From: Lineus longissimus | Lineage: Eukaryota > Nemertea > Pilidiophora > Heteronemertea > Lineidae | Direction of reading: 5' to 3' | DNA length: 64,000 nt | Assembly (NCBI RefSeq): GCF_910592395.1 | Contig: NC_088321.1 | Location: forward strand, 3,660,001 to 3,724,000 | Shown here: positions 1 through 64,000 of the stretch, piece by piece | How positions within the stretch are numbered: the first letter of the stretch is position 1 | Layout: every line of letters begins with the position of its first letter | Notes under the pieces: generated by a model | Told to the model about the DNA's origin: nothing | What the model saw: only the letters and a program-made list of their open reading frames with translations | Databases searched by the model: none | Made by a program: the position numbers and the translations under genes

Positions 1-165
1 TACTATGCATCAGAAACAACCTGGTGAGTCATGGTCAATAGAACTGAGATTTACGCCTGTAACCAGGTTGGGGACTGATAGTGATACATAGTACTGGTGC
101 TGAAGAAAAACCCCCACTGCACATGTGGTGCTACTTCAGATCATATTCAGTACACTTATACTCAC

Positions 166-3100
166 CACTACTTCGCCTCCAGCTGGAGTGCAAGCAGCAA
201 GGTCCATGGTTGAACTATTAGTATCAGTGAAGAGGGAGCTTGCTTGACGTCTAGATCTAGATGTCTGACCAGAAGTCGTAGCAGTGGGGATAGAGCTTTC
301 CTGGCGTCTAGATGCCTGAGTGGACACCTGAAATATGTTTAAAAGAAAGAATGATCAGCAGAAAGCATTGTTACAAGTACTGCTCAATGCTGATAGGCCA
401 AGGAAATGTGGCACATGAGGGTATAGAAATTCCAGCAGTGCTACTGCATACAGTGAGTACTCATTTGACTTCAAAATCTTCACTCAGTTTTTCTAACCAG
501 GTGTGCTCATCCCACTTACCTCAGAATCAGGTGCATCAACATCTCTACCAAGATCAGGAAGGAAATCGTCTACCGGTAATTCAGGCCCACTACGCCCATT
601 GTCCTTAAAATACAAAAACAAAGTTATTGTTAAAATCAACAAATTATTGGAAATCAACAATGAAGTTCATGGTTTGAAGCCGCCAAAATGTGTGATCATC
701 ATTTTGCAAGGATTGTTGTAATCTTATAAGTACTGAACTCATAAAGCAGTATAGAATGGGTGAGGTGAAGTCTTGGAGTTGAGAAAGTGTAAGGTGTTGG
801 TGCTACACCTACCTTCACCATGGTAACACCATCACTACACCAACACTTGACATTCCTGATATTCTTGCTGCAGTGTAGTCATGAGCAACACTGCCCCACC
901 ATGGCCAAAGGAAGTACTAGTAACTGACATTTATTACTTTTCGAGAAAAATGTTGAAAAACATAAACAGCCTGTGCTTTTGAATGTAATGACAAATCTCC
1001 CTGATAAGCCTGGTAAGCTTAGCTCAGTTTGACCTAGATTGACCTAGATTGTCAGTTACTTCTTTTGCCATGGTGGGGCAGAACAGCTTTCTGGCCTGAT
1101 AATTGCATAACCATAGTTTAACTTACTTGTAATGGTGCTTCAATTCTGGTATCACTTCTTGATCTTCGACTTCGATGAAGTTGAAGTCGGATGCGAGGTC
1201 GTGATTGGGGACGAGGTCTTTCAGATGCAGCCTGCCTCTACAATGACGAAGAAATTGCTCAAAAGATGTTCAATCAGGAATTCGTTTCACCCCTAGCCTC
1301 ATTCTATTGTACTCTTACAATGTTCAAATGTAGTGATGATAGTGGACATATTGTGATGTGAAATTTTAGGGAGAAAATGAAACGGTGACCTTGACTAGAT
1401 CTTCAGACATTTTCAGAAGTGTTCACTTCAGGAAAAATGTGTAGTCCTAGAGAGAGTACAAATTCGGCTCAAATACAATTGTTACCAAATTCTAGAGATT
1501 GCAGGCTTGGCAATGCAGATATAACATATTTCCCAACATTTCAAAAAATACAGTGTAGGTAATATGTTAAAGTATAGAAAACAAAAGTTCCAAAATGCAG
1601 GGGAATCTATCACTCCTCTGGTCCCAAAAAAGTCTTCTCCTCTCAAGTTAGTTACCAAATATTCAATCAAAATGCAGGGGAATCTATCACTCCTCTGGTC
1701 CCAAAAAAGTCTTCTCCTCTCAAGTTAGTTACCAAATATTCAATCAAAATGCAGGGGAATCTATCACTCCTCTGGTCCCAAAAAAGTCTTCTCCTCTCAA
1801 GTTAGTTACCAAATATTCAATCAAAATGCAGGGGAATCTATCACTCCTCTGGTCCCAAAAAAGTCTTCTCCTCTCAAGTTAGTTACCAAATATTCAATCA
1901 AAATGCAGGCGAATCTATCACTCCTCTGGTCCCAAAAAAGTCTTCTCCTCTCAAGTTAGTTACCAAATATTCAATCAAAATGCAGGGGAATCTATCACTC
2001 CTCTGGTCCCAAAAAAGTCTTCCCCTCTCAAGTTAGTTACCAAATATTCAATCAAAATGCAGGGGAATCTATCACTCCTCTGGTCCCAAAAGAGTCTTCT
2101 TCTCTCAAGTTAGTTACCAAATATCCAATCAAAATGCAGGCGAATCTATCACTCCTCTGGTCCCAAAAAAGTCTTCTCCTCTCAAGTTAGTTACCAAATA
2201 TTCAATCAAAATGCAGGGGAATCTATCACTCCTCTGGTCCCAAAAAAGTCTTCTCCTCTCAAGTTAGTTACCAAATATTCAATCAAAATGCAGGGGAATC
2301 TATCACTCCTCTGGTCCCAAAAAAGTCTTCTCCTCTCAAGTTAGTTACCAAATTCTCAATCAAAATGCAGGGGAATCTATCACTCCTCTGGTCCCAAAAA
2401 AGTCTTCTCCTCTCAAGTTAGTTACCAAATATTCAATCAAAATGCAAGGGAATCTATCACTCCTCTGGTCCCAAAAAAGTCTTCTCCTCTCAAGTTAGTT
2501 ACCAAATATTCAATCAAATTCGAAGTGCAGGTGTAGTAAAATGACAAATGTGCCACCTTCAAAAAGAAGAGTAGTAGCCTACCTGATTATGACTAATATC
2601 AGGTAAGTTTTCACCTGCTTCCTCCTCCTCGACAGTTTCCTGAAGAAAAATATCTCTGGTTACACTATGAAGACTTCAAGACCACTAGAGGCCCTAAATG
2701 ACAATCAGCCAATCACCACGCAGAGATGTTGCGAATGTTCTCATTAGCCAACCACCACCTCAAGAAGAAAGACATTTATGTATTGGAATCATACTGACAG
2801 ATCAATGACCTTTACAAACTAAGATTAAGTAACATTTTGGACAGCCAGTGTAGATATTAAGATAGGCTTAAAGAAACATTGTTTTTTTGGGATAGTCGAG
2901 TCGGCACAACTATTCGTGAAATGCATAAGTTTAATGCATGCCTGAAAATACTTACACTCTGACAGATGTAAGTTCATCCTTCTTGAATTTTGTGAGGAGA
3001 ACAGCAAATCGATCGACAATGCCTCTTTCAGTTGCATCCTTTTTTTCTTGTCCCTCCCCGGTGAAATAAAAATTAAAGTTCTGAAGCACTTCTTTCCACT

Positions 3101-3206
3101 TTGACGGTTCAGAGAAAGGGTTGATGGCTACAATCTCTTTTAGAAGCGCTACATCCTTCACCATAGTGAACTTATAAATCTTCCTTTGTTGAGGAGTCGT
3201 AGACAT
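166..3206 (-). CDS. Myb/SANT-like N-terminal domain protein, partial gene (5 exons seen)
   Basis: Exons, 5' to 3' on the minus strand: 2956(or 2958)-3206, 2583-2639, 1127-1237, 520-603 and 166-327. Each has AG/GT borders (for example donors at 514-519, 1121-1126 and 160-165). The first exon starts MSTTPQQRKIYKF and codes for about 83 residues of a compact helical, Myb/SANT-like module (KFTMVKDVALLKEIVAINPF, then a VDRFAVLLTKFKK segment). This resembles the uncharacterised SANT-like proteins common in invertebrates. Later exons are low complexity: an acidic one (ETVEEEEAGENLPD), an Arg/Ser-rich one (RPRPQSRPR, RSRRSRSD), then Ser/Thr-rich sequence. Exons 2-5 are all phase 0. The best donor of exon 1 (GTAAGT, 2950-2955) is phase 2, so either a weaker donor two bases upstream is used or a small exon is missing. 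The gene probably runs past position 1. A TTTATTTAG acceptor lies just before the ATG, so the exon could instead be the 3' continuation of the neighbouring kinase gene (both phase 0). Confidence 0.5.
1594..2518. repeat. 77-bp tandem array, about 12 copies
   Basis: Near-identical 77-bp units starting AATGCAGGGGAATCTATCAC recur at 1594, 1671, 1748 and so on, with only scattered substitutions. The array sits in an intron of the SANT-like gene, just downstream of exon 2583-2639. I could not match the unit to an exon edge. Confidence 0.95.
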
Positions 3207-3436
3207 TTTCTAAATAAAAAGAGATTCCTATAGTTTATTACTCCAAGGCCTAGGCTAGGCCTAAATCCCTAAGAAGCTAAGGCAGTAAGGGTCCCTCTAT
3301 ATACTACTCTGCCTATCCGTCCTGTAAAAAACCTGAAATCTTGGCTCTCAGAGTAGGGCGTACGAGTTAGATAATGACATATCATATTGTCAAATTTGAT
3401 CAAAATTTCAAAACAAAAACTTCGGATTTTAATTCA

Positions 3437-3698
3437 AAACTTGATCGATGAGAGGTTGTCCTTAACAGAGAGGTTGTCCTTAATAGAGAGGCTGTCCTTA
3501 ATAGAGAGGCTGTCCTTAATAGAGAGGGTGTCCTTAATAGAGATGTTGTCCTAAATAGAGAGGTTGTCCTTAATAGAGAGGTTGTCCTTAATAGAGAGGT
3601 TGTCCTTAATAGAGAGGCTGTCCTTAATAGAGAGGTTGTCCTTAATAGAGAGGTTGTCCTTAATAGAGCGGTGTCCGCTAAGGGAGGTTCCACTGTAT
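3437..3698 (-). mobile_element. pogo/Tigger-like MITE with expanded 18-bp terminal motif
   Basis: The right end reads GGGAGGTTCCACTGTA, the reverse complement of the TACAGTGGAACCTCCC terminus seen elsewhere in the window. The body is about 13 copies of an 18-bp unit (GAGGTTGTCCTTAATAGA), an internal expansion of the terminal motif. It lies immediately 3' of the last recognised kinase exon. Confidence 0.7.
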
Positions 3699-3721
3699 TT
3701 GTAAATAAATATCATCCCTAC

Positions 3722-6700
3722 CTCTGGTAACCGTCGATACATGAGCTCATTGGCAGACGGTCGGTATTCAGGCTCACGTTCTAACATGTCCTTTATCAGG
3801 TTCTTGAAATCTTCTGAATAGTTTCCTTTCACTGGGGCAAACTGGCCCTGGAAGGTGAATGAAAATAATTGAACTGCTTCAGTGCTAAGGATTTGAGCAT
3901 TTTCATCATCGAAATCTCACAAAAATAATTGTGATACACTCATCGAAATTCTTCAAACCTTCGTCGTTACCCCTGGTTTCCATAAAACAGCAATGATAAG
4001 TAGGAGCATATTGGGATTATTTTCTAAAAAGTGGGAGTGGTAATTTTGGCCGATTTCCAAAATTTTTTACCTAAAATGAGGTGTGGCAGACCCCACCTCA
4101 CCCCTCGCAGTTGAACAATCTATTCAATTAGGACACCCCAGGCCAGAGAAACCATATGAAACACATTTGAGTAGCTGGGGACATCTGGTGTTGTCTGGAG
4201 GAACTAAAATACCTGTACCTAGTTTCAGCAAATTAGCAATATTTTTAGCATTAGCGCAACGGCGACACCGTTTTTCAATTTTCCTGAACCACCAGTAAAT
4301 ATGAACAGTGTACCCCTTTAAATTTCTTACCTTCATAATTTTATTGACCAGGGCGGGCAGATTTGACCCCTCGAACGTCTTCTGTAAACAAGCCATTTCA
4401 TACAAAATGCAGCCGAGTGCCCAGATGTCTGACTTATCATTGTACTCCTTGCCTTCGCACTGTAATAGAACAAAATAATAACAAAACTACCTGATCCGAG
4501 TCACCAGGTCGCACGACATGATTTTCTCCGGCCTGACAGCTCGAGACGGCAGGTCACATGCTTTCAGGCCGCAGAGGATCATCGAGTGCGATCTGGATGA
4601 CAAGGATCAGCCACGAGTGAAGTTTTTTAAAATCATATACCACACAGCGCAAAAAATATTAACAAAATGACAATTGTAAAGACAAGTTTTTTTTTTTTTT
4701 TCACCAAACATTTCTCTTGAAGACATGACTATCTTTTGAGTTGAATGGAGAGCTCTCTATCAGCACTTTCTGATGGTACCATTAGTTAACCTATCGACAT
4801 CCCCATTCTTTGGAAAGCTCCCAATGAGCACTTTCTGATGGTACCATTTGACATAACCATTCATAGGAAAGCTCTCAACGAGCCCTTTATGGTACCATTT
4901 GTAAACCTATTGACATGACCATTCTTTGGAAAGCTCTCAATGAGCACTTTCTTATGATACCATTGTATACCTATTGACATGACCATTCATTGGAAAGCTC
5001 TCAATGAGCACTTTCTGATGGTACCATTTGTAAACCTATTGACATGACCATTCACTGGAAAGCTCTCAATGAGCCCTTTCTTATGGTACCATTTCTAAAC
5101 CTACTGACATGACCATTCATTGGAAAGCTCTCAATGAGCACTTTCTTATGATACCATTGTATACCTATTGACATGACCATTCATTGGAAAGCTCTCAATG
5201 AGCACTTTCTGATGGTACCATTTGTAAACCTATTGACATGACCATTCACTGGAAAGCTCTCAATGAGCCCTTTCTTATGGTACCATTTCTAAACCTACTG
5301 ACATGACCATTCATTGGAAAGCTCTCAATGAGCACTTTCTATTTAGAGACTCACCATTTCGGGGCTGATATAATAAGGCGTTCCCAGCACTGTATTCGCT
5401 CCTTTATCAGCAGTTGACATTATCTTTGAGATTCCAAAGTCGCCGACTTTAACAACGCCCTCTTTTGTCAGAAAGATGTTGGCCGTTTTCATATCCCTGG
5501 TAAAATTATCAAAATCATTTTTTTTAGTAGGAGAAGTTACTCAATAAAATGCAGACCGACACTAACGAAATCAACAACTTTCCTGAAAAGAAGGAAATAA
5601 AAGAGTGGAAATATCAATGTCTGTCCAATTTGTCCGATTATCAAAAAATGTCCGTGGTCAACTACCAGTTTACTTTTCACCATTTACTTGCCTGACTGTC
5701 CGGAATATCATATCAAAATTTCAGATTCACAACCCCACGCAGTATTTGATGCGTCGCGGTCAAACATTGACAATTTTACTGCTAAAAGGCTTAAAGTGAT
5801 ACTATGATGTGATTTTCAACTTTGCGGAAATACGTCCGTTTTTAATTGTTGATCACAAATGTAAAGCTCAAATTTTCCATTTTTGATTAGATTTATTATA
5901 AAATCGCTGTTTTAATCGCGTCAGACTGGCCAACTGCCGAAGACGTTTTGAAAAACCCACACTAAGTCATGTGACCTCATGACATCACAACATGAACAAG
6001 TCAGACTGTCGAATATTTTTCTATTCGCTCTAGGAAGAAGCTATATCCGCAGTAGTTCGCGTACGCTCTGGAAAATCTACGTCTATCAATCCCTTAGGCC
6101 TAAAAGCATCTAATACAAACTGTGTGGGCTTTGGCCATGCATGCACCTGCAGCAGAGACGCAAGAGCAAAAGGGCCTGGGTTTGATCCCGAGGAGAACCC
6201 AGGATTGTATTTCTAGGTGAACCGGCGTGGCTTTCGAGGAACGTAAATTCCTGGTTCTTCACAGTCCATCAAATGAGATGTTAAACCAAGGTTCCTTGTA
6301 TCTGATGTCTATGCCAGGGCAGGTTACATACCCCACCAGGTGAGAAACATGAGTAGCTTGCGTGGACTCTACCTCTGGCCGAAGTCGATTCACTAGGCCA
6401 ATAACTCATTTGGTGCATAACCATAGTGGCACGCATGAACGCTCATCCTGCCTCGGAGGAGGAATACTCCCTGTAGAAAATCACCTGCAAGGGCAGAGTG
6501 AATGCTGAAGAGGAAGAAGAAGGGACAACACTCGACCGCCGATAGGGAGATTGGTGTTTTTCTGGTGTATTACGCTGGCAAAAATGCCCAGTTAGGTGGC
6601 ACTGTCTTAACCTTGTTGGTCCGACACATTCAAAACAGTCAGGGAGGACACTAAATGTGGCCCACCACGGCAAAATGGGTCGCATGTCTCACAGAAGATG

Positions 6701-9268
6701 AGCCTAAAATGACACCAGGACATAAGAGTCACGTCCACTACATAAAACGCCAGTGTTGGTACGGAGTTTTTGCGCTTACACCTGTTAATTTTCCCCTGGA
6801 AAACGCCGGTGCTAGAAAACGCCGGTGTTTTCTTGTCACGGCGATGGATTCAGGGCTAAATGGGGGCTAATTTAAGCACGGCGTTTTATATAGTGTAATC
6901 ACAAAAACGCCGGCGTTAGTAAGTTTCTACACTCGGCGACAGGCGGCGTGGCATTTTGTGTCGGTCAATCGCAACTCCAACAATAACAAAAAATCGGAGA
7001 GTTCTACAGGAATTTCATATACACCACGCCATCTGTCACCGTGTTCAGTATCTGCTTCCATGTAGTAGAAGTCCTCGCCGTGTCTTCTCCGGGCTTTTTC
7101 TGGTTCGGAGTATCCCCGGGGTTTAAAAACGCCGGGGTTTTCCATGTAGTGGACGTACTACTATTATAGAAGAAATCGATTTCACATAAGGCAGACAATA
7201 GTGAAATGAACAACCAGTCCGTCTCAACCTGTCAAGCTCGAAGCAACATGCGACTCATTTTGCTGTGCTGGGCCACAAATACTAAAATAGATCACAGATA
7301 CACTGGCAAAATTTGGCGAGTAATATTTATATAAATTTTATATAAAATTCGACTCCTCTAAATTTGATATATAGAAAACTTTGCAGAGACTAACCTGTGT
7401 AGTATGTTATGTTCGTGAATGTGGCGAATGGCTGCCACCATCTGTTGGAAGATTTCTAGTATCTCTTTCTCGTCCAGTGGAGCGTCCCTATGAGAGAGGT
7501 ATTGAGCTAGCGTCCTGGAAAAAGGAATCGAGGAAAATAAAAAATTGCAACTTTTTACATGAGCATAGGATTTCCTTCTCGTCCAGTGGAGCGTCCCTAT
7601 GAGAGAGGTATTGAGCTAGCATCCTGGAAAAAGGAATCGAGGAAAATAAAAAATTACAAGTTTTTACATGTGCATAGGATTTTCTTCTCGTCCAGTGGAG
7701 CGTCCCTATGAGAGAGGTATTGAGCTAGCGTCCTGGAAAAAGGAATCGAGGAAAATAAAAAATTGCAAGTTTTTACATGTGCATAGGATTTTCTTCTCGT
7801 CCAGTAGAGCGTCCCTATGAGAGGTATTGAGCTAGCGTCCTGGAAAAAGGAATCTAGGAAATTAAAAAATTGCAACTTTTTACATGAGCATAGGATTTCC
7901 TTCTCGTCCAGTGGAGCGTCCCTATGAGAGAGGTATTGAGCTAGCGTCCTGGAAAAAGGAATCTAGGAAATTAAAAAATTGCAACTTTTTACATGAGCAT
8001 AGGATTTCCTTTTCGTCCAGTGGAGCGTCCCTATGAGAGAGGTATTGAGATAGCGTCCTGATATGAAATGGCCAGGGCCATTGTGCTCACCTCATGTGGA
8101 GGAAAGATGGATAAAGAGCATGGTATTGTGTCATGTAGTGTTAGGTTTGATGTAGGTCCAAGCAATTACAATTTCCCCAAAATGGCCAATTTACAGTACA
8201 TTCGACCTCTGTGACCTTGATGAAATGGCCAGGGCCATTGTGCTCACCTCATGTGGAGGAAAGATGGATAAAGAGCATTGTATTGTGTCATGTAGTGTTA
8301 GGTTTGATGTAGGTCCAAGCAATTACAATTTCCCCAAAATGGCCAATTTACAGTACATTCGACCTCTGTGACCTTGAAAAGTAGGTCAAATCAAAGAAGA
8401 CCCGGGTGACACATTGAATGGTTGTTAGAATTAGATGTACCTATGATATAAAATTGGTGCCAATCGGGCAAGTCATTACTAGGAATAATGGCATTTTGAA
8501 GAATTTAGGATTTGGCCCCCTCCCTGGAGGCCAAATGGCAAATCAGATCGCACCAAACTTCGGTACCTGAGATCACCTGACCAAGGGGTACATGTGTACT
8601 TAATTTGTGATCAATAGTCATTGCAGTTAAGAAACGTGCCATAGTTACGGTCTGACAGCGAATTTACGCCATTTGACCTCTGTGACCTTGACAAGAAGGT
8701 CAAATTAAAAACCTGTGTGACATATACTGTATGGTGGTTAGATGTACCCATGATATCAAATTGGTGGCAATCGGGCAAGAAGTTAAGGAATAATCACATT
8801 TTTAAGGTTTTTGGATTTTGCCCCCTGGTGGTTAAGTGGTGAATCATATTGGACCAAACTTCAGTCCCTGAGATCACCTGACTAAGGGGTAAATGTGTAC
8901 CAAATTTGGTATCAATAGTCATTGCAGTTTAGAAACGTGCCATCGTTACATCCTAACGGCCAATTTACACCATTTGACCTCTGTGACCTTGAAAAGGAGG
9001 TCAAATCAAAAACCCGGAGGATGTATGATGCACCTTTGCTAGAAGTACCTACCATATTTTTTTCAAAATTTCCCGACTACTATTAAGGGAGATATTGCAT
9101 ATTTTCACTTTTAACGTTTGGCCCCCTGGTGGCCAAACCATGAAACGAATCAGACCGAAACTTGGTCTCCAAGGTGTCATTACATAAGGGTACATGTGTA
9201 CCAAGTTTCAACTCAATAGCTCTAACAGTTACGAAACGTGCCCTGCTAACGGACGACGGACGACGACG

Positions 9269-9300
<32 letters not shown>

Positions 9301-12300
9301 ACGACGGACCCACGGTATGGGATAAGCTCACCTCTGCTAAGAGGTGAGCTAAAAAGGAATCGAGGAAAATAAAAAATTGCAACTTTTTACATGAGCATAG
9401 GATTTCCTTCTCGTCCAGTGGAGCAGATTTTGTGCCATCAATTTTCACATTTTCCAGCAAGTGCAGTGACTTGTTTACAATAGGGTGCATTTTTTATTCA
9501 AATTTTCATTTTCACTTTGCCAATTTTTTATGTGATCAAATTCAGCATGACACATTTTCATTCAACGATTAAAAAGTTTGAAACGAACTTCAATCAGTTT
9601 GGTAAAATACATGAACCACTTCTTCATTTTGGCACTGGCACCCTTCAACTTCAAGCACCGTTTCCAAAAATTCCTTTATTCTCTTCTCAAGCAAGTGGCA
9701 CCTTGAAACTTTGTGCCTGCATCTCATTCAATTAATTGTTGCGATTAAAAATTCTTCTGGAAGTATTCCCCCAGTTCGGAGAAATTCAGAAAAACTTTAA
9801 CCGCAACAAATTCCTGGCACAAGCTGGAATTAAAGTGCATTTTGTCCAAACGAGAGTAAGGACTGCCCGCTATGAGAAGTTGTTTCCAACTCTCAAAGTC
9901 GGGCGTGCATGCACAGCTCTGTCAGTGCCCACCTATCTGCCTCTGATGCCATTTTGAGTTGCTGATTCTGAATGTAGCCCCTGAATGTTTTGTTAGAGAC
10001 CAAGGTTAGAGACACCTAAGCCTAAGTAGTACTATTGCACTTCAAATCAAAGTGTAAAGCTAATACTTTCACACCAAATTGTTTGCGTCAGATCTTCAGA
10101 CTTGAATCAGCACTAATTCGACAGTTTGTTTATATCTATGTATTTGTTTACAGCAACTCTGAAAGGCGATAGCACCTTGGCACATATATCTGGTCATAAT
10201 GTCATTAGAATTTGCCACACACTACAAGAGAAAATTTTATTCTTCAATTGTTCAAACCAAAATAAGTGTTAGAATTTGCCACACACTACAAGAGAAAATT
10301 TTATGAGAGAGGTATTGAGCTAGCGTCCTGGAAAAAGGAATCGAGGAAAATAAAAAATTGCAACTTTTTACATGTGCATAGGATTTCCTTCTCGTCCAGT
10401 GGAGCGTCCCTATGAGAGAGGTATTGAGCTAGCGTCCTGGAAAAAGGAATCGAGGAAAATAAAAAATTGCAACTTTTTACATGTGCATAGGATTTCCTTC
10501 TCGTCCAGTGGAGCGTCCCTATGAGAGAGGTATTGAGCTAGCGTCCTGGAAAAAGGAATCGAGGAAAATAAAAAATTGCAACTTTTTACATGAGCATAGG
10601 ATTTCCTTCTCGTCCAGTGGAGCGTCCCTATGAGAGAGGTATTGAGCTAGCGTCCTGGAAAAAGGAATCTAGGAAATTAAAAAATTGCAACTTTTTACAT
10701 GAGCATAGGATTTCCTTCTCGTCCAGTGGAGCGTCCCTATGAGAGAGGTATTGAGCTAGCGTCCTGGAAAAAGGAATCGAGGAAAATAAAAAATTGCAAC
10801 TTTTTACATGAGCATAGGATTTTCTTCTTGTCCAGTGGAGCGTCCCTATGAGAGAGGTATTGAGCTAGCGTCCTGGAAAAAGGAATCTAGGAAATTAAAA
10901 AATTGCAACTTTTTACATGTGCATAGCGCTTTATAATGCAGAACAGCCTCAAAGCACTTTATATTATCTGGTTTCAGTCGCTCAAAGCGCTTCACATTAC
11001 CCCTAGCTATTGGCCTGAACATTCGTGGTTCAAGCTCGACTCTCTGGAAGTATCACAGGTCCAAGCTGCAGCTTTACAGCACTCTAGACTAACATTCAGT
11101 TTGTCATCACTGTCAGCTAGGTACCCATCTACTCCTGGGTGAAGAGAAGCAAGTGAGGTAAAGTGCCTTGCTCAAGGACACAAAGGCGAAAGATAATCTT
11201 CAGAAAAGTTCAGGGTTTTCATGACAAGTCAATCTGTAAACAATTTTGGAACGAGATGCGAGTTGACTTTGTCGATGATTAAAGGCCTACGCGGTTCGTA
11301 AAAGAATTTGAATTTGTAATTGAATTTGAAACCTTTAATTGCGTAAATACAAACTGAATATAAATTTCAACACTGCCGTTGTGTAGACTGATGTACAAAT
11401 ACAGTGGAACCTCCCATAGTGGACACCTCTCTATTAAGGACAACCTCTCTATTAAGGACAACCTCTCTATTAAGGACAACCTCTCTATTAAGGACAACCT
11501 CTCTATTAAGGACAACCTCTCTATTAAGGACACTAGTTCTGGTTCCAAATTGGTTGTTTCGATTAAATTTGACCTCTCTAATCGGGACACCTCTCTATTA
11601 AGGATAACATTTGTCAGTCCCAATGATGTCCTTTAAAATTGGGAGGTTTTACTGTGCTACTCTAAAGTGAAAAGTGAAAAGTGACTGGGCAGCCGACAGC
11701 TTGGTAATATTGCCATTACCATAGGACAGCACTTGTCAGTCCCATGGGTGTCCTCAATAGAGTGGTTCTACTGTAACTTACTCCCCATTTGCATACTCCA
11801 TTTCAATCATCAGGACGCCGTCTTCTATTAAGGACAACCTCTCTATTAAGGACACTAGTTTTGGTCCCAAATTGGTTGTTTCCATTCAATTTGACCTCTC
11901 TAATCAGGACATCTCTTTATTAAGGACAGCTCTTGTCAGTTCCATAGGTGTCCTGAATAGAGAGGTTCTACTGTAACTTACCCCCCATTTGCATACTCCA
12001 TTTCAATCATCAGGACGCCGTCTTCTATTAAGGACAACCTCTCTATTAAGGACACTAGTTTTGGTCCCAAATTGGTTGTTTCCATTGAATTTGACCTCTC
12101 TAATCAGGACACCTCTTTATTAAGGACAGCTCTTGTCAGTCCCATGGGTGTCCTCAATAGGGTGGTTCTACTGTAACTTACCCTCCATTTGCATACTCCA
12201 TTTCAATCATCAGGACGCCGTCTTCTTCAAAACTATCGTAATAACTGATGATGTTCGGATGGTCTAAGACGGCAAGAACTTTCACCTGAAAAGACGAGAT

Positions 12301-15300
12301 CGTGTCAAAAATCAGACGACTTGCCTGAAGTATCTGAAAATACATGTAAGTACAGTAGAACCTCCCTTAGCGGACACCTCTCTATAAAGGACACCCTCTC
12401 TATTATATCAGAAATTGCACACCTTGCCTAAAGTACAGTAGAACTTCGCTATTGAGGACACCCTCGGGACTGACAAGTGCTGTCCTTTTTAGAGAGGTGT
12501 CCTGATTAGAGAGGTCAAATTGAATGCTTGGTCAAATTGAATGCTTACAACCAATTCTCGACCAAAAGTAGTGTCCTATAAGAGAGGTTGTCCTTAATAG
12601 AGAGGTGTCTGCTAAGCGAGGTTCCACTGTATGTGAAAATAAGTAACAAAATGGTTAAAATGAAATAAGCACAAATTTGACATTTTTCAATATTTGGCTG
12701 AAAATGGGTTTTTTTCACACTTTGTCCAATTCTCACAAAGTAAGTAAAATATTGAGGTGAGAGCCAAGCGTAAACTAGGACTCTATCAGATCTATCATAA
12801 ACAATATTGGGCAATGTTTTCATGCAAGTAGGAGGAAACCTACGCTATTGAAGAGAGTCACCCTCTCTGTTTCTGAGTGTACCCGTACGGAATGGGAATT
12901 GAACCTGGGACGTCAGAGGTGACAGGCGCTGTTGATTCCACTGCGCCACTCTGACGGCCGCAGCAAAGTGAGTAGTTTTAGATATTTTTGACTTAAAGGT
13001 GTATGCCGTTCGTAATTACTGGGGGTCTAAGAAAATAGAAATGCAGTGATACACAATGCCGGAGTGAGTTATTATGCATGCAAATTTGTTGAAACTTGGT
13101 ATTTATAGTACTTGTATATCTGTCTACACAACGGCAATGCAGACATTTTCAATAAGCCCACATTGACGCAACTGGAAATTTTCAAATTCATATTCACATT
13201 TCACTTTTTTTACGAACCTAGGCCTTTAATATTAACATTTTGTTCAACATGTTCAATTGCACAATTTTCCGCATGAAATCTCCAGCGCCATTTTTTTCAT
13301 GAAATAGACAGAAGACAACAACGCCGGGGATATCACTGTACATTTCTTTACGACTCTCACCTCGTTAAGAGCAAGTTGTCTCTCTGCTGCATTCAAGTCG
13401 TGCATGTTGATTTCTTTGAGTATGACCAGGGAGTCGTCGTCACGTTTCCGGTAGAGGACGGCCGCACCATATGCCCCTAGAAGAAATTAACAATTAATAA
13501 TAACTAAACGTATTTATAGTGCCAAAATCTACCTGAAGTGATCAATGACACTTTACAATTACTTACTTACTTACTTTTTTGTACAATAAGTTAATAGAAT
13601 AAGTCTAATGCCTGTAGCGATGAAAGAGGAAGGTTTTGAAGGGAAGCTATGGGAATGATTCCCCATTCGACCGACAGTTACATGAAAGAGGAAGGTTTTA
13701 AAGGGAAGCTATGCGAATGATTCCCCATTCGACCAACAGTTACATGAAAGAGGAAGGTTTTAAAGGGAAGCTATGGAAGGTTTTAAAGGGAAGCTATGGG
13801 AATGATTCCCCATTCGACCAACAGTTACATGAAAGAGGAAGGTTTTAAAGGGAAGCTATGGAAGGTTTTAAAGGGAAGCTATGGGAATGATTCCCCATTC
13901 GACCAACAGTTACATGAAAGAGGAAGGTTTTAAAGGGAAGCTATGGAAGGTTTTAAAGGGAAGATATGGGAATGATTCCCCATTCGACCAACAGTTACAT
14001 GAAAGAGGAAGGTTTTAAAGGGAAGCTATGGGAATGATTCCCTATTCGACCAACAGTTACATGAAAGAGGAAGGTTTTAAAGGGAAGCTATGGGAATGAT
14101 TCCCCATTCGGCCAACAGCTACAACCTTAACATCTACGTAAACTGCGTATTCTTAAAAACAACTGTGGCTCTTGGTTTTATAAATAAACAAACATTAATG
14201 AGTGAAATGGATGATCTTAATTGCTTATTTTTGAATCAAGTATGCCGCCATCTTGGTGGATTTTAATCTGCTCTCTCCTCCAAACCGAGAGCCAATGACG
14301 TCATTGATGCAGCCATTGTGACAATCAGCTGTTCGAACAATGGCGAATGCTTGGAATGACAGATGACAGTTCTTCGATTTCTTCGGGTTCTTCGTCGACG
14401 TCCGGTGATGAATCCTTCGATTACAACCGTGCATCAGCAGAAGAACGAGCAGGTCTAGTTCCCCATGCGTTTGAGCCAAGGTACCGGGGTAGAAAAAGGT
14501 CTGGAAACTTAGTGGAAACGAGTAGTACTCGCCTTGATGAAAAAACCCCACTGCATCCATGACGTCATTCGCCCGGGAGATTTGAACAAACATGGCAACC
14601 CCCGCAAACTGCTTATTAAATGCAATTTTCTGCACTATCTAGGAATATTCATCACATCCTTGGTGTAGAGTATTTGTTTGTCATGTAACTTGGTATGTAT
14701 TTGTTAAAAAAATATTATTTTGCTGCATCAATTTATTCCCATAGCTTCCCTTTAAGGCTGTTCTTGAAGACCGGGATACTGTCATTTTCCCGTATAGGAC
14801 GCGGGAGGCCATTCCAAAGTTTTGGAGCAGTGCAAGAAAAAGCCCGGCTCCAAAATTAACCGACCTGCTTCTTGGTCGCGACAGCAGTAGGCCACTTGCA
14901 GAACGAAGTTGCCGCCTCAGCTGATAAAAAAAAAATCAATGAAGGAGCTAAAATAATCAGGGCCAGAGTTGTTGAGACACTCGAAAACAAGCAAAAGCAC
15001 CTTAACCCTTTAACTGCCGAATATATTTTTCATAATTTTCAAACTTTCCAATGACCTGTTTTGAAAAGACTGCAGCTTGAAACGGAGAAGAGTTCCATTC
15101 CTCGAAACCGCCATCGACACGATCACCTGCACGCCATCTATCAGTAGGTGGGAAAACTGCGTAGTTTTTGTTGAGGCAGGTGTTAAGAATTTCCTAACAA
15201 GGCCGATGTTTTTATTACTAATTAATGAGGGTCTGTCGGATGAGACAAAAAGTTGTACCTGAGTGTCTTAGCCAGGACAAGTAAAAGATCCCACATACAT

Positions 15301-18300
15301 GTAGGTGGACAGTAGCATACAGTAGTCTAGTCGAGCTAGCTCATTTTGGACCTTAACCGGAAACAAATTGCAACAGAAATTATTCCACTGGCACTGCCAT
15401 TCATTCAGGGAATGAATAATTATTAAAAGAGTTATGTCGCAATGTGGCAGAATGTATGGTGATCGCACTGATGACCGCAATGTGGCAGAATGTATGGTGA
15501 TCACACTGATGACGACCTAGGTCGCAATGTGGCAGAATGTATAGTGATCGCACTCATGACGACCTAGGTTGCGATGTGGCAGAATGTATGGTGATCGCAC
15601 TGATGACGACCTAGGTTGCGATGTGGCAGAATGTTTGGTGATCGCACTGATGATGATCTCGGTCGCAATGTGGCAGAATGTATGGTGGTCGCACTGATGA
15701 TGACCTAGGTCACAATGTGGTTGAAAGTATGGTAAGTCAAGTAATGGGTAATTGAAAGCCATGGCTTCCAAAACTCAAAGATGCTTGATTGAACTCGGGG
15801 AGCTAGAATCTTCACAAATACACACCCAACAAATGATATTGCAACTCTGTGACCAATTAATATACTTTCAGTTTTGAAGTATCCAGTTGTGCAGTGAGTG
15901 ACCGGCGTATTAAGAGCCTGATTTACCCACCTTTCCCAACGGTTCTGATCTTCTCAAAGCCGGCCATTGACTGCTGGTAATGTCCGCTCCATCCACGGAG
16001 ACACTCAAGACGGAAGTAGAGCTCCCCAACCGTACTGGAAAAAAGTCCATAAGATTTAGTTCCGTGGATTTTTAGAATTACACCAAGCAGGTTGTCCGTA
16101 ATAGAGAGGTGTCCACTAAGAGAGGTTCTACTGCAGTAGAATCTCTCTATTAAGGACACCCTAAGGACTGACAAGTGCTGATCTTAATAGAGAGGTGTCC
16201 TGGTTAGAGAGGTCAAATTGAATGGCAACAACCAATTTGGGACCAAAACTAGTGTCCTTAATAGAGAGGTTGTCCTTAATAGAGAGGCATCACTAAGGGA
16301 GGTTCTACTATATGCTTAAATTTACCATTCATGTTCTCACCTTTTTGAGGACGGGTCTTTGACCAGCTCTGCTCCGACAATGTCTCGAGACAAACCAACC
16401 GACACCTGAGGAAGAAAAGTCGACAATGAAGACCTGAAAAACCCGACATTTTTTTCAGACATTACGTTATTCAGCCCCTGACCTCGCAGTTAATAATAAA
16501 ATTCAGGGGTCATACTAAACAGCGTCCACCAGGTTTAAAAGCATATGTGACCCGTTCCAGCAAAACCAGTCGCATGTCGCTCTGAGCTTGGCAGGTTGAA
16601 ACAGACTGTTTGTTCATTTCACGATTGTCTGCCTTTTGTGAAATCTGACGACATCAATTTCTTCTATTATCTCCTGGTGTCATCTAGGCTCATCTTATGT
16701 GCGACATGCGACTAGTTTTGCTAGAACAGGTCACATATTTAAAGCCATCAAGATAAAATCTAATATTCATAAACGAAATAAGCAGGACATTTTCTGATCG
16801 TTTCATGACATTTGTGTGCTAGATTAGCAAGTTGTTGTCTAAAATGTACCAGCGTTCACTGGTCACCCAGTCGGTGGCCTTGTTGGATTTGACTTGGAGG
16901 AAATGATAGGGCTTCCCTATACTACAGGGGCCTTGTGATTTTAGACAACATCTCCCTTATTTTACACCCAAATGTCATGAAATTTTCAGGAAATGTGTTC
17001 TATGGTGTACTTATTCCATTTATGGCTTCTAAATTTTATTTTGATGACTTGATACCCGACTTTAAACCTGGTGGACGCTGTTTAGGATGACCGGAATTCA
17101 GGCCTAGCCCAATACATGGTCTATTGTCTTTCATTGTCTTTAAACAAAGTCCGTTTGGACCTTGGTCTAAATTCCCATTGTTCTACTGACTTATCAAAGG
17201 GTTTAAAGGACAAATCATGATCACATGGACCCCCAAGAAACAGCTTTCATGGAGGTTGATACGCTTAAACACGAAAATGCAAATAAAGGTATATGGGGAC
17301 CCTCACCCCCTTATTTGGGCCCAGGGGATGTTCATTGTCCCGTTTACAGTAGTGAACTTCCAGTAATTGAAACACAGTGGAACATCTCTAAGCGGACACC
17401 TCTGTAATTAGGACACCCTCTCTAAGACACTGATTTTGGTCCCAAATTGGTCATTTTCACCTCTGTTATCAGGTCACTTCTCTATACTTCCTTAGTCATC
17501 TTCGTCCCTAGTGCTGGGACATAAGGCCTTCACCTCACTACAAAGCACATCGACTCTCAGACCCAAGGGTGTCCTTAACCTCTTGAATCCCGGTGACCGA
17601 CCAGTCGCTTATTTTGAAATACATTTTTTTTCCAACGACCGACAGGTCGGTCTCAGTGATATTTTTATTCCCTTGAGCTGGGACGCTAGCTTATTGCTTG
17701 TTTTAGCGTGTATGATGTACAGTAGGGTCAGTTAGAGCATGCCTGGGTAGATGGCGCCTCGGTACCAGACTTTGGCGGTTGTATGCGGGTGCTATACATC
17801 GTGAAAGTCAGACACAATTACGCAACCACATGACCACCCTGGGATCCCGGGATTTTCAAGTTCTGGGATTCAAGAGGTTAATAGAGCGGTTCTAAAGTAC
17901 CTGCATGGTTACTTACCCCCAGCAGAGCCTCTAGCTCCTTGACGATGCCCTGTCCGCCATCTTGTCCCTGAGCGGCGTTACATGCCAAGAAGTCGAGGCG
18001 GAGGTTCGCTGCCTCCTTGTTGCCATGGAGACTGAAGAGTTTGGAGAAGAAGCCACGAATACCTGCGTGGTCAAGGACGGTATCTTTATTGAGCTGTAAA
18101 TTTAGAGATTCAAAATTGAACATGGAAGACGGAAGTGTAGAACCTTTTTTAGCCACATCATTTTCAATGTTGTCAGGCCAAGCTGGCTACCGAGTGGACT
18201 GGTTATCACTGGCGATGGTAGCCACTGAACCAGTTCATTGTTAAGGTCAGGTCAGTGCAGGGTTGTTGCTGAACCTTTTTTAGCTGCATCATTTTCAATG

Positions 18301-21300
18301 TTGTCAGGCCAAGCTGGCTACCCAGTGGACTGGTTATCACTGGCGGTGGTAGCCTCTGAGCCAGTTCACTTTTAAGGTTAGGTCAGTGCAGGGTCGTTAC
18401 AGGGTCGTTACCTTTTTTAGCCACATCATTTTCAATGTTGTCAGACCAAGCTGGCTACCCAGTGGACTGGTTATCACTGGCCGTGGTAGCCACTGAACCA
18501 GTTCACTGTTAAGGTCAGGTCAGTGCAGGGTCGTTGCTGAACCTTTTTTAGCCACATCATTTTCAATGTTGTCAGACCAAGCTGGCTACCGAGTGGACTG
18601 GTTATCACTGGCCGTGGTAGCCACTGAACCAGTTCACTGGTAAGGTCAGGTCAGTGCAGGGTCGTTGCTGAACCTTGTTTAGCTGCATCATTTTCAATGT
18701 TGTCAGACCAAGCTGGCTACCCAGTGGACTGGTTATCACTGGCCGTGGTAGCCACTGAACCAGTTCACTGTTAAGGTCAGGTCAGTGCAGAGTCGTTGCT
18801 GAACCTTTTTTAGCCACATCATTTTCAATGTTGTCAGACCAAGCTGGCTACCCAGTGGACTGGTTATCACTAGCCGTGGTAGCCACTGAACCAGTTCACT
18901 GTTAAGGTCAGGTCAGTGCAGGGTCGTTGCTGAACCTTTTTTAGCCACATCATTTTCAATGTTGTCAGGCCAAGCTGGCTACCCAGTGGACTGGTAATCA
19001 CTGGCGATGGTAGCCACTGAACCAGTTCACTGTTAAGGTCAGGTCAGTGCAGGGTCGTTGCTGAACCTTTTTTAGCCACATCATTTTCAATGTTGTCAGA
19101 CCAAGCTGGCTACCCAGTGGACTGGTTATCACTGGCGGTGGTAGCCACTGAACCAGTTCACCGTTAAGGTCAGGTCAGTGCAGGGTCGTTGCTGAACCTT
19201 GTTTAGCTGCATCATTTTCAATGTTGTCAGACCAAGCTGGCTACCCAGTGGACTGGTTATCACTGGCGGTGGTAGCCTCTGAACCAGTTCAATGTTAAGG
19301 TCAGGTCAGTGCAGGGTCGTTGCTGAACCTTTTTTAGCCACATCATTCGAAATATCACTTGTAGTACTTCATTTTGAACTTTTTGTATCTCTTTTGCCAA
19401 AAGTCTATAGGGCAGAGACATGTATTCATCCACAGGCAGAAGTGTGGCACTGACACATAGTCCGTACTGAACTGTGAAGCTGTGGTAAATACATGACTGT
19501 GATGGGTGAAAGTGGATTTATTCTTCAATCTTTGGTGGATTCTTAATCTACAGAGCCAGGCCATAACAGGGATATACTTTTTGATAATTAATTTAAGGAT
19601 ATATTGTCTCACTGGCCAGTAGAACTTGTATTCTAATAGGCCCATATCAGTCCGTGAGTGACGATTTGATGGCAATGCTGTCCCAAATCAATTTTTTTCT
19701 CAGGCAATCGGTATTGGAATGCTTTGAATTTTTACTATTATTTCGATAAAAGCCTCTGCATAACACATATAAAATTTGGTGGGAATTAAAGCACCCTTGG
19801 TGTACTTTTTTCACCAACGTATATTCATTAAAATGTACACAGAATGTACACGCTGGCTAATAGAGGTCTCTGGCCTATACACTACATATAGGAATGCCTG
19901 GAAATCTTCAGGGAGATGCTGGAAAAAAATGTGTAGACCCGCAGGAGCTAAAGGGTTAAAAAAACAAAAAGGGAAATTTTATGGGTTTTTGCCACAGGCC
20001 GCTGACCCCAGCGCGGTTGTCTGGTGCCCCTGGTTCAACCTAGTGCCTCATGACCTGCTCATAGTAAGTAGCCCCGAATAACCTACCTTTTCCTCTTTCC
20101 CTCACAACTGTATCACGCCCAACGGGCTATTTATGCTATTTATCATAGTAAGTAGCCTCGAATAACCTACCTTTTCCTCTTTCCAACACAACTGTATCAC
20201 CACGCCCACCGGGCTATTTATGCTATTTATCATAGTAAATAGCCACGAATGACCTACCTTTTCCTCTTTCCCACACAACTGTGTCACGCCCACCGGGCTA
20301 TTTATGCTATTTATCATAGTAAGTAGCCTCGAATAACCTACCTTTTCCTCTTTCCAACACAACTGTATCACCACGCCCACCGGGCTATTTATGCTATTTA
20401 TCATAGTAAATAGCCACGAATGACCTACCTTTTCCTCTTTCCCACACAACTGTGTCACGCCCACCGGGCTATTTATGCTATTTATCATAGTAAGTAGCCC
20501 CGAATAACCTACCTTTTCCTCTTTCCCACACAACTGTATCACGCCCACCGGGCTATTTATGCTATTTATCATAGTAAGTAGCCCCGAATGACCTACCTTT
20601 TCCTCTCTCCCACACAACTGTATCACGCCGACCGGGCTAATTATGCTATTTATCATAGTAAGTAGCTCCGAATAACCTACCTTTTCCTCTTTCCCACACA
20701 ACTGTATCACGCCCACCGGGCTATTTATGCTATTTATCATAGTAAGTAGCCCCGAATGACCTACCTTTTCCTCTTTCCCACACAACTGTATCACGCCCAC
20801 CGGGCTATTTATGCTATTTATTATAGTAAGTAGCTCCGAATAACCTACCTTTTCCTCTTTCCCACACAACTGTATCACGCCCACCGGGCTATTTATGCTA
20901 TTCATCATAGTAAGTAGCTCCGAATAACCCTTACATTTCCTCTTTCCCACACAACTGTATCACGCCCACCGGGCTATTTATGCTATTTATCATAGTAAGT
21001 AGCCCCGAATGACCTACCTTTTCCTCTTTCCCACACAACTGTATCACGCCCACCGGGCTATTTATGCTATTTATCATAGTAAGTAGCTCCGAATGACCTA
21101 CCTTTTCCTCTTTCCTACACAACTGTATCACACCAACCAGGCTATTTATGCTATTCATCATAGTAAGTAGCTCTGAATAACCTACCTTTTCCTCTTTCCC
21201 ACACAACTGTATCACGCCCACCGGGCTATTTATGCTATTTATCATAGTAAGTAGCTCCGAATAATCCCACACAACTGTATCACGCCCACCGGGCTATTTA

Positions 21301-24171
21301 TGCTATTTATCATAGTAAGTAGCCCCGAATGACCTACCTTTTCCTCTTTCCCACACAACTGCATCATGCCCACCGGGCTATTTATGCTATTTATCATAGT
21401 AAGTAGCCCCGAATGACCTACCTTTTCCTCTTTCCCACACAACTGTATCACGCCCACCGGGCTATTTATGCTATTTATCATAGTAAGTAGCTCCGAATGA
21501 CCTACCTTTTCCTCTTTCCCACACAACTGTATCACGCCCACCGGGCTATTTATGCTATTTATCATAGTAAGTAGCTCCGAATGACCTTCCTTTTCCTCTT
21601 TCCCAAACAACTGTATCACGCCCACCGGGCTATTTATGCTATTTATCATAGTAAGTAGCTCCGAATAACCTACCTTTTCCTCTTTCCCACACAACTGTAT
21701 CACGCCCACCGGGCTATTTATGCTATTTATCATAGTAAGTAGCCCCGAATGACCTACCTTTTCCTCTTTCCCACACAACTGTATCATGCCCACCGGGCTA
21801 TTTATGCTATTTATCACAGTAAGTACCTCCGAATGACCTACCTTTTCCTCTTTCCCACACAACTGTATCACGCCCACCGGGCTATTGATGCTATTTATCA
21901 TAGTATTAAGTACCTCCGAATGACCTACCTTTTCCTCTTTCCCACACAACTGTATCACGCCCACCGGGCCATGGAGAACTAAGGCAACACTGTGAAACTT
22001 CTTATTGAGCAGGAATTGGCCTATTAAACCTGAAAGAGAAGGGAGCTGAGGTTAACATGTGTTTTGAATACTTTGTACATTTTGGGGATTCTTTTTCCTG
22101 CTGTTTTGTATGACGTCATTTCCTTTGATACATCATCATGTCGCCGTCTTTGTGGTTATTTCCGTTACGTATTTCGGTTGGGTTAACGCCATTTTTAGAA
22201 TCATTCGCAGACGTCAGTCCTGTTTTCCTTTATAACATGAAAATCGCACTCTTAGGTATGATTACAGTAGAACCTCTCTATTAAGAACACCCTTGGGACT
22301 GCAAAGTACTGTCCTTAATAAAGAGGTGTCCTGATTAGAGAGGTCAAATTGAATGGAAACAGCCAATTTGGGACCAAAACTAGTGTCCTTAATAGAGAGG
22401 TGTCCACTGTACTTTCCTTTCGATTTCTCTTTGATTTGTTGGTAATGTTCATCTGCAATACCATATTTATTTCATTGCCTCATGTCTGTATATTTGTTTT
22501 TGCAGAACGTGTTTTTATCATAATAAATCAAGAATGTTTACTCTTTCACTGCCAATAACGTTTTAAAACGTTACTGAAAATATGTCGCTAAATTGCCAAT
22601 AACGTTTCAGAACGTTATCTCAGTGTTTCCATCTACTCATCAAAAAGTAAACCAAACTATTGATTCTATGTTGATTTAAACCTCCCGCCATGTCTTCGGA
22701 AGTGTTCTCGGAAGGATTCAGTTCAATCTCGTCCCCAGGAAGTGGGTATTTTGAGTCAGGTGAATTGGTGAAGATAGACCAATTTAGCCCCCTCCCCCCC
22801 AAATCCTCGTCCTTCTGACTCTCAATAAGTCCTTCTGAGACTGTTATCTCGAGGCGATGGAGTGGAACCATCTCGAGTCCTTCTGACACCTTATAGTGGT
22901 GCGCTATTCTCAACCATCATTACTCTTCCTTTTCATGCTATTGCTAATTCCAACCATGACACTTCCCTCTCATAGTCATACATGCTAGAGCTATCTCTAA
23001 CCATGACGATGTCTCGAACTTATATTGCAAAAACGTCACTTGAGGCAGTAGGGCATTCTGTAGAGACATAATGTTCTTGATTTTACTTCAAATTACAGTA
23101 GAACCTCCCTTAGCGGACACCTCCCTATTAAGGACAACGTCTCTATTAAGGACACTAGTTTTGGTCCCAAATTGGTTGTTTCCATTCAATTTGACCTCTC
23201 TAATCAGGACAATTCTATTAAGGACAGCACTTGTCAGTCCCGAGGGTGTCCTTAGTAGTGAGGTTCTACTGTCATGAGTTTTTGGTGCCTAACCTACCTA
23301 TCAAACCATCAAAAGTCGATGTCTCGAACTTATATTGCAAAAACGTCACTTGAGGCAGTAGGGCATTCTGTAGGGACATAATGTTCTTTATCTTACTCGA
23401 AACCACAAGTAACCGCGGTGGAAAATCGGCGCGGCTTCCCTGACGATCGTACTTCAGCGACCGCGATCGCGATAACACAACCTCGGCATGCTCATTATCA
23501 TAAATGCCCTGATCGCTATGCTGTCCGTTGGAATCGCTGCGCTGACGACGCGGGCTCACAAACACCGCCCCGCCATCAGAATAACTCCTCGTGTGTTCCT
23601 TGACTAACTTTTCTTTCTGATTTCTCGCCGCAGTCTGTCCGCTTACAGGACGCTCTTTGCCAATATTTTCCGAGTCCGGCTCAGACTTATTTTTCCCGTG
23701 TTCCGTATTCGTCTGATTATTGCCACCCTTACGATCCGCGCTGTTCTGCTGTTCAATCTCTCCCTGCGCGGATATATTCGTGCGTCGGTCCGCCTCCGCT
23801 TCCCGACCGAGTCTCTCGCGTTCCTGAGTCGTTTCGTCGCGAGCATTGTCCACATCCTGATCACCACTCGTGCAGTCACCCGCCCCATTCCTTGGCACCT
23901 CCTCCTCAGGATTCCTCCGAGTCCGACCTTTCTTCTCACCACTACCGACTGAATCCACCGCTTTCTCGCACTTTGAAATCGGCTCACTCCCCGCCTCCTT
24001 TGATTTCACCCGCTCCGTTTTTCCTCGATTTTCCGAATACCCACTTTCACCGTCTTTGACGTTAACTCTGGAACCACTGGAATGCCCATGTCTTCGCTTC
24101 TTATCTTTTGATCTATTCTGGGATTGCTCTGGTGGTCCAGGCCCACCTGTAACATCCCTGGAGTCTGCCAT
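3722..24171 (-). CDS. DUF4347/CHAT-like domain fused to a NEK-family protein kinase
   Basis: Exons, 5' to 3': 23298-24171, 21929-22029, 17917-18093, 16341-16405, 15931-16034, 13361-13476, 12182-12285, 7395-7514, 5355-5496, 4331-4459 and 3722-3847. They total 2058 nt, 686 codons, and every junction is phase-consistent with GT/AG borders. Residues 1-250 are hydrophilic and disordered (Glu/Lys/Arg/Ser-rich). Residues 253-400 match the DUF4347 pattern: RLLVVSS strand, [13 protein letters not shown] (His311-Gly312), [15 protein letters not shown] (Ala362-Cys363-Asn364), then [15 protein letters not shown]. The H-G and A-C pair is the signature of CHAT/caspase-like clan CD peptidases. Residues about 430-686 form a NEK8/9-like kinase with loop GKGAYG (441-444), Lys461, Glu479, HRDMKTAN (553-560), DFG (573-575), GTPYYISPE (592-600) and SDIWALGC, so it should be active. 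No stop follows Glu686; one or more C-terminal exons are missing. No RCC1 repeats of NEK8/NEK9 type were seen. Peptidase activity is inferred, not shown. Confidence 0.85.
4735..5340. repeat. 65-bp tandem array next to a kinase-exon donor
   Basis: About nine units of the type TTGGAAAGCTCTCAATGAGC ... GATGGTACCATTTGTAAACC run right up to position 5340, nine bases from the donor (5349-5354) of the HRD/DFG exon. There are two higher-order repeats of about 195 bp. The poly-T run at 4687-4701 precedes the array. Confidence 0.9.
6115..6510 (+). mobile_element. tRNA-derived SINE copy
   Basis: It has a degenerate tRNA-like head with a B-box-like GGGTTTGATCCCG, then the family body (GTGGCTTTCGAGGAACG, TGTCTATGCCAGGGCAGG, GTGAGAAACATGAGTAGC) and the tail with GCACGCATGAACGCTCATCC. 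The same order is seen at 38465-39100. Confidence 0.75.
6732..7155. mobile_element. MITE with CGTCCACTACAT inverted termini
   Basis: CGTCCACTACAT at the left and ATGTAGTGGACG at the right form perfect 12-bp inverted repeats. The interior carries several copies of the short palindrome-like motif AACGCCGGNGTT. It sits in a kinase intron. Confidence 0.55.
8061..9350. mobile_element. Non-coding interspersed element inserted in the 109-bp array
   Basis: It interrupts an array unit cleanly (CGTCCTG before, AAAAAGGAATCG after). Ends carry inverted GCTCACCTC / GAGGTGAGC. The interior has two 158-bp direct copies (8062 and 8220 onward), several diverged modules with GACCTCTGTGACCTTGA and CCCCCTGGTGG, and a GAC/ACG microsatellite at 9250-9308. 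There is no coding capacity. Confidence 0.7.
9425..10301. other. Second insertion in the 109-bp array, no gene seen
   Basis: The array stops at GTGGAGC and resumes at TATGAGAGAGG. The inserted sequence is AT-rich without a convincing ORF. It ends in a direct duplication of about 40 bp (TTAGAATTTGCCACACACTA at 10204 and 10269). Confidence 0.6.
11278..12235. repeat. MITE plus 200-bp repeats carrying the donor of the kinase exon 12182-12285
   Basis: A pogo-like MITE (from 11399) is followed by two 200-bp copies of the exon 3' end plus its donor. Decoy donors (ACTTAC on the plus strand) are at 11776 and 11976; the genuine one is at 12176. Each copy carries about 43 bp of exon (CATTTGCATACTCCATTTCA ... 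GACGCCGTCTTC) and then MITE sequence. Confidence 0.9.
12352..12633. mobile_element. pogo/Tigger-like MITE
   Basis: It starts TACAGTAGAACCTCCCTTAG and ends GCGAGGTTCCACTGTA, so it has inverted termini with flanking TA. The interior has the TCAAATTGAATG and GAGAGGTGTCC modules shared by the other copies. It contains a second internal terminus at about 12432. Confidence 0.8.
12993..13229. mobile_element. MITE with TTAAAGG ... GTTCGTAA inverted termini
   Basis: The left end has TTAAAGGTGTATGCCGTTCG and the right end TTACGAACCTAGGCCTTTAA, imperfect inverted repeats. Related copies are at 11278-11397 (truncated by the pogo-like MITE) and 24357-25030. The interior CTTGGTATTTATAG and CACAACGGCAATG is shared by all three. 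Confidence 0.6.
13600..14115. repeat. About 62-bp tandem array
   Basis: Units contain GAAAGAGGAAGGTTTTAAAG, GGGAAGCTATGGGAATGATT and CCCCATTCGACCAACAGTTA. Some units carry an extra internal duplication of GGAAGGTTTTAAAGGGAAGC. The array lies in the intron 5' of the kinase glycine-loop exon, about 120 bp from its acceptor. Confidence 0.9.
14116..15427. other. Intronic sequence with old repeat debris, no gene supported
   Basis: The stretch around 14750-15000 resembles an interspersed-repeat fragment (GGGAGGCCATTCCAAAG, CAAGAAAAAGCCCGGCTCC). 15228-15330 is shared with 45780-45890 (GAGGGTCTGTCGGATGAGAC ... CCAGGACAAGTAAAAGAT). Open frames here have no recognisable domain. Confidence 0.5.
15428..15730. 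repeat. 47-bp tandem array, about 6 copies
   Basis: Copies of GTGGCAGAATGTATGGTGAT recur at 15529, 15576, 15623 and 15670 with 47-bp spacing, with ATGACGACCTAGGT between them. The array sits about 200 bp downstream of a kinase-gene donor. Confidence 0.9.
16080..16312. mobile_element. pogo/Tigger-like MITE (two joined termini)
   Basis: It contains GAGAGGTTCTACTGCAGTAGAA, a junction of two opposed termini, followed by the TCAAATTGAATGGCAACAAC module and ending GGGAGGTTCTACTATA. It lies between the two kinase-gene exons 15931-16034 and 16341-16405. Confidence 0.7.
16508..17092. mobile_element. Foldback element, 32-bp inverted termini
   Basis: The left terminus runs from GGTCATACTAAACAGCG to AGGTTTAAA and the right one is its reverse complement with one mismatch (TTTAAACCTGGTGGACGCTG ... 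GGATGACC). AATTCAGG lies beside both ends, a possible 8-bp target duplication. A diverged relative lies at 33907-34523. Confidence 0.75.
16543..16739. mobile_element. Second inverted-terminus element nested in the foldback
   Basis: ATGTGACCCGTTCCAGCAAA at the left matches, inverted, TTTTGCTAGAACAGGTCACAT at the right; each is followed inward by the CGCATGTCGC pair. A half copy lies at about 7160-7285. Confidence 0.65.
18139..19345. repeat. 133-bp tandem array, about 9 copies
   Basis: Units start AACCTTTTTTAGCCACATCA at 18139, 18272 and so on, and contain CCAAGCTGGCTACCCAGTGG and CACTGAACCAGTTCAC. The first copy starts 45 bp upstream of the acceptor (18094) of the kinase-gene exon carrying the A-C-N motif. 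The exon itself is not copied. Confidence 0.95.
19360..19810 (-). repeat. Dispersed repeat, inverted relative at 24480-24900
   Basis: TCTGTAGATTAAGAATC, ATTGAAGAATAAATCCAC and CATGTATTTACCACA on the minus strand align with the plus strand at 24757-24835. It is an old dispersed repeat with no recognised coding part. Confidence 0.5.
20083..21985 (-). repeat. 84-bp array made of exon 3' end plus splice donor, about 22 copies
   Basis: Each 84-bp unit, read on the minus strand, carries the last 41 bp of the kinase-gene exon 21929-22029 (CCCGGTGGGCGTGATACAG ... GAGGAAAAG), its donor GTAGGT, and 43 bp of intron. The unit is a multiple of three, and one frame stays open over long stretches (21242-21964, 20931-21272, 20102-20950), broken only by two indels. 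It encodes repeats of [20 protein letters not shown]. The genuine donor is presumed to be the 5'-most copy (21923-21928), because only this gives the phase that joins exon 3. Confidence 0.95.
22262..22412. mobile_element. pogo/Tigger-like MITE
   Basis: It starts TTACAGTAGAACCTCTCTAT and ends GAGAGGTGTCCACTGTA. The interior TCAAATTGAATGGAAACA module is shared with the other copies. Confidence 0.8.
23003..23090 (-). pseudogene. Partial duplicate of kinase-gene exon 1
   Basis: About 85 bp (GATGTCTCGAACTTATATTG through ATAATGTTCTT) nearly identical to exon 1 at 23316-23400, which codes for the start of the DUF4347-like domain. It lies in intron 1, separated from the exon by a pogo-like MITE (23096-23274), and lacks a donor. 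Confidence 0.85.
23093..23275. mobile_element. pogo/Tigger-like MITE
   Basis: It has TACAGTAGAACCTCCCTTAG at the left and AGTGAGGTTCTACTGT at the right, with the usual internal modules. It is one of the most complete copies. Confidence 0.85.
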
Positions 24172-25114
24172 GTTGATGACAACGGCGTTCCAGGACTTGG
24201 CTTTTGCTTTGTTTGTTTAGGACGGCACAAGTGTCAGGTCATCACAGTTGCATGCTCACGTCAGCAGTGTCCTAGAGATTCTGAAGGAACAATCATATTC
24301 AATTAGCCTACAATTATGTACAATCATGTTAATCACATCGTCATCAACTATAATTTTAAAAGGTTACGCCACTCGTAATTACTCGTGGTCCAGTTAAGAA
24401 ATTCACTAATCACACAATGCTGTAGTGCAGTTATTGCCAGAGCCCTCTATTAAAAACTGTGTACATTACGTGTACATTGCTGTTCATAAGTTTTGGTAAA
24501 AAAAGTACACCTTGGACCAATCAATCTGCACAAAATTTTATATGTGTCAAGAAGAACCCTTTGCTATAGTATAATAAAGTTTCAAAACAATCCAATACCG
24601 ATTGCCTGCGAAAAAATGATTTCCATACACCATATCCATCAAAACGTCACTGACGCATTGATATGGCGCTGTCAAAATACAAGTTTTAAACTGACCAGTG
24701 AGATCACATTTTCTTAAATATATTATCAAAAAGCATATTTCTGTGATGGCCTGACGCTGTAGATTAAGAATCAACCACAGATTGAGAATTAATTCCACTT
24801 TGGTCCATCCCAGCCATGTGTTTACCACAACTTGACATTTTAATAAGCTCTATGTAACTGTGCACACTTCCGTTTGTGGATGAATACACGTCTCTGCCCT
24901 AGTATTATGAGTACAAATTTGTTTAAACTTGGTATTCATAATATCTGTATATCAGTCTTCACAACGGCAATGTCGAAATTTATATTTAGTACGTATTTCC
25001 GGAATTAGACATTTTAAAATTTTAACCTGTAAGCAGCGTAGTTTTTTATTTGTAAACCCCGTCATATTGCGTAATTAATTAGATTACACATCCTCATCTC
25101 ACAGCCGCTTCCTC
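24172..25114. other. Upstream region of the kinase gene; dispersed repeats
   Basis: 5' flank of the minus-strand kinase gene. No TATA box can be assigned with confidence. 24357-24480 and 24900-25030 belong to the TTAAAGG-type dispersed family, and 24480-24900 to the repeat also seen at 19360-19810. Confidence 0.45.
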
Positions 25115-25385
25115 TTGCATGCTGTAGCCATGATTCAGCTCAAAAGCTCAAAAGCCATGATTCAGCTCAAAAGCTCAAAAGCCATGATTCAGCTCAAAAG
25201 CCATGATTCAGCTCAAAAGCTCAAAAACCATGATTCAGCTCAAAAGCTCAAAAGCCATGATTCAGCTCAAAAGCTCAAAAACCATGATTCAGCTCAAAAG
25301 CTCAAAAACCATGATTCAGCTCAAAAGATCAAAAACCATGATTCAGCTCAAAAGCTCAAAAGCCATGATTCAGCTCAAAAACTGG
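25115..25385. repeat. 27-bp tandem minisatellite, about 10 copies
   Basis: The unit is ATTCAGCTCAAAAGCTCAAA plus AGCCATG. Two units are shortened. The open frame across it is a by-product of the 9-codon unit. Confidence 0.95.
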
Positions 25386-25659
25386 TGCCAGTAGTGTTCT
25401 GAAACCAAACTACACTGCGCTGACATTCTAAGGGGATTCCCCATCGAATTTCTGAGTGTTGCTTGGGCTTAGGTGAATCACAAACATAGGACGCCATACA
25501 ACATCTTACGCAATGCACGGTCTTTAGGCCAAGACGTCATATGGTGTCTTAATTACGCAGTTAACAGGTTAAATTTAATTACAAATTCAGAATTTTTAAC
25601 AACCGGCGTAGCCTAGCTAGGCCTTAATTTCAGTCGATTAAAAAATAAAACAGGGATAG

Positions 25660-25830
25660 GCCCGGAGCAACTGCAGAATAGCCGGGACACTCTGTGCTAA
25701 ATGATAGGAATGGTGTACATAATGTACAGAGGAACAGAGTGTAGGCCTACATCGTCATAATGTACTGTCAGAGCTACTGTCCGGCTATCGCTATTCTGTA
25801 GTTAGGCCATAGGCCCCGATAGGCCTACAT
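25660..25830. mobile_element. MITE with CTGCAGAATAGC inverted termini
   Basis: It has CTGCAGAATAGCCGGGACA at the left and GGCTATCGCTATTCTGTAG at the right, with an internal TGTACATAATGTACA palindrome. A sister copy is at 34255-34382 with CTGCAGAATAGCCGGGACAG and TATTCTGCAG. Confidence 0.6.
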
Positions 25831-25944
25831 TCACTTATTGACTAATTGAGACATCTAGGCTTCGACATTTTTTCAAACTTAATCAATAACTCTGTGTGAT
25901 TGAGAGTTTGACATGATGACTGGTGTGTGATTTAACTGTAAATG

Positions 25945-26144
25945 TGTGGTGTCCCGAGCGACCCCAGTCTGTCTTCGGCCCGTGTTGCGGCCGGGGCGAA
26001 AACGGTGCATTGTTGTTGTTATTGTAGTCGACGGGCGAGACGAGACAATAAAGTACGAGTTGAATTAAAGCCGATTTGCAAGTTCATTACTTCACTATAT
26101 CATGTATATCGAGTACCAAAGAAGGCAAATCAAAGGACATTACA
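25945..26144 (+). repeat. 5' LTR
   Basis: 200 bp, TG...CA ends. It contains AATAAAG (about 26048), a likely polyadenylation signal, and a GC-rich first half (GGCCGGGGCGAAAACGG). Confidence 0.9.
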
Positions 26145-26424
26145 GTGGTGACAGCGTATAGGATTTAAAAAGAACCCAAATTAAAATTTGAAGGCAGGAA
26201 TGGTTGTGTCATCGCGCTCGGTTGCCGCGCTCGACCCGCGTATTCTGATGCAATGCATGTAAACATAGCTGGATTTGTCCTGTTTGTGCCGTCAAATACA
26301 ATGAAGCAACGCGTATAGAAACTTGCTTACGGTAATTTAGCATGTGTACATGATGTGTAAGCTAGTTGCAGACTCGTGACAGCAAAAATAGAGCCGAAAA
26401 CTGCGTTTGTAATTGTACGTGCGT

Positions 26425-26540
26425 TCGTATTGACCAACCCATGCTCGTTTTTGTACGGAGGCCGGTTAGGACAAACTGTTTTTGAACCCCATGCTTGTTT
26501 TTGTACGGAGGCCGGTTAGGGTGAACTGTTTTTGATATTA
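26425..26540 (+). repeat. 49-bp direct duplication in the gypsy leader
   Basis: CCCATGCTCGTTTTTGTACG followed by GAGGCCGGTTAGG and AACTGTTTTTGA occurs twice with three or four differences, upstream of gag in the untranslated leader. Confidence 0.85.
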
Positions 26541-26637
26541 TTTATTATGCACTGTCCTGAAATCGTGGTGACCTAAGTTTCCGAAGTGAGTTCGATACGC
26601 TGGCATGTCGTCACAGATACATTGATAGTAGTATAGT

Positions 26638-27858
26638 GTGTCAGTGGGGAGCAGATTATTGCAAGATCAATCAATAAATTTTGGTCAGGTTAAGTCCACT
26701 GAGCTGTGGTTGCAGGCCTATTTTGTGGGAGTTCACAAGTCTGAAGGGTTTATTTTTGGAGACAGAAAGTGTGTTCTGTTAGAAAGTAGGTCTATTAGTG
26801 TGATGATGGATACTCCAATAGGACGTGGAAGGGGGGCGACCACCCCGAGGCAACTGATGAGGCCAGGTGGAACCCCTAAAGGGGCAGAGGCTAATCCTGA
26901 TGCTATGACAGACTTTTTGGAAACATTCACCAACCTGATGAGGACCAAAATGGGGCCAGAAACAGTGAAGGCAACTACAGCTTCAACCACCGCCGTAAAT
27001 GTGAAAATTCAGGCACCGAAAAATTTCCAGTTAAATCAAAACTTCCGAATTTGGCTGGAAAGGTTTGACAACTTTGTGAAGTTAGCCAAGATCCCTGATG
27101 AACAGCGTCGGGAACAACTCCTTTCAAGACTAGAACATCAGGCTTATGTTGCGGTCAACAATTTACACCTGGAGGAAAGCCTATCCTACGAGGATTTTTG
27201 TACTCGACTAATGAAGCGATTTCATAATACCTCAAGGGAGGATTACAAGTTACAGATGAGGGCCAGAGTACAGCGTGGAAATGAAACATACGAGACTTTC
27301 TCAGATGCCCTCCAAGAACTTGCCCTTAATGCGTACCCAAGTAGTGGGTTCGAACTACAACAAGAAATGGCCCTTGACCAGTTTCTTCTCGGAGTTACAG
27401 CAGAAGATGCAGTCAAACAGCAGCTGCTAATGAGTTCACCCGCCACCCTGAGCGAGGCCATTCGCAAGGTTAGGCAACTAGAGGCAGCCCAACTAGTGAT
27501 GAAAAAGGGGGCAAGTGAGTCGAGCCAGCAGGAGGTGGCCAAGCCAAAACAGAAAGTGGCGAGCGTTGCGCCAAAGCCGGCGGAGAACTCCGATATGTCC
27601 GATATGTCCAAGGTATTAGAATTGTTGAGCACCATGAATGAGAGAATCTTGCGATTGGAAGGCCAAAAGGGAAACCACAGTACCAGTAAGGGAGATGGTT
27701 GCAAAACCTGCGGCGGTGATCACAGATTACGGCGATGCCCTCAAAACGAGTGTTTCATATGCCACTTGAAAGGCCACATTTCCAAAGATTGCCCCAACAA
27801 GCAGGGAAACGAGGCGGCGGGATTGTCGGGGGGCAGCACAGTCCCGAAGAAGCAGTAG
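26638..27858 (+). CDS. gag: Gag polyprotein of the Ty3/gypsy element
   Basis: 406 codons from the first ATG; the second likely start is the MMDTPIGRGRG methionine pair near 26803, which would drop a less Gag-like 55-residue leader. The middle (about residues 115-290) has the retrotransposon capsid pattern, for example FRIWLERFDNFVKLAKIP, RLEHQAYVAV and FLLGVTAEDAV. The C-terminus carries one CX2C-type half finger (CKTCGGDHRLRRCP) and one CX2CX4HX4C zinc knuckle (CFICHLKGHISKDC) for RNA binding. The frame ends at TAG 27856-27858, 46 bases after a -1 frameshift signal that leads into pol. Confidence 0.93.
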   Translation: MSVGSRLLQDQSINFGQVKSTELWLQAYFVGVHKSEGFIFGDRKCVLLESRSISVMMDTPIGRGRGATTPRQLMRPGGTPKGAEANPDAMTDFLETFTNLMRTKMGPETVKATTASTTAVNVKIQAPKNFQLNQNFRIWLERFDNFVKLAKIPDEQRREQLLSRLEHQAYVAVNNLHLEESLSYEDFCTRLMKRFHNTSREDYKLQMRARVQRGNETYETFSDALQELALNAYPSSGFELQQEMALDQFLLGVTAEDAVKQQLLMSSPATLSEAIRKVRQLEAAQLVMKKGASESSQQEVAKPKQKVASVAPKPAENSDMSDMSKVLELLSTMNERILRLEGQKGNHSTSKGDGCKTCGGDHRLRRCPQNECFICHLKGHISKDCPNKQGNEAAGLSGGSTVPKKQ

Positions 27859-30800
27859 TGGCCCCACATGTAGATTCCGTTGTCCAAGAAGAAAACAAGG
27901 TTAGCCCAGCAGAAAATTCAACATTGGTGGAGAATTCAATGTTGAACCCCAAGGCGACAGTGTTTGAGCCCAAGCCTGGGCATTCACACGTCACTATTGG
28001 GAGTATACAGCTGGCTGACAGCAGCCTCTATTTGAGTGGTAAAGTAAACGACCAGTCAACGTCCATGCTTTTGGATACTGGAGCAGCAGTAACACTGATC
28101 AGTAGTGATTTATGGGACCGTCTCGATTCGGCCAAGAAAACCCTTGAACCTGCAATGGGATCCCTGATGTCAGCCACCGAGGAAGACTTGCACATTATGG
28201 GGATGGTTGATGCCGATTTACAGATTGGATCCAATGTTTACTGTCATCCAGTGGTGGTGGTCAAGAAGCTATGCCACTCGTGTCTTTTGGGAAGCGACTT
28301 CTTTGCAAAGCACCAGTGTACCATTCGATATGAAAGTGCTACATTGGAGGTTGGCAATGAAGAAATCCCATTGCGTCACCAAAGAGATGAACTTAAGATT
28401 TGTCGAGTCATCCTTGGGCGATCTGTGAAGATCCCAGCACAGACTGAGATGATTGTGCCAGGAAAACTTGCTAGGGGAGGTGAAGCTAGTCATCTGACAC
28501 CAGGAATGATTGAAGCAAAAAGGGGCCCGACATCGTTCACGACAGGGCGTACTTTGGTGAAGTCAAACCATGGCAAACTCCCCATTCGTGTGGCCAATTT
28601 CACAGATAGCCCTATTAGGATGAGGACCAATCAGACATTGGGATGGTTTCACCCAGTCACAGAAATAAGTGGACATCAGGACGACAAACATGTAGGGGCC
28701 AGGGAGAATGGAGAGGAACAGGAACACTTGGCTGCAGCTGATATAGCAGCAACCAGTGCTGGGACGCTTTGTACCCCAGACCCTGTATACTCTCCCATAC
28801 TCGGACAGGGACAATTGGCTGCAGCTTCCATAGCAGTAACCAGTGTTGGGACGCCTTGTACCCCAGACCCTGTCCAATCTCCTTTGCAATCAGAAAGACT
28901 TGGAAAACTGTTGGAAAAATTGGAAATAGACGAGATAGATCTGACTGGGTCACAGCGTGCCACGCTGATTTCCCTCATAGCGGAATATCAGGATATTTTC
29001 TCAATGGATGATCTGGATATTGGGCACACCACAGTGGTTGAACATCGGATAAACACCGGAGATGCTGTCCCGATAAAGCAGAGGCCGCGGAGGGTACCAC
29101 CCCACCAACAACATTTTGTTGATGAGACAACCAAAGACCTCTTGGACAAAAATCTCATAAAGGAGTCTACTGGACCATGGAGCTCGCCTATCGTACTGGC
29201 TAAGAAGCATGATGGGAGTTTTCGCCTATGTGTAGACTACCGAAAGCTAAATGAGTGCACTGTGAAGTCAGCCCAACCACTGCCAAGAATAGATGATACA
29301 CTTGGAGGACTGGCTGGGTCCTGTTGGTTCAGCAGCCTTGATTGTGCCAGTGGCTACTGGCAAGTGGGCGTGGCTCCCGAGGATCGAGAGAAAACAGGAT
29401 TTGTGACAGGAGTTAAGCAATATGAGTGGTTGGCCATGCCATTTGGTCTGACTGGAGCCCCAGCAACTTTTACCAGGCTCATGAACATCGTGCTAGGGGG
29501 GGTAGAGCACTGTCTCGTGTACTTGGATGACATAATCGTACATACACCATCGTTTGACCGGCATATTCAGCAGTTACGAGAGGTTTTTGAGCGCCTCAGG
29601 AAGGCCAACATGAAGTTGAAGCCAGTGAAGTGTAAGTTGCTGCGACGGAGTCTGAAATGGTTGGGACATGTTGTGTCCAAGGACGGGATCGCCACTGACT
29701 CTGAAAAGATACGTCAGGTCCAAGAATGGCCAACTCCAAAGGATGTGGGTGAAGTAAGATCTTTCATGGGCTTGGCTGTATATTATCAAAAGTATGTGAA
29801 GAACTACTCAGAGATAGCAGCCCCACTTCACCAGTTGACTGGAAAGAATGCAATTTTCGAATGGACAGAAGCCTGTGAACAGTCATTTTCCAAACTGAAG
29901 GAAGCATTGATTGAGGCACCAGTCTTAGCATACCCTGACTTCTCCGAAGATGCGGGTCTCTTTGTCTTGGACACTGACGCCAGTGACTTTGCTGTAGGTG
30001 CCGTTTTGTCCCAGCGTCAAGAAGATGGCTCTGAAAGGGTGATCGCATACGGCAGCAAGAGTTTGCAAGGTGGAGAAAATAATTACTGCACCACACGGCG
30101 GGAAATGTTAGCTCTCGTGAAATTTGTTAAGCATTTCAGGTACTTTCTCCTGGGAAAAAGGTTCTTGGTCCGAACAGATAACATTGCGCTCCGTTGGCTG
30201 CTTAATTTCAAAGACCCATCCGGACAGGTGGCCAGATGGCTCGAGTGCCTAGCCGAGTTTGATTTTAAGATTGAACATCGTGCAGGAAGGCTACACGGGA
30301 ATGCTGATGCCCTGTCTAGAAAGCCCAGTAGAGTCAGACAACATGGAGATTGCCCATCATGTGGGCCCACTGACAAAAAGAGAATCGATCAGCAAACGCC
30401 AATGGACAGAAAAACTCAGTCGGTGAACCTAGCAAGTGTAGCAGTGACCCAGGCAAAACCAAGTGCAAAGTCCAAGCCACAGAGAAAAGTACCAACCCTA
30501 GTGGAACTGCCTATGGATTGGACCGCTGAGAAAATTGGACAAGCTCAGGTCAATGACCCTGAAATCAACGAAGTTTATCAGCATGTCCTTTCCAAAGAGA
30601 CAATAATTCCACAAAGTGTTTTGCAAGGATGCAGTACTCGGACACGGGCAGTTTGGGCCCAGAGACAATTGTTGGAACTAGAGGAGGGAGTTTTGTATTT
30701 CAAGTCTCCGGATCAGTCAACCCAAAGCCGTTTGGTTCTCCCAGTAGCATTGATAAAGCCAGTCTTAGTTCAAGCTCACGAAGGCTTTGCTGGTGGCCAT

Positions 30801-32459
30801 TTGGGAATGAGGAAGACCTATGCCAAACTTCGATCTCGCTGCTGGCGACCAGGCTTAAAGCGTTTAGTTGAAGACTTTGTTCGCACATGCCCCAAGTGTC
30901 AGAAATGCAAATCACCACCCAAGGGAATAAGGGCCCCCTTACAGAGTATTCCAGTGGGCAGACGAAACCAAAGGTTGCATATCGATTTTGTGGGGCCCAT
31001 TAATCCACCCTCCAGAAGGGGAAACCGTTATATCATGGTGGTTGAAGATGCGTTCACCAAGTGGCCCGAGGCATGGCCAATGAAAAATCAGAAAGTCTCC
31101 ACCTGTGCAAGAGTTCTAGTCAACGAATATGTCTCGCGTTTTGGTGCACCCGAGGGTATACATTCCGACCAAGGGGGGAATTTTGAATCAAAAATCTTCG
31201 GAGAGATGTGCAGCTTATTAGGCATTGAGAAGACTAGGACAACTGCATATCACCCGCAATGCAACGGTCAGGTTGAAAACCTGAATAAAAGCCTGAAGAA
31301 AATGCTAACAACCCTTGTAGATGAAAAGGGACGGGATTGGGATGACAGATTACCATCAGCACTCATGGCATATAGGTCCAGTATACATGAGTCAACAAAG
31401 GAAACTCCTTTTGCAATGACTTTCGGAGCTGAAATGCAAATACCTCTTGACCTTATGATTGGAACATCTACATGTGGCTCTGCTTCCCCAGAAACAACAG
31501 TATATGTGAAGGATCTCCGAGAGAAAATTGAAACATCATATCGAAATGCCAGGGACAACCTGAAGACGGCTCAGAGGCGACAGCGACAGTACTATGACCA
31601 GAAGATGAAAAATTCTTCTTTTTCCCAGGATGATTTAGTCCTCTTGAGAGACTATCATCTTCGGCCAGATGAGGTTAACAAGTTCCACAAGCCATGGAAG
31701 GGACCTTATAAGATTAAGGAAAAGATATCAGAGGTGAACTATAGGATTGTGCCTCTCGATGGGAAAACCAAGCAAACAAAAGTGGTCCATCTGAACAACT
31801 TGCGGCGCTTCTACATTAGAACGGAGGATGAGCCACGTCGGGTGGATGATCATCCTAATAAAACATCAGAGAAGAAGGATTTCATTGAGAAACTTGAAAT
31901 GGAGTCAGCTGCTGAGAACTCTGAGACTGAGTCTGAAGAAGAGGTAGAGACTATGCCTTTAGAATTTTTGAAACTGCCTATAGGAAGGTCTTGCGAAGAA
32001 ACCCCAGAATCTCGTGGACAAGACAAGCTGATGTCAAGACCAGATTTGAGGGACCCTCTTGGTGCTGCTTTAGATACACCAGAAGGGAAGGGCCGCTTTG
32101 GTACCCCTAACTCTCAATCTGGTTCCCCCGACGTGCAACGTCCAGGGATGGGACCATCAGATGGAGCAGTAGATCCACCAGATGGGGAATCTGCAATAGA
32201 TATTCCAAACCCAGACCTGGATGGCACCGCCTCTTCAATTGATTCATCTGTGTATGATCCAGCAGACGAAGTACCCATGAACAAATATTGCTTAAGACCA
32301 CGTAATGATATGCAGAGGCCTGCACGTTTCCGTTTGTCAATCGATTGCGCCGCGCGTGACACAAACCAACGCGATTCCGCATCAATGCAACAGAACAAAA
32401 TGCGATGGCTCAAGCGCGCCAGAAAGTTAAAATTGAACCGCATCTCAGCAACGACTTAA
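27735..32459 (+). CDS. pol: Pol polyprotein (protease, RT, RNase H, integrase)
   Basis: The open frame overlaps gag by 124 nt in the -1 frame. It is probably made only as a Gag-Pol fusion, so the first methionine at 27735 is unlikely to be a real start. Approximate order in this frame: aspartic protease with LLDTGAAVTLIS (about 112), reverse transcriptase with YLDD (about 595), RNase H with LDTDASDFAVGAVLSQ (about 745), integrase HHCC finger from HEGFAGGHLG to CPKCQKC (about 1015-1058), DDE core with HIDFVG, HSDQGGNF and NGQVENLNKS (about 1081-1180), a GPY/F-like HKPWKGPYKIKE (about 1320), then an acidic Pro/Ser-rich tail. No chromodomain was seen. All catalytic motifs are intact over 1574 codons. 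Confidence 0.96.
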   Translation: MPSKRVFHMPLERPHFQRLPQQAGKRGGGIVGGQHSPEEAVVAPHVDSVVQEENKVSPAENSTLVENSMLNPKATVFEPKPGHSHVTIGSIQLADSSLYLSGKVNDQSTSMLLDTGAAVTLISSDLWDRLDSAKKTLEPAMGSLMSATEEDLHIMGMVDADLQIGSNVYCHPVVVVKKLCHSCLLGSDFFAKHQCTIRYESATLEVGNEEIPLRHQRDELKICRVILGRSVKIPAQTEMIVPGKLARGGEASHLTPGMIEAKRGPTSFTTGRTLVKSNHGKLPIRVANFTDSPIRMRTNQTLGWFHPVTEISGHQDDKHVGARENGEEQEHLAAADIAATSAGTLCTPDPVYSPILGQGQLAAASIAVTSVGTPCTPDPVQSPLQSERLGKLLEKLEIDEIDLTGSQRATLISLIAEYQDIFSMDDLDIGHTTVVEHRINTGDAVPIKQRPRRVPPHQQHFVDETTKDLLDKNLIKESTGPWSSPIVLAKKHDGSFRLCVDYRKLNECTVKSAQPLPRIDDTLGGLAGSCWFSSLDCASGYWQVGVAPEDREKTGFVTGVKQYEWLAMPFGLTGAPATFTRLMNIVLGGVEHCLVYLDDIIVHTPSFDRHIQQLREVFERLRKANMKLKPVKCKLLRRSLKWLGHVVSKDGIATDSEKIRQVQEWPTPKDVGEVRSFMGLAVYYQKYVKNYSEIAAPLHQLTGKNAIFEWTEACEQSFSKLKEALIEAPVLAYPDFSEDAGLFVLDTDASDFAVGAVLSQRQEDGSERVIAYGSKSLQGGENNYCTTRREMLALVKFVKHFRYFLLGKRFLVRTDNIALRWLLNFKDPSGQVARWLECLAEFDFKIEHRAGRLHGNADALSRKPSRVRQHGDCPSCGPTDKKRIDQQTPMDRKTQSVNLASVAVTQAKPSAKSKPQRKVPTLVELPMDWTAEKIGQAQVNDPEINEVYQHVLSKETIIPQSVLQGCSTRTRAVWAQRQLLELEEGVLYFKSPDQSTQSRLVLPVALIKPVLVQAHEGFAGGHLGMRKTYAKLRSRCWRPGLKRLVEDFVRTCPKCQKCKSPPKGIRAPLQSIPVGRRNQRLHIDFVGPINPPSRRGNRYIMVVEDAFTKWPEAWPMKNQKVSTCARVLVNEYVSRFGAPEGIHSDQGGNFESKIFGEMCSLLGIEKTRTTAYHPQCNGQVENLNKSLKKMLTTLVDEKGRDWDDRLPSALMAYRSSIHESTKETPFAMTFGAEMQIPLDLMIGTSTCGSASPETTVYVKDLREKIETSYRNARDNLKTAQRRQRQYYDQKMKNSSFSQDDLVLLRDYHLRPDEVNKFHKPWKGPYKIKEKISEVNYRIVPLDGKTKQTKVVHLNNLRRFYIRTEDEPRRVDDHPNKTSEKKDFIEKLEMESAAENSETESEEEVETMPLEFLKLPIGRSCEETPESRGQDKLMSRPDLRDPLGAALDTPEGKGRFGTPNSQSGSPDVQRPGMGPSDGAVDPPDGESAIDIPNPDLDGTASSIDSSVYDPADEVPMNKYCLRPRNDMQRPARFRLSIDCAARDTNQRDSASMQQNKMRWLKRARKLKLNRISATT
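27804..27846 (+). promoter_or_regulatory. -1 programmed ribosomal frameshift signal
   Basis: The heptamer GGGAAAC at 27804-27810 is in phase for X_XXY_YYZ (gag codons GGA AAC). A 7-nt spacer follows, then a stem: CGGGATTGT (27818-27826) pairs with ACAGTCCCG (27838-27846) over nine base pairs (one G-U) around an 11-nt G-rich loop. The shift moves gag into the pol frame before the gag stop. Confidence 0.85.
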
Positions 32460-33156
32460 TAGTGAAAACCTGTTTGTAGCTTTAAACAATTCCTGAATTC
32501 ATGGAGGCCACGGAAAAGTAATTTGGTAACTTGTAACGTGGCAACCCTATACCTGGGACGCTCTGTACTCCGGGAAGGGAGAGGTGTAGATTTACATTAC
32601 CTCATGCCAGGGTACTAAGGTGCCTTTGATCTGCCGCTCACAGGAGGATTTTCGTTCTGAAGCGATAAGGACTTAGTAAATGGATAAGAGACTTTTAAAT
32701 TCATTTAGTAGTGCACTGAGGGAAGCCTATAGAGACAATCTGTTCGTTTAGTGTGTTTGATCAACACATGTTAAGACTATTTTTGGATATATTTGTTGTG
32801 TTTGTATATCCTTGTTCTATGCAGAGAAATGGACTCAGGACTCATTTCATGTACTATTGCGTGTACTTGGATCTATAGTTTTGTGTATTTTATTGCTCAG
32901 GATCGGAGCTAGTAATGGTTTTTTTTTATATTTGATAATTATAAAATCATTTCAGTATTATTATTATCATGATTTTGGAGAAGACAATACTGAGGATGGA
33001 CATGATGGAGGATAATCCCTACCCAACTCAGCAAGACGCTAACTCTTATTTTTGTGTTTTATGTTTGGGTAACATATGAAAGCCCTGTTATGTTAGTGAA
33101 TTGAATTCTGTAACATTGTGGTCAGTTACACACTGACCAAATTTTGTGGGGGATGG
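32460..33156 (+). other. Gypsy 3' untranslated region and polypurine tract
   Basis: About 700 bp with no envelope-like gene. A 67-codon frame (32812-33015) has one hydrophobic stretch (VLGSIVLCILLLRIG) but no other support. The polypurine-rich GTGGGGGATGG ends at the 3' LTR. Confidence 0.6.
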
Positions 33157-33356
33157 TGTGGTGTCCCGAGCGACCCCAGTCTGTCTTCGGCCCGTGTTGC
33201 GGCCGGGGCGAAAACGGTGCATTGTTGTTGTTATTGTAGTCGACGGGCGAGACGAGACAATAAAGTACGAGTTGAATTAAAGCCGATTTGCAAGTTCATT
33301 ACTTCACTATATCATGTATATCGAGTACCAAAGAAGGCAAATCAAAGGACATTACA
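33157..33356 (+). repeat. 3' LTR
   Basis: 200 bp, visually identical to the 5' LTR, followed by the AATG target duplicate. Confidence 0.9.
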
Positions 33357-33360
33357 AATG

Positions 33361-34650
33361 AATGCGAAATGACTTTTTTGTAACTTTTTTTGTTTTTCTT
33401 TGAATGCCATCTCAATTTTCCTTAGATACGCCCAAAACATTTAATTTCTGGCGAAATCTTTTGATGAAAAAACATATACTCTTTCTCTTCATTTGGTTAT
33501 TCTCCAAAATTTCGTTCTCTAGAAGGTAAAATATTACAAAAGAAACCGAAAAATTTGTACCTGTCAAAGTTTGGCTTCCATCTTGTTTTTTAGTTCATAA
33601 AAAAATTCTGGGAGGCGCTCGCAGTGAAAGCCGACAGATGGTGCACAAGTGCATCCGGTTTTTTCTCGGAGTTGGGTTTGTTTATAAAATTTCCTCCGCA
33701 CTTCCGCTAGTTTTGTCGTTATTATTGGTCAGATTCTACTGAAAATTGTTTAATTGTATTCATAAAGGTATACACTACTAATGACTTATGCCGAATATAT
33801 GTTGACATATGCGTGTATTGTGGCTTGATGACGATTTGAAAACGCCAAAATTACCAGTCATCCGATCGGCGAATCAGCGTCCACCACTCATCTCGTGCAC
33901 TGCACCAGCGTCCACCTGGTTTAAAATTCAGGCATAAAGTCATCAAAATAAAATTTAGTGGCCATAAACGTAATAAGTACACCATGAAACACATTTCCTG
34001 AAAATTTTTATGACATTTGGGTGTAAGACTGAGATGTTGTCTTACTCGGACTCTTATCTCTAAAATCACAGGGGCAGCTGGGCTCTGACCTCTGTATTGT
34101 CTATTGACACTATTGACTGTAGTCTGTTGTCAGTGTTGACCAGGTCCAGGAAGCCCTATCCAGTTCAAATCCAACACGGCCGCCGACAGGGTGGTGGACG
34201 CTGGTATATTTTAGACAACAACTCGCTAATCTAGCTAGCACCCAAATGGGCCTTTGTCTGCAGAATAGCCGGGACAGTAGTAGCTCTGTACATTATGTAC
34301 ACTCTGTCCCTCTGTACATTATGTACACATTCCTATCATTTAGCACAGAGTGTCACTGAGTGTCCCTGCTATTCTGCAGTTGCTCACACAAATGTCATGA
34401 AACGATCAGGAAATGTGGAAAAATGAAAATGTCCTTATTTCATTTAGGCCTATTATGACCATTATATTTTATTTTGATGACTTTAATGCATTTAAACCTG
34501 GTGGACGCTGTTAAGTATGACCCAAAATTACAGCTGCTGACACCTGAGAATCTGAAATTGAAGTGAAACTCTTTTTTCTGTCTCTTTGGGAAGGTGTAAA
34601 TGCTGATGGCGACTCTAATCTCACTCTGATAGAAGATCCGCCTTCTTGGA
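33361..34650. other. Intergenic, foldback-element remnants
   Basis: 33907-34523 carries AGCGTCCACCTGGTTTAAA and its inverse TTTAAACCTGGTGGACGCT, a relative of the foldback at 16508-17092, with the CTGCAGAATAGC MITE (34255-34382) inside it. No coding exon was recognised. A non-coding first exon of GTF2E2 must lie somewhere upstream of 36433 but cannot be placed. Confidence 0.5.
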
Positions 34651-34659
34651 TCAACAAAA

Positions 34660-35695
34660 TCCAACTATTTTCACCTGAGGGTCAAACTATTTTGGCCTAA
34701 AACTTGATGATCAATATTAATCGTCAACAAAATCGAACTATTTTCACCCGAGAGATGTCAAACAATTTTGGCCTAAAACTTGATGATATAAGGCCTAATT
34801 GTCAACAAAATCCAACTATTTTCACGTGAGAGAGGTTCAACTATTTTGGCCTAAAACTTGATGATCAATATTAATCGTCAACAAAATCGAACTATTTTCA
34901 CCCGAGAGATGTCAAACAATTTTGGCCTAAAACTTGATGATATAAGGCCTAATTGTCAACAAAATCCAACTATTTTCACGTGAGAGAGGTTCAACTATTT
35001 TGGCCTAAAACTTGATGATCAATATTAATCGTCAACAAAATCGAACTATTTTCACCCGAGAGATGTCAAACAATTTTGGCCTAAAACTTGATGATATAAG
35101 GCCTAATTGTCAACAAAATCCAACTATTTTCACGTGAGAGAGGTGAAACTATTTTGGCCTAAAACTTGATGATATTAACTGTCAACAAAATCCAACTATT
35201 TTCACCTGAGGGTCGAACTATTTTGGCCTAAAACTTGATGATCAATATTAATCGTCAACAAAATCCAACTATTTTCACCTGAGGGTCAAACTATTTTGGC
35301 CTAAAACTTGATGATCAATATTAATAGTCAACAAAATCGAACTATTTTCACCCGAGAGATGTCAAACTATTTTGGCCTAAAACTTGATGATATAAGGCCT
35401 AATTGTCAACAAAATCCAACTATTTTCACGTGAGAGAGGTTCAACTATTTTGGCCTGAAACTTGATGATATTAACTGTCAACAAAATCCAACTATTTTCA
35501 CCTGAGAGGAACAAACTTTTTTGGCCTAAAACTTGATGATCAATATTAATTGTCAACAAAATCCAACTATTTTCACCTGAGAGAGGTGAAACTATTTTGG
35601 CCTGAAACTTGATGATCAATATTAATTGTCAACAAAATCCAACTATTTTCACCTGAGACTGAGAGGTCAAACTATTTTGGCCTTTAACTTGATGA
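34660..35695. repeat. About 75-bp array with a dimeric higher-order repeat
   Basis: The unit is GTCAACAAAATCCAACTATT, TTCACCTGAGAG and TTTTGGCCTAAAACTTGATG. Two unit types (ending ATCAATATTAAT or ATATAAGGCCTAATT) alternate as a dimer repeated three times at 34725-35110. Confidence 0.9.
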
Positions 35696-36432
35696 TATTA
35701 AGCTTTGCATTCTTAATCTTATATTGTTTCAGCACTTTTTAATTTGCATCAAATTACAATATTCGGCCATTATATTGACGTTTTGAAATCTTTTTCGACC
35801 CTGTTTACATTGTCTTAGGAAAAGTATAGGCTTGACTAGTTTGGGGTGAGTCTCCACTCGCTTTTCAGAGAAAAGTGAGTCCCAAAGGTGAATTGTTATG
35901 ACAGGAGGTGAATCTGCTCCTGGTGATTTCCATGAGACAGGTAAATTTTTGACTGGTTCCCAACCTCAGGGATTTGCTGGACTGGCGAGTTAACGTCGAG
36001 TGCCTGAGGAGGGGGGTCCGGGCATAAACTTGATAGCTGCATTAAAACAATGAAATGTCAAATGAAGCCGGCGGCTATTTCTTGCACCGGTACGTCAGTA
36101 CTAGATCAACTGTAAAACACATGGTAAACTTACACTGCCTGTGATTCACAGGCAGTGTAAGTTTGAAAAATAATAAATAATAAATTTCTGCCATTTTGAA
36201 AAGCACTTTTCACAGAAATTTATTTGCGCAAACCGTTTATTGAGTCTTTGGCATGGGAACTGGTATTGAAACATCTCAGTTGTAATCTGTTGTTTTTGAT
36301 ATGTCATCCGATCTGAAGCTTATTCAGATCTCGATAATAATTTTGGGCAAGTTGGGGTTCCTGGCCACAACTGTCATGACTGTCAACCCAATGTTCGTCT
36401 AATCTTTTGATTTCACCACATTCTTTTTCTAG

Positions 36433-39400
36433 ATGGATCCAGCATTGCTGAAGGAGAGAGAAGCTTTCAAAAAGAGGGCGCTAGCACAACCATCAGTCGA
36501 AAAGAGAAAGGCCCAGAAAAGAACTGAAAATGATCGCAGTACTAAGAAGGCACGGCCAGCGCCAAAACCTAAAGGTAAGCACCCTACCCTTGAAAGCCTC
36601 ATACTTACTTAGGGCTCTTCGTCCCTAGTGGCGCATAAGGCCACAACACAACCTCCAGCCTTTTCAGTCTCGTGCTGCCCGTTGTGCCTCGTCCCATGTC
36701 AGCCCCATCAGTTTCAGCTCCTCTGACATAGTCCTCCTGGTAAGCACCCTACCCTTGCAAGCCTCATACTTACTTAGGGCTCTTCATCCCTAGTGGTACA
36801 TAAGGCCACAACACAACCTCCAGCCTTTTCAGTCTCGTGCTGCCCGTTGTGCCTCGTCCCATGTCAGCCCCATCAGTTTCAGCTCCTCTGACATAGTCCT
36901 CCTGGTAAGCACCCTACCCTTGAAAGCCTCATACTTACTTAGGGCTCTTCGTCCCTAGTGGCGCATAAGGCCACAACACAACCTCCAGCCTTTTCAGTCT
37001 CTTGCTGCCCGTTGTGCCTCGTCCCATGTCAGCCCCATCAGTTTCAGCTCCTTTGACATAGTCCTCCTGGTAAGCACCCTACCCTTGAAAGCCTCATAAT
37101 TACTTAGGGCTCTTCGTCCCTAGTGGCACATAAGGCCACAACACAACCTCCAGCCTTTTCAGTCTCTTGCTGCCCGTTGTGCCTCGTCCCATGTCAGCCC
37201 CATGAGTTTCAGCTCCACTGACATAGTCCTACTTCATTTGACTTTGGGCCAGCCTCGTTTGTTCTTTCCCTGGGGGCTCAAATGCAGGGCAGTCTTTGGT
37301 ATGCTGCTTGGATTCATCCAGAGGACATGTCTAAGCCATCAAAGTCTGCAGCATCCGATTACGTTGGCAACGTTAGAACTCTAGATCTGCGTCAGCTGAC
37401 GGATCGGAGAGCTTCATTAGAGATTATCCTTGGCCAGAACACTTGGCAGATCCATCGCAGACACCTGTTTGAAAGCCTCATAGCCTAGTGGTTGATAAAA
37501 GTACTGTGGGTTACCACGCAATTCGGTCCAGATTCAGAACCCAGGATTTGTGTTCTTGATGAACCGTTGTAGATTTAAGGAACTAATATTCCTGACTCTT
37601 CACAGTCATTCGAATAAGACTTATATTCCAAAACACCTGAGTGAGAATATTTCGTCACATGATGGATAATGTAGCCTTTATTATTCAATATATTTCATTT
37701 GAGATGTTTTTGAATAGAAATTGATACCTCACTGTCGGTATTGATTGTCTCACAAAAACCACTCAGATGGAGCTAAGATATTGGCTATGGTTTTGGTGTA
37801 CATTTTAGCGCCACCCTCGCGGTTTCGGTGAGACAACCAATACCTCCAGTTCGGTATCAATTCCTTGAAGCCAAAGCTCCTAGTGTCTGGTGTTTATGCC
37901 AGGGCAAGTTAAAGTCCCCACCAAGTGAGAAACATGAGTAGCTGGCGTGGACTTCCCTCCTTTGGCCAAAAGACCGGGGGCATAATGGTCAGTATGATGG
38001 CCGCGTCCCAGTGTTAACCAGTTCAACTAGAACATCACGATTTAAACAGGCTCGACGGCTTCGGGGGAGTTAAAACTGGCTGTGAAAGAATTTTGAAGGC
38101 CAAGTTTGCATGAAAGATTAAGCCTAATGATTTTCATAGCTTTGCTTGTTGGCCGAAAACAGAAAAGTTTTTGAGTGGCTGTTTTAGTTTTGGTCTACTC
38201 TAATTGCAGCTGAAAATGTTTATGAGTTGAGCCTTTCAGTGAGTTTACTGTTTTATTCATTTCAGCCGATTTTAACTACAAGGCAATGCAAGGAAGTTCA
38301 CAGTTTAAGTTTGGAATATTGGCAAAAATAGTTAAATATATGAAGGTAAGATAAGAATACTAATCACTTGGTTTCGTTGACTGTTTTTTCCACCAGGACA
38401 AAAGTACCGAAAAGTGTTTTGCCGCTGAAGTAAAATGATCAAATGTATGTGCAAATTTGAATAAAGGAGCCTTATAGCTGAGTGGTGAACTCCGACTACC
38501 ACTCAAAAGGCCCCGGTTCGATCCCGGGTAGAACCCAGGAGTGTATTTCTGGATGAACCGGTGTGGCTTTCAAGGAACGAAAATTACCGGCTCTCCACAG
38601 TCCTTTGAATGAGATGTAAAACCGAGGTTCCTTTAATCTGGTGTCTATGCCAGGGCAGGTTACAGACTCCACCAAGTGAGAAACATGAGTAGCTTGCGTG
38701 GACTCTACAGGGCTGCCTAACCTTACACATTTGGGGGAAATCTCACACACAGGCCTGTTTACACTTAGTTAGGGCCATTTTACACTTTGACTCCAGAAAA
38801 TGTCTTTAAAATTGTGCCAAAATCATCAGAAGACCCGACAATGACATTTCCCTTGCTGTTTTACCCTTTTTACTGAGGGTTTTAGTTTTACACATTGCTG
38901 GACGAAGGCAGTTGTGACACTCCATCCGGCCGAAGTCTGGAGTCACTAGGCCTTGCCGAAGGCGTAGTCGCTAGGCCAATAAACCCAACTGGCGTCTAAC
39001 CATACTGGCACGCATGAACGCTCATCCCGCCTTGGAGGAGGAATACTCCGTGGAGAAAATCACCTCCAAGTGCAGAGCAAACGCCCAGGAAGGGGAAGGA
39101 TAGAAGAAGGGAAATTGGATTCCATCAAATTGGATATCGTGATGCGATTTTGGGCTGCACTCACCCTGTTTCTGCCCCTCTCATGTTCGAAGTTGCTCAC
39201 AATGAAAAACAAATCCCCAACTGATACCAGCTCATATAGGCCAATAGAACTTCAGGTGACTTCTTCAATCATAAAATTAACGCGGTTTTGGAAGAATATC
39301 TTATTTTCCTCTCCATCGGAAAAATAGAAGTTGTCCTTTAAAGAAATCAATCAGCAGCAGCTAGGTAGGCAAGAAAAAGCTATACAAAGTCCTTAATAGG

Positions 39401-42400
39401 TGTCCCTCCAATCTCATCGTACATCAAAACTATTCACGCTTGTGCGAGGAATGTTATAGTGCTGTGTCAAACATTACCAGAATTATCGGAATTCAGGAAT
39501 ACCAGACGACTTGGAATCCTGACTTGGCACTCAATGCCGGGAATTCAGGATTTTGAATCAGCAGAGTTTGCCCTGATGACGCCAGCGTCGACACTGATGA
39601 AACATAGGCCTACCCGATGTGAGTTGTTTTTCTCAGTGATTCATTCCTAACTTATTGAAACGTTCCTAGAGATTGCATTGTCAAACTCGTGTATCGTCCG
39701 CTTTTAATATTTCAGCAACGGCATCAACAGGGAGACACTTATCCATTATCAATTGATGACATTCTTGACGAAACAAATCAACTTGATGTCGGAGCACGGC
39801 ATAAACAATGGCTATCGACCGAGGTAGGTTGTTTCCTCCCACTGTTCACCCTCCTCCAAACTCACTTTATCCCTGGTACCATCAGGGTAAGACCAATATA
39901 CTGATATTTGATGAAATATGGCTATCAACCGAGGTAGGTTATTTCCTCCCACTGTTCACCCTCCTCAAAACTCACTTTATCTCCGGTACCATCAGGACAA
40001 GACCAATATACTGATATTTGATGAAATATGGCTATTGACCGAGGTAGGTTGTTTCCTCCCACTGTTCACCCTCCTCCAAACTCACTTTATCCCTGGTACC
40101 ATCAGGGCAAGACCAATATACTGATATTTGATGAAATATGGCTATTGACCGAGGTAGGTTGTTTCCTCCCACTGTTCACCCTCCTCCAAACTCACTTTAT
40201 CCCTGGTACCATCAGGGCAAGACCATTATACTGATATTTGATGAAATATGGCTATTGACCGAGGTAGGTTGTTTCCTCCCACTGTTCACCCTCCTCCAAA
40301 CTCACTTTATCCCTGGTACCATCAGGGCAAGACCATTATACTGATATTTGATGAAATATGGCTATTGACCGAGGTAGGTTGTTTCCTCCCACTGTTCACC
40401 CTCCTCCAAACTCACTTTATCCCTGGTACCATCAGGGCAAGACCAATATACTGATATTTGATGAAATATGGCTATTGACCGAGGTAGGTTGTTTCCTCCC
40501 ACTGTTCACCCTCCTCCAAACTCACTTTATCCCTGGTACCATCAGGGCAAGACCATTATACTGATATTTGATGAAATATGGCTATTGACCGAGGTAGGTT
40601 GTTTCCTCCCACTGTTCACCCTCCTCCAAACTCACTTTATCCCTGGTACCATCAGGGCAAGACCATTATACTGATATTTGATGAAATATGGCTATGGACC
40701 GAGGTAGGTTGTTTCCTCCCACTGTTCACCCTCCTCCAAACTCACTTTATCCCTGGTACCATCAGGGCAAGACCATTATACTGATATTTGATGAAATATG
40801 GCTATTGACCGAGGTAGGTTGTTTCCTCCCACTGTTCACCCTCCTCCAAACTCACTTTATCCCCGGTACCATCAGGGCAAGACCATTATACTGATATTTG
40901 ATGAAATATGGCTATTGACCGAGGTAGGTTGTTTCCTCCCACTGTTCACCCTCCTCCAAACTCACTTTATCCCCGGTACCATCAGGACAAGACCAATATA
41001 CTGATATTTGATGAAATATGGCTATTGACCGAGGTAGGTTGTTTCCTCCCACTGTTCACCCTCCTCCAAACACACTTTATCCCTGGTACCATCAGGGCAA
41101 GACCATTATACTGATATTTGATGAAATATGGCTATTGACCGAGGTAGGTTGTTTCCTCCCACTGTTCACCCTCCTCCAAACTCACTTTATCCCTGGTACC
41201 ATCAGGGCAGGACCAATATACTGATATTTGATGAAATTCTTGTTGAGACCAACCAATGTAAGGTCACCCTCACCCTGCACACCACCTCTCCCTTGGGTCA
41301 TCTTCTGCATCTCATGAGGATACGGGCCATCCATTGAGTATGTACGTACTGAGCGAGGAGACAGTTTAGGAATTTTGGGGAAAATGCGTACAGCTGTAAA
41401 TTTTGTCCAAATTGTGTGTACAAGGGTAGGGGTCTCAAAATCCCAAGTTTGATGCGTACATACAGTGGAACCTCCCTTAGCGGACACCTCTCTATTAAGG
41501 ACACTAGTTTTGGTCCCAATTTGGTAGTTTCTATTCAATTTGACCTCTCTGATCAGGACACCTCTCTATTAAGGCCAGCACTTGCCAGTCCCGAAGGTGT
41601 CCTTAATAGAGAGGTTCTACTGTACTTAATGGATGGCCCCATACTGGTATCAAGAGCCTTTCGAATCCAGCACCCAAAATATGATTCTGGGCCAGATGAC
41701 CATCCATGAGCATGAATGTAGTATAGGACTGAAAAGCCTGTAAGACCTGGGTACAAGGTATTTTTAAAGTGGTCTGCATCCGCAAACTGTGCGTGATATA
41801 ACGCTGAAAATGCGGGATATTGATGATAGATACATGATCTGATAGATGTTAAAGCGAAATGTTTATATCAATACTGGTTTGGCAGTAATTCTTCAAAACA
41901 CCATGAAAACGATATTTCCTCTCAATCAACTAGACTTTGATGTTTTCACCCCAAATCTTGGTTCAGTACTCAGACTGACATTGTCTTCCATGTCATCAAG
42001 AAAATTTTCAAAAAATTTTGATATTTTGAGAACATGTCCAAGTTGTCATTTTGCAATATTTGGAAGAATAAATGGTTAATTAGCGTTGATATCGATATCT
42101 CACTTAGCATCAATCAGATTATGTATCTATCATCATTACGTTCCAAAATTTTCAGCAACATAATGGAAGAGTTTTGGCTCCACTTACCACTGTGCATGCG
42201 CATGGTGAATCTCTTTTCACCAGGAAAAAACTGAAGCTATTACAGTGGAACCTCCCTTAGCGGACACCTCTCTATTAAAGATAACCTCTCTATTAAGGAT
42301 AACCTCTCTATTAAGGACAACCTCTCTATTAGTATTAAGGACACTAGTTTTGGTCCCAAATTGGTTGTTTCCATTCAAATTGACCTCTCTAATCAGGACA

Positions 42401-45400
42401 CCTCTCTATTAAGGACATCACTTGTCAGTCCCGTTGGTGTCCTTAATAGAGAGGTTCTACTGTACATCGGTGTCGTGAAAAGGTCAGATAGGGACCTGGA
42501 ATGTAAAGTGCCACCTCGTTTGCTGATCAAAATATGAACCTCTCGAATGTCTCGTAACCCTTGTAGGCCCTCGTCAACAATCAGGACACCTCTCTATTTA
42601 GGACATCACTTGTCAGTCCCGTTGGTGTCCTTAATAGAGAGGTTCTACTGAACTTCGTAGTCTTGAAAAAGTCAGACAGGGACCTGGAATAGAAAGTGCC
42701 ACCTTGTTTGCTTATCAAAATCTGAACCTCTCTAATGTCTCGTAACCCTTGTAGGCCCTCGTCAACAATCAGGATACCTCTCTATTAAGGACATCACTTG
42801 TCAGTTCCGTTAGTGTCCTTAATAGAGAGGTTCTACTGTACTTCGAAGTCTTGATAAAGTCAGACAGGGACCTGGAATATAAAGTGCCACCTTGTTTGCT
42901 GATCAAAATCTGAACCTCTCTAATGTCTCATAACCCTTGTAGGCCCTCGTCAACAATCCCAAGATCAACGTCGTGGATGACAATAAGTTTGTCTTCCGCC
43001 CGAAGTATAACATCCGAGACCGGAGGGGGTTAATGCGATTGCTGGAGCGGAATGACCTGAAAGGATTGGGCGGTGTTTTGATGGACGACGTCGAAGAGGC
43101 TGTGCCGAAATGTGGGCGAGTTATTCAGGTAGGCGCCGAGCTGACACGAGTGTCCTCTTTAACGCTATAACACCTAGAGCCAGCGCAAGGGCTTATTCCC
43201 CTTGGCCCCGACTTTATTTTACCTGGAAATCATGTTTTTTTCTCCAGTGAGATCGACAGCGGTTGTCACCGGGCGCCTCCAGGTGTTATAGGGTTAAGAA
43301 ACTCTCTAACATGTTTATGCTGCAATAGACACCAACCTAGCATCTTCCATTGATGTCCATTGCAATATTACAAATTCAGTTTTTTTTTTGCAAACTTCTC
43401 TACAGGCTCATGCTGCACCCGAATGCCACCAACCTTAATTCGAATGCTCTATTAAATCACGGAGTTCAAGCATACCGTGCTATACACCCAAGTGAAGAGT
43501 CCATTGATCATGTTCTCAGTTATGCAGAGTACTTCATAACACTCGGGTATGTTTTTGTATCGCTATACACCAACAAGTTAAAATGTATGTTTGTTCATCC
43601 TGAATATGAAGGAGGCAATAATTGGTGGAGCCCCTGAAATAAGGCCCAGGTTTGATCCCCTTCTCAAGGAACAGTGTGGTCAACACTGCTTCCTACCCTG
43701 CAATAAGGCCCAGGTTTGATCCCCTTCTCAAGGAACTGTGTGGTCAACACTGCTTACTACCCTGCAATAAGGCCCGGGTTTGATCCCCTTCTCAAGGAAC
43801 TGTGTGGTCAACACGGCTTCCTACCCTGCAATAAGACCCGGGTTTGATCCCCTTCTCAAGGAACTGTGTGGTCAACACGGCTTCCTACCCTGCAATAAGG
43901 CCCTGGTTTGATCCCCTTCTCAAGGAACTGTGTGGTCAACACTGCTTACTACCCTGCAATAAGGCCCGGGTTTGATCCCCTTCTCAAGGAACTGTGTGGT
44001 CAACACGGCTTCCTACCCTGCAATAAGACCCGGGTTTGATCCCCTTCTCAAGGAACTGTGTGGTCAACACTGCTTCCTACCCTGCAATAAGGCCCGGGTT
44101 TGATCCCCTTCTCAAGGAACAGTGTGGTCAACACTGCTTCCTACCCTGAAATAATGCCCGGGTTTGATCCCCTTCTCAAGGAACTGTGTGGTCAACACTG
44201 CTTCCTACCCTGCAATAAGGCCCGGGTTTGATCCCCTTCTCAAGGAACTGTGTGGTCAACACTGCTTCCTACCCTGCAATAAGGGCCGGGTTTGATCCCC
44301 TTCTCAAGGAACTGTGTGGTCAACACTGCTTCCTACCCTGCAATAAGGCCCGGGTTTGATCCCCTTCTCAAGGAACTGTGTGGTCAACACTGCTTCCTAC
44401 TCCGCAATAAGGCCCTGGTTTGATCCCCTTCTCAAGGAACTGTGTGGTCAACACTGCTTCCTACCCTGCAATAAGGCCCAGGTTTGATCCCCTTCTCAAG
44501 GAACTGTGTGGTCAACACTGCTTCCTACTCCGCAATAAGGCCCTGGTTTGATCCCCTTCTCAAGGAACTGTGTGGTCAACACTGCTTCCTACCTTGGAAT
44601 AAGGCCCGGGTTTGATCCCCTTCTCAAGGAACTGTGTGGTCAACACTGCTTCCTACCCTGCAATAGATCCGGGTTTGATCCCCTTCTCAAGGAACTGTGT
44701 GGTCAACACTGCTTCCTACCCTGCAATAAGACCCGGGTTTGATCCCCTTCTCAAGGAACTGTGTGGTCAACACTGCTTCCTACCCTGCAATAAGACCCGG
44801 GTTTGATCCCCTTCTCAAGGAACTGTGTGGTCAACACTGCTTCCTACCCTGCAATAAGACCCGGGTTTGATCCCCTTCTCAAGGAACTGTGTGGTCAACA
44901 CTGCTTACTACCCTGCAATAGATCCGGGTTTGATCCCCTTCTGAAGGAACTGTGTGGTCAACACTGCTTCCTACCCTGCTATAAGGCCCGGGTTTGATCC
45001 CCATCTCAAGAAACTGTGTGGTCAACACTGCTTCCTACCCTGCAATAAGGCCCGGGTTTGATCCCCTTCTCAAGGAACTGTGTGGTCAACACTGCTTCCT
45101 ACCCTGCAATAAGGCCCGGGTTTGATCCCCTTCTCAAGGAACTGTGTGGTCAACACTGCTTCCTACCCTGCAATAAGGCCCGGGTTTGATCCCCTTCTCA
45201 AGGAACTGTGTGGTCAACACTGCTTCCTACCCTGCAATAAGGCCCGGGTTTGATCCCCTTCTCAAGGAACTTTGTGGTCAACACTGCTTCCTACCCCGCA
45301 ATAAGGCCTGGGTTTGATCCCCTTCTCAAGGAACTGTGTGGTCAACACTGCTTCCTACCCTGCAATAAGGCCCGGGTTTGATCCCCTTCTCAAGGAACTG

Positions 45401-48400
45401 TGTGGTCAACACTGCTTCCTACCCCGCAATAAGGCCCGGGTTTGATCCCCTTCTCAAGGAACTGTGACCGATGGGACTGGTCATCTGTGGCCGTGGTGGG
45501 GTAAAGGAAGGAAGAACTGCAAATATAGTGGTTTGAAATGTATGATAACAGCTCTTGGCATAAGGTATAAATGGACTGGCATTGAGCGATAGGGGTCAAG
45601 CCCTGAGAAGGCCTTGAATTACATAAGTTGGAATAAAGGAGAGAATGAGAAGAACTAGATTGTGCTGCCATCTAACTTTATGCAGCACAACTACAATACA
45701 AATAATTTAAAGGGATACTATAAGATTCTCCAACAGAACATTCCTGGCTCAGCACAAAACCTACAATGTATGAAATACGTGAGGGTCTGTCGGATGAGAC
45801 TGATAGCCGTGGTCCCTTGTACCTGAGTGCCTATGCCAGGACAAGTAAAAGATACCACATAGGTCGACAGTAGCCTTCAGTGGACTCCAACTCTCCTGCA
45901 GAGATCAAAGGGTAATGACGCTGGTATTGTTATGATATTGGACTGTGGCTTCATAGGGTATTGGTACGATGCTCTTGACATCAGTGACAAGGCTTGCTCA
46001 AAATACAATAGGTTTTTGATCACTTTTAACCAAATTATGATATTTTTCCAGGAAGAGTTAACATGAGGTAAAGACAGTCAATGAGTTTCACACTGCAATC
46101 TCTTAGACCGTTGTCTAAGCTTCTTTGAACATGCTGGTTGGCTGGTTGGAAGAATGCGTTTTAAAACTTATATGCAGTGGTACCTCCCTTAGCGGACACC
46201 TTTCTATAAGGGACAACCTCTCTATTAAGGACACCTCTCTATTAAGGACACTAACTTTGGTCCCAAATTGATTGTTTCCATTCAATTTGACCTCTCTAAT
46301 CAGGACACCTCTCTATTAAGGACACTAGCTTTGGTCCCAAATTGGTTGTTTCCATTCAATTTGACCTCTCTAATCTGAACACCTCTCTATTAAGGACACT
46401 AGCTTTGGTCCCAAATTGGTTGTTTCCATTCAATTTGACCTCTCTAATCAGGACACCTCTCTACTTAGTACTTGTCAGTCCTGAGGGTGTCCTTAATAGA
46501 GAGGTTCTACTTTGGATTGTTTAAACTTCACTTGATCTTGCGCATTGATAAAGTAGTCCGAATTCTTAACTCCTTAAAAAGTTCAGCAAGTTCCATCAGC
46601 TGGCTTGCAAAAATAGGAGGACGACGCATGTTTGAAGTAATGACATCACAATGCATTACATACTGTGTTGAAATCTAACGTCGTACACGACATAAGGTCA
46701 TTAAGGTCACGACATTAGGTCATGAAGGTCATGTATAGGGATGACCTGGACAAACATTTAGAAGGACCAGAGGGGGTGGTACTTTCTTACTTTCTACCAT
46801 AATTACTCCTGAATTGAAAGCCTGTTCAATCTCACTTTCTACCACAATTTCTCATGAATTGAAAGCCTGTTCAATCTTACTTTCTACCACAATTTCTCAT
46901 GAATTGAAAGCCTGTTCAATCTTACTTTCTATCACAATTTGTCATGAATTGAAAGCCTGTTCAATCTTACTTTCTATCACAATTTGTCATGAATTGAAAG
47001 CCTGTTCAATCTTACTTTCTATCACAATTTCTCATGAATTGAAAGACTGTTCAATCTTACTTTCTACAGCAATTGGGCAGCCAAATCACCAAAATCACGC
47101 GACCCGCCGATAAAAAAGAAATCCTCTTCTACAACGATAAGAGCTTTGACTTCACAGTTGACGAGGGTAAGGACACTCTGATTGCTCAGTGGTTCTCATT
47201 TGCATAGGAAAGCTTTTGGTTTTCAAAGTACTATGAGTCTGATATCAAGTACAGTTTGTTTGCTTGTTTTTTCCAACTACAGTAGAGGTTGTCATCTAGT
47301 TTCGAATGTTTTAACCCCGCACTGTCCCGAGACCTTTCAGGACTTTGATGAGCTTCCATTTTTTAAGAAGTTTTATTTGTGGCACTATAAAATACAATGA
47401 AGACAACAGTGTAGGCCTTTCACTACAAGACTACAATGCCCTTTCAAAATGTTCTGCTTTTTATTCAGAATTTATAAAATTATGGCGAGGCGTGTCCGTA
47501 GATGGGGTAGATGAAAATAAGATAGATGAGTACCTGGACCAGCGGGGAATCACTACCATGCAGGACGTCGGAGCAAAAACAGCAGTAAGTTCCAATGGGT
47601 GGTGCATAACTGATGGAACAGCCCTGATGTATTGTTATGTAATGGTATGTGTATGCCGCAAGGCTGTTCCAAGGTATGAACTGCATCCTATGGCAAAGGT
47701 TGCAGTAGCTTCAATGGGTGGTGCAAACTGATGGAACAGCCCTGATGAATTGTTTTGTAATGGTACGTGTATGCGGCAAGGTCGTTCCAAGGTATGAACT
47801 GCAGCCTGTGGCAAAGGTTGCGATAGCTTCAATGGGTGGTGCAAAACTGATGGAACAGCCCTGATGAATTGTTTTGTAATGGTACGTGTATGCGGCAAGG
47901 CCGTTCCAAGGTATGAACTGCATCCGGTGGCAAAGGTTGCGGTAGCTTCAATGGGTGGTGTATAATTGATGGTACAGCCCTGATATATTGTTGCGTAGTT
48001 GAATGTGTATGCCGCAAGGCTGTTCCGAGAAATTTGTGTCCCCACAGTCATTGATGAAAATGTATACCCACACTCACTGCTCACTCTCGCAACTTGACAG
48101 TTCTATTTTGTAGTTGATCTCACTGGTTTCTATGCGCTGTGGGAGGTAGTTAGCCTTTCCACAGCCGGCCAGTGGGAGGGGCTGCCTCCTATAGATCCAC
48201 AGCCAAAGCTGGTGTTATGATCAGAGTGTCCGTCACTGCTCACTGTTCTATTTTGTAGTTGATGTCACTAGTTTAATTCTATGCGCTGTGAGAGGTAGTT
48301 AGCCTTTCCACAGCCGGCCAGTAGGAGGGGCTGCCTCCTATAGATCCACCGCCAAAGCTAGTGTTATGGTCAAAGTGTCCGTCACTGCTCACTGTTCTAT

Positions 48401-51400
48401 TTTGTAGTTGATGTCACTAGTTTCTATGCGCTGTGGGAGGTAGTTAACCTTTCCACAGCCGGCCAGTGGGAGGGGCTATAGATCCACCGCCAAAGCTGGT
48501 GTTATGATCAGAGTGTCCGTCACTGCTCACTGTTCTATTTATGGGCCCCAGACCACACAGTCTGGGGACCATATTGATATTGCTGGAATTCTGCATTCTA
48601 TCTGTTACCAAACTTTAGTGTGAGTGTTCTCTGAAACAGCTGAACAAACCAAAAATCTTTCACCCCAAACCCACCAAGCATACCCCCATCCAAGGGACGT
48701 CACTAAAGACTTTTCAAAATTTCGGCTCATTTTGATGTTATTGACGCTTTTATGCTGAGATTCGTCTGATCGTCTTCTCCCAACATGCCGAAGTCGCGAT
48801 TCAATCTGACATGCGCTGTGACATGCGCAGAGGCGAGACGCTGATACATTAGCATAAGCTCCGCCCCGTCATAATGACGTCATTATTCTCAGGAGTTGGT
48901 CGAGCGATGGGACGATGGAGGTATTATAAAGAAACCCAATTCGATTCATGGACTATCGCCAAGGAGGATACCGCGGTGACGTCACGGCTTTTCCAAGATG
49001 GCGCTGCATATTGTAAACAAACTCGATGAGACAAGACCACTAATGAATATTCATAGGTTGGAGGGTCCAGGCCTATCTATTAGACGAGTGCATGTTTTTT
49101 ACTCTCAAGTACATATTTGGAGAGGTATTGAAAAAATATTTGCTGTGGCAAGTCTACAGATATAAATAAATTGTTTGGTAAAAAAAATAATTTTGAATTT
49201 TGACAACCTGGCCATAGGGGGGGTGGTTCAAATTTGGAGTGAAAATGGCCGAAATGGGTAAAAATGTCCACTTGTGTCAAACTTGTCAATTTTAAAAAAA
49301 ATTTCCGTGGTCAATCACCAATTTCCATCGCACCAGTTACTCGCAAGACTAACCCGTATATCATATCCGAATTTCAGTTTCACAGCTCCACGCGTTCTTT
49401 AATGGCAGGCATTTTAAATAACTGGAAATGGCTTGGAAAATCAATTGTGGTCTTGTCTCTATTTAGAGGGTTTTGGGTTACAGGTCAAAAATAGTAAATG
49501 AGCTCTGAAATCCACAAAAACCGTTTGAATTGGCTGAAATGTGTTGAGAATGTGTGGACATATCATTGAAATTGGAAAATGTGGAAAAAAAGAAAATTCT
49601 CAAATTTAACCCCCCCCTGGCCTACAGGGCTTTTAAGTGAAAATGCCAAAAATTGAAATTTTCAAAAAATTTCAAATAATTTCAAATTTTTCTACTTTTT
49701 TGGGCTAGATATGTTTCATAACAATCATCAATTGTGAATAGTAATGAAAGTGTTGATTGTTTTGCATGTTATTTTCATTTTGGGAGGTGTCGGGCACAGA
49801 GCACGCTGGGTGGCAGGGTACCAAGCTTTCACTAATTTTTTTATTTCAGCAGGTGAATTCAAGAGAAAAGTATCTGAATTACGAGCAAGAATATTAGCAA
49901 AGACTAAAAGTAATGGTTTTTGTTTGAATTGGGAGGGGGCTAAACAAAAAAAGAGGGGGGTAACATACGGGTTTGTTAAAGTAAGTTTTTTAGATAAGCC
50001 GGTCACAATGACGGCACACCGGGCAATGTTTTTGTGTGACCATGATGAATTGAAATTCAAAACTGGCGCAGGTTATCATATAAGTCATCTTTGTCATAAT
50101 CCTCTGTGCGTGAAAGTCGAGCACTTGACAATAGAAAGAGGAAGGGTCAATCAAAGTAGAAAAAGGTGCAATGCCAAGAAAGTCTGTGCAGGCCATGGCA
50201 ACCGCCCTAAATGCATTTTTCCTGGTAAGCTATATGTTGAAGTTGAAAGAAAATATCATTATATTGAATTGACATTTGAAAGTTTTCTTACCGCGATGGC
50301 AACCTCTTGGATGTCTTGGTGGCTGGTTGGATCTTGAAGGATCGCCGAAAGTAGGAGTGGTCGTAGTTTCTGCTGTTTGGGTCGAGACATTTCCACTCTG
50401 GTACAGGCGGTCTGTCTCGTCGTGCAACAGCCTTCTTGACAGCCTTCCTTCGCAAGTCCGGCATTGTTATCATCACATGTTTCTTGTAGTCACCACCCCT
50501 GGTTTTGTTTTTCTTTTTGGTGAAGTAATCTGTTGCCCTGATGTTTTTCAAAACACCAGCTAACTTCTGGTGTCTAGCACTGCGTTGGTACCTGACTGTG
50601 TACTGCCTGTTCATTGCAATTCTGTCCAGTGCTTTCATTGGGCGGCAACAAGTATCGACTTCGATGTTGAACCACTTTAGTTTCCGTCGCCCGCTCTCGG
50701 CTATGTTATGGTTCATTCTGTGGGCTGCTGAATGGATACGAGGGGTTGAGTTTCTGCTCCTGGTCACAATCTTAGGATCGCTGGCCGACAGACCTCGATT
50801 CTTGGACTCGACCCCCTGGGTTGTCACGCCAAGACTCAGCTGTTGCAACGCTCCTTTACTAAGGCATACCTCCAAAACGAGATGTACCAAGTTCTTGTCA
50901 ATCACTGTCATTTTAAACTTGGGAATCTCACCGTAAGATGACCATCGTGTTGATTTGTGCCACCAAGAACCAGTTGTGCCTGAGCACAGTGAGAATTCGT
51001 TCTGTGGACAACCAGTGCAGTCACCACCATAACAGTTCACAACACAGGCAACAGTGTCATACAGGTATCCCATGATCCTGTCAAGATCACCGTTGCAGCG
51101 CTTGAATAGAGATTGCAAAATCTTGGATGACCTTACCCTAAGATCATTCAGAAACGTTGTTTTTAACAGTGTTCTCTCCTCAGCAGTACGTCCCGGGAAC
51201 ATACCTTTACTGAATTCAGCTCTATGTCCTGCACGCGTCTGGGCTTGATGCAAATGTATAGAGTCAAGTTGATGCTTCACCGTGAACAAGCCGCCGAAGA
51301 GCTTTTTTGTTGCATCAGTTAGACCTTTGAATGAACTGGAATCACCATCTGTAGTCAAATGTTCTACATGTAGGCCCTGTTTCTCAAAAGTCTCGGCAAA

Positions 51401-54400
51401 TGCAACCCCAAGATCATATTCTCTGAATGCATCTGCTTCAGGAAAGTTAGCCGTGCACTTCGAGTGTCGTTCGTCAACGTTTGTGCCAGTGGCACCACAT
51501 TTAACTTCAAAACCTTTCGCCCGCATTGCAGCCCCTATCCAGCAGAGTTTTGTTTTAACCTCAATGTCAATGATTTTGTGTTCATCTGTCACATTTTCAA
51601 CACATAATCCAGTCATTGTGCTCGCACAACGGCCCATCTTGTTCCTCGAAGTGAGGTGTAAACTATTATAGCGTCCATCAGCTTGGACATTGATTCCTGT
51701 GTCGTCCTGATTTCTTAGGCGCAGTATCCTTTTCAAGTTCTCGCGTATGTCTGCCATATCGGCCACATTCATTTTAACTGTTTCATCACCAACCTTATTT
51801 GCCTGCTTTTGCATGATACTCCTACAGGGGGGCGGGATTCCCATCATGCTCAGTATGTAACTCATACTCTCGTTGCCAATCATTGTGTCCTGCAACGCAA
51901 TCTGTAATGCAACATTTGGAAGAGCGGCTTTTCGTCCGCGCTTGCCAGTGTCTATGTCCTCAAAAAGTTTATACAATTTCGAATAAAAACCACAGTTTTT
52001 ACACACCACAGTGACTGAACAACACACCCCCTGCTTACGTACCTCTCCATATTTGAATATCGGCTGACAGTTCACGTGATATTCGCTATGGGCCCTGTTA
52101 ACGTCGTTGAGCACATCCATCAGTTTGGTTGTCTGAACAACGAAACTCTCGTGATCATGCTCCATGGTCTCATCTGGTATCTCCATCTCATCATCAGTGT
52201 CTTCTTTCATGTTCAGCCGTAGTAAGTTGACATTCTTGGCAGTACGGTTATTAATATCCGGTATGTGTCTTTTGCCGTCGTGTCCCATCGTTGTGACCTG
52301 TCCGTACTCCTGGGGCGTGAGTCGTCTCCATGTGGGTTGTAGGCCTACTTCTCGTTCGTCGTCGCTCACCACCTCGACACCTCCACTCCGCACATGTCCG
52401 CTCTTGAACATTGTTCTCATTGCTGCATTCGATGCCCTAGCACGCCTCGGAGAACCCCGTTTTCCTATCAATCTCCTCGCCTTTGTCCTCATCTTGTCTC
52501 GTCTTTTCGTATACTTGTCTTTCTTCGCTTAAAATCGTACTCCTAGGAGATGTCTATTTCGGGATGCTTCCTTCAACAGACTGAAAATACACAAGAAAGG
52601 ACAAGAGATTACAAAAGGGTGGATGTTGATAGGACAATAGCGATGACAATGGTTGCTGTTGTGGAAGTGTCAGACTTGGATGTGACAGACAGGGAGATAA
52701 CATATGGGTTAATCTTTTTCTCATTTCACACCTTACTAACAAGCTTTCCATGCTTATAATGCATCATATATTTGTTGTTTTTCAAATTTCAGACAAAGTT
52801 AATATTGTTCGATTTGAAATTTTGACATTTTCAGCATGATACCACTGTCACAACCTTGGAACATCCTTTAAAAAGACAACTTTTTTCCAAAAAATTGAAA
52901 TTTTTGAATATTTCTCATGAATTAAAATTGTTTCAAATTCCTATTTCAGATTGACTGTAGACCACTGGTGATTTGTCGAAGATTCGGTACCATTCGATTA
53001 AGAATTCTACGAGTTAATGAGCTTAACTTGAAGACAGTCTGTAAACAATTTGAAGACGAAATATAAGGTAGGTTGTCCGTATCGGACAACATTTTAAAAC
53101 GTTAATAGCTCGCTCAAATCAAGTTCATTTTTGATGAAACTTGGTTATGTTAGTCAAGACATCTCAAATGCTTGGGAAAAGGCATATTTCATTGATATCT
53201 CAAGATTATCCCTCTTCATTGAGACAAGACCACTAATGAATATTCATAGGTTGGAGGGTCCAGGCCTATCTATTAGACGAGTGCATGTTTTTTACTCTCA
53301 AGTACATATTTGGAGAGGTATTGAAAAAATATTTGCTGTGGCAAGTCTACAGATATAAATAAATTGTTTGGTAAAAAAAATAATTTTGAATTTTGACAAC
53401 CTGGCCATAGGGGGGGTGGTTCAAATTTGGAGTGAAAATGGCCGAAATGGGTAAAAATGTCCACTTGTGTCAAACTTGTCAATTTTAAAAAAAATTTCCG
53501 TGGTCAATCACCAATTTCCATCGCACCAGTTACTCGCAAGACTAACCCGTATATCATATCCGAATTTCAGTTTCACAGCTCCACGCGTTCTTTAATGGCA
53601 GGCATTTTAAATAACTGGAAATGGCTTGGAAAATCAATTGTGGTCTTGTCTCTATTTAGAGGGTTTTGGGTTACAGGTCAAAAATAGTAAATGAGCTCTG
53701 AAATCCACAAAAACCGTTTGAATTGGCTGAAATGTGTTGAGAATGTGTGGACATATCATTGAAATTGGAAAATGTGGAAAAAAAGAAAATTCTCAAATTT
53801 AACCCCCCCCTGGCCTACAGGGCTTTTAAGTGAAAATGCCAAAAATTGAAATTTTCAAAAAATTTCAAATAATTTCAAATTTTTCTACTTTTTTGGGCTA
53901 GATATGTTTCATAACAATCATCAATTGTGAATAGTAATGAAAGTGTTGATTGTTTTGCATGTTATTTTCATTTTGGGAGGTGTCGGGCACAGAGCACGCT
54001 GGGTGGCAGGGTACCAAGCTTTCACTAATTTTTTTATTTCAGCAGGTGAATTCAAGAGAAAAGTATCTGAATTACGAGCAAGAATATTAGCAAAGACTAA
54101 AAGTAATGGTTTTTGTTTGAATTGGGAGGGGGCTAAACAAAAAAAGAGGGGGGTAACATACGGGTTTGTTAAAGTAAGTTTTTTAGATAAGCCGGTCACA
54201 ATGACGGCACACCGGGCAATGTTTTTGTGTGACCATGATGAATTGAAATTCAAAACTGGCGCAGGTTATCATATAAGTCATCTTTGTCATAATCCTCTGT
54301 GCGTGAAAGTCGAGCACTTGACAATAGAAAGAGGAAGGGTCAATCAAAGTAGAAAAAGGTGCAATGCCAAGAAAGTCTGTGCAGGCCATGGCAACCGCCC

Positions 54401-57400
54401 TAAATGCATTTTTCCTGGTAAGCTATATGTTGAAGTTGAAAGAAAATATCATTATATTGAATTGACATTTGAAAGTTTTCTTACCGCGATGGCAACCTCT
54501 TGGATGTCTTGGTGGCTGGTTGGATCTTGAAGGATCGCCGAAAGTAGGAGTGGTCGTAGTTTCTGCTGTTTGGGTCGAGACATTTCCACTCTGGTACAGG
54601 CGGTCTGTCTCGTCGTGCAACAGCCTTCTTGACAGCCTTCCTTCGCAAGTCCGGCATTGTTATCATCACATGTTTCTTGTAGTCACCACCCCTGGTTTTG
54701 TTTTTCTTTTTGGTGAAGTAATCTGTTGCCCTGATGTTTTTCAAAACACCAGCTAACTTCTGGTGTCTAGCACTGCGTTGGTACCTGACTGTGTACTGCC
54801 TGTTCATTGCAATTCTGTCCAGTGCTTTCATTGGGCGGCAACAAGTATCGACTTCGATGTTGAACCACTTTAGTTTCCGTCGCCCGCTCTCGGCTATGTT
54901 ATGGTTCATTCTGTGGGCTGCTGAATGGATACGAGGGGTTGAGTTTCTGCTCCTGGTCACAATCTTAGGATCGCTGGCCGACAGACCTCGATTCTTGGAC
55001 TCGACCCCCTGGGTTGTCACGCCAAGACTCAGCTGTTGCAACGCTCCTTTACTAAGGCATACCTCCAAAACGAGATGTACCAAGTTCTTGTCAATCACTG
55101 TCATTTTAAACTTGGGAATCTCACCGTAAGATGACCATCGTGTTGATTTGTGCCACCAAGAACCAGTTGTGCCTGAGCACAGTGAGAATTCGTTCTGTGG
55201 ACAACCAGTGCAGTCACCACCATAACAGTTCACAACACAGGCAACAGTGTCATACAGGTATCCCATGATCCTGTCAAGATCACCGTTGCAGCGCTTGAAT
55301 AGAGATTGCAAAATCTTGGATGACCTTACCCTAAGATCATTCAGAAACGTTGTTTTTAACAGTGTTCTCTCCTCAGCAGTACGTCCCGGGAACATACCTT
55401 TACTGAATTCAGCTCTATGTCCTGCACGCGTCTGGGCTTGATGCAAATGTATAGAGTCAAGTTGATGCTTCACCGTGAACAAGCCGCCGAAGAGCTTTTT
55501 TGTTGCATCAGTTAGACCTTTGAATGAACTGGAATCACCATCTGTAGTCAAATGTTCTACATGTAGGCCCTGTTTCTCAAAAGTCTCGGCAAATGCAACC
55601 CCAAGATCATATTCTCTGAATGCATCTGCTTCAGGAAAGTTAGCCGTGCACTTCGAGTGTCGTTCGTCAACGTTTGTGCCAGTGGCACCACATTTAACTT
55701 CAAAACCTTTCGCCCGCATTGCAGCCCCTATCCAGCAGAGTTTTGTTTTAACCTCAATGTCAATGATTTTGTGTTCATCTGTCACATTTTCAACACATAA
55801 TCCAGTCATTGTGCTCGCACAACGGCCCATCTTGTTCCTCGAAGTGAGGTGTAAACTATTATAGCGTCCATCAGCTTGGACATTGATTCCTGTGTCGTCC
55901 TGATTTCTTAGGCGCAGTATCCTTTTCAAGTTCTCGCGTATGTCTGCCATATCGGCCACATTCATTTTAACTGTTTCATCACCAACCTTATTTGCCTGCT
56001 TTTGCATGATACTCCTACAGGGGGGCGGGATTCCCATCATGCTCAGTATGTAACTCATACTCTCGTTGCCAATCATTGTGTCCTGCAACGCAATCTGTAA
56101 TGCAACATTTGGAAGAGCGGCTTTTCGTCCGCGCTTGCCAGTGTCTATGTCCTCAAAAAGTTTATACAATTTCGAATAAAAACCACAGTTTTTACACACC
56201 ACAGTGACTGAACAACACACCCCCTGCTTACGTACCTCTCCATATTTGAATATCGGCTGACAGTTCACGTGATATTCGCTATGGGCCCTGTTAACGTCGT
56301 TGAGCACATCCATCAGTTTGGTTGTCTGAACAACGAAACTCTCGTGATCATGCTCCATGGTCTCATCTGGTATCTCCATCTCATCATCAGTGTCTTCTTT
56401 CATGTTCAGCCGTAGTAAGTTGACATTCTTGGCAGTACGGTTATTAATATCCGGTATGTGTCTTTTGCCGTCGTGTCCCATCGTTGTGACCTGTCCGTAC
56501 TCCTGGGGCGTGAGTCGTCTCCATGTGGGTTGTAGGCCTACTTCTCGTTCGTCGTCGCTCACCACCTCGACACCTCCACTCCGCACATGTCCGCTCTTGA
56601 ACATTGTTCTCATTGCTGCATTCGATGCCCTAGCACGCCTCGGAGAACCCCGTTTTCCTATCAATCTCCTCGCCTTTGTCCTCATCTTGTCTCGTCTTTT
56701 CGTATACTTGTCTTTCTTCGCTTAAAATCGTACTCCTAGGAGATGTCTATTTCGGGATGCTTCCTTCAACAGACTGAAAATACACAAGAAAGGACAAGAG
56801 ATTACAAAAGGGTGGATGTTGATAGGACAATAGCGATGACAATGGTTGCTGTTGTGGAAGTGTCAGACTTGGATGTGACAGACAGGGAGATAACATATGG
56901 GTTAATCTTTTTCTCATTTCACACCTTACTAACAAGCTTTCCATGCTTATAATGCATCATATATTTGTTGTTTTTCAAATTTCAGACAAAGTTAATATTG
57001 TTCGATTTGAAATTTTGACATTTTCAGCATGATACCACTGTCACAACCTTGGAACATCCTTTAAAAAGACAACTTTTTTCCAAAAAATTGAAATTTTTGA
57101 ATATTTCTCATGAATTAAAATTGTTTCAAATTCCTATTTCAGATTGACTGTAGACCACTGGTGATTTGTCGAAGATTCGGTACCATTCGATTAAGAATTC
57201 TACGAGTTAATGAGCTTAACTTGAAGACAGTCTGTAAACAATTTGAAGACGAAATATAAGGTAGGTTGTCCGTATCGGACAACATTTTAAAACGTTAATA
57301 GCTCGCTCAAATCAAGTTCATTTTTGATGAAACTTGGTTATGTTAGTCAAGACATCTCAAATGCTTGGGAAAAGGCATATTTCATTGATATCTCAAGATT

Positions 57401-60134
57401 ATCCCTCTTCATTGAGACAAGACCACTAATGAATATTCATAGGTTGGAGGGTCCAGGCCTATCTATTAGACGAGTGCATGTTTTTTACTCTCAAGTACAT
57501 ATTTGGAGAGGTATTGAAAAAATATTTGCTGTGGCAAGTCTACAGATATAAATAAATTGTTTGGTAAAAAAAATAATTTTGAATTTTGACAACCTGGCCA
57601 TAGGGGGGGTGGTTCAAATTTGGAGTGAAAATGGCCGAAATGGGTAAAAATGTCCACTTGTGTCAAACTTGTCAATTTTAAAAAAAATTTCCGTGGTCAA
57701 TCACCAATTTCCATCGCACCAGTTACTCGCAAGACTAACCCGTATATCATATCCGAATTTCAGTTTCACAGCTCCACGCGTTCTTTAATGGCAGGCATTT
57801 TAAATAACTGGAAATGGCTTGGAAAATCAATTGTGGTCTTGTCTCCGATCCACGGCCAAGGGAAAATCAAGTCATCAAAAAAGTTAGATTTTTCGCATCA
57901 AATCATAGTTATTAGTACTTTTCTGCTATGAAATAAGTCTTCAGACAATAAGCTATCATTTGAATAATGAAAAGTGCTGTTTTGATGGGGAAAAATAGGG
58001 TTTTTTAAACCAAATAGCCGGCACCGATCTTCCAAAATTAGCGATGGTTTCAAAACAGTCTCCCAGATATGGGGCAATCTCTTCATTATCATAATGGGAT
58101 TTGGAGGCATGTTTACAGATTTTACAAGTTCGAGACCTGTAATACCTAAAACTCGTATAGATCCCCATAGATCCCCTCTATTTGTCGAGTTAGCGCCCCT
58201 GTAAGATCATGCATTTTCGGACACTAGAACGAAATCTTCCTGCGGATATCGCGGTTTCGGTGATGATATAAGGAGAAATTGACTGTTCTTAGAGTTGTAT
58301 GGGACAGAAATGAGTTCATACTTCATGAATACATGAATATATTATGATATGGGCGGGCTTCTAAGTCAAAACAATAACAAACTCAACTGCATATCTACCG
58401 TGTATCGCGTAGTGCATTGCCTAGTGTATTTCGTAGTGTATTTTAGCGGAGACATTATTTCCCATTATTTGCGCACTTTGGCCACGCCAAACGTCTTTTT
58501 TATTCGTGGAAGTTAATCTGCTCTGTAAATTTTATTCTACACAGGAAGAATCCATACTAGGTATTGCAATATTTCATGTCTATTGGTGTTTTTGTGTACA
58601 GGAGCGCACCAGACAGTGAGACGTGGAGATGTGTTCAGTGCTGGTGCTGTCAGTAGACTGAATCTGATTGGCCATAGCGATCATTAATATGGGTCGGGAT
58701 CACGTGATGTGACGTCACCGCAATATCCTCCTTGGACTATCGCAAAACGATTTTTCAAAACTCAGAATATTTCGATGCTTTAGATGCGTTTTTATGACTC
58801 CAGCTCCTCCCTCTCTGGGAGCTGGAGTTAGTATTGTTTTCGCTCAGGTTTCTCGTCCAATCACGTGACCTCTCCAACACTCGATAATGCACTCTTTTCG
58901 TCCACGTTTTAGGCCAATCTTCGGCATGAACATGAAATCTAATAAGCGCAGTACTTAAATCAGATGTTTCTCTCGCCTTGAAAACATTCCTGGGTAAAAT
59001 CCATTGAGATTAGCCGAGTTAATCTACTTTTTCCGTGATTAAAATCTCTGCCGCTGAATTCTATAAATAGAAACTATTAACATCGCGGCAGTGTGGTTCC
59101 CATTGTGCGCCCTCCCACTTCACACCATGTCTGCAAGTTTTACGGAGAGGGAGGGCGTGCGGTAAGAAGAATGGCCAAAATGACGTCACGTTTTCCTGGC
59201 AATGCCTCTTGCCGGACCAGTCAAGCATTGGGAAAGCATCTTTAATTCTCAATGCTATTTCAATTTCATCTCAAACATGTCTTTTTACAGACCCACCCCT
59301 TACACAGACAATGGGTAACATCAAGTCTTCTGTTTTCAAAGTGTTGGAGAAAGTGTTTTAGGCCTACCTCAGTAGCTGAACTGATAAAACACTGTCCAAG
59401 ATCAGCAAAGCAGCAACTGAGAATGGTGTCAACAATGTTTTTAACAGAAACAAGCCTCAAACACTTTCCCCAACACTTTCAAACCCAAGACTTAACCTCA
59501 CCCAGTGAGTGATGCACTCTGAACTATACTTACCAAGAACTGTCTCCACCCTCATTCTCTGGCTAGGATAATGTAATCCATACAACAGTTTACTATCGCT
59601 AGGATAACCCAATGCTCCCTCCATCCAATACTCGGGGGCCCATTTAATTTGCTGTTAAGCAGATTTCTCAATCTAGTTTGTAGTTGATGTCACTAGTTTC
59701 TCTGCGCTGTGAGAGGTAGTAAGCCTTTCCACAGCCAGCCAGTGGGAGGGGCTTTCTCCTATAGATCCACCGGCAAAGCTGGTGTTATGATTTGAGTGTG
59801 TTTCTCTCGTGCTCGCTACCATCACTTAGTTGGAGTGCACAGTCTAACCAGGTGGTGTCCGTCCGCAAAAATCATTATAAGAGATCAGCTTCAGTACGAT
59901 GCTACCAGTGGTGGCACATGGTGGCAGACAGAGGTATTATCCTCCTGGCCAGGTGATTACCAGGCCATGGTCGTCTCTTTAACCCACCCCTCCCATTACT
60001 GATAATGTCTTCCTCTGTTTCAGGCTCCAGTACAGAAACGAAAACGAAAAGGTGGCAATCGAAAAAAGACATTCAAATCACATAACGACCATTTAGGAAA
60101 CTTGTTAGAAGACTATTCAAACGTGGACAAGTGA
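36433..60134 (+). CDS. GTF2E2: Transcription initiation factor TFIIE subunit beta
   Basis: Exons: 36433-36574, 38266-38345, 39716-39823, 42943-43128, 47070-47166, 47469-47584 and 60024-60134. They total 840 nt, 279 aa plus stop, with all phases consistent; the family's usual length is about 290 aa. TFIIE beta works with TFIIE alpha in the RNA polymerase II pre-initiation complex, recruiting and stimulating TFIIH. Visible parts: start [17 protein letters not shown]; basic linker; winged helix 1 ([47 protein letters not shown]); winged helix 2 ([56 protein letters not shown]); [20 protein letters not shown]; and a basic C-terminus ending EDYSNVDK. The ATG directly follows an AG acceptor (TTCTTTTTCTAG), so an untranslated first exon exists upstream. 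The last intron is 12.4 kb because of nested transposons. Five of the twelve internal splice sites carry tandem copies in the adjoining intron. Confidence 0.97.
36575..37235 (+). repeat. 165-bp array starting exactly at the GTF2E2 exon-1 donor, 4 copies
   Basis: GTAAGCACCCTACCCTTG occurs at 36575 (the genuine donor), 36740, 36905 and 37070, exactly 165 bp apart. Every copy therefore begins with an intact GTAAGC preceded by G. Confidence 0.95.
37470..37935 (+). mobile_element. tRNA-derived SINE, interrupted copy
   Basis: A-box-like TAGCCTAGTGG at about 37487, then GAACCCAGGATTTGTGTTC and a diverged body, an internal insertion of about 250 bp with AGACAACCAATACC / GGTATTGATTGTCT inverted ends, then GTTTATGCCAGGGCAAG and GTGAGAAACATGAGTAGC. 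Confidence 0.65.
38465..39100 (+). mobile_element. tRNA-derived SINE with intact A and B boxes
   Basis: TAGCTGAGTGG (A box) and GGTTCGATCCC (B box) sit at tRNA-like spacing, followed by the family body. It is interrupted at 38711-38930 by an unrelated insert before the tail with GCACGCATGAACGCTCATCC. It lies in the GTF2E2 intron after exon 2. Confidence 0.8.
39808..41237 (+). repeat. 110-bp array carrying exon-3 3' ends and donors, 12 extra copies
   Basis: ATGGCTATTGACCGAG followed by GTAGGT recurs every 110 bp from 39918 to 41128, after the true exon end at 39823. Each unit also carries TGATATTTGATGAAAT, a degraded copy of the exon's own ATTGATGACATTC. The last unit retains more of it (GAAATTCTTGTTGAGACCAA, compare exon GACATTCTTGACGAAACAAA). 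So the founding event was a duplication of the whole exon followed by an internal deletion. Confidence 0.95.
41462..41627. mobile_element. pogo/Tigger-like MITE
   Basis: It starts TACAGTGGAACCTCCCTTAG and ends GAGAGGTTCTACTGTA, 166 bp including flanking TA. The interior modules are typical. This is close to a minimal complete copy. Confidence 0.85.
42241..42942. repeat. pogo-like MITE plus 188-bp repeats carrying the GTF2E2 exon-4 acceptor
   Basis: A MITE (42241-42464) is followed by repeats with CCCTTGTAGGCCCTCGTCAA. The acceptor AG lies at 42566, 42754 and 42942 (genuine), 188 bp apart. The two decoys carry the first 16 bases of exon 4 (GCCCTCGTCAACAATC) before running into MITE sequence. 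Confidence 0.9.
43640..45475 (+). repeat. 64-bp tandem array, about 28 copies, with a B-box-like motif
   Basis: The unit is CTGCAATAAGGCCCGGGTTT, GATCCCCTTCTCAAGGAACT, GTGTGGTCAACACTGCTTCC and TACC. GGGTTTGATCCCC resembles a tRNA B box, suggesting a seed from the 3' half of a tRNA-like SINE head. It lies in the GTF2E2 intron between exons 4 and 5. Confidence 0.95.
45476..46170. other. Intronic stretch, no gene seen
   Basis: 45780-45890 matches the dispersed repeat at 15228-15330 (GAGGGTCTGTCGGATGAGAC). Otherwise nothing was recognised. Confidence 0.4.
46172..46514. mobile_element. pogo/Tigger-like MITE with internal duplication
   Basis: The left end is GGTACCTCCCTTAGCGG and the right end GAGAGGTTCTACT. 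The CTTTGGTCCCAAATTG / TTCAATTTGACCTCTC module is present three times in tandem. Confidence 0.75.
46780..47075 (+). repeat. 45-bp array ending in the GTF2E2 exon-5 acceptor
   Basis: The unit GAAAGCCTGTTCAATCTTAC, TTTCTACCACAATT and TCTCATGAATT recurs every 45 bp (46816, 46861, 46906, 46951, 46996, 47041). The final unit reads CTTACTTTCTACAGCAATTG, which is the genuine polypyrimidine tract, acceptor and exon start. The other units have CCA or TCA in place of CAG. Confidence 0.85.
47573..48010 (+). repeat. 120-bp array carrying the GTF2E2 exon-6 donor region
   Basis: GCAAAAACAGCAGTAAGTTC (exon end plus genuine donor, 47574) is followed by decayed copies GCAAAGGTTGCAGTAGCTTC (about 47695), GCAAAGGTTGCGATAGCTTC (about 47815) and GCAAAGGTTGCGGTAGCTTC (about 47934), about 120 bp apart. 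The consensus donor is lost in all copies. Confidence 0.85.
48095..48540. repeat. About 135-bp array, interrupted; one more copy at 59670-59800
   Basis: The unit contains TGTAGTTGATGTCACTAGTT, CTTTCCACAGCCGGCCAGTG and CCAAAGCTGGTGTTATGATC. Three to four copies lie before 48541 and one beyond the transposon block, at 59673-59797, so the block probably inserted into this array. Confidence 0.85.
48541..48951. other. Sequence left of the nested transposons
   Basis: It starts with a hairpin (CCCCAGAC and GTCTGGGG around a 6-nt loop) after ATGGGCCCC. GGGGGCCCAT at about 59634-59643 may be the inverse end of an outermost insertion. No ORF of interest. Confidence 0.35.
49744..50337 (+). CDS. His-Cys-box (HNH-type, I-PpoI-like) endonuclease, copy 1
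   Basis: The frame is 197 codons. The informative part, about residues 90-165, reads [15 protein letters not shown], then [20 protein letters not shown], then N-x-SRKRC ... KKVCAGHGN ... KCIF. That is the zinc-binding loop and active-site pattern of His-Cys-box homing-type endonucleases (zf-His_Me_endon family). A strong acceptor (TTTTTTTATTTCAG, ending about 49850) inside the frame and a GTAAGC at about 50225 suggest that the N-terminal hydrophobic 20-30 residues and the last 35 are intron read-through. The frame overlaps the 3' end of the opposing transposase by 50 bp. Presumed role: DNA cleavage linked to the element's movement or copying (inference). Confidence 0.75.
   Translation: MKVLIVLHVIFILGGVGHRARWVAGYQAFTNFFISAGEFKRKVSELRARILAKTKSNGFCLNWEGAKQKKRGVTYGFVKVSFLDKPVTMTAHRAMFLCDHDELKFKTGAGYHISHLCHNPLCVKVEHLTIERGRVNQSRKRCNAKKVCAGHGNRPKCIFPGKLYVEVERKYHYIELTFESFLTAMATSWMSWWLVGS
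50288..52492 (-). CDS. Mutator-like transposase, copy 1
   Basis: 734 aa in one exon; an in-frame stop lies just upstream of the ATG, so the start is secure. Basic N-terminus ([20 protein letters not shown]), two Cys pairs around 160-170 ([11 protein letters not shown]), then the invertebrate Mutator-like transposase signature: [50 protein letters not shown] (probable catalytic Asp), [76 protein letters not shown] and [17 protein letters not shown]. Family placement rests on remembered motif order. The frame is uninterrupted, so it may be functional. Confidence 0.8.
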   Translation of the reverse strand: MRTKARRLIGKRGSPRRARASNAAMRTMFKSGHVRSGGVEVVSDDEREVGLQPTWRRLTPQEYGQVTTMGHDGKRHIPDINNRTAKNVNLLRLNMKEDTDDEMEIPDETMEHDHESFVVQTTKLMDVLNDVNRAHSEYHVNCQPIFKYGEVRKQGVCCSVTVVCKNCGFYSKLYKLFEDIDTGKRGRKAALPNVALQIALQDTMIGNESMSYILSMMGIPPPCRSIMQKQANKVGDETVKMNVADMADIRENLKRILRLRNQDDTGINVQADGRYNSLHLTSRNKMGRCASTMTGLCVENVTDEHKIIDIEVKTKLCWIGAAMRAKGFEVKCGATGTNVDERHSKCTANFPEADAFREYDLGVAFAETFEKQGLHVEHLTTDGDSSSFKGLTDATKKLFGGLFTVKHQLDSIHLHQAQTRAGHRAEFSKGMFPGRTAEERTLLKTTFLNDLRVRSSKILQSLFKRCNGDLDRIMGYLYDTVACVVNCYGGDCTGCPQNEFSLCSGTTGSWWHKSTRWSSYGEIPKFKMTVIDKNLVHLVLEVCLSKGALQQLSLGVTTQGVESKNRGLSASDPKIVTRSRNSTPRIHSAAHRMNHNIAESGRRKLKWFNIEVDTCCRPMKALDRIAMNRQYTVRYQRSARHQKLAGVLKNIRATDYFTKKKNKTRGGDYKKHVMITMPDLRRKAVKKAVARRDRPPVPEWKCLDPNSRNYDHSYFRRSFKIQPATKTSKRLPSR
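53072..53090. other. Perfect 8-bp hairpin near the X-A border
   Basis: GTTGTCCG TAT CGGACAAC, a stem of 8 bp with a 3-nt loop, 131 bp before the next A segment. The same hairpin lies at 57265-57283. Confidence 0.7.
53937..54530 (+). CDS. His-Cys-box endonuclease, copy 2
   Basis: Same protein as the frame 4193 bp upstream, with no difference seen. Same probable splice sites and the same convergent 50-bp overlap with the transposase. Confidence 0.75.
   Translation: MKVLIVLHVIFILGGVGHRARWVAGYQAFTNFFISAGEFKRKVSELRARILAKTKSNGFCLNWEGAKQKKRGVTYGFVKVSFLDKPVTMTAHRAMFLCDHDELKFKTGAGYHISHLCHNPLCVKVEHLTIERGRVNQSRKRCNAKKVCAGHGNRPKCIFPGKLYVEVERKYHYIELTFESFLTAMATSWMSWWLVGS
54481..56685 (-). CDS. Mutator-like transposase, copy 2
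   Basis: Translation identical to copy 1 over 734 residues. Two intact copies in perfect tandem imply very recent duplication or an assembly effect. Confidence 0.8.
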   Translation of the reverse strand: MRTKARRLIGKRGSPRRARASNAAMRTMFKSGHVRSGGVEVVSDDEREVGLQPTWRRLTPQEYGQVTTMGHDGKRHIPDINNRTAKNVNLLRLNMKEDTDDEMEIPDETMEHDHESFVVQTTKLMDVLNDVNRAHSEYHVNCQPIFKYGEVRKQGVCCSVTVVCKNCGFYSKLYKLFEDIDTGKRGRKAALPNVALQIALQDTMIGNESMSYILSMMGIPPPCRSIMQKQANKVGDETVKMNVADMADIRENLKRILRLRNQDDTGINVQADGRYNSLHLTSRNKMGRCASTMTGLCVENVTDEHKIIDIEVKTKLCWIGAAMRAKGFEVKCGATGTNVDERHSKCTANFPEADAFREYDLGVAFAETFEKQGLHVEHLTTDGDSSSFKGLTDATKKLFGGLFTVKHQLDSIHLHQAQTRAGHRAEFSKGMFPGRTAEERTLLKTTFLNDLRVRSSKILQSLFKRCNGDLDRIMGYLYDTVACVVNCYGGDCTGCPQNEFSLCSGTTGSWWHKSTRWSSYGEIPKFKMTVIDKNLVHLVLEVCLSKGALQQLSLGVTTQGVESKNRGLSASDPKIVTRSRNSTPRIHSAAHRMNHNIAESGRRKLKWFNIEVDTCCRPMKALDRIAMNRQYTVRYQRSARHQKLAGVLKNIRATDYFTKKKNKTRGGDYKKHVMITMPDLRRKAVKKAVARRDRPPVPEWKCLDPNSRNYDHSYFRRSFKIQPATKTSKRLPSR
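57850..58735. other. Right part of the outer transposon, non-coding
   Basis: No transposase remains. It contains short dispersed pieces only and ends with the inverted terminus. Beyond it, at 58800-58835, is a hairpin with CTCCAGCTCC and GGGAGCTGGAG. Confidence 0.5.
58743..60023 (+). other. End of the GTF2E2 last intron
   Basis: It contains the displaced 135-bp repeat copy (59673-59797). A module around 59870-59960 (GATGCTACCAGTGGTGGCAC ... ATTATCCTCCTGGCCAGGT) recurs in diverged form at 60600-60665, beyond the last exon. No exon was seen. Confidence 0.45.
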
Positions 60135-61280
60135 GACAGTTATCAATTTTGTTAGGACTTGTGTGATTGGCTGAAGTAATTCAGAAATGAGTTAGGTCGG
60201 GTCTGATTGGTTGGAATTCTGCTGAAGATTTTATGGAGAAAAGTGTCTGCCGTGACTATATGCGTTGCCAAAAAGGTGGAAATCGTTATGACTGTTCGGT
60301 TGCATGCATCACTTGATTGACATCGATGTTCAAAGTTAAATGGAGAACACGGTCGCTGACAAACCATGTCCTTAAGCATGTTAAAGGGACAACTTGGGCA
60401 TGAGATATGTTGGTTTTTTCATTACAAAAATGGCTTCCTGCAGGAGCGTGATATCTCCAAACGGGATAATTGAAAAGTCATTGAACTCCAATAACAAATG
60501 CACAAGAACGGGGTGTAAATTTAGGCCTGCCTGAAATTCGCAAGCCATGCCCAGAACTGCCTTCCAACACTGGTGAAAATCGTTATCAGAGAACGGCATC
60601 AGTGTAATACTACCAGTGGTGGTGCATGGTGTCAAGCTGGCACATTATCCTCCTGACCAGGTAAATTCCAGGTTGTCCCTTTAATAAGATTGAGCTCGGG
60701 ACACGGCCGCTCTTGATTGGTTCCTAATTTTCATTTGCTCTGAAACGGTATTTGGCACTAAATTTCTAGGAAGCCACGCCCCCCACAAACCTCAACCAAT
60801 GAAATCGCATATAAACAACAACAAACCTGAACACGTTGGGGTATCGCGGCTGACTTTTGTTAAGACGTAGCGTAAACTACATTCTCTGTTCGCAATAGTA
60901 TTTAACCTGGTTGACCAAATTTGTAAAGTCATTCATTGAAAAAGTACCAATTGTACGAAATGTCTGAATAGACTGGAATCGTTGCATTTGTTTATTTAAA
61001 CCCACACTGAAACGGTATTTGGGCAATTTGTTTTGTAGGAGGAAACCAGTGCACCCGGAGGGAACGAAAACAAAACGTGTTGAATTAGACTGAGTGTTGC
61101 GCAAACCTGCCTCAGTAAAAGTTTGAAAGATACTTAGTTAAAAAGATGTGGATGGGGATGTTTTTAGAAATGAATCAGATAAAACGTTTTGTTGTTCGAA
61201 GTCTGTTTTCTGTTGGTTGGTGTTCTGTCTGGTTTCTATTTTGTTGAAAGTGTTGTTGGCGTTCATCACTGCTTTATTGG
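60135..61280. other. 3' flank of GTF2E2, no further gene seen
   Basis: No perfect AATAAA could be assigned as the GTF2E2 polyadenylation signal. Short ORFs have no recognisable domains. Confidence 0.4.
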
Positions 61281-61284
61281 TAAC

Positions 61285-61690
61285 CCTTTCACTGCCGGCT
61301 GCCTAGTATTCTCCTCCAGGGAGTATTTTCCTCAAAGGCAGGGTGAGCATCTTTCTTCGAGAAAATTCTACTTTGTCAGGTGTTTGCATTTGGAGGTGTG
61401 GTCCTCCAGGGACAGCTCGGAATACAACTCTCCTTTAGCAGGGGACTTTAAGGCCTTCTTCTCCAGGGAGTATTCTCCTCCAACCCAGGATAAGTATTTT
61501 TACATGCCACTACGGTTTGGTTTATTGAAATGAATGTTTCTCACTTGGTGGAGTCTTATGCTTGCTCTGGCAAAGGTAAAAGGTAGACTAAGCCTTGGTT
61601 CCATTTGAAACGACGAGGGTTGAGTGTCTCGCTCAAGGACACAAAGACATAACCGCGGTGATCCGTTTGAGAGTCAAACCCATGGTAGTC
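61285..61690 (-). mobile_element. Diverged SINE copy in reverse
   Basis: CCAGGGAGTATTTTCCTC, TTTCTCACTTGGTGGAGTC and CTTGGTTCCATTTGAAAC are the reverse complement of the SINE tail and body seen at 6115-6510. An internal repeat of GGAGTATTCTCCTCC is present. Confidence 0.5.
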
Positions 61691-64000
61691 CTTATATCAA
61701 TGTGTTTGGTCGCCTGACGCTTGTAACGAGAAGAGTTTTTGGGTGCATTTCTATAGTAACTCACACAACGTAGTGAGTGTAATGGTTACGTGTGTATAAA
61801 GTGTAAACAAAATTCATATATCCATCATGTCCATCGAATCTGAAAAAATTTGTGCAGACCCATGACAATTCTGGTTCCGGTACAGTTTGTCGCATTCCAT
61901 ACGGGCCGCGCTTGCCGATCCTGCTTTCACGACGCACCGCAACCACAGTTACCATGATTCCCATTGTTTCCTTCCTCGTGACGCAATTATTTCATGACGT
62001 CATGAGCCATTGACCATTCACGCAAGTAGATTTATTCACACCGGCGCCACTGAAGTGCGGGTGTGGGACATCATGTATTTCAAAATCGTCTGCTAGGACA
62101 TACAGGACAACGTCGGCGGAGACAGTTGTGACATTTCATTGCAGACAAAGAAAACGTCATCTTCTTCTCGATTTACGTAACTTCAAAAAAGTCAGTTTTA
62201 TCACTACTAAATCCAGATCCAGTCACGTGATTTCTAGTAACTGCCAAACTCGACCCAGTGCCAGAACTGTGAAGCAATGATGTAGGTCACGTGGTCAGAG
62301 TGCAGGAGTTCCCTTACCGCCTGGCTATCCGATTTAGCATCTACCGTTCCGGAACGACATCAGCGCCTCCAGTGTCAAGATAATAAATTTGCCATCCTTG
62401 ATTTTGGCGCCAAACGAATAAAAAAAACGCGTTAAAACAATTAAGAATATATCAGCTACAAAAATTCGTTATTAACTAACTGCTGAAGAAACATACACAA
62501 ATATCTAGGCCAGCAGGTGGAAAATTCAATTATTATTTCACCACAAAGAGCTGCTTCTGTCCGCAGATATGAGACAGCTACCGGGGCGGGGACTATTTCT
62601 TATGGGGCCTTATTGTTCAGCGTCTCCAAGGATTTTTCCCCCCAATGTACTGACTAAAACCTGTCACTTTCAGAGAACGGGGTTGGGGCTTTGGGGGTCT
62701 CATCCCCCAATGTACTGGCTAAATATGTCAGAAGGACGGGGTTTGGGGGGCTCCCCCGTGTCAATCAGTTGTGGGAGTTGACTAGAGCTTGCTCTTTACA
62801 TATTATAGGCCTAAAACATGCCCACCAATGCAGATTGAAGTCGGACCTCTCGGCTCTGGCTGTTGGGGCGCAGGACCCCGCCGCGAAGACCGATCAGCCG
62901 GTTGCGGCTGACGGGGAAAAGGTCACATAATTTAGGAGGAGAGACGATAACGACGAGGATGGATTTCTCTAATTTCTACTTTTTTTCGGACTTTTAAATA
63001 TGGCATTTTGGCAGATCGTTGTGGATAGGGAGGAGGCTAGTATTGGATGAGCGGAAAGAGTGGATATCGTATATTCTGGAGATATTGACGTCGTGTAGAG
63101 ACATCGTTTTGTAGGGAGCATAAACGGACGTTTTTGTGCAGTGTTTGCCGTCACTATTTTCTCCCGCCGTGGCTCATGAAGGGAGGCCTCCCACCCGCGA
63201 TTATTTAGATCGTTCTATTCCACGGCCGTTAGACATTTCAATGTGCCTTAACAATTTATTTGATCACATGACTCCTGTGGAATCTCCGATCTGATTGGTT
63301 GATCTGCAAACATGACGCCTTCGTGGTAATTTGCATGATTTATGAAGTAATTTCCCTTGACCAACTTTGAACGCGTCGATTATGATAATAAAAGGGAGGG
63401 ACCCAAATCAGAAGTGAATAATAATTAGGTCATGTGCCAGGAATGGTTACTGCGTAATCAATTTTTTGGGTACTTCGTCAACTGGCGGAGAAATTTGCTG
63501 ATGCGCCAAATCCCGTGCGAGTTTCTTCGATATTTCGCCGGAAAATCAGTTTAAAACAGGTAAGATCGGTTCATATGCCAAGAATTCGTACATGGTAACG
63601 AAGAACCCATATCGAGGGACTCTTATGAACCAAGAATAGAAACTAGCAAGTCTTTATAAACGTAAACAGAATGATGAAAAGGGAAAATTATATGGTAATT
63701 TCTCATCTTGGTGGTGTATGCTACAATGTGGAACCAACTACACGGCTCGTCGATGGTGTAGCAGGAGATTTGCTTGACCAACTTTGAAAATCGCGAGCCC
63801 GGGTCTCCTGGTCGTATTCCTTATTATATACCAAGCCACTTTGGTTACTCAACCCGCCGTTGGCGCGGTGGTCGGCAGGCTATTCATAGTAACAAGACCG
63901 AGGGATTTCTCCACAAGTAAAAATTACCTAGCTAACGGCCGTGATTCCAATACGGAGAACGTGAGTAACATTTTATTCATTGATTTATTTGGAGGCCGAT
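61691..64000. other. Unassigned right end of the window
   Basis: Composition is less repetitive and CpG dinucleotides are common (62040-62400, 62840-62930, 63130-63240), compatible with a promoter region of a neighbouring gene. Possible donors such as AAACAG/GTAAGA (63560) and GAAC/GTGAGT (63960) exist, but no coding exon can be supported. Confidence 0.35.

Follow-up and report, generated by a model that had tools for sequence, protein, structure and literature searches.

Tandem arrays at eight exon-intron junctions of two neighbouring genes of the ribbon worm Lineus longissimus appear to belong among the mirages, boundary minisatellites already described in amphioxus. Our preferred reading, to which we give a probability of roughly three in four, is that they are mirage-type minisatellites: duplications that happened by chance to span a splice junction, survived and then expanded neutrally.

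The window, i.e., the whole 64,000-nucleotide stretch analysed here, corresponds to positions 3660001-3724000 of L. longissimus chromosome 14 and carries a NEK8-like kinase gene on the minus strand and GTF2E2 on the plus strand. It sits within an amplicon with at least 13 copies of GTF2E2. The exon borders of both genes were set by hand. Four NCBI kinase models share the kinase borders used here, the copy they originate from being possibly a different one from that in the window. The GTF2E2 model has seven exons and 279 codons; against the NCBI L. longissimus protein it is 100% identical as printed, and one of the 279 residues is unlike the cluster representative. The model is completed by the following exon:

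60024..60134, plus strand: last coding exon of GTF2E2, stop codon included, finishing the 279-aa model whose match to the NCBI protein is given above.

Tandem arrays were called with TRF, and its 55 rows were merged by hand into 34 arrays. Those located at junctions of the kinase gene are listed first; the counts of intact splice dinucleotides, here and in the list for GTF2E2, include the real copy.

20059..21969, minus strand: array with a period of 84 bp at the exon 2 donor of the kinase gene (exon 21929-22029); the edge unit takes in 41 exonic bp, GT is intact in 20 of 22 copies, and the exon border is also found in the NCBI models.
11723..12226, minus strand: array with a period of 200 bp at the exon 7 donor of the kinase gene (exon 12182-12285); 45 bp of exon included, GT in 3 of 3.
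7467..8060, minus strand: array with a period of 109 bp at the exon 8 acceptor of the kinase gene (exon 7395-7514); 48 bp of exon included, AG in 5 of 5.
10302..10926, minus strand: a separate second block of the 109-bp units of kinase exon 8; AG in 6 of 6.

The GTF2E2 arrays are as follows.

36574..37230, plus strand: 165-bp array at the donor of exon 1 (exon 36433-36574); 1 exonic bp, GT in 4 of 4.
39808..41237, plus strand: 110-bp array at the donor of exon 3 (exon 39716-39823); 16 exonic bp, GT in 13 of 13.
42391..42958, plus strand: 188-bp array at the acceptor of exon 4 (exon 42943-43128); 16 exonic bp, AG in 3 of 3.
46785..47074, plus strand: 45-bp array abutting the acceptor of exon 5 (exon 47070-47166); 5 exonic bp, AG in 1 of 7, the real copy only (unit alignment doubtful).
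47593..48026, plus strand: 119-bp array abutting the donor of exon 6 (exon 47469-47584); it begins 8 intronic bases past the exon and takes in no exonic bp, and the dinucleotide is intact in 1 of 4 (unit alignment doubtful here too).

All eight arrays exist where the original prediction had placed them, although the period at the exon 6 donor is 119 bp according to TRF and not 120. Each junction had been described as part of the edge unit of its array. This is true of six arrays, in which the splice site (four donors and two acceptors) lies inside the repeat unit, but not of GTF2E2 exons 5 and 6, where the arrays only abut the junction. Two further junctions had been said to have arrays 10-45 bp away; arrays were found near both of them, at a measured distance of 14 bp from the 5355 donor and 46 bp from the 18093 acceptor. 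Since the unit carries the splice site in six arrays, the introns hold decoy sites, mostly intact. The exonic fraction of the unit is smaller than a uniform distribution would give (mean 0.26, n = 11, P = 0.002).

The amplicon permits the same junctions to be compared between gene copies. GTF2E2 exon 3 has 13 matches with 98-100% identity, all on one strand of chromosome 14 between 2.34 and 8.40 Mb, and we compared the 13 copies, the window's own among them, together with 10 kb of sequence surrounding each. The exon 3 donor array is present in all 13, with an identical edge base and 4.0-23.0 units by TRF in these paralogous copies. The exon 4 acceptor array was found in 8 of the 12 copies in which exon 4 was located, with 3.0 units in each, and the exon 1 donor array in 10 of the 12 in which exon 1 was located (L017 is irregular by eye, and L021 has one unit). 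TRF reported no array at the start of exon 1, at either junction of exon 2, at the exon 3 acceptor or at the exon 4 donor in any copy where these were found. For kinase exon 2 there are 12 matches of nearly full length, and the array is present in seven of these copies: four have 34.8, 33.8, 22.9, and 22.9 units, the window's has 22 junction copies, another has at least 18.4 units up to the end of the locus, and the last is known from repeated partial matches alone. In the other five the array is absent, two of them having been viewed over just 1.5 kb on that side.

Unit number changes quickly relative to the surrounding sequence. In a unique stretch the 13 copies are 96.2-100% identical (median 97.4%). 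Copies L010 and L013 are 99.5% identical, yet have 9.0 and 11.0 units; L018 and L020 are 99.0% identical, yet have 21.9 and 7.0 units. L016 and L019 share an identical unique stretch and equal first blocks (4.6 units), but differ in the number of junction copies, 16 against 20 (16 also in L009). The junction-copy counts of L010, L012, L013, and L020 each include one spurious far match.

The edge units behave differently from the inner ones. In all 10 testable copies of the 13, the edge unit of the exon 3 donor array is nearer to its counterparts in other copies than to the inner units of its own array, while only 38 of 110 units of this array type have their nearest unit within their own array. 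Together with the varying unit number, this suggests that the true junction stays fixed and the decoys drift. Long repeats are difficult to assemble, so these observations could in principle reflect an assembly artefact. We consider the probability of this negligible: the L. longissimus assembly (391 Mb, with a chromosome 14 of 16.76 Mb) was made from HiFi and Hi-C data (PMC8593623), one edge base recurs in 13 copies despite their differing unit numbers, and unrelated genes have a like structure.

Copies without an expanded array give access to the founding joins. In unexpanded copies of GTF2E2 exon 4, AATC occurs both in the exon (...CAACAATC) and in the intron (...TAATCAGG). The unit of the kinase exon 2 array includes a 15-bp filler missing from the unexpanded copies. 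The latter also have about 8 bp not found in the units, so they do not represent the exact parent. Contraction to one unit and a state that was never expanded can be told apart only in part. Joins with microhomology or filler are typical of microhomology-mediated or polymerase-theta end joining.

The joins also bear on the possibility that the arrays were born inside introns and grew outward until selection on the exon halted them, with their edges gathering at junctions as a result. Several edges do come to within about 10 bp of their junction (GTF2E2 exons 1, 5, and 6, and the donor at 3401 of the myosin locus L032 described below), and the exonic fraction of the units is small. We nevertheless regard this explanation as unlikely, as 7 of 11 arrays take in 16-57 exonic bp and the unexpanded exon 4 copies indicate a join located inside the exon.

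The NCBI GTF2E2 protein and kinase models join their exons at the exon-side sites. For the exon 3 donor the model certainly concerns an array-bearing copy, as none of the 13 copies is without the array. At the other junctions the NCBI model could derive from an arrayless copy. No inner site at exon 2 is used in any of the four kinase models read, and these too may come from arrayless copies. Only 4 of 11 periods are divisible by three, so the use of inner sites would be expected to break the reading frame in most cases.

The kinase models differ in other respects as well. One of them ends right after exon 7, which is array-bearing in the window copy, and one skips exon 3. The NCBI models contain an extra proline, for which an alternative splice site was considered and rejected: it reflects three bases at the beginning of exon 3 that the window copy lacks and that all 8 other loci with an exon 3 match possess.

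A tolerated role for decoy splice sites had been suggested in the original prediction. Tolerance agrees well with our data, as six of the eight arrays hold mostly intact decoys and the NCBI models end on the exon side. A positive role, such as slowing of splicing or production of isoforms, does not. It could draw on the intact sites of those six arrays and on the 84-bp unit of the kinase exon 2 array, which is an open frame in long runs. Against it, units vary several-fold in number among near-identical copies, some of which have no array at all, and the scarcity of periods divisible by three and the four kinase models with no inner site at exon 2 (possibly from arrayless copies) point the same way. 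A function of the decoys is thus very improbable.

Arrays cover 26% of the window and 27% of the gene span 2900-60200. When the 32 arrays of the gene span were rotated against its 35 internal junctions, a mean of 1.23 junctions fell at array edges, while 8 were observed (P = 0.0005). When each array was placed at random, 8 was reached in none of 20,000 trials, and a null model based on founding units gave 1.58 expected against the observed 8 (P = 0.0002). These values should be read with the facts that the counting limits (-10 to +60 bp) were fixed after the data had been seen and that the window was picked for this very feature.

As an independent sample we used 13 myosin-motor loci (90.8 kb), which lie on other chromosomes or, within chromosome 14, at a distance of 9 Mb. 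They came from a family search and were chosen for clustered exons before any repeat search, several loci with scattered exons being left out. They contain at most about 196 junctions, an upper count obtained as twice the sum of 97 exon pieces, located with a model assembled from the fragments and some of them low-scoring, and one piece added by eye. Automatic calling gave 40 introns, several with poor scores, and missed one spanning and one abutting array that were found by reading. Arrays with a period of at least 20 number 18 in these loci and cover 4.2% of them. The following lie at junctions:

L030, donor 1699: spanning array, period 72.
L036, donor 6935: spanning array, period 46.
L036, donor 3155: spanning array, period 137.
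L032, donor 3401: abutting array, period 61, beginning 6 bp past the donor.

With periods of at least 20 and the upper count of about 196 junctions, neither the spanning arrays (3 against 1.9 expected, P = 0.30) nor all edge arrays (4 against 2.7, P = 0.29) are enriched in the myosin loci. Dropping the period limit adds an array of period 17 and leaves the edge arrays without enrichment (5 against 4.1, P = 0.39). The expectation would fall if the true number of junctions were smaller: among the 80 called first, 2 of the 3 spanning arrays are counted against 0.8 expected (P = 0.18). A chaperonin locus (L042) gave no TRF row, and its junctions are outside these counts.

The claim that arrays meet junctions far more often than random placement would allow therefore stands for the window (8 of 35 junctions) and does not extend to the myosin sample, where no significant excess was seen. 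In our preferred reading, placement is close to random. The excess in the window most likely comes from its very high array density and its choice for study, perhaps with some relaxation of constraint on genes that exist a dozen times over.

It had also been proposed that some mechanism initiates duplication at the edges of exons, and R-loops formed during transcription, stalling linked to the spliceosome or splice-site breaks could be imagined to act in this way. The numbers that speak for it are the 8 of 35 window junctions against about 1.2-1.6 expected and, after pooling with the myosins, 12 against about 4. But the myosin sample taken separately is not enriched (4 against 2.7), the window was selected for the feature, the exon-side breakpoints are scattered over 0-57 bp, and the two joins that could be read are of unlike type. 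The proposal is not supported by these data and looks quite improbable.

Relaxed constraint is a possible contributor, though we propose it tentatively. A dozen copies of GTF2E2 and the kinase gene could let duplications persist that single-copy genes would lose. This agrees with the presence of at least 13 copies, with the array coverage of the gene span (26% against 4.2% in the myosin regions for periods of at least 20) and with the different rates of junction arrays in the window and in the myosin loci (P = 0.02). On the other hand, the sample consists of two amplified genes, myosin genes, of whatever copy number, carry such arrays too, and the gap in coverage may have other causes, e.g., intron length.

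Chance duplication followed by neutral expansion remains our preferred explanation, and it would proceed in three steps. Firstly, end joining with microhomology or filler would produce a tandem duplication of the ordinary kind that chanced to include an exon edge; such joins were read at two loci and presumably founded the other arrays. Secondly, the spliceosome would stay with the exon-side site, the extra copies being removed with the intron and the protein remaining unchanged, as the gene models suggest. Continued splicing at the exon-side site would be the reason why junction-spanning duplications survived. Thirdly, the unconstrained copies would gain and lose units, which is seen between the gene copies and probably occurs via slippage or unequal exchange, and the edge unit with the real site would stay fixed. 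Several observations speak against this explanation. There is a clear excess in the window, 8 against 1.2 to 1.6, unlike in the myosin sample (P = 0.02), and the small exonic fraction of the units (0.26 on average) is not predicted by purely random founding. Decoys may be used on rare occasions, and one NCBI kinase model stops right after exon 7; the unexpanded kinase exon 2 copies, moreover, differ from the exact parent. A further reading is that junction-spanning duplication is actively favoured in the amplicon, either by an exon-edge start during transcription or by the relaxed selection on a dozen copies. We find this rather doubtful; if it were true, the chromosome 14 amplicon would show intron remodelling in its earliest stages, as an experiment still under way.

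In amphioxus, mirages have been described in Adh3, troponin C, the globins BflGb6 and BflGb9, and PGBD5 (PMC3087553, PMC3902484), and somatic instability has been reported for the Adh3 mirage. The Lineus arrays resemble them in having tandem copies across donor or acceptor junctions with AG or GT retained in many copies, in length instability (here 4.0-23.0 units among 13 paralogous copies) and in edge units spared from homogenisation, a property seen here for the exon 3 donor (PMC3087553, PMC3902484). Amphioxus mirages keep regular splicing (PMC3087553, PMC3902484). The NCBI models of Lineus, some of which may come from arrayless copies, place the exon ends at the exon-side site. The Lineus arrays differ in being found in a nemertean, in reaching about 35 units and periods of 200 bp, in occupying eight junctions of two neighbouring genes and in lying within a multi-copy amplicon that includes unexpanded copies.

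Internal tandem repeats of human segmental duplications (De Grassi and Ciccarelli, 2009; PMC2812944) are similar in that their units are long, they vary between recent paralogues and some lie at exon-intron boundaries. However, half of them are located in coding exons and the boundary ones may form new introns (PMC2812944), whereas in the Lineus models the protein is unchanged. There is also a parallel with intron gain by tandem duplication, in which copying of a boundary-spanning or AGGT-bearing segment adds splice signals (PMC4974935, PMC3443670). Unlike in that process, no new intron appears in the Lineus models, and the copies remain intronic.

Among the matches listed in a search of titles and abstract openings of the open-access literature, we found no nemertean report of such arrays. 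The literature found places mirages only in amphioxus. Their occurrence here in a ribbon worm, in genes unrelated to one another, suggests that tandem duplication in animals rich in introns may generate them quite generally as a by-product. Thirteen near-identical copies with or without a given array allow the founding joins, the growth of the arrays and the constancy of the true site to be read directly, and the proposed route by which boundary duplications would lead to changes in introns can thereby be tested.

At least 13 copies of GTF2E2 exon 3, in the same orientation and 98 to 100% identical, are located within G000:C14:2329047-8400279, the part of Lineus longissimus chromosome 14 that includes the window, with 0.41 to 0.78 Mb between GTF2E2 copies. 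A genome match search placed 12 copies of kinase exon 2 in the same interval. This interval is a multi-megabase segmental amplicon with the window inside it. Where both exons could be placed, the kinase-GTF2E2 distance is shorter than that of the window copy in ten out of 11 other copies and longer in one.

At the start of kinase exon 3 (between 18093 and 18094), the window copy is one proline codon short; all eight other loci read have this codon.

The following mobile element frames are found in the window:

26632-32459, LTR-retrotransposon pol frame and a gag-like frame (gag assigned by eye), between kinase and GTF2E2
49728-52528, Mutator-like transposase frame
53921-56721, second copy of the Mutator-like transposase frame

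PF20700 was matched in the one Mutator-like copy scanned. The two copies are offset by 4193 bp and their listed reading frames look similar by eye; a 199-aa frame adjoins the transposase frame in both.

The 17/18-bp motif ACCTCTCTATTAAGGAC is present, in this form or as the complement, at:

3450-3676
11421-11532
16253-16287
42266-42331
46194-46463

According to the window tandem-repeat listing, it is repeated in small arrays and also within larger array units, and may represent a dispersed element with internal repeats.

In L039, a myosin-motor locus outside the window, two exon pieces 1.2 kb apart (G000:C1:1809808-1809903 and 1811021-1811119) cover the same motor positions (about 120-152) and are possibly alternative exons.
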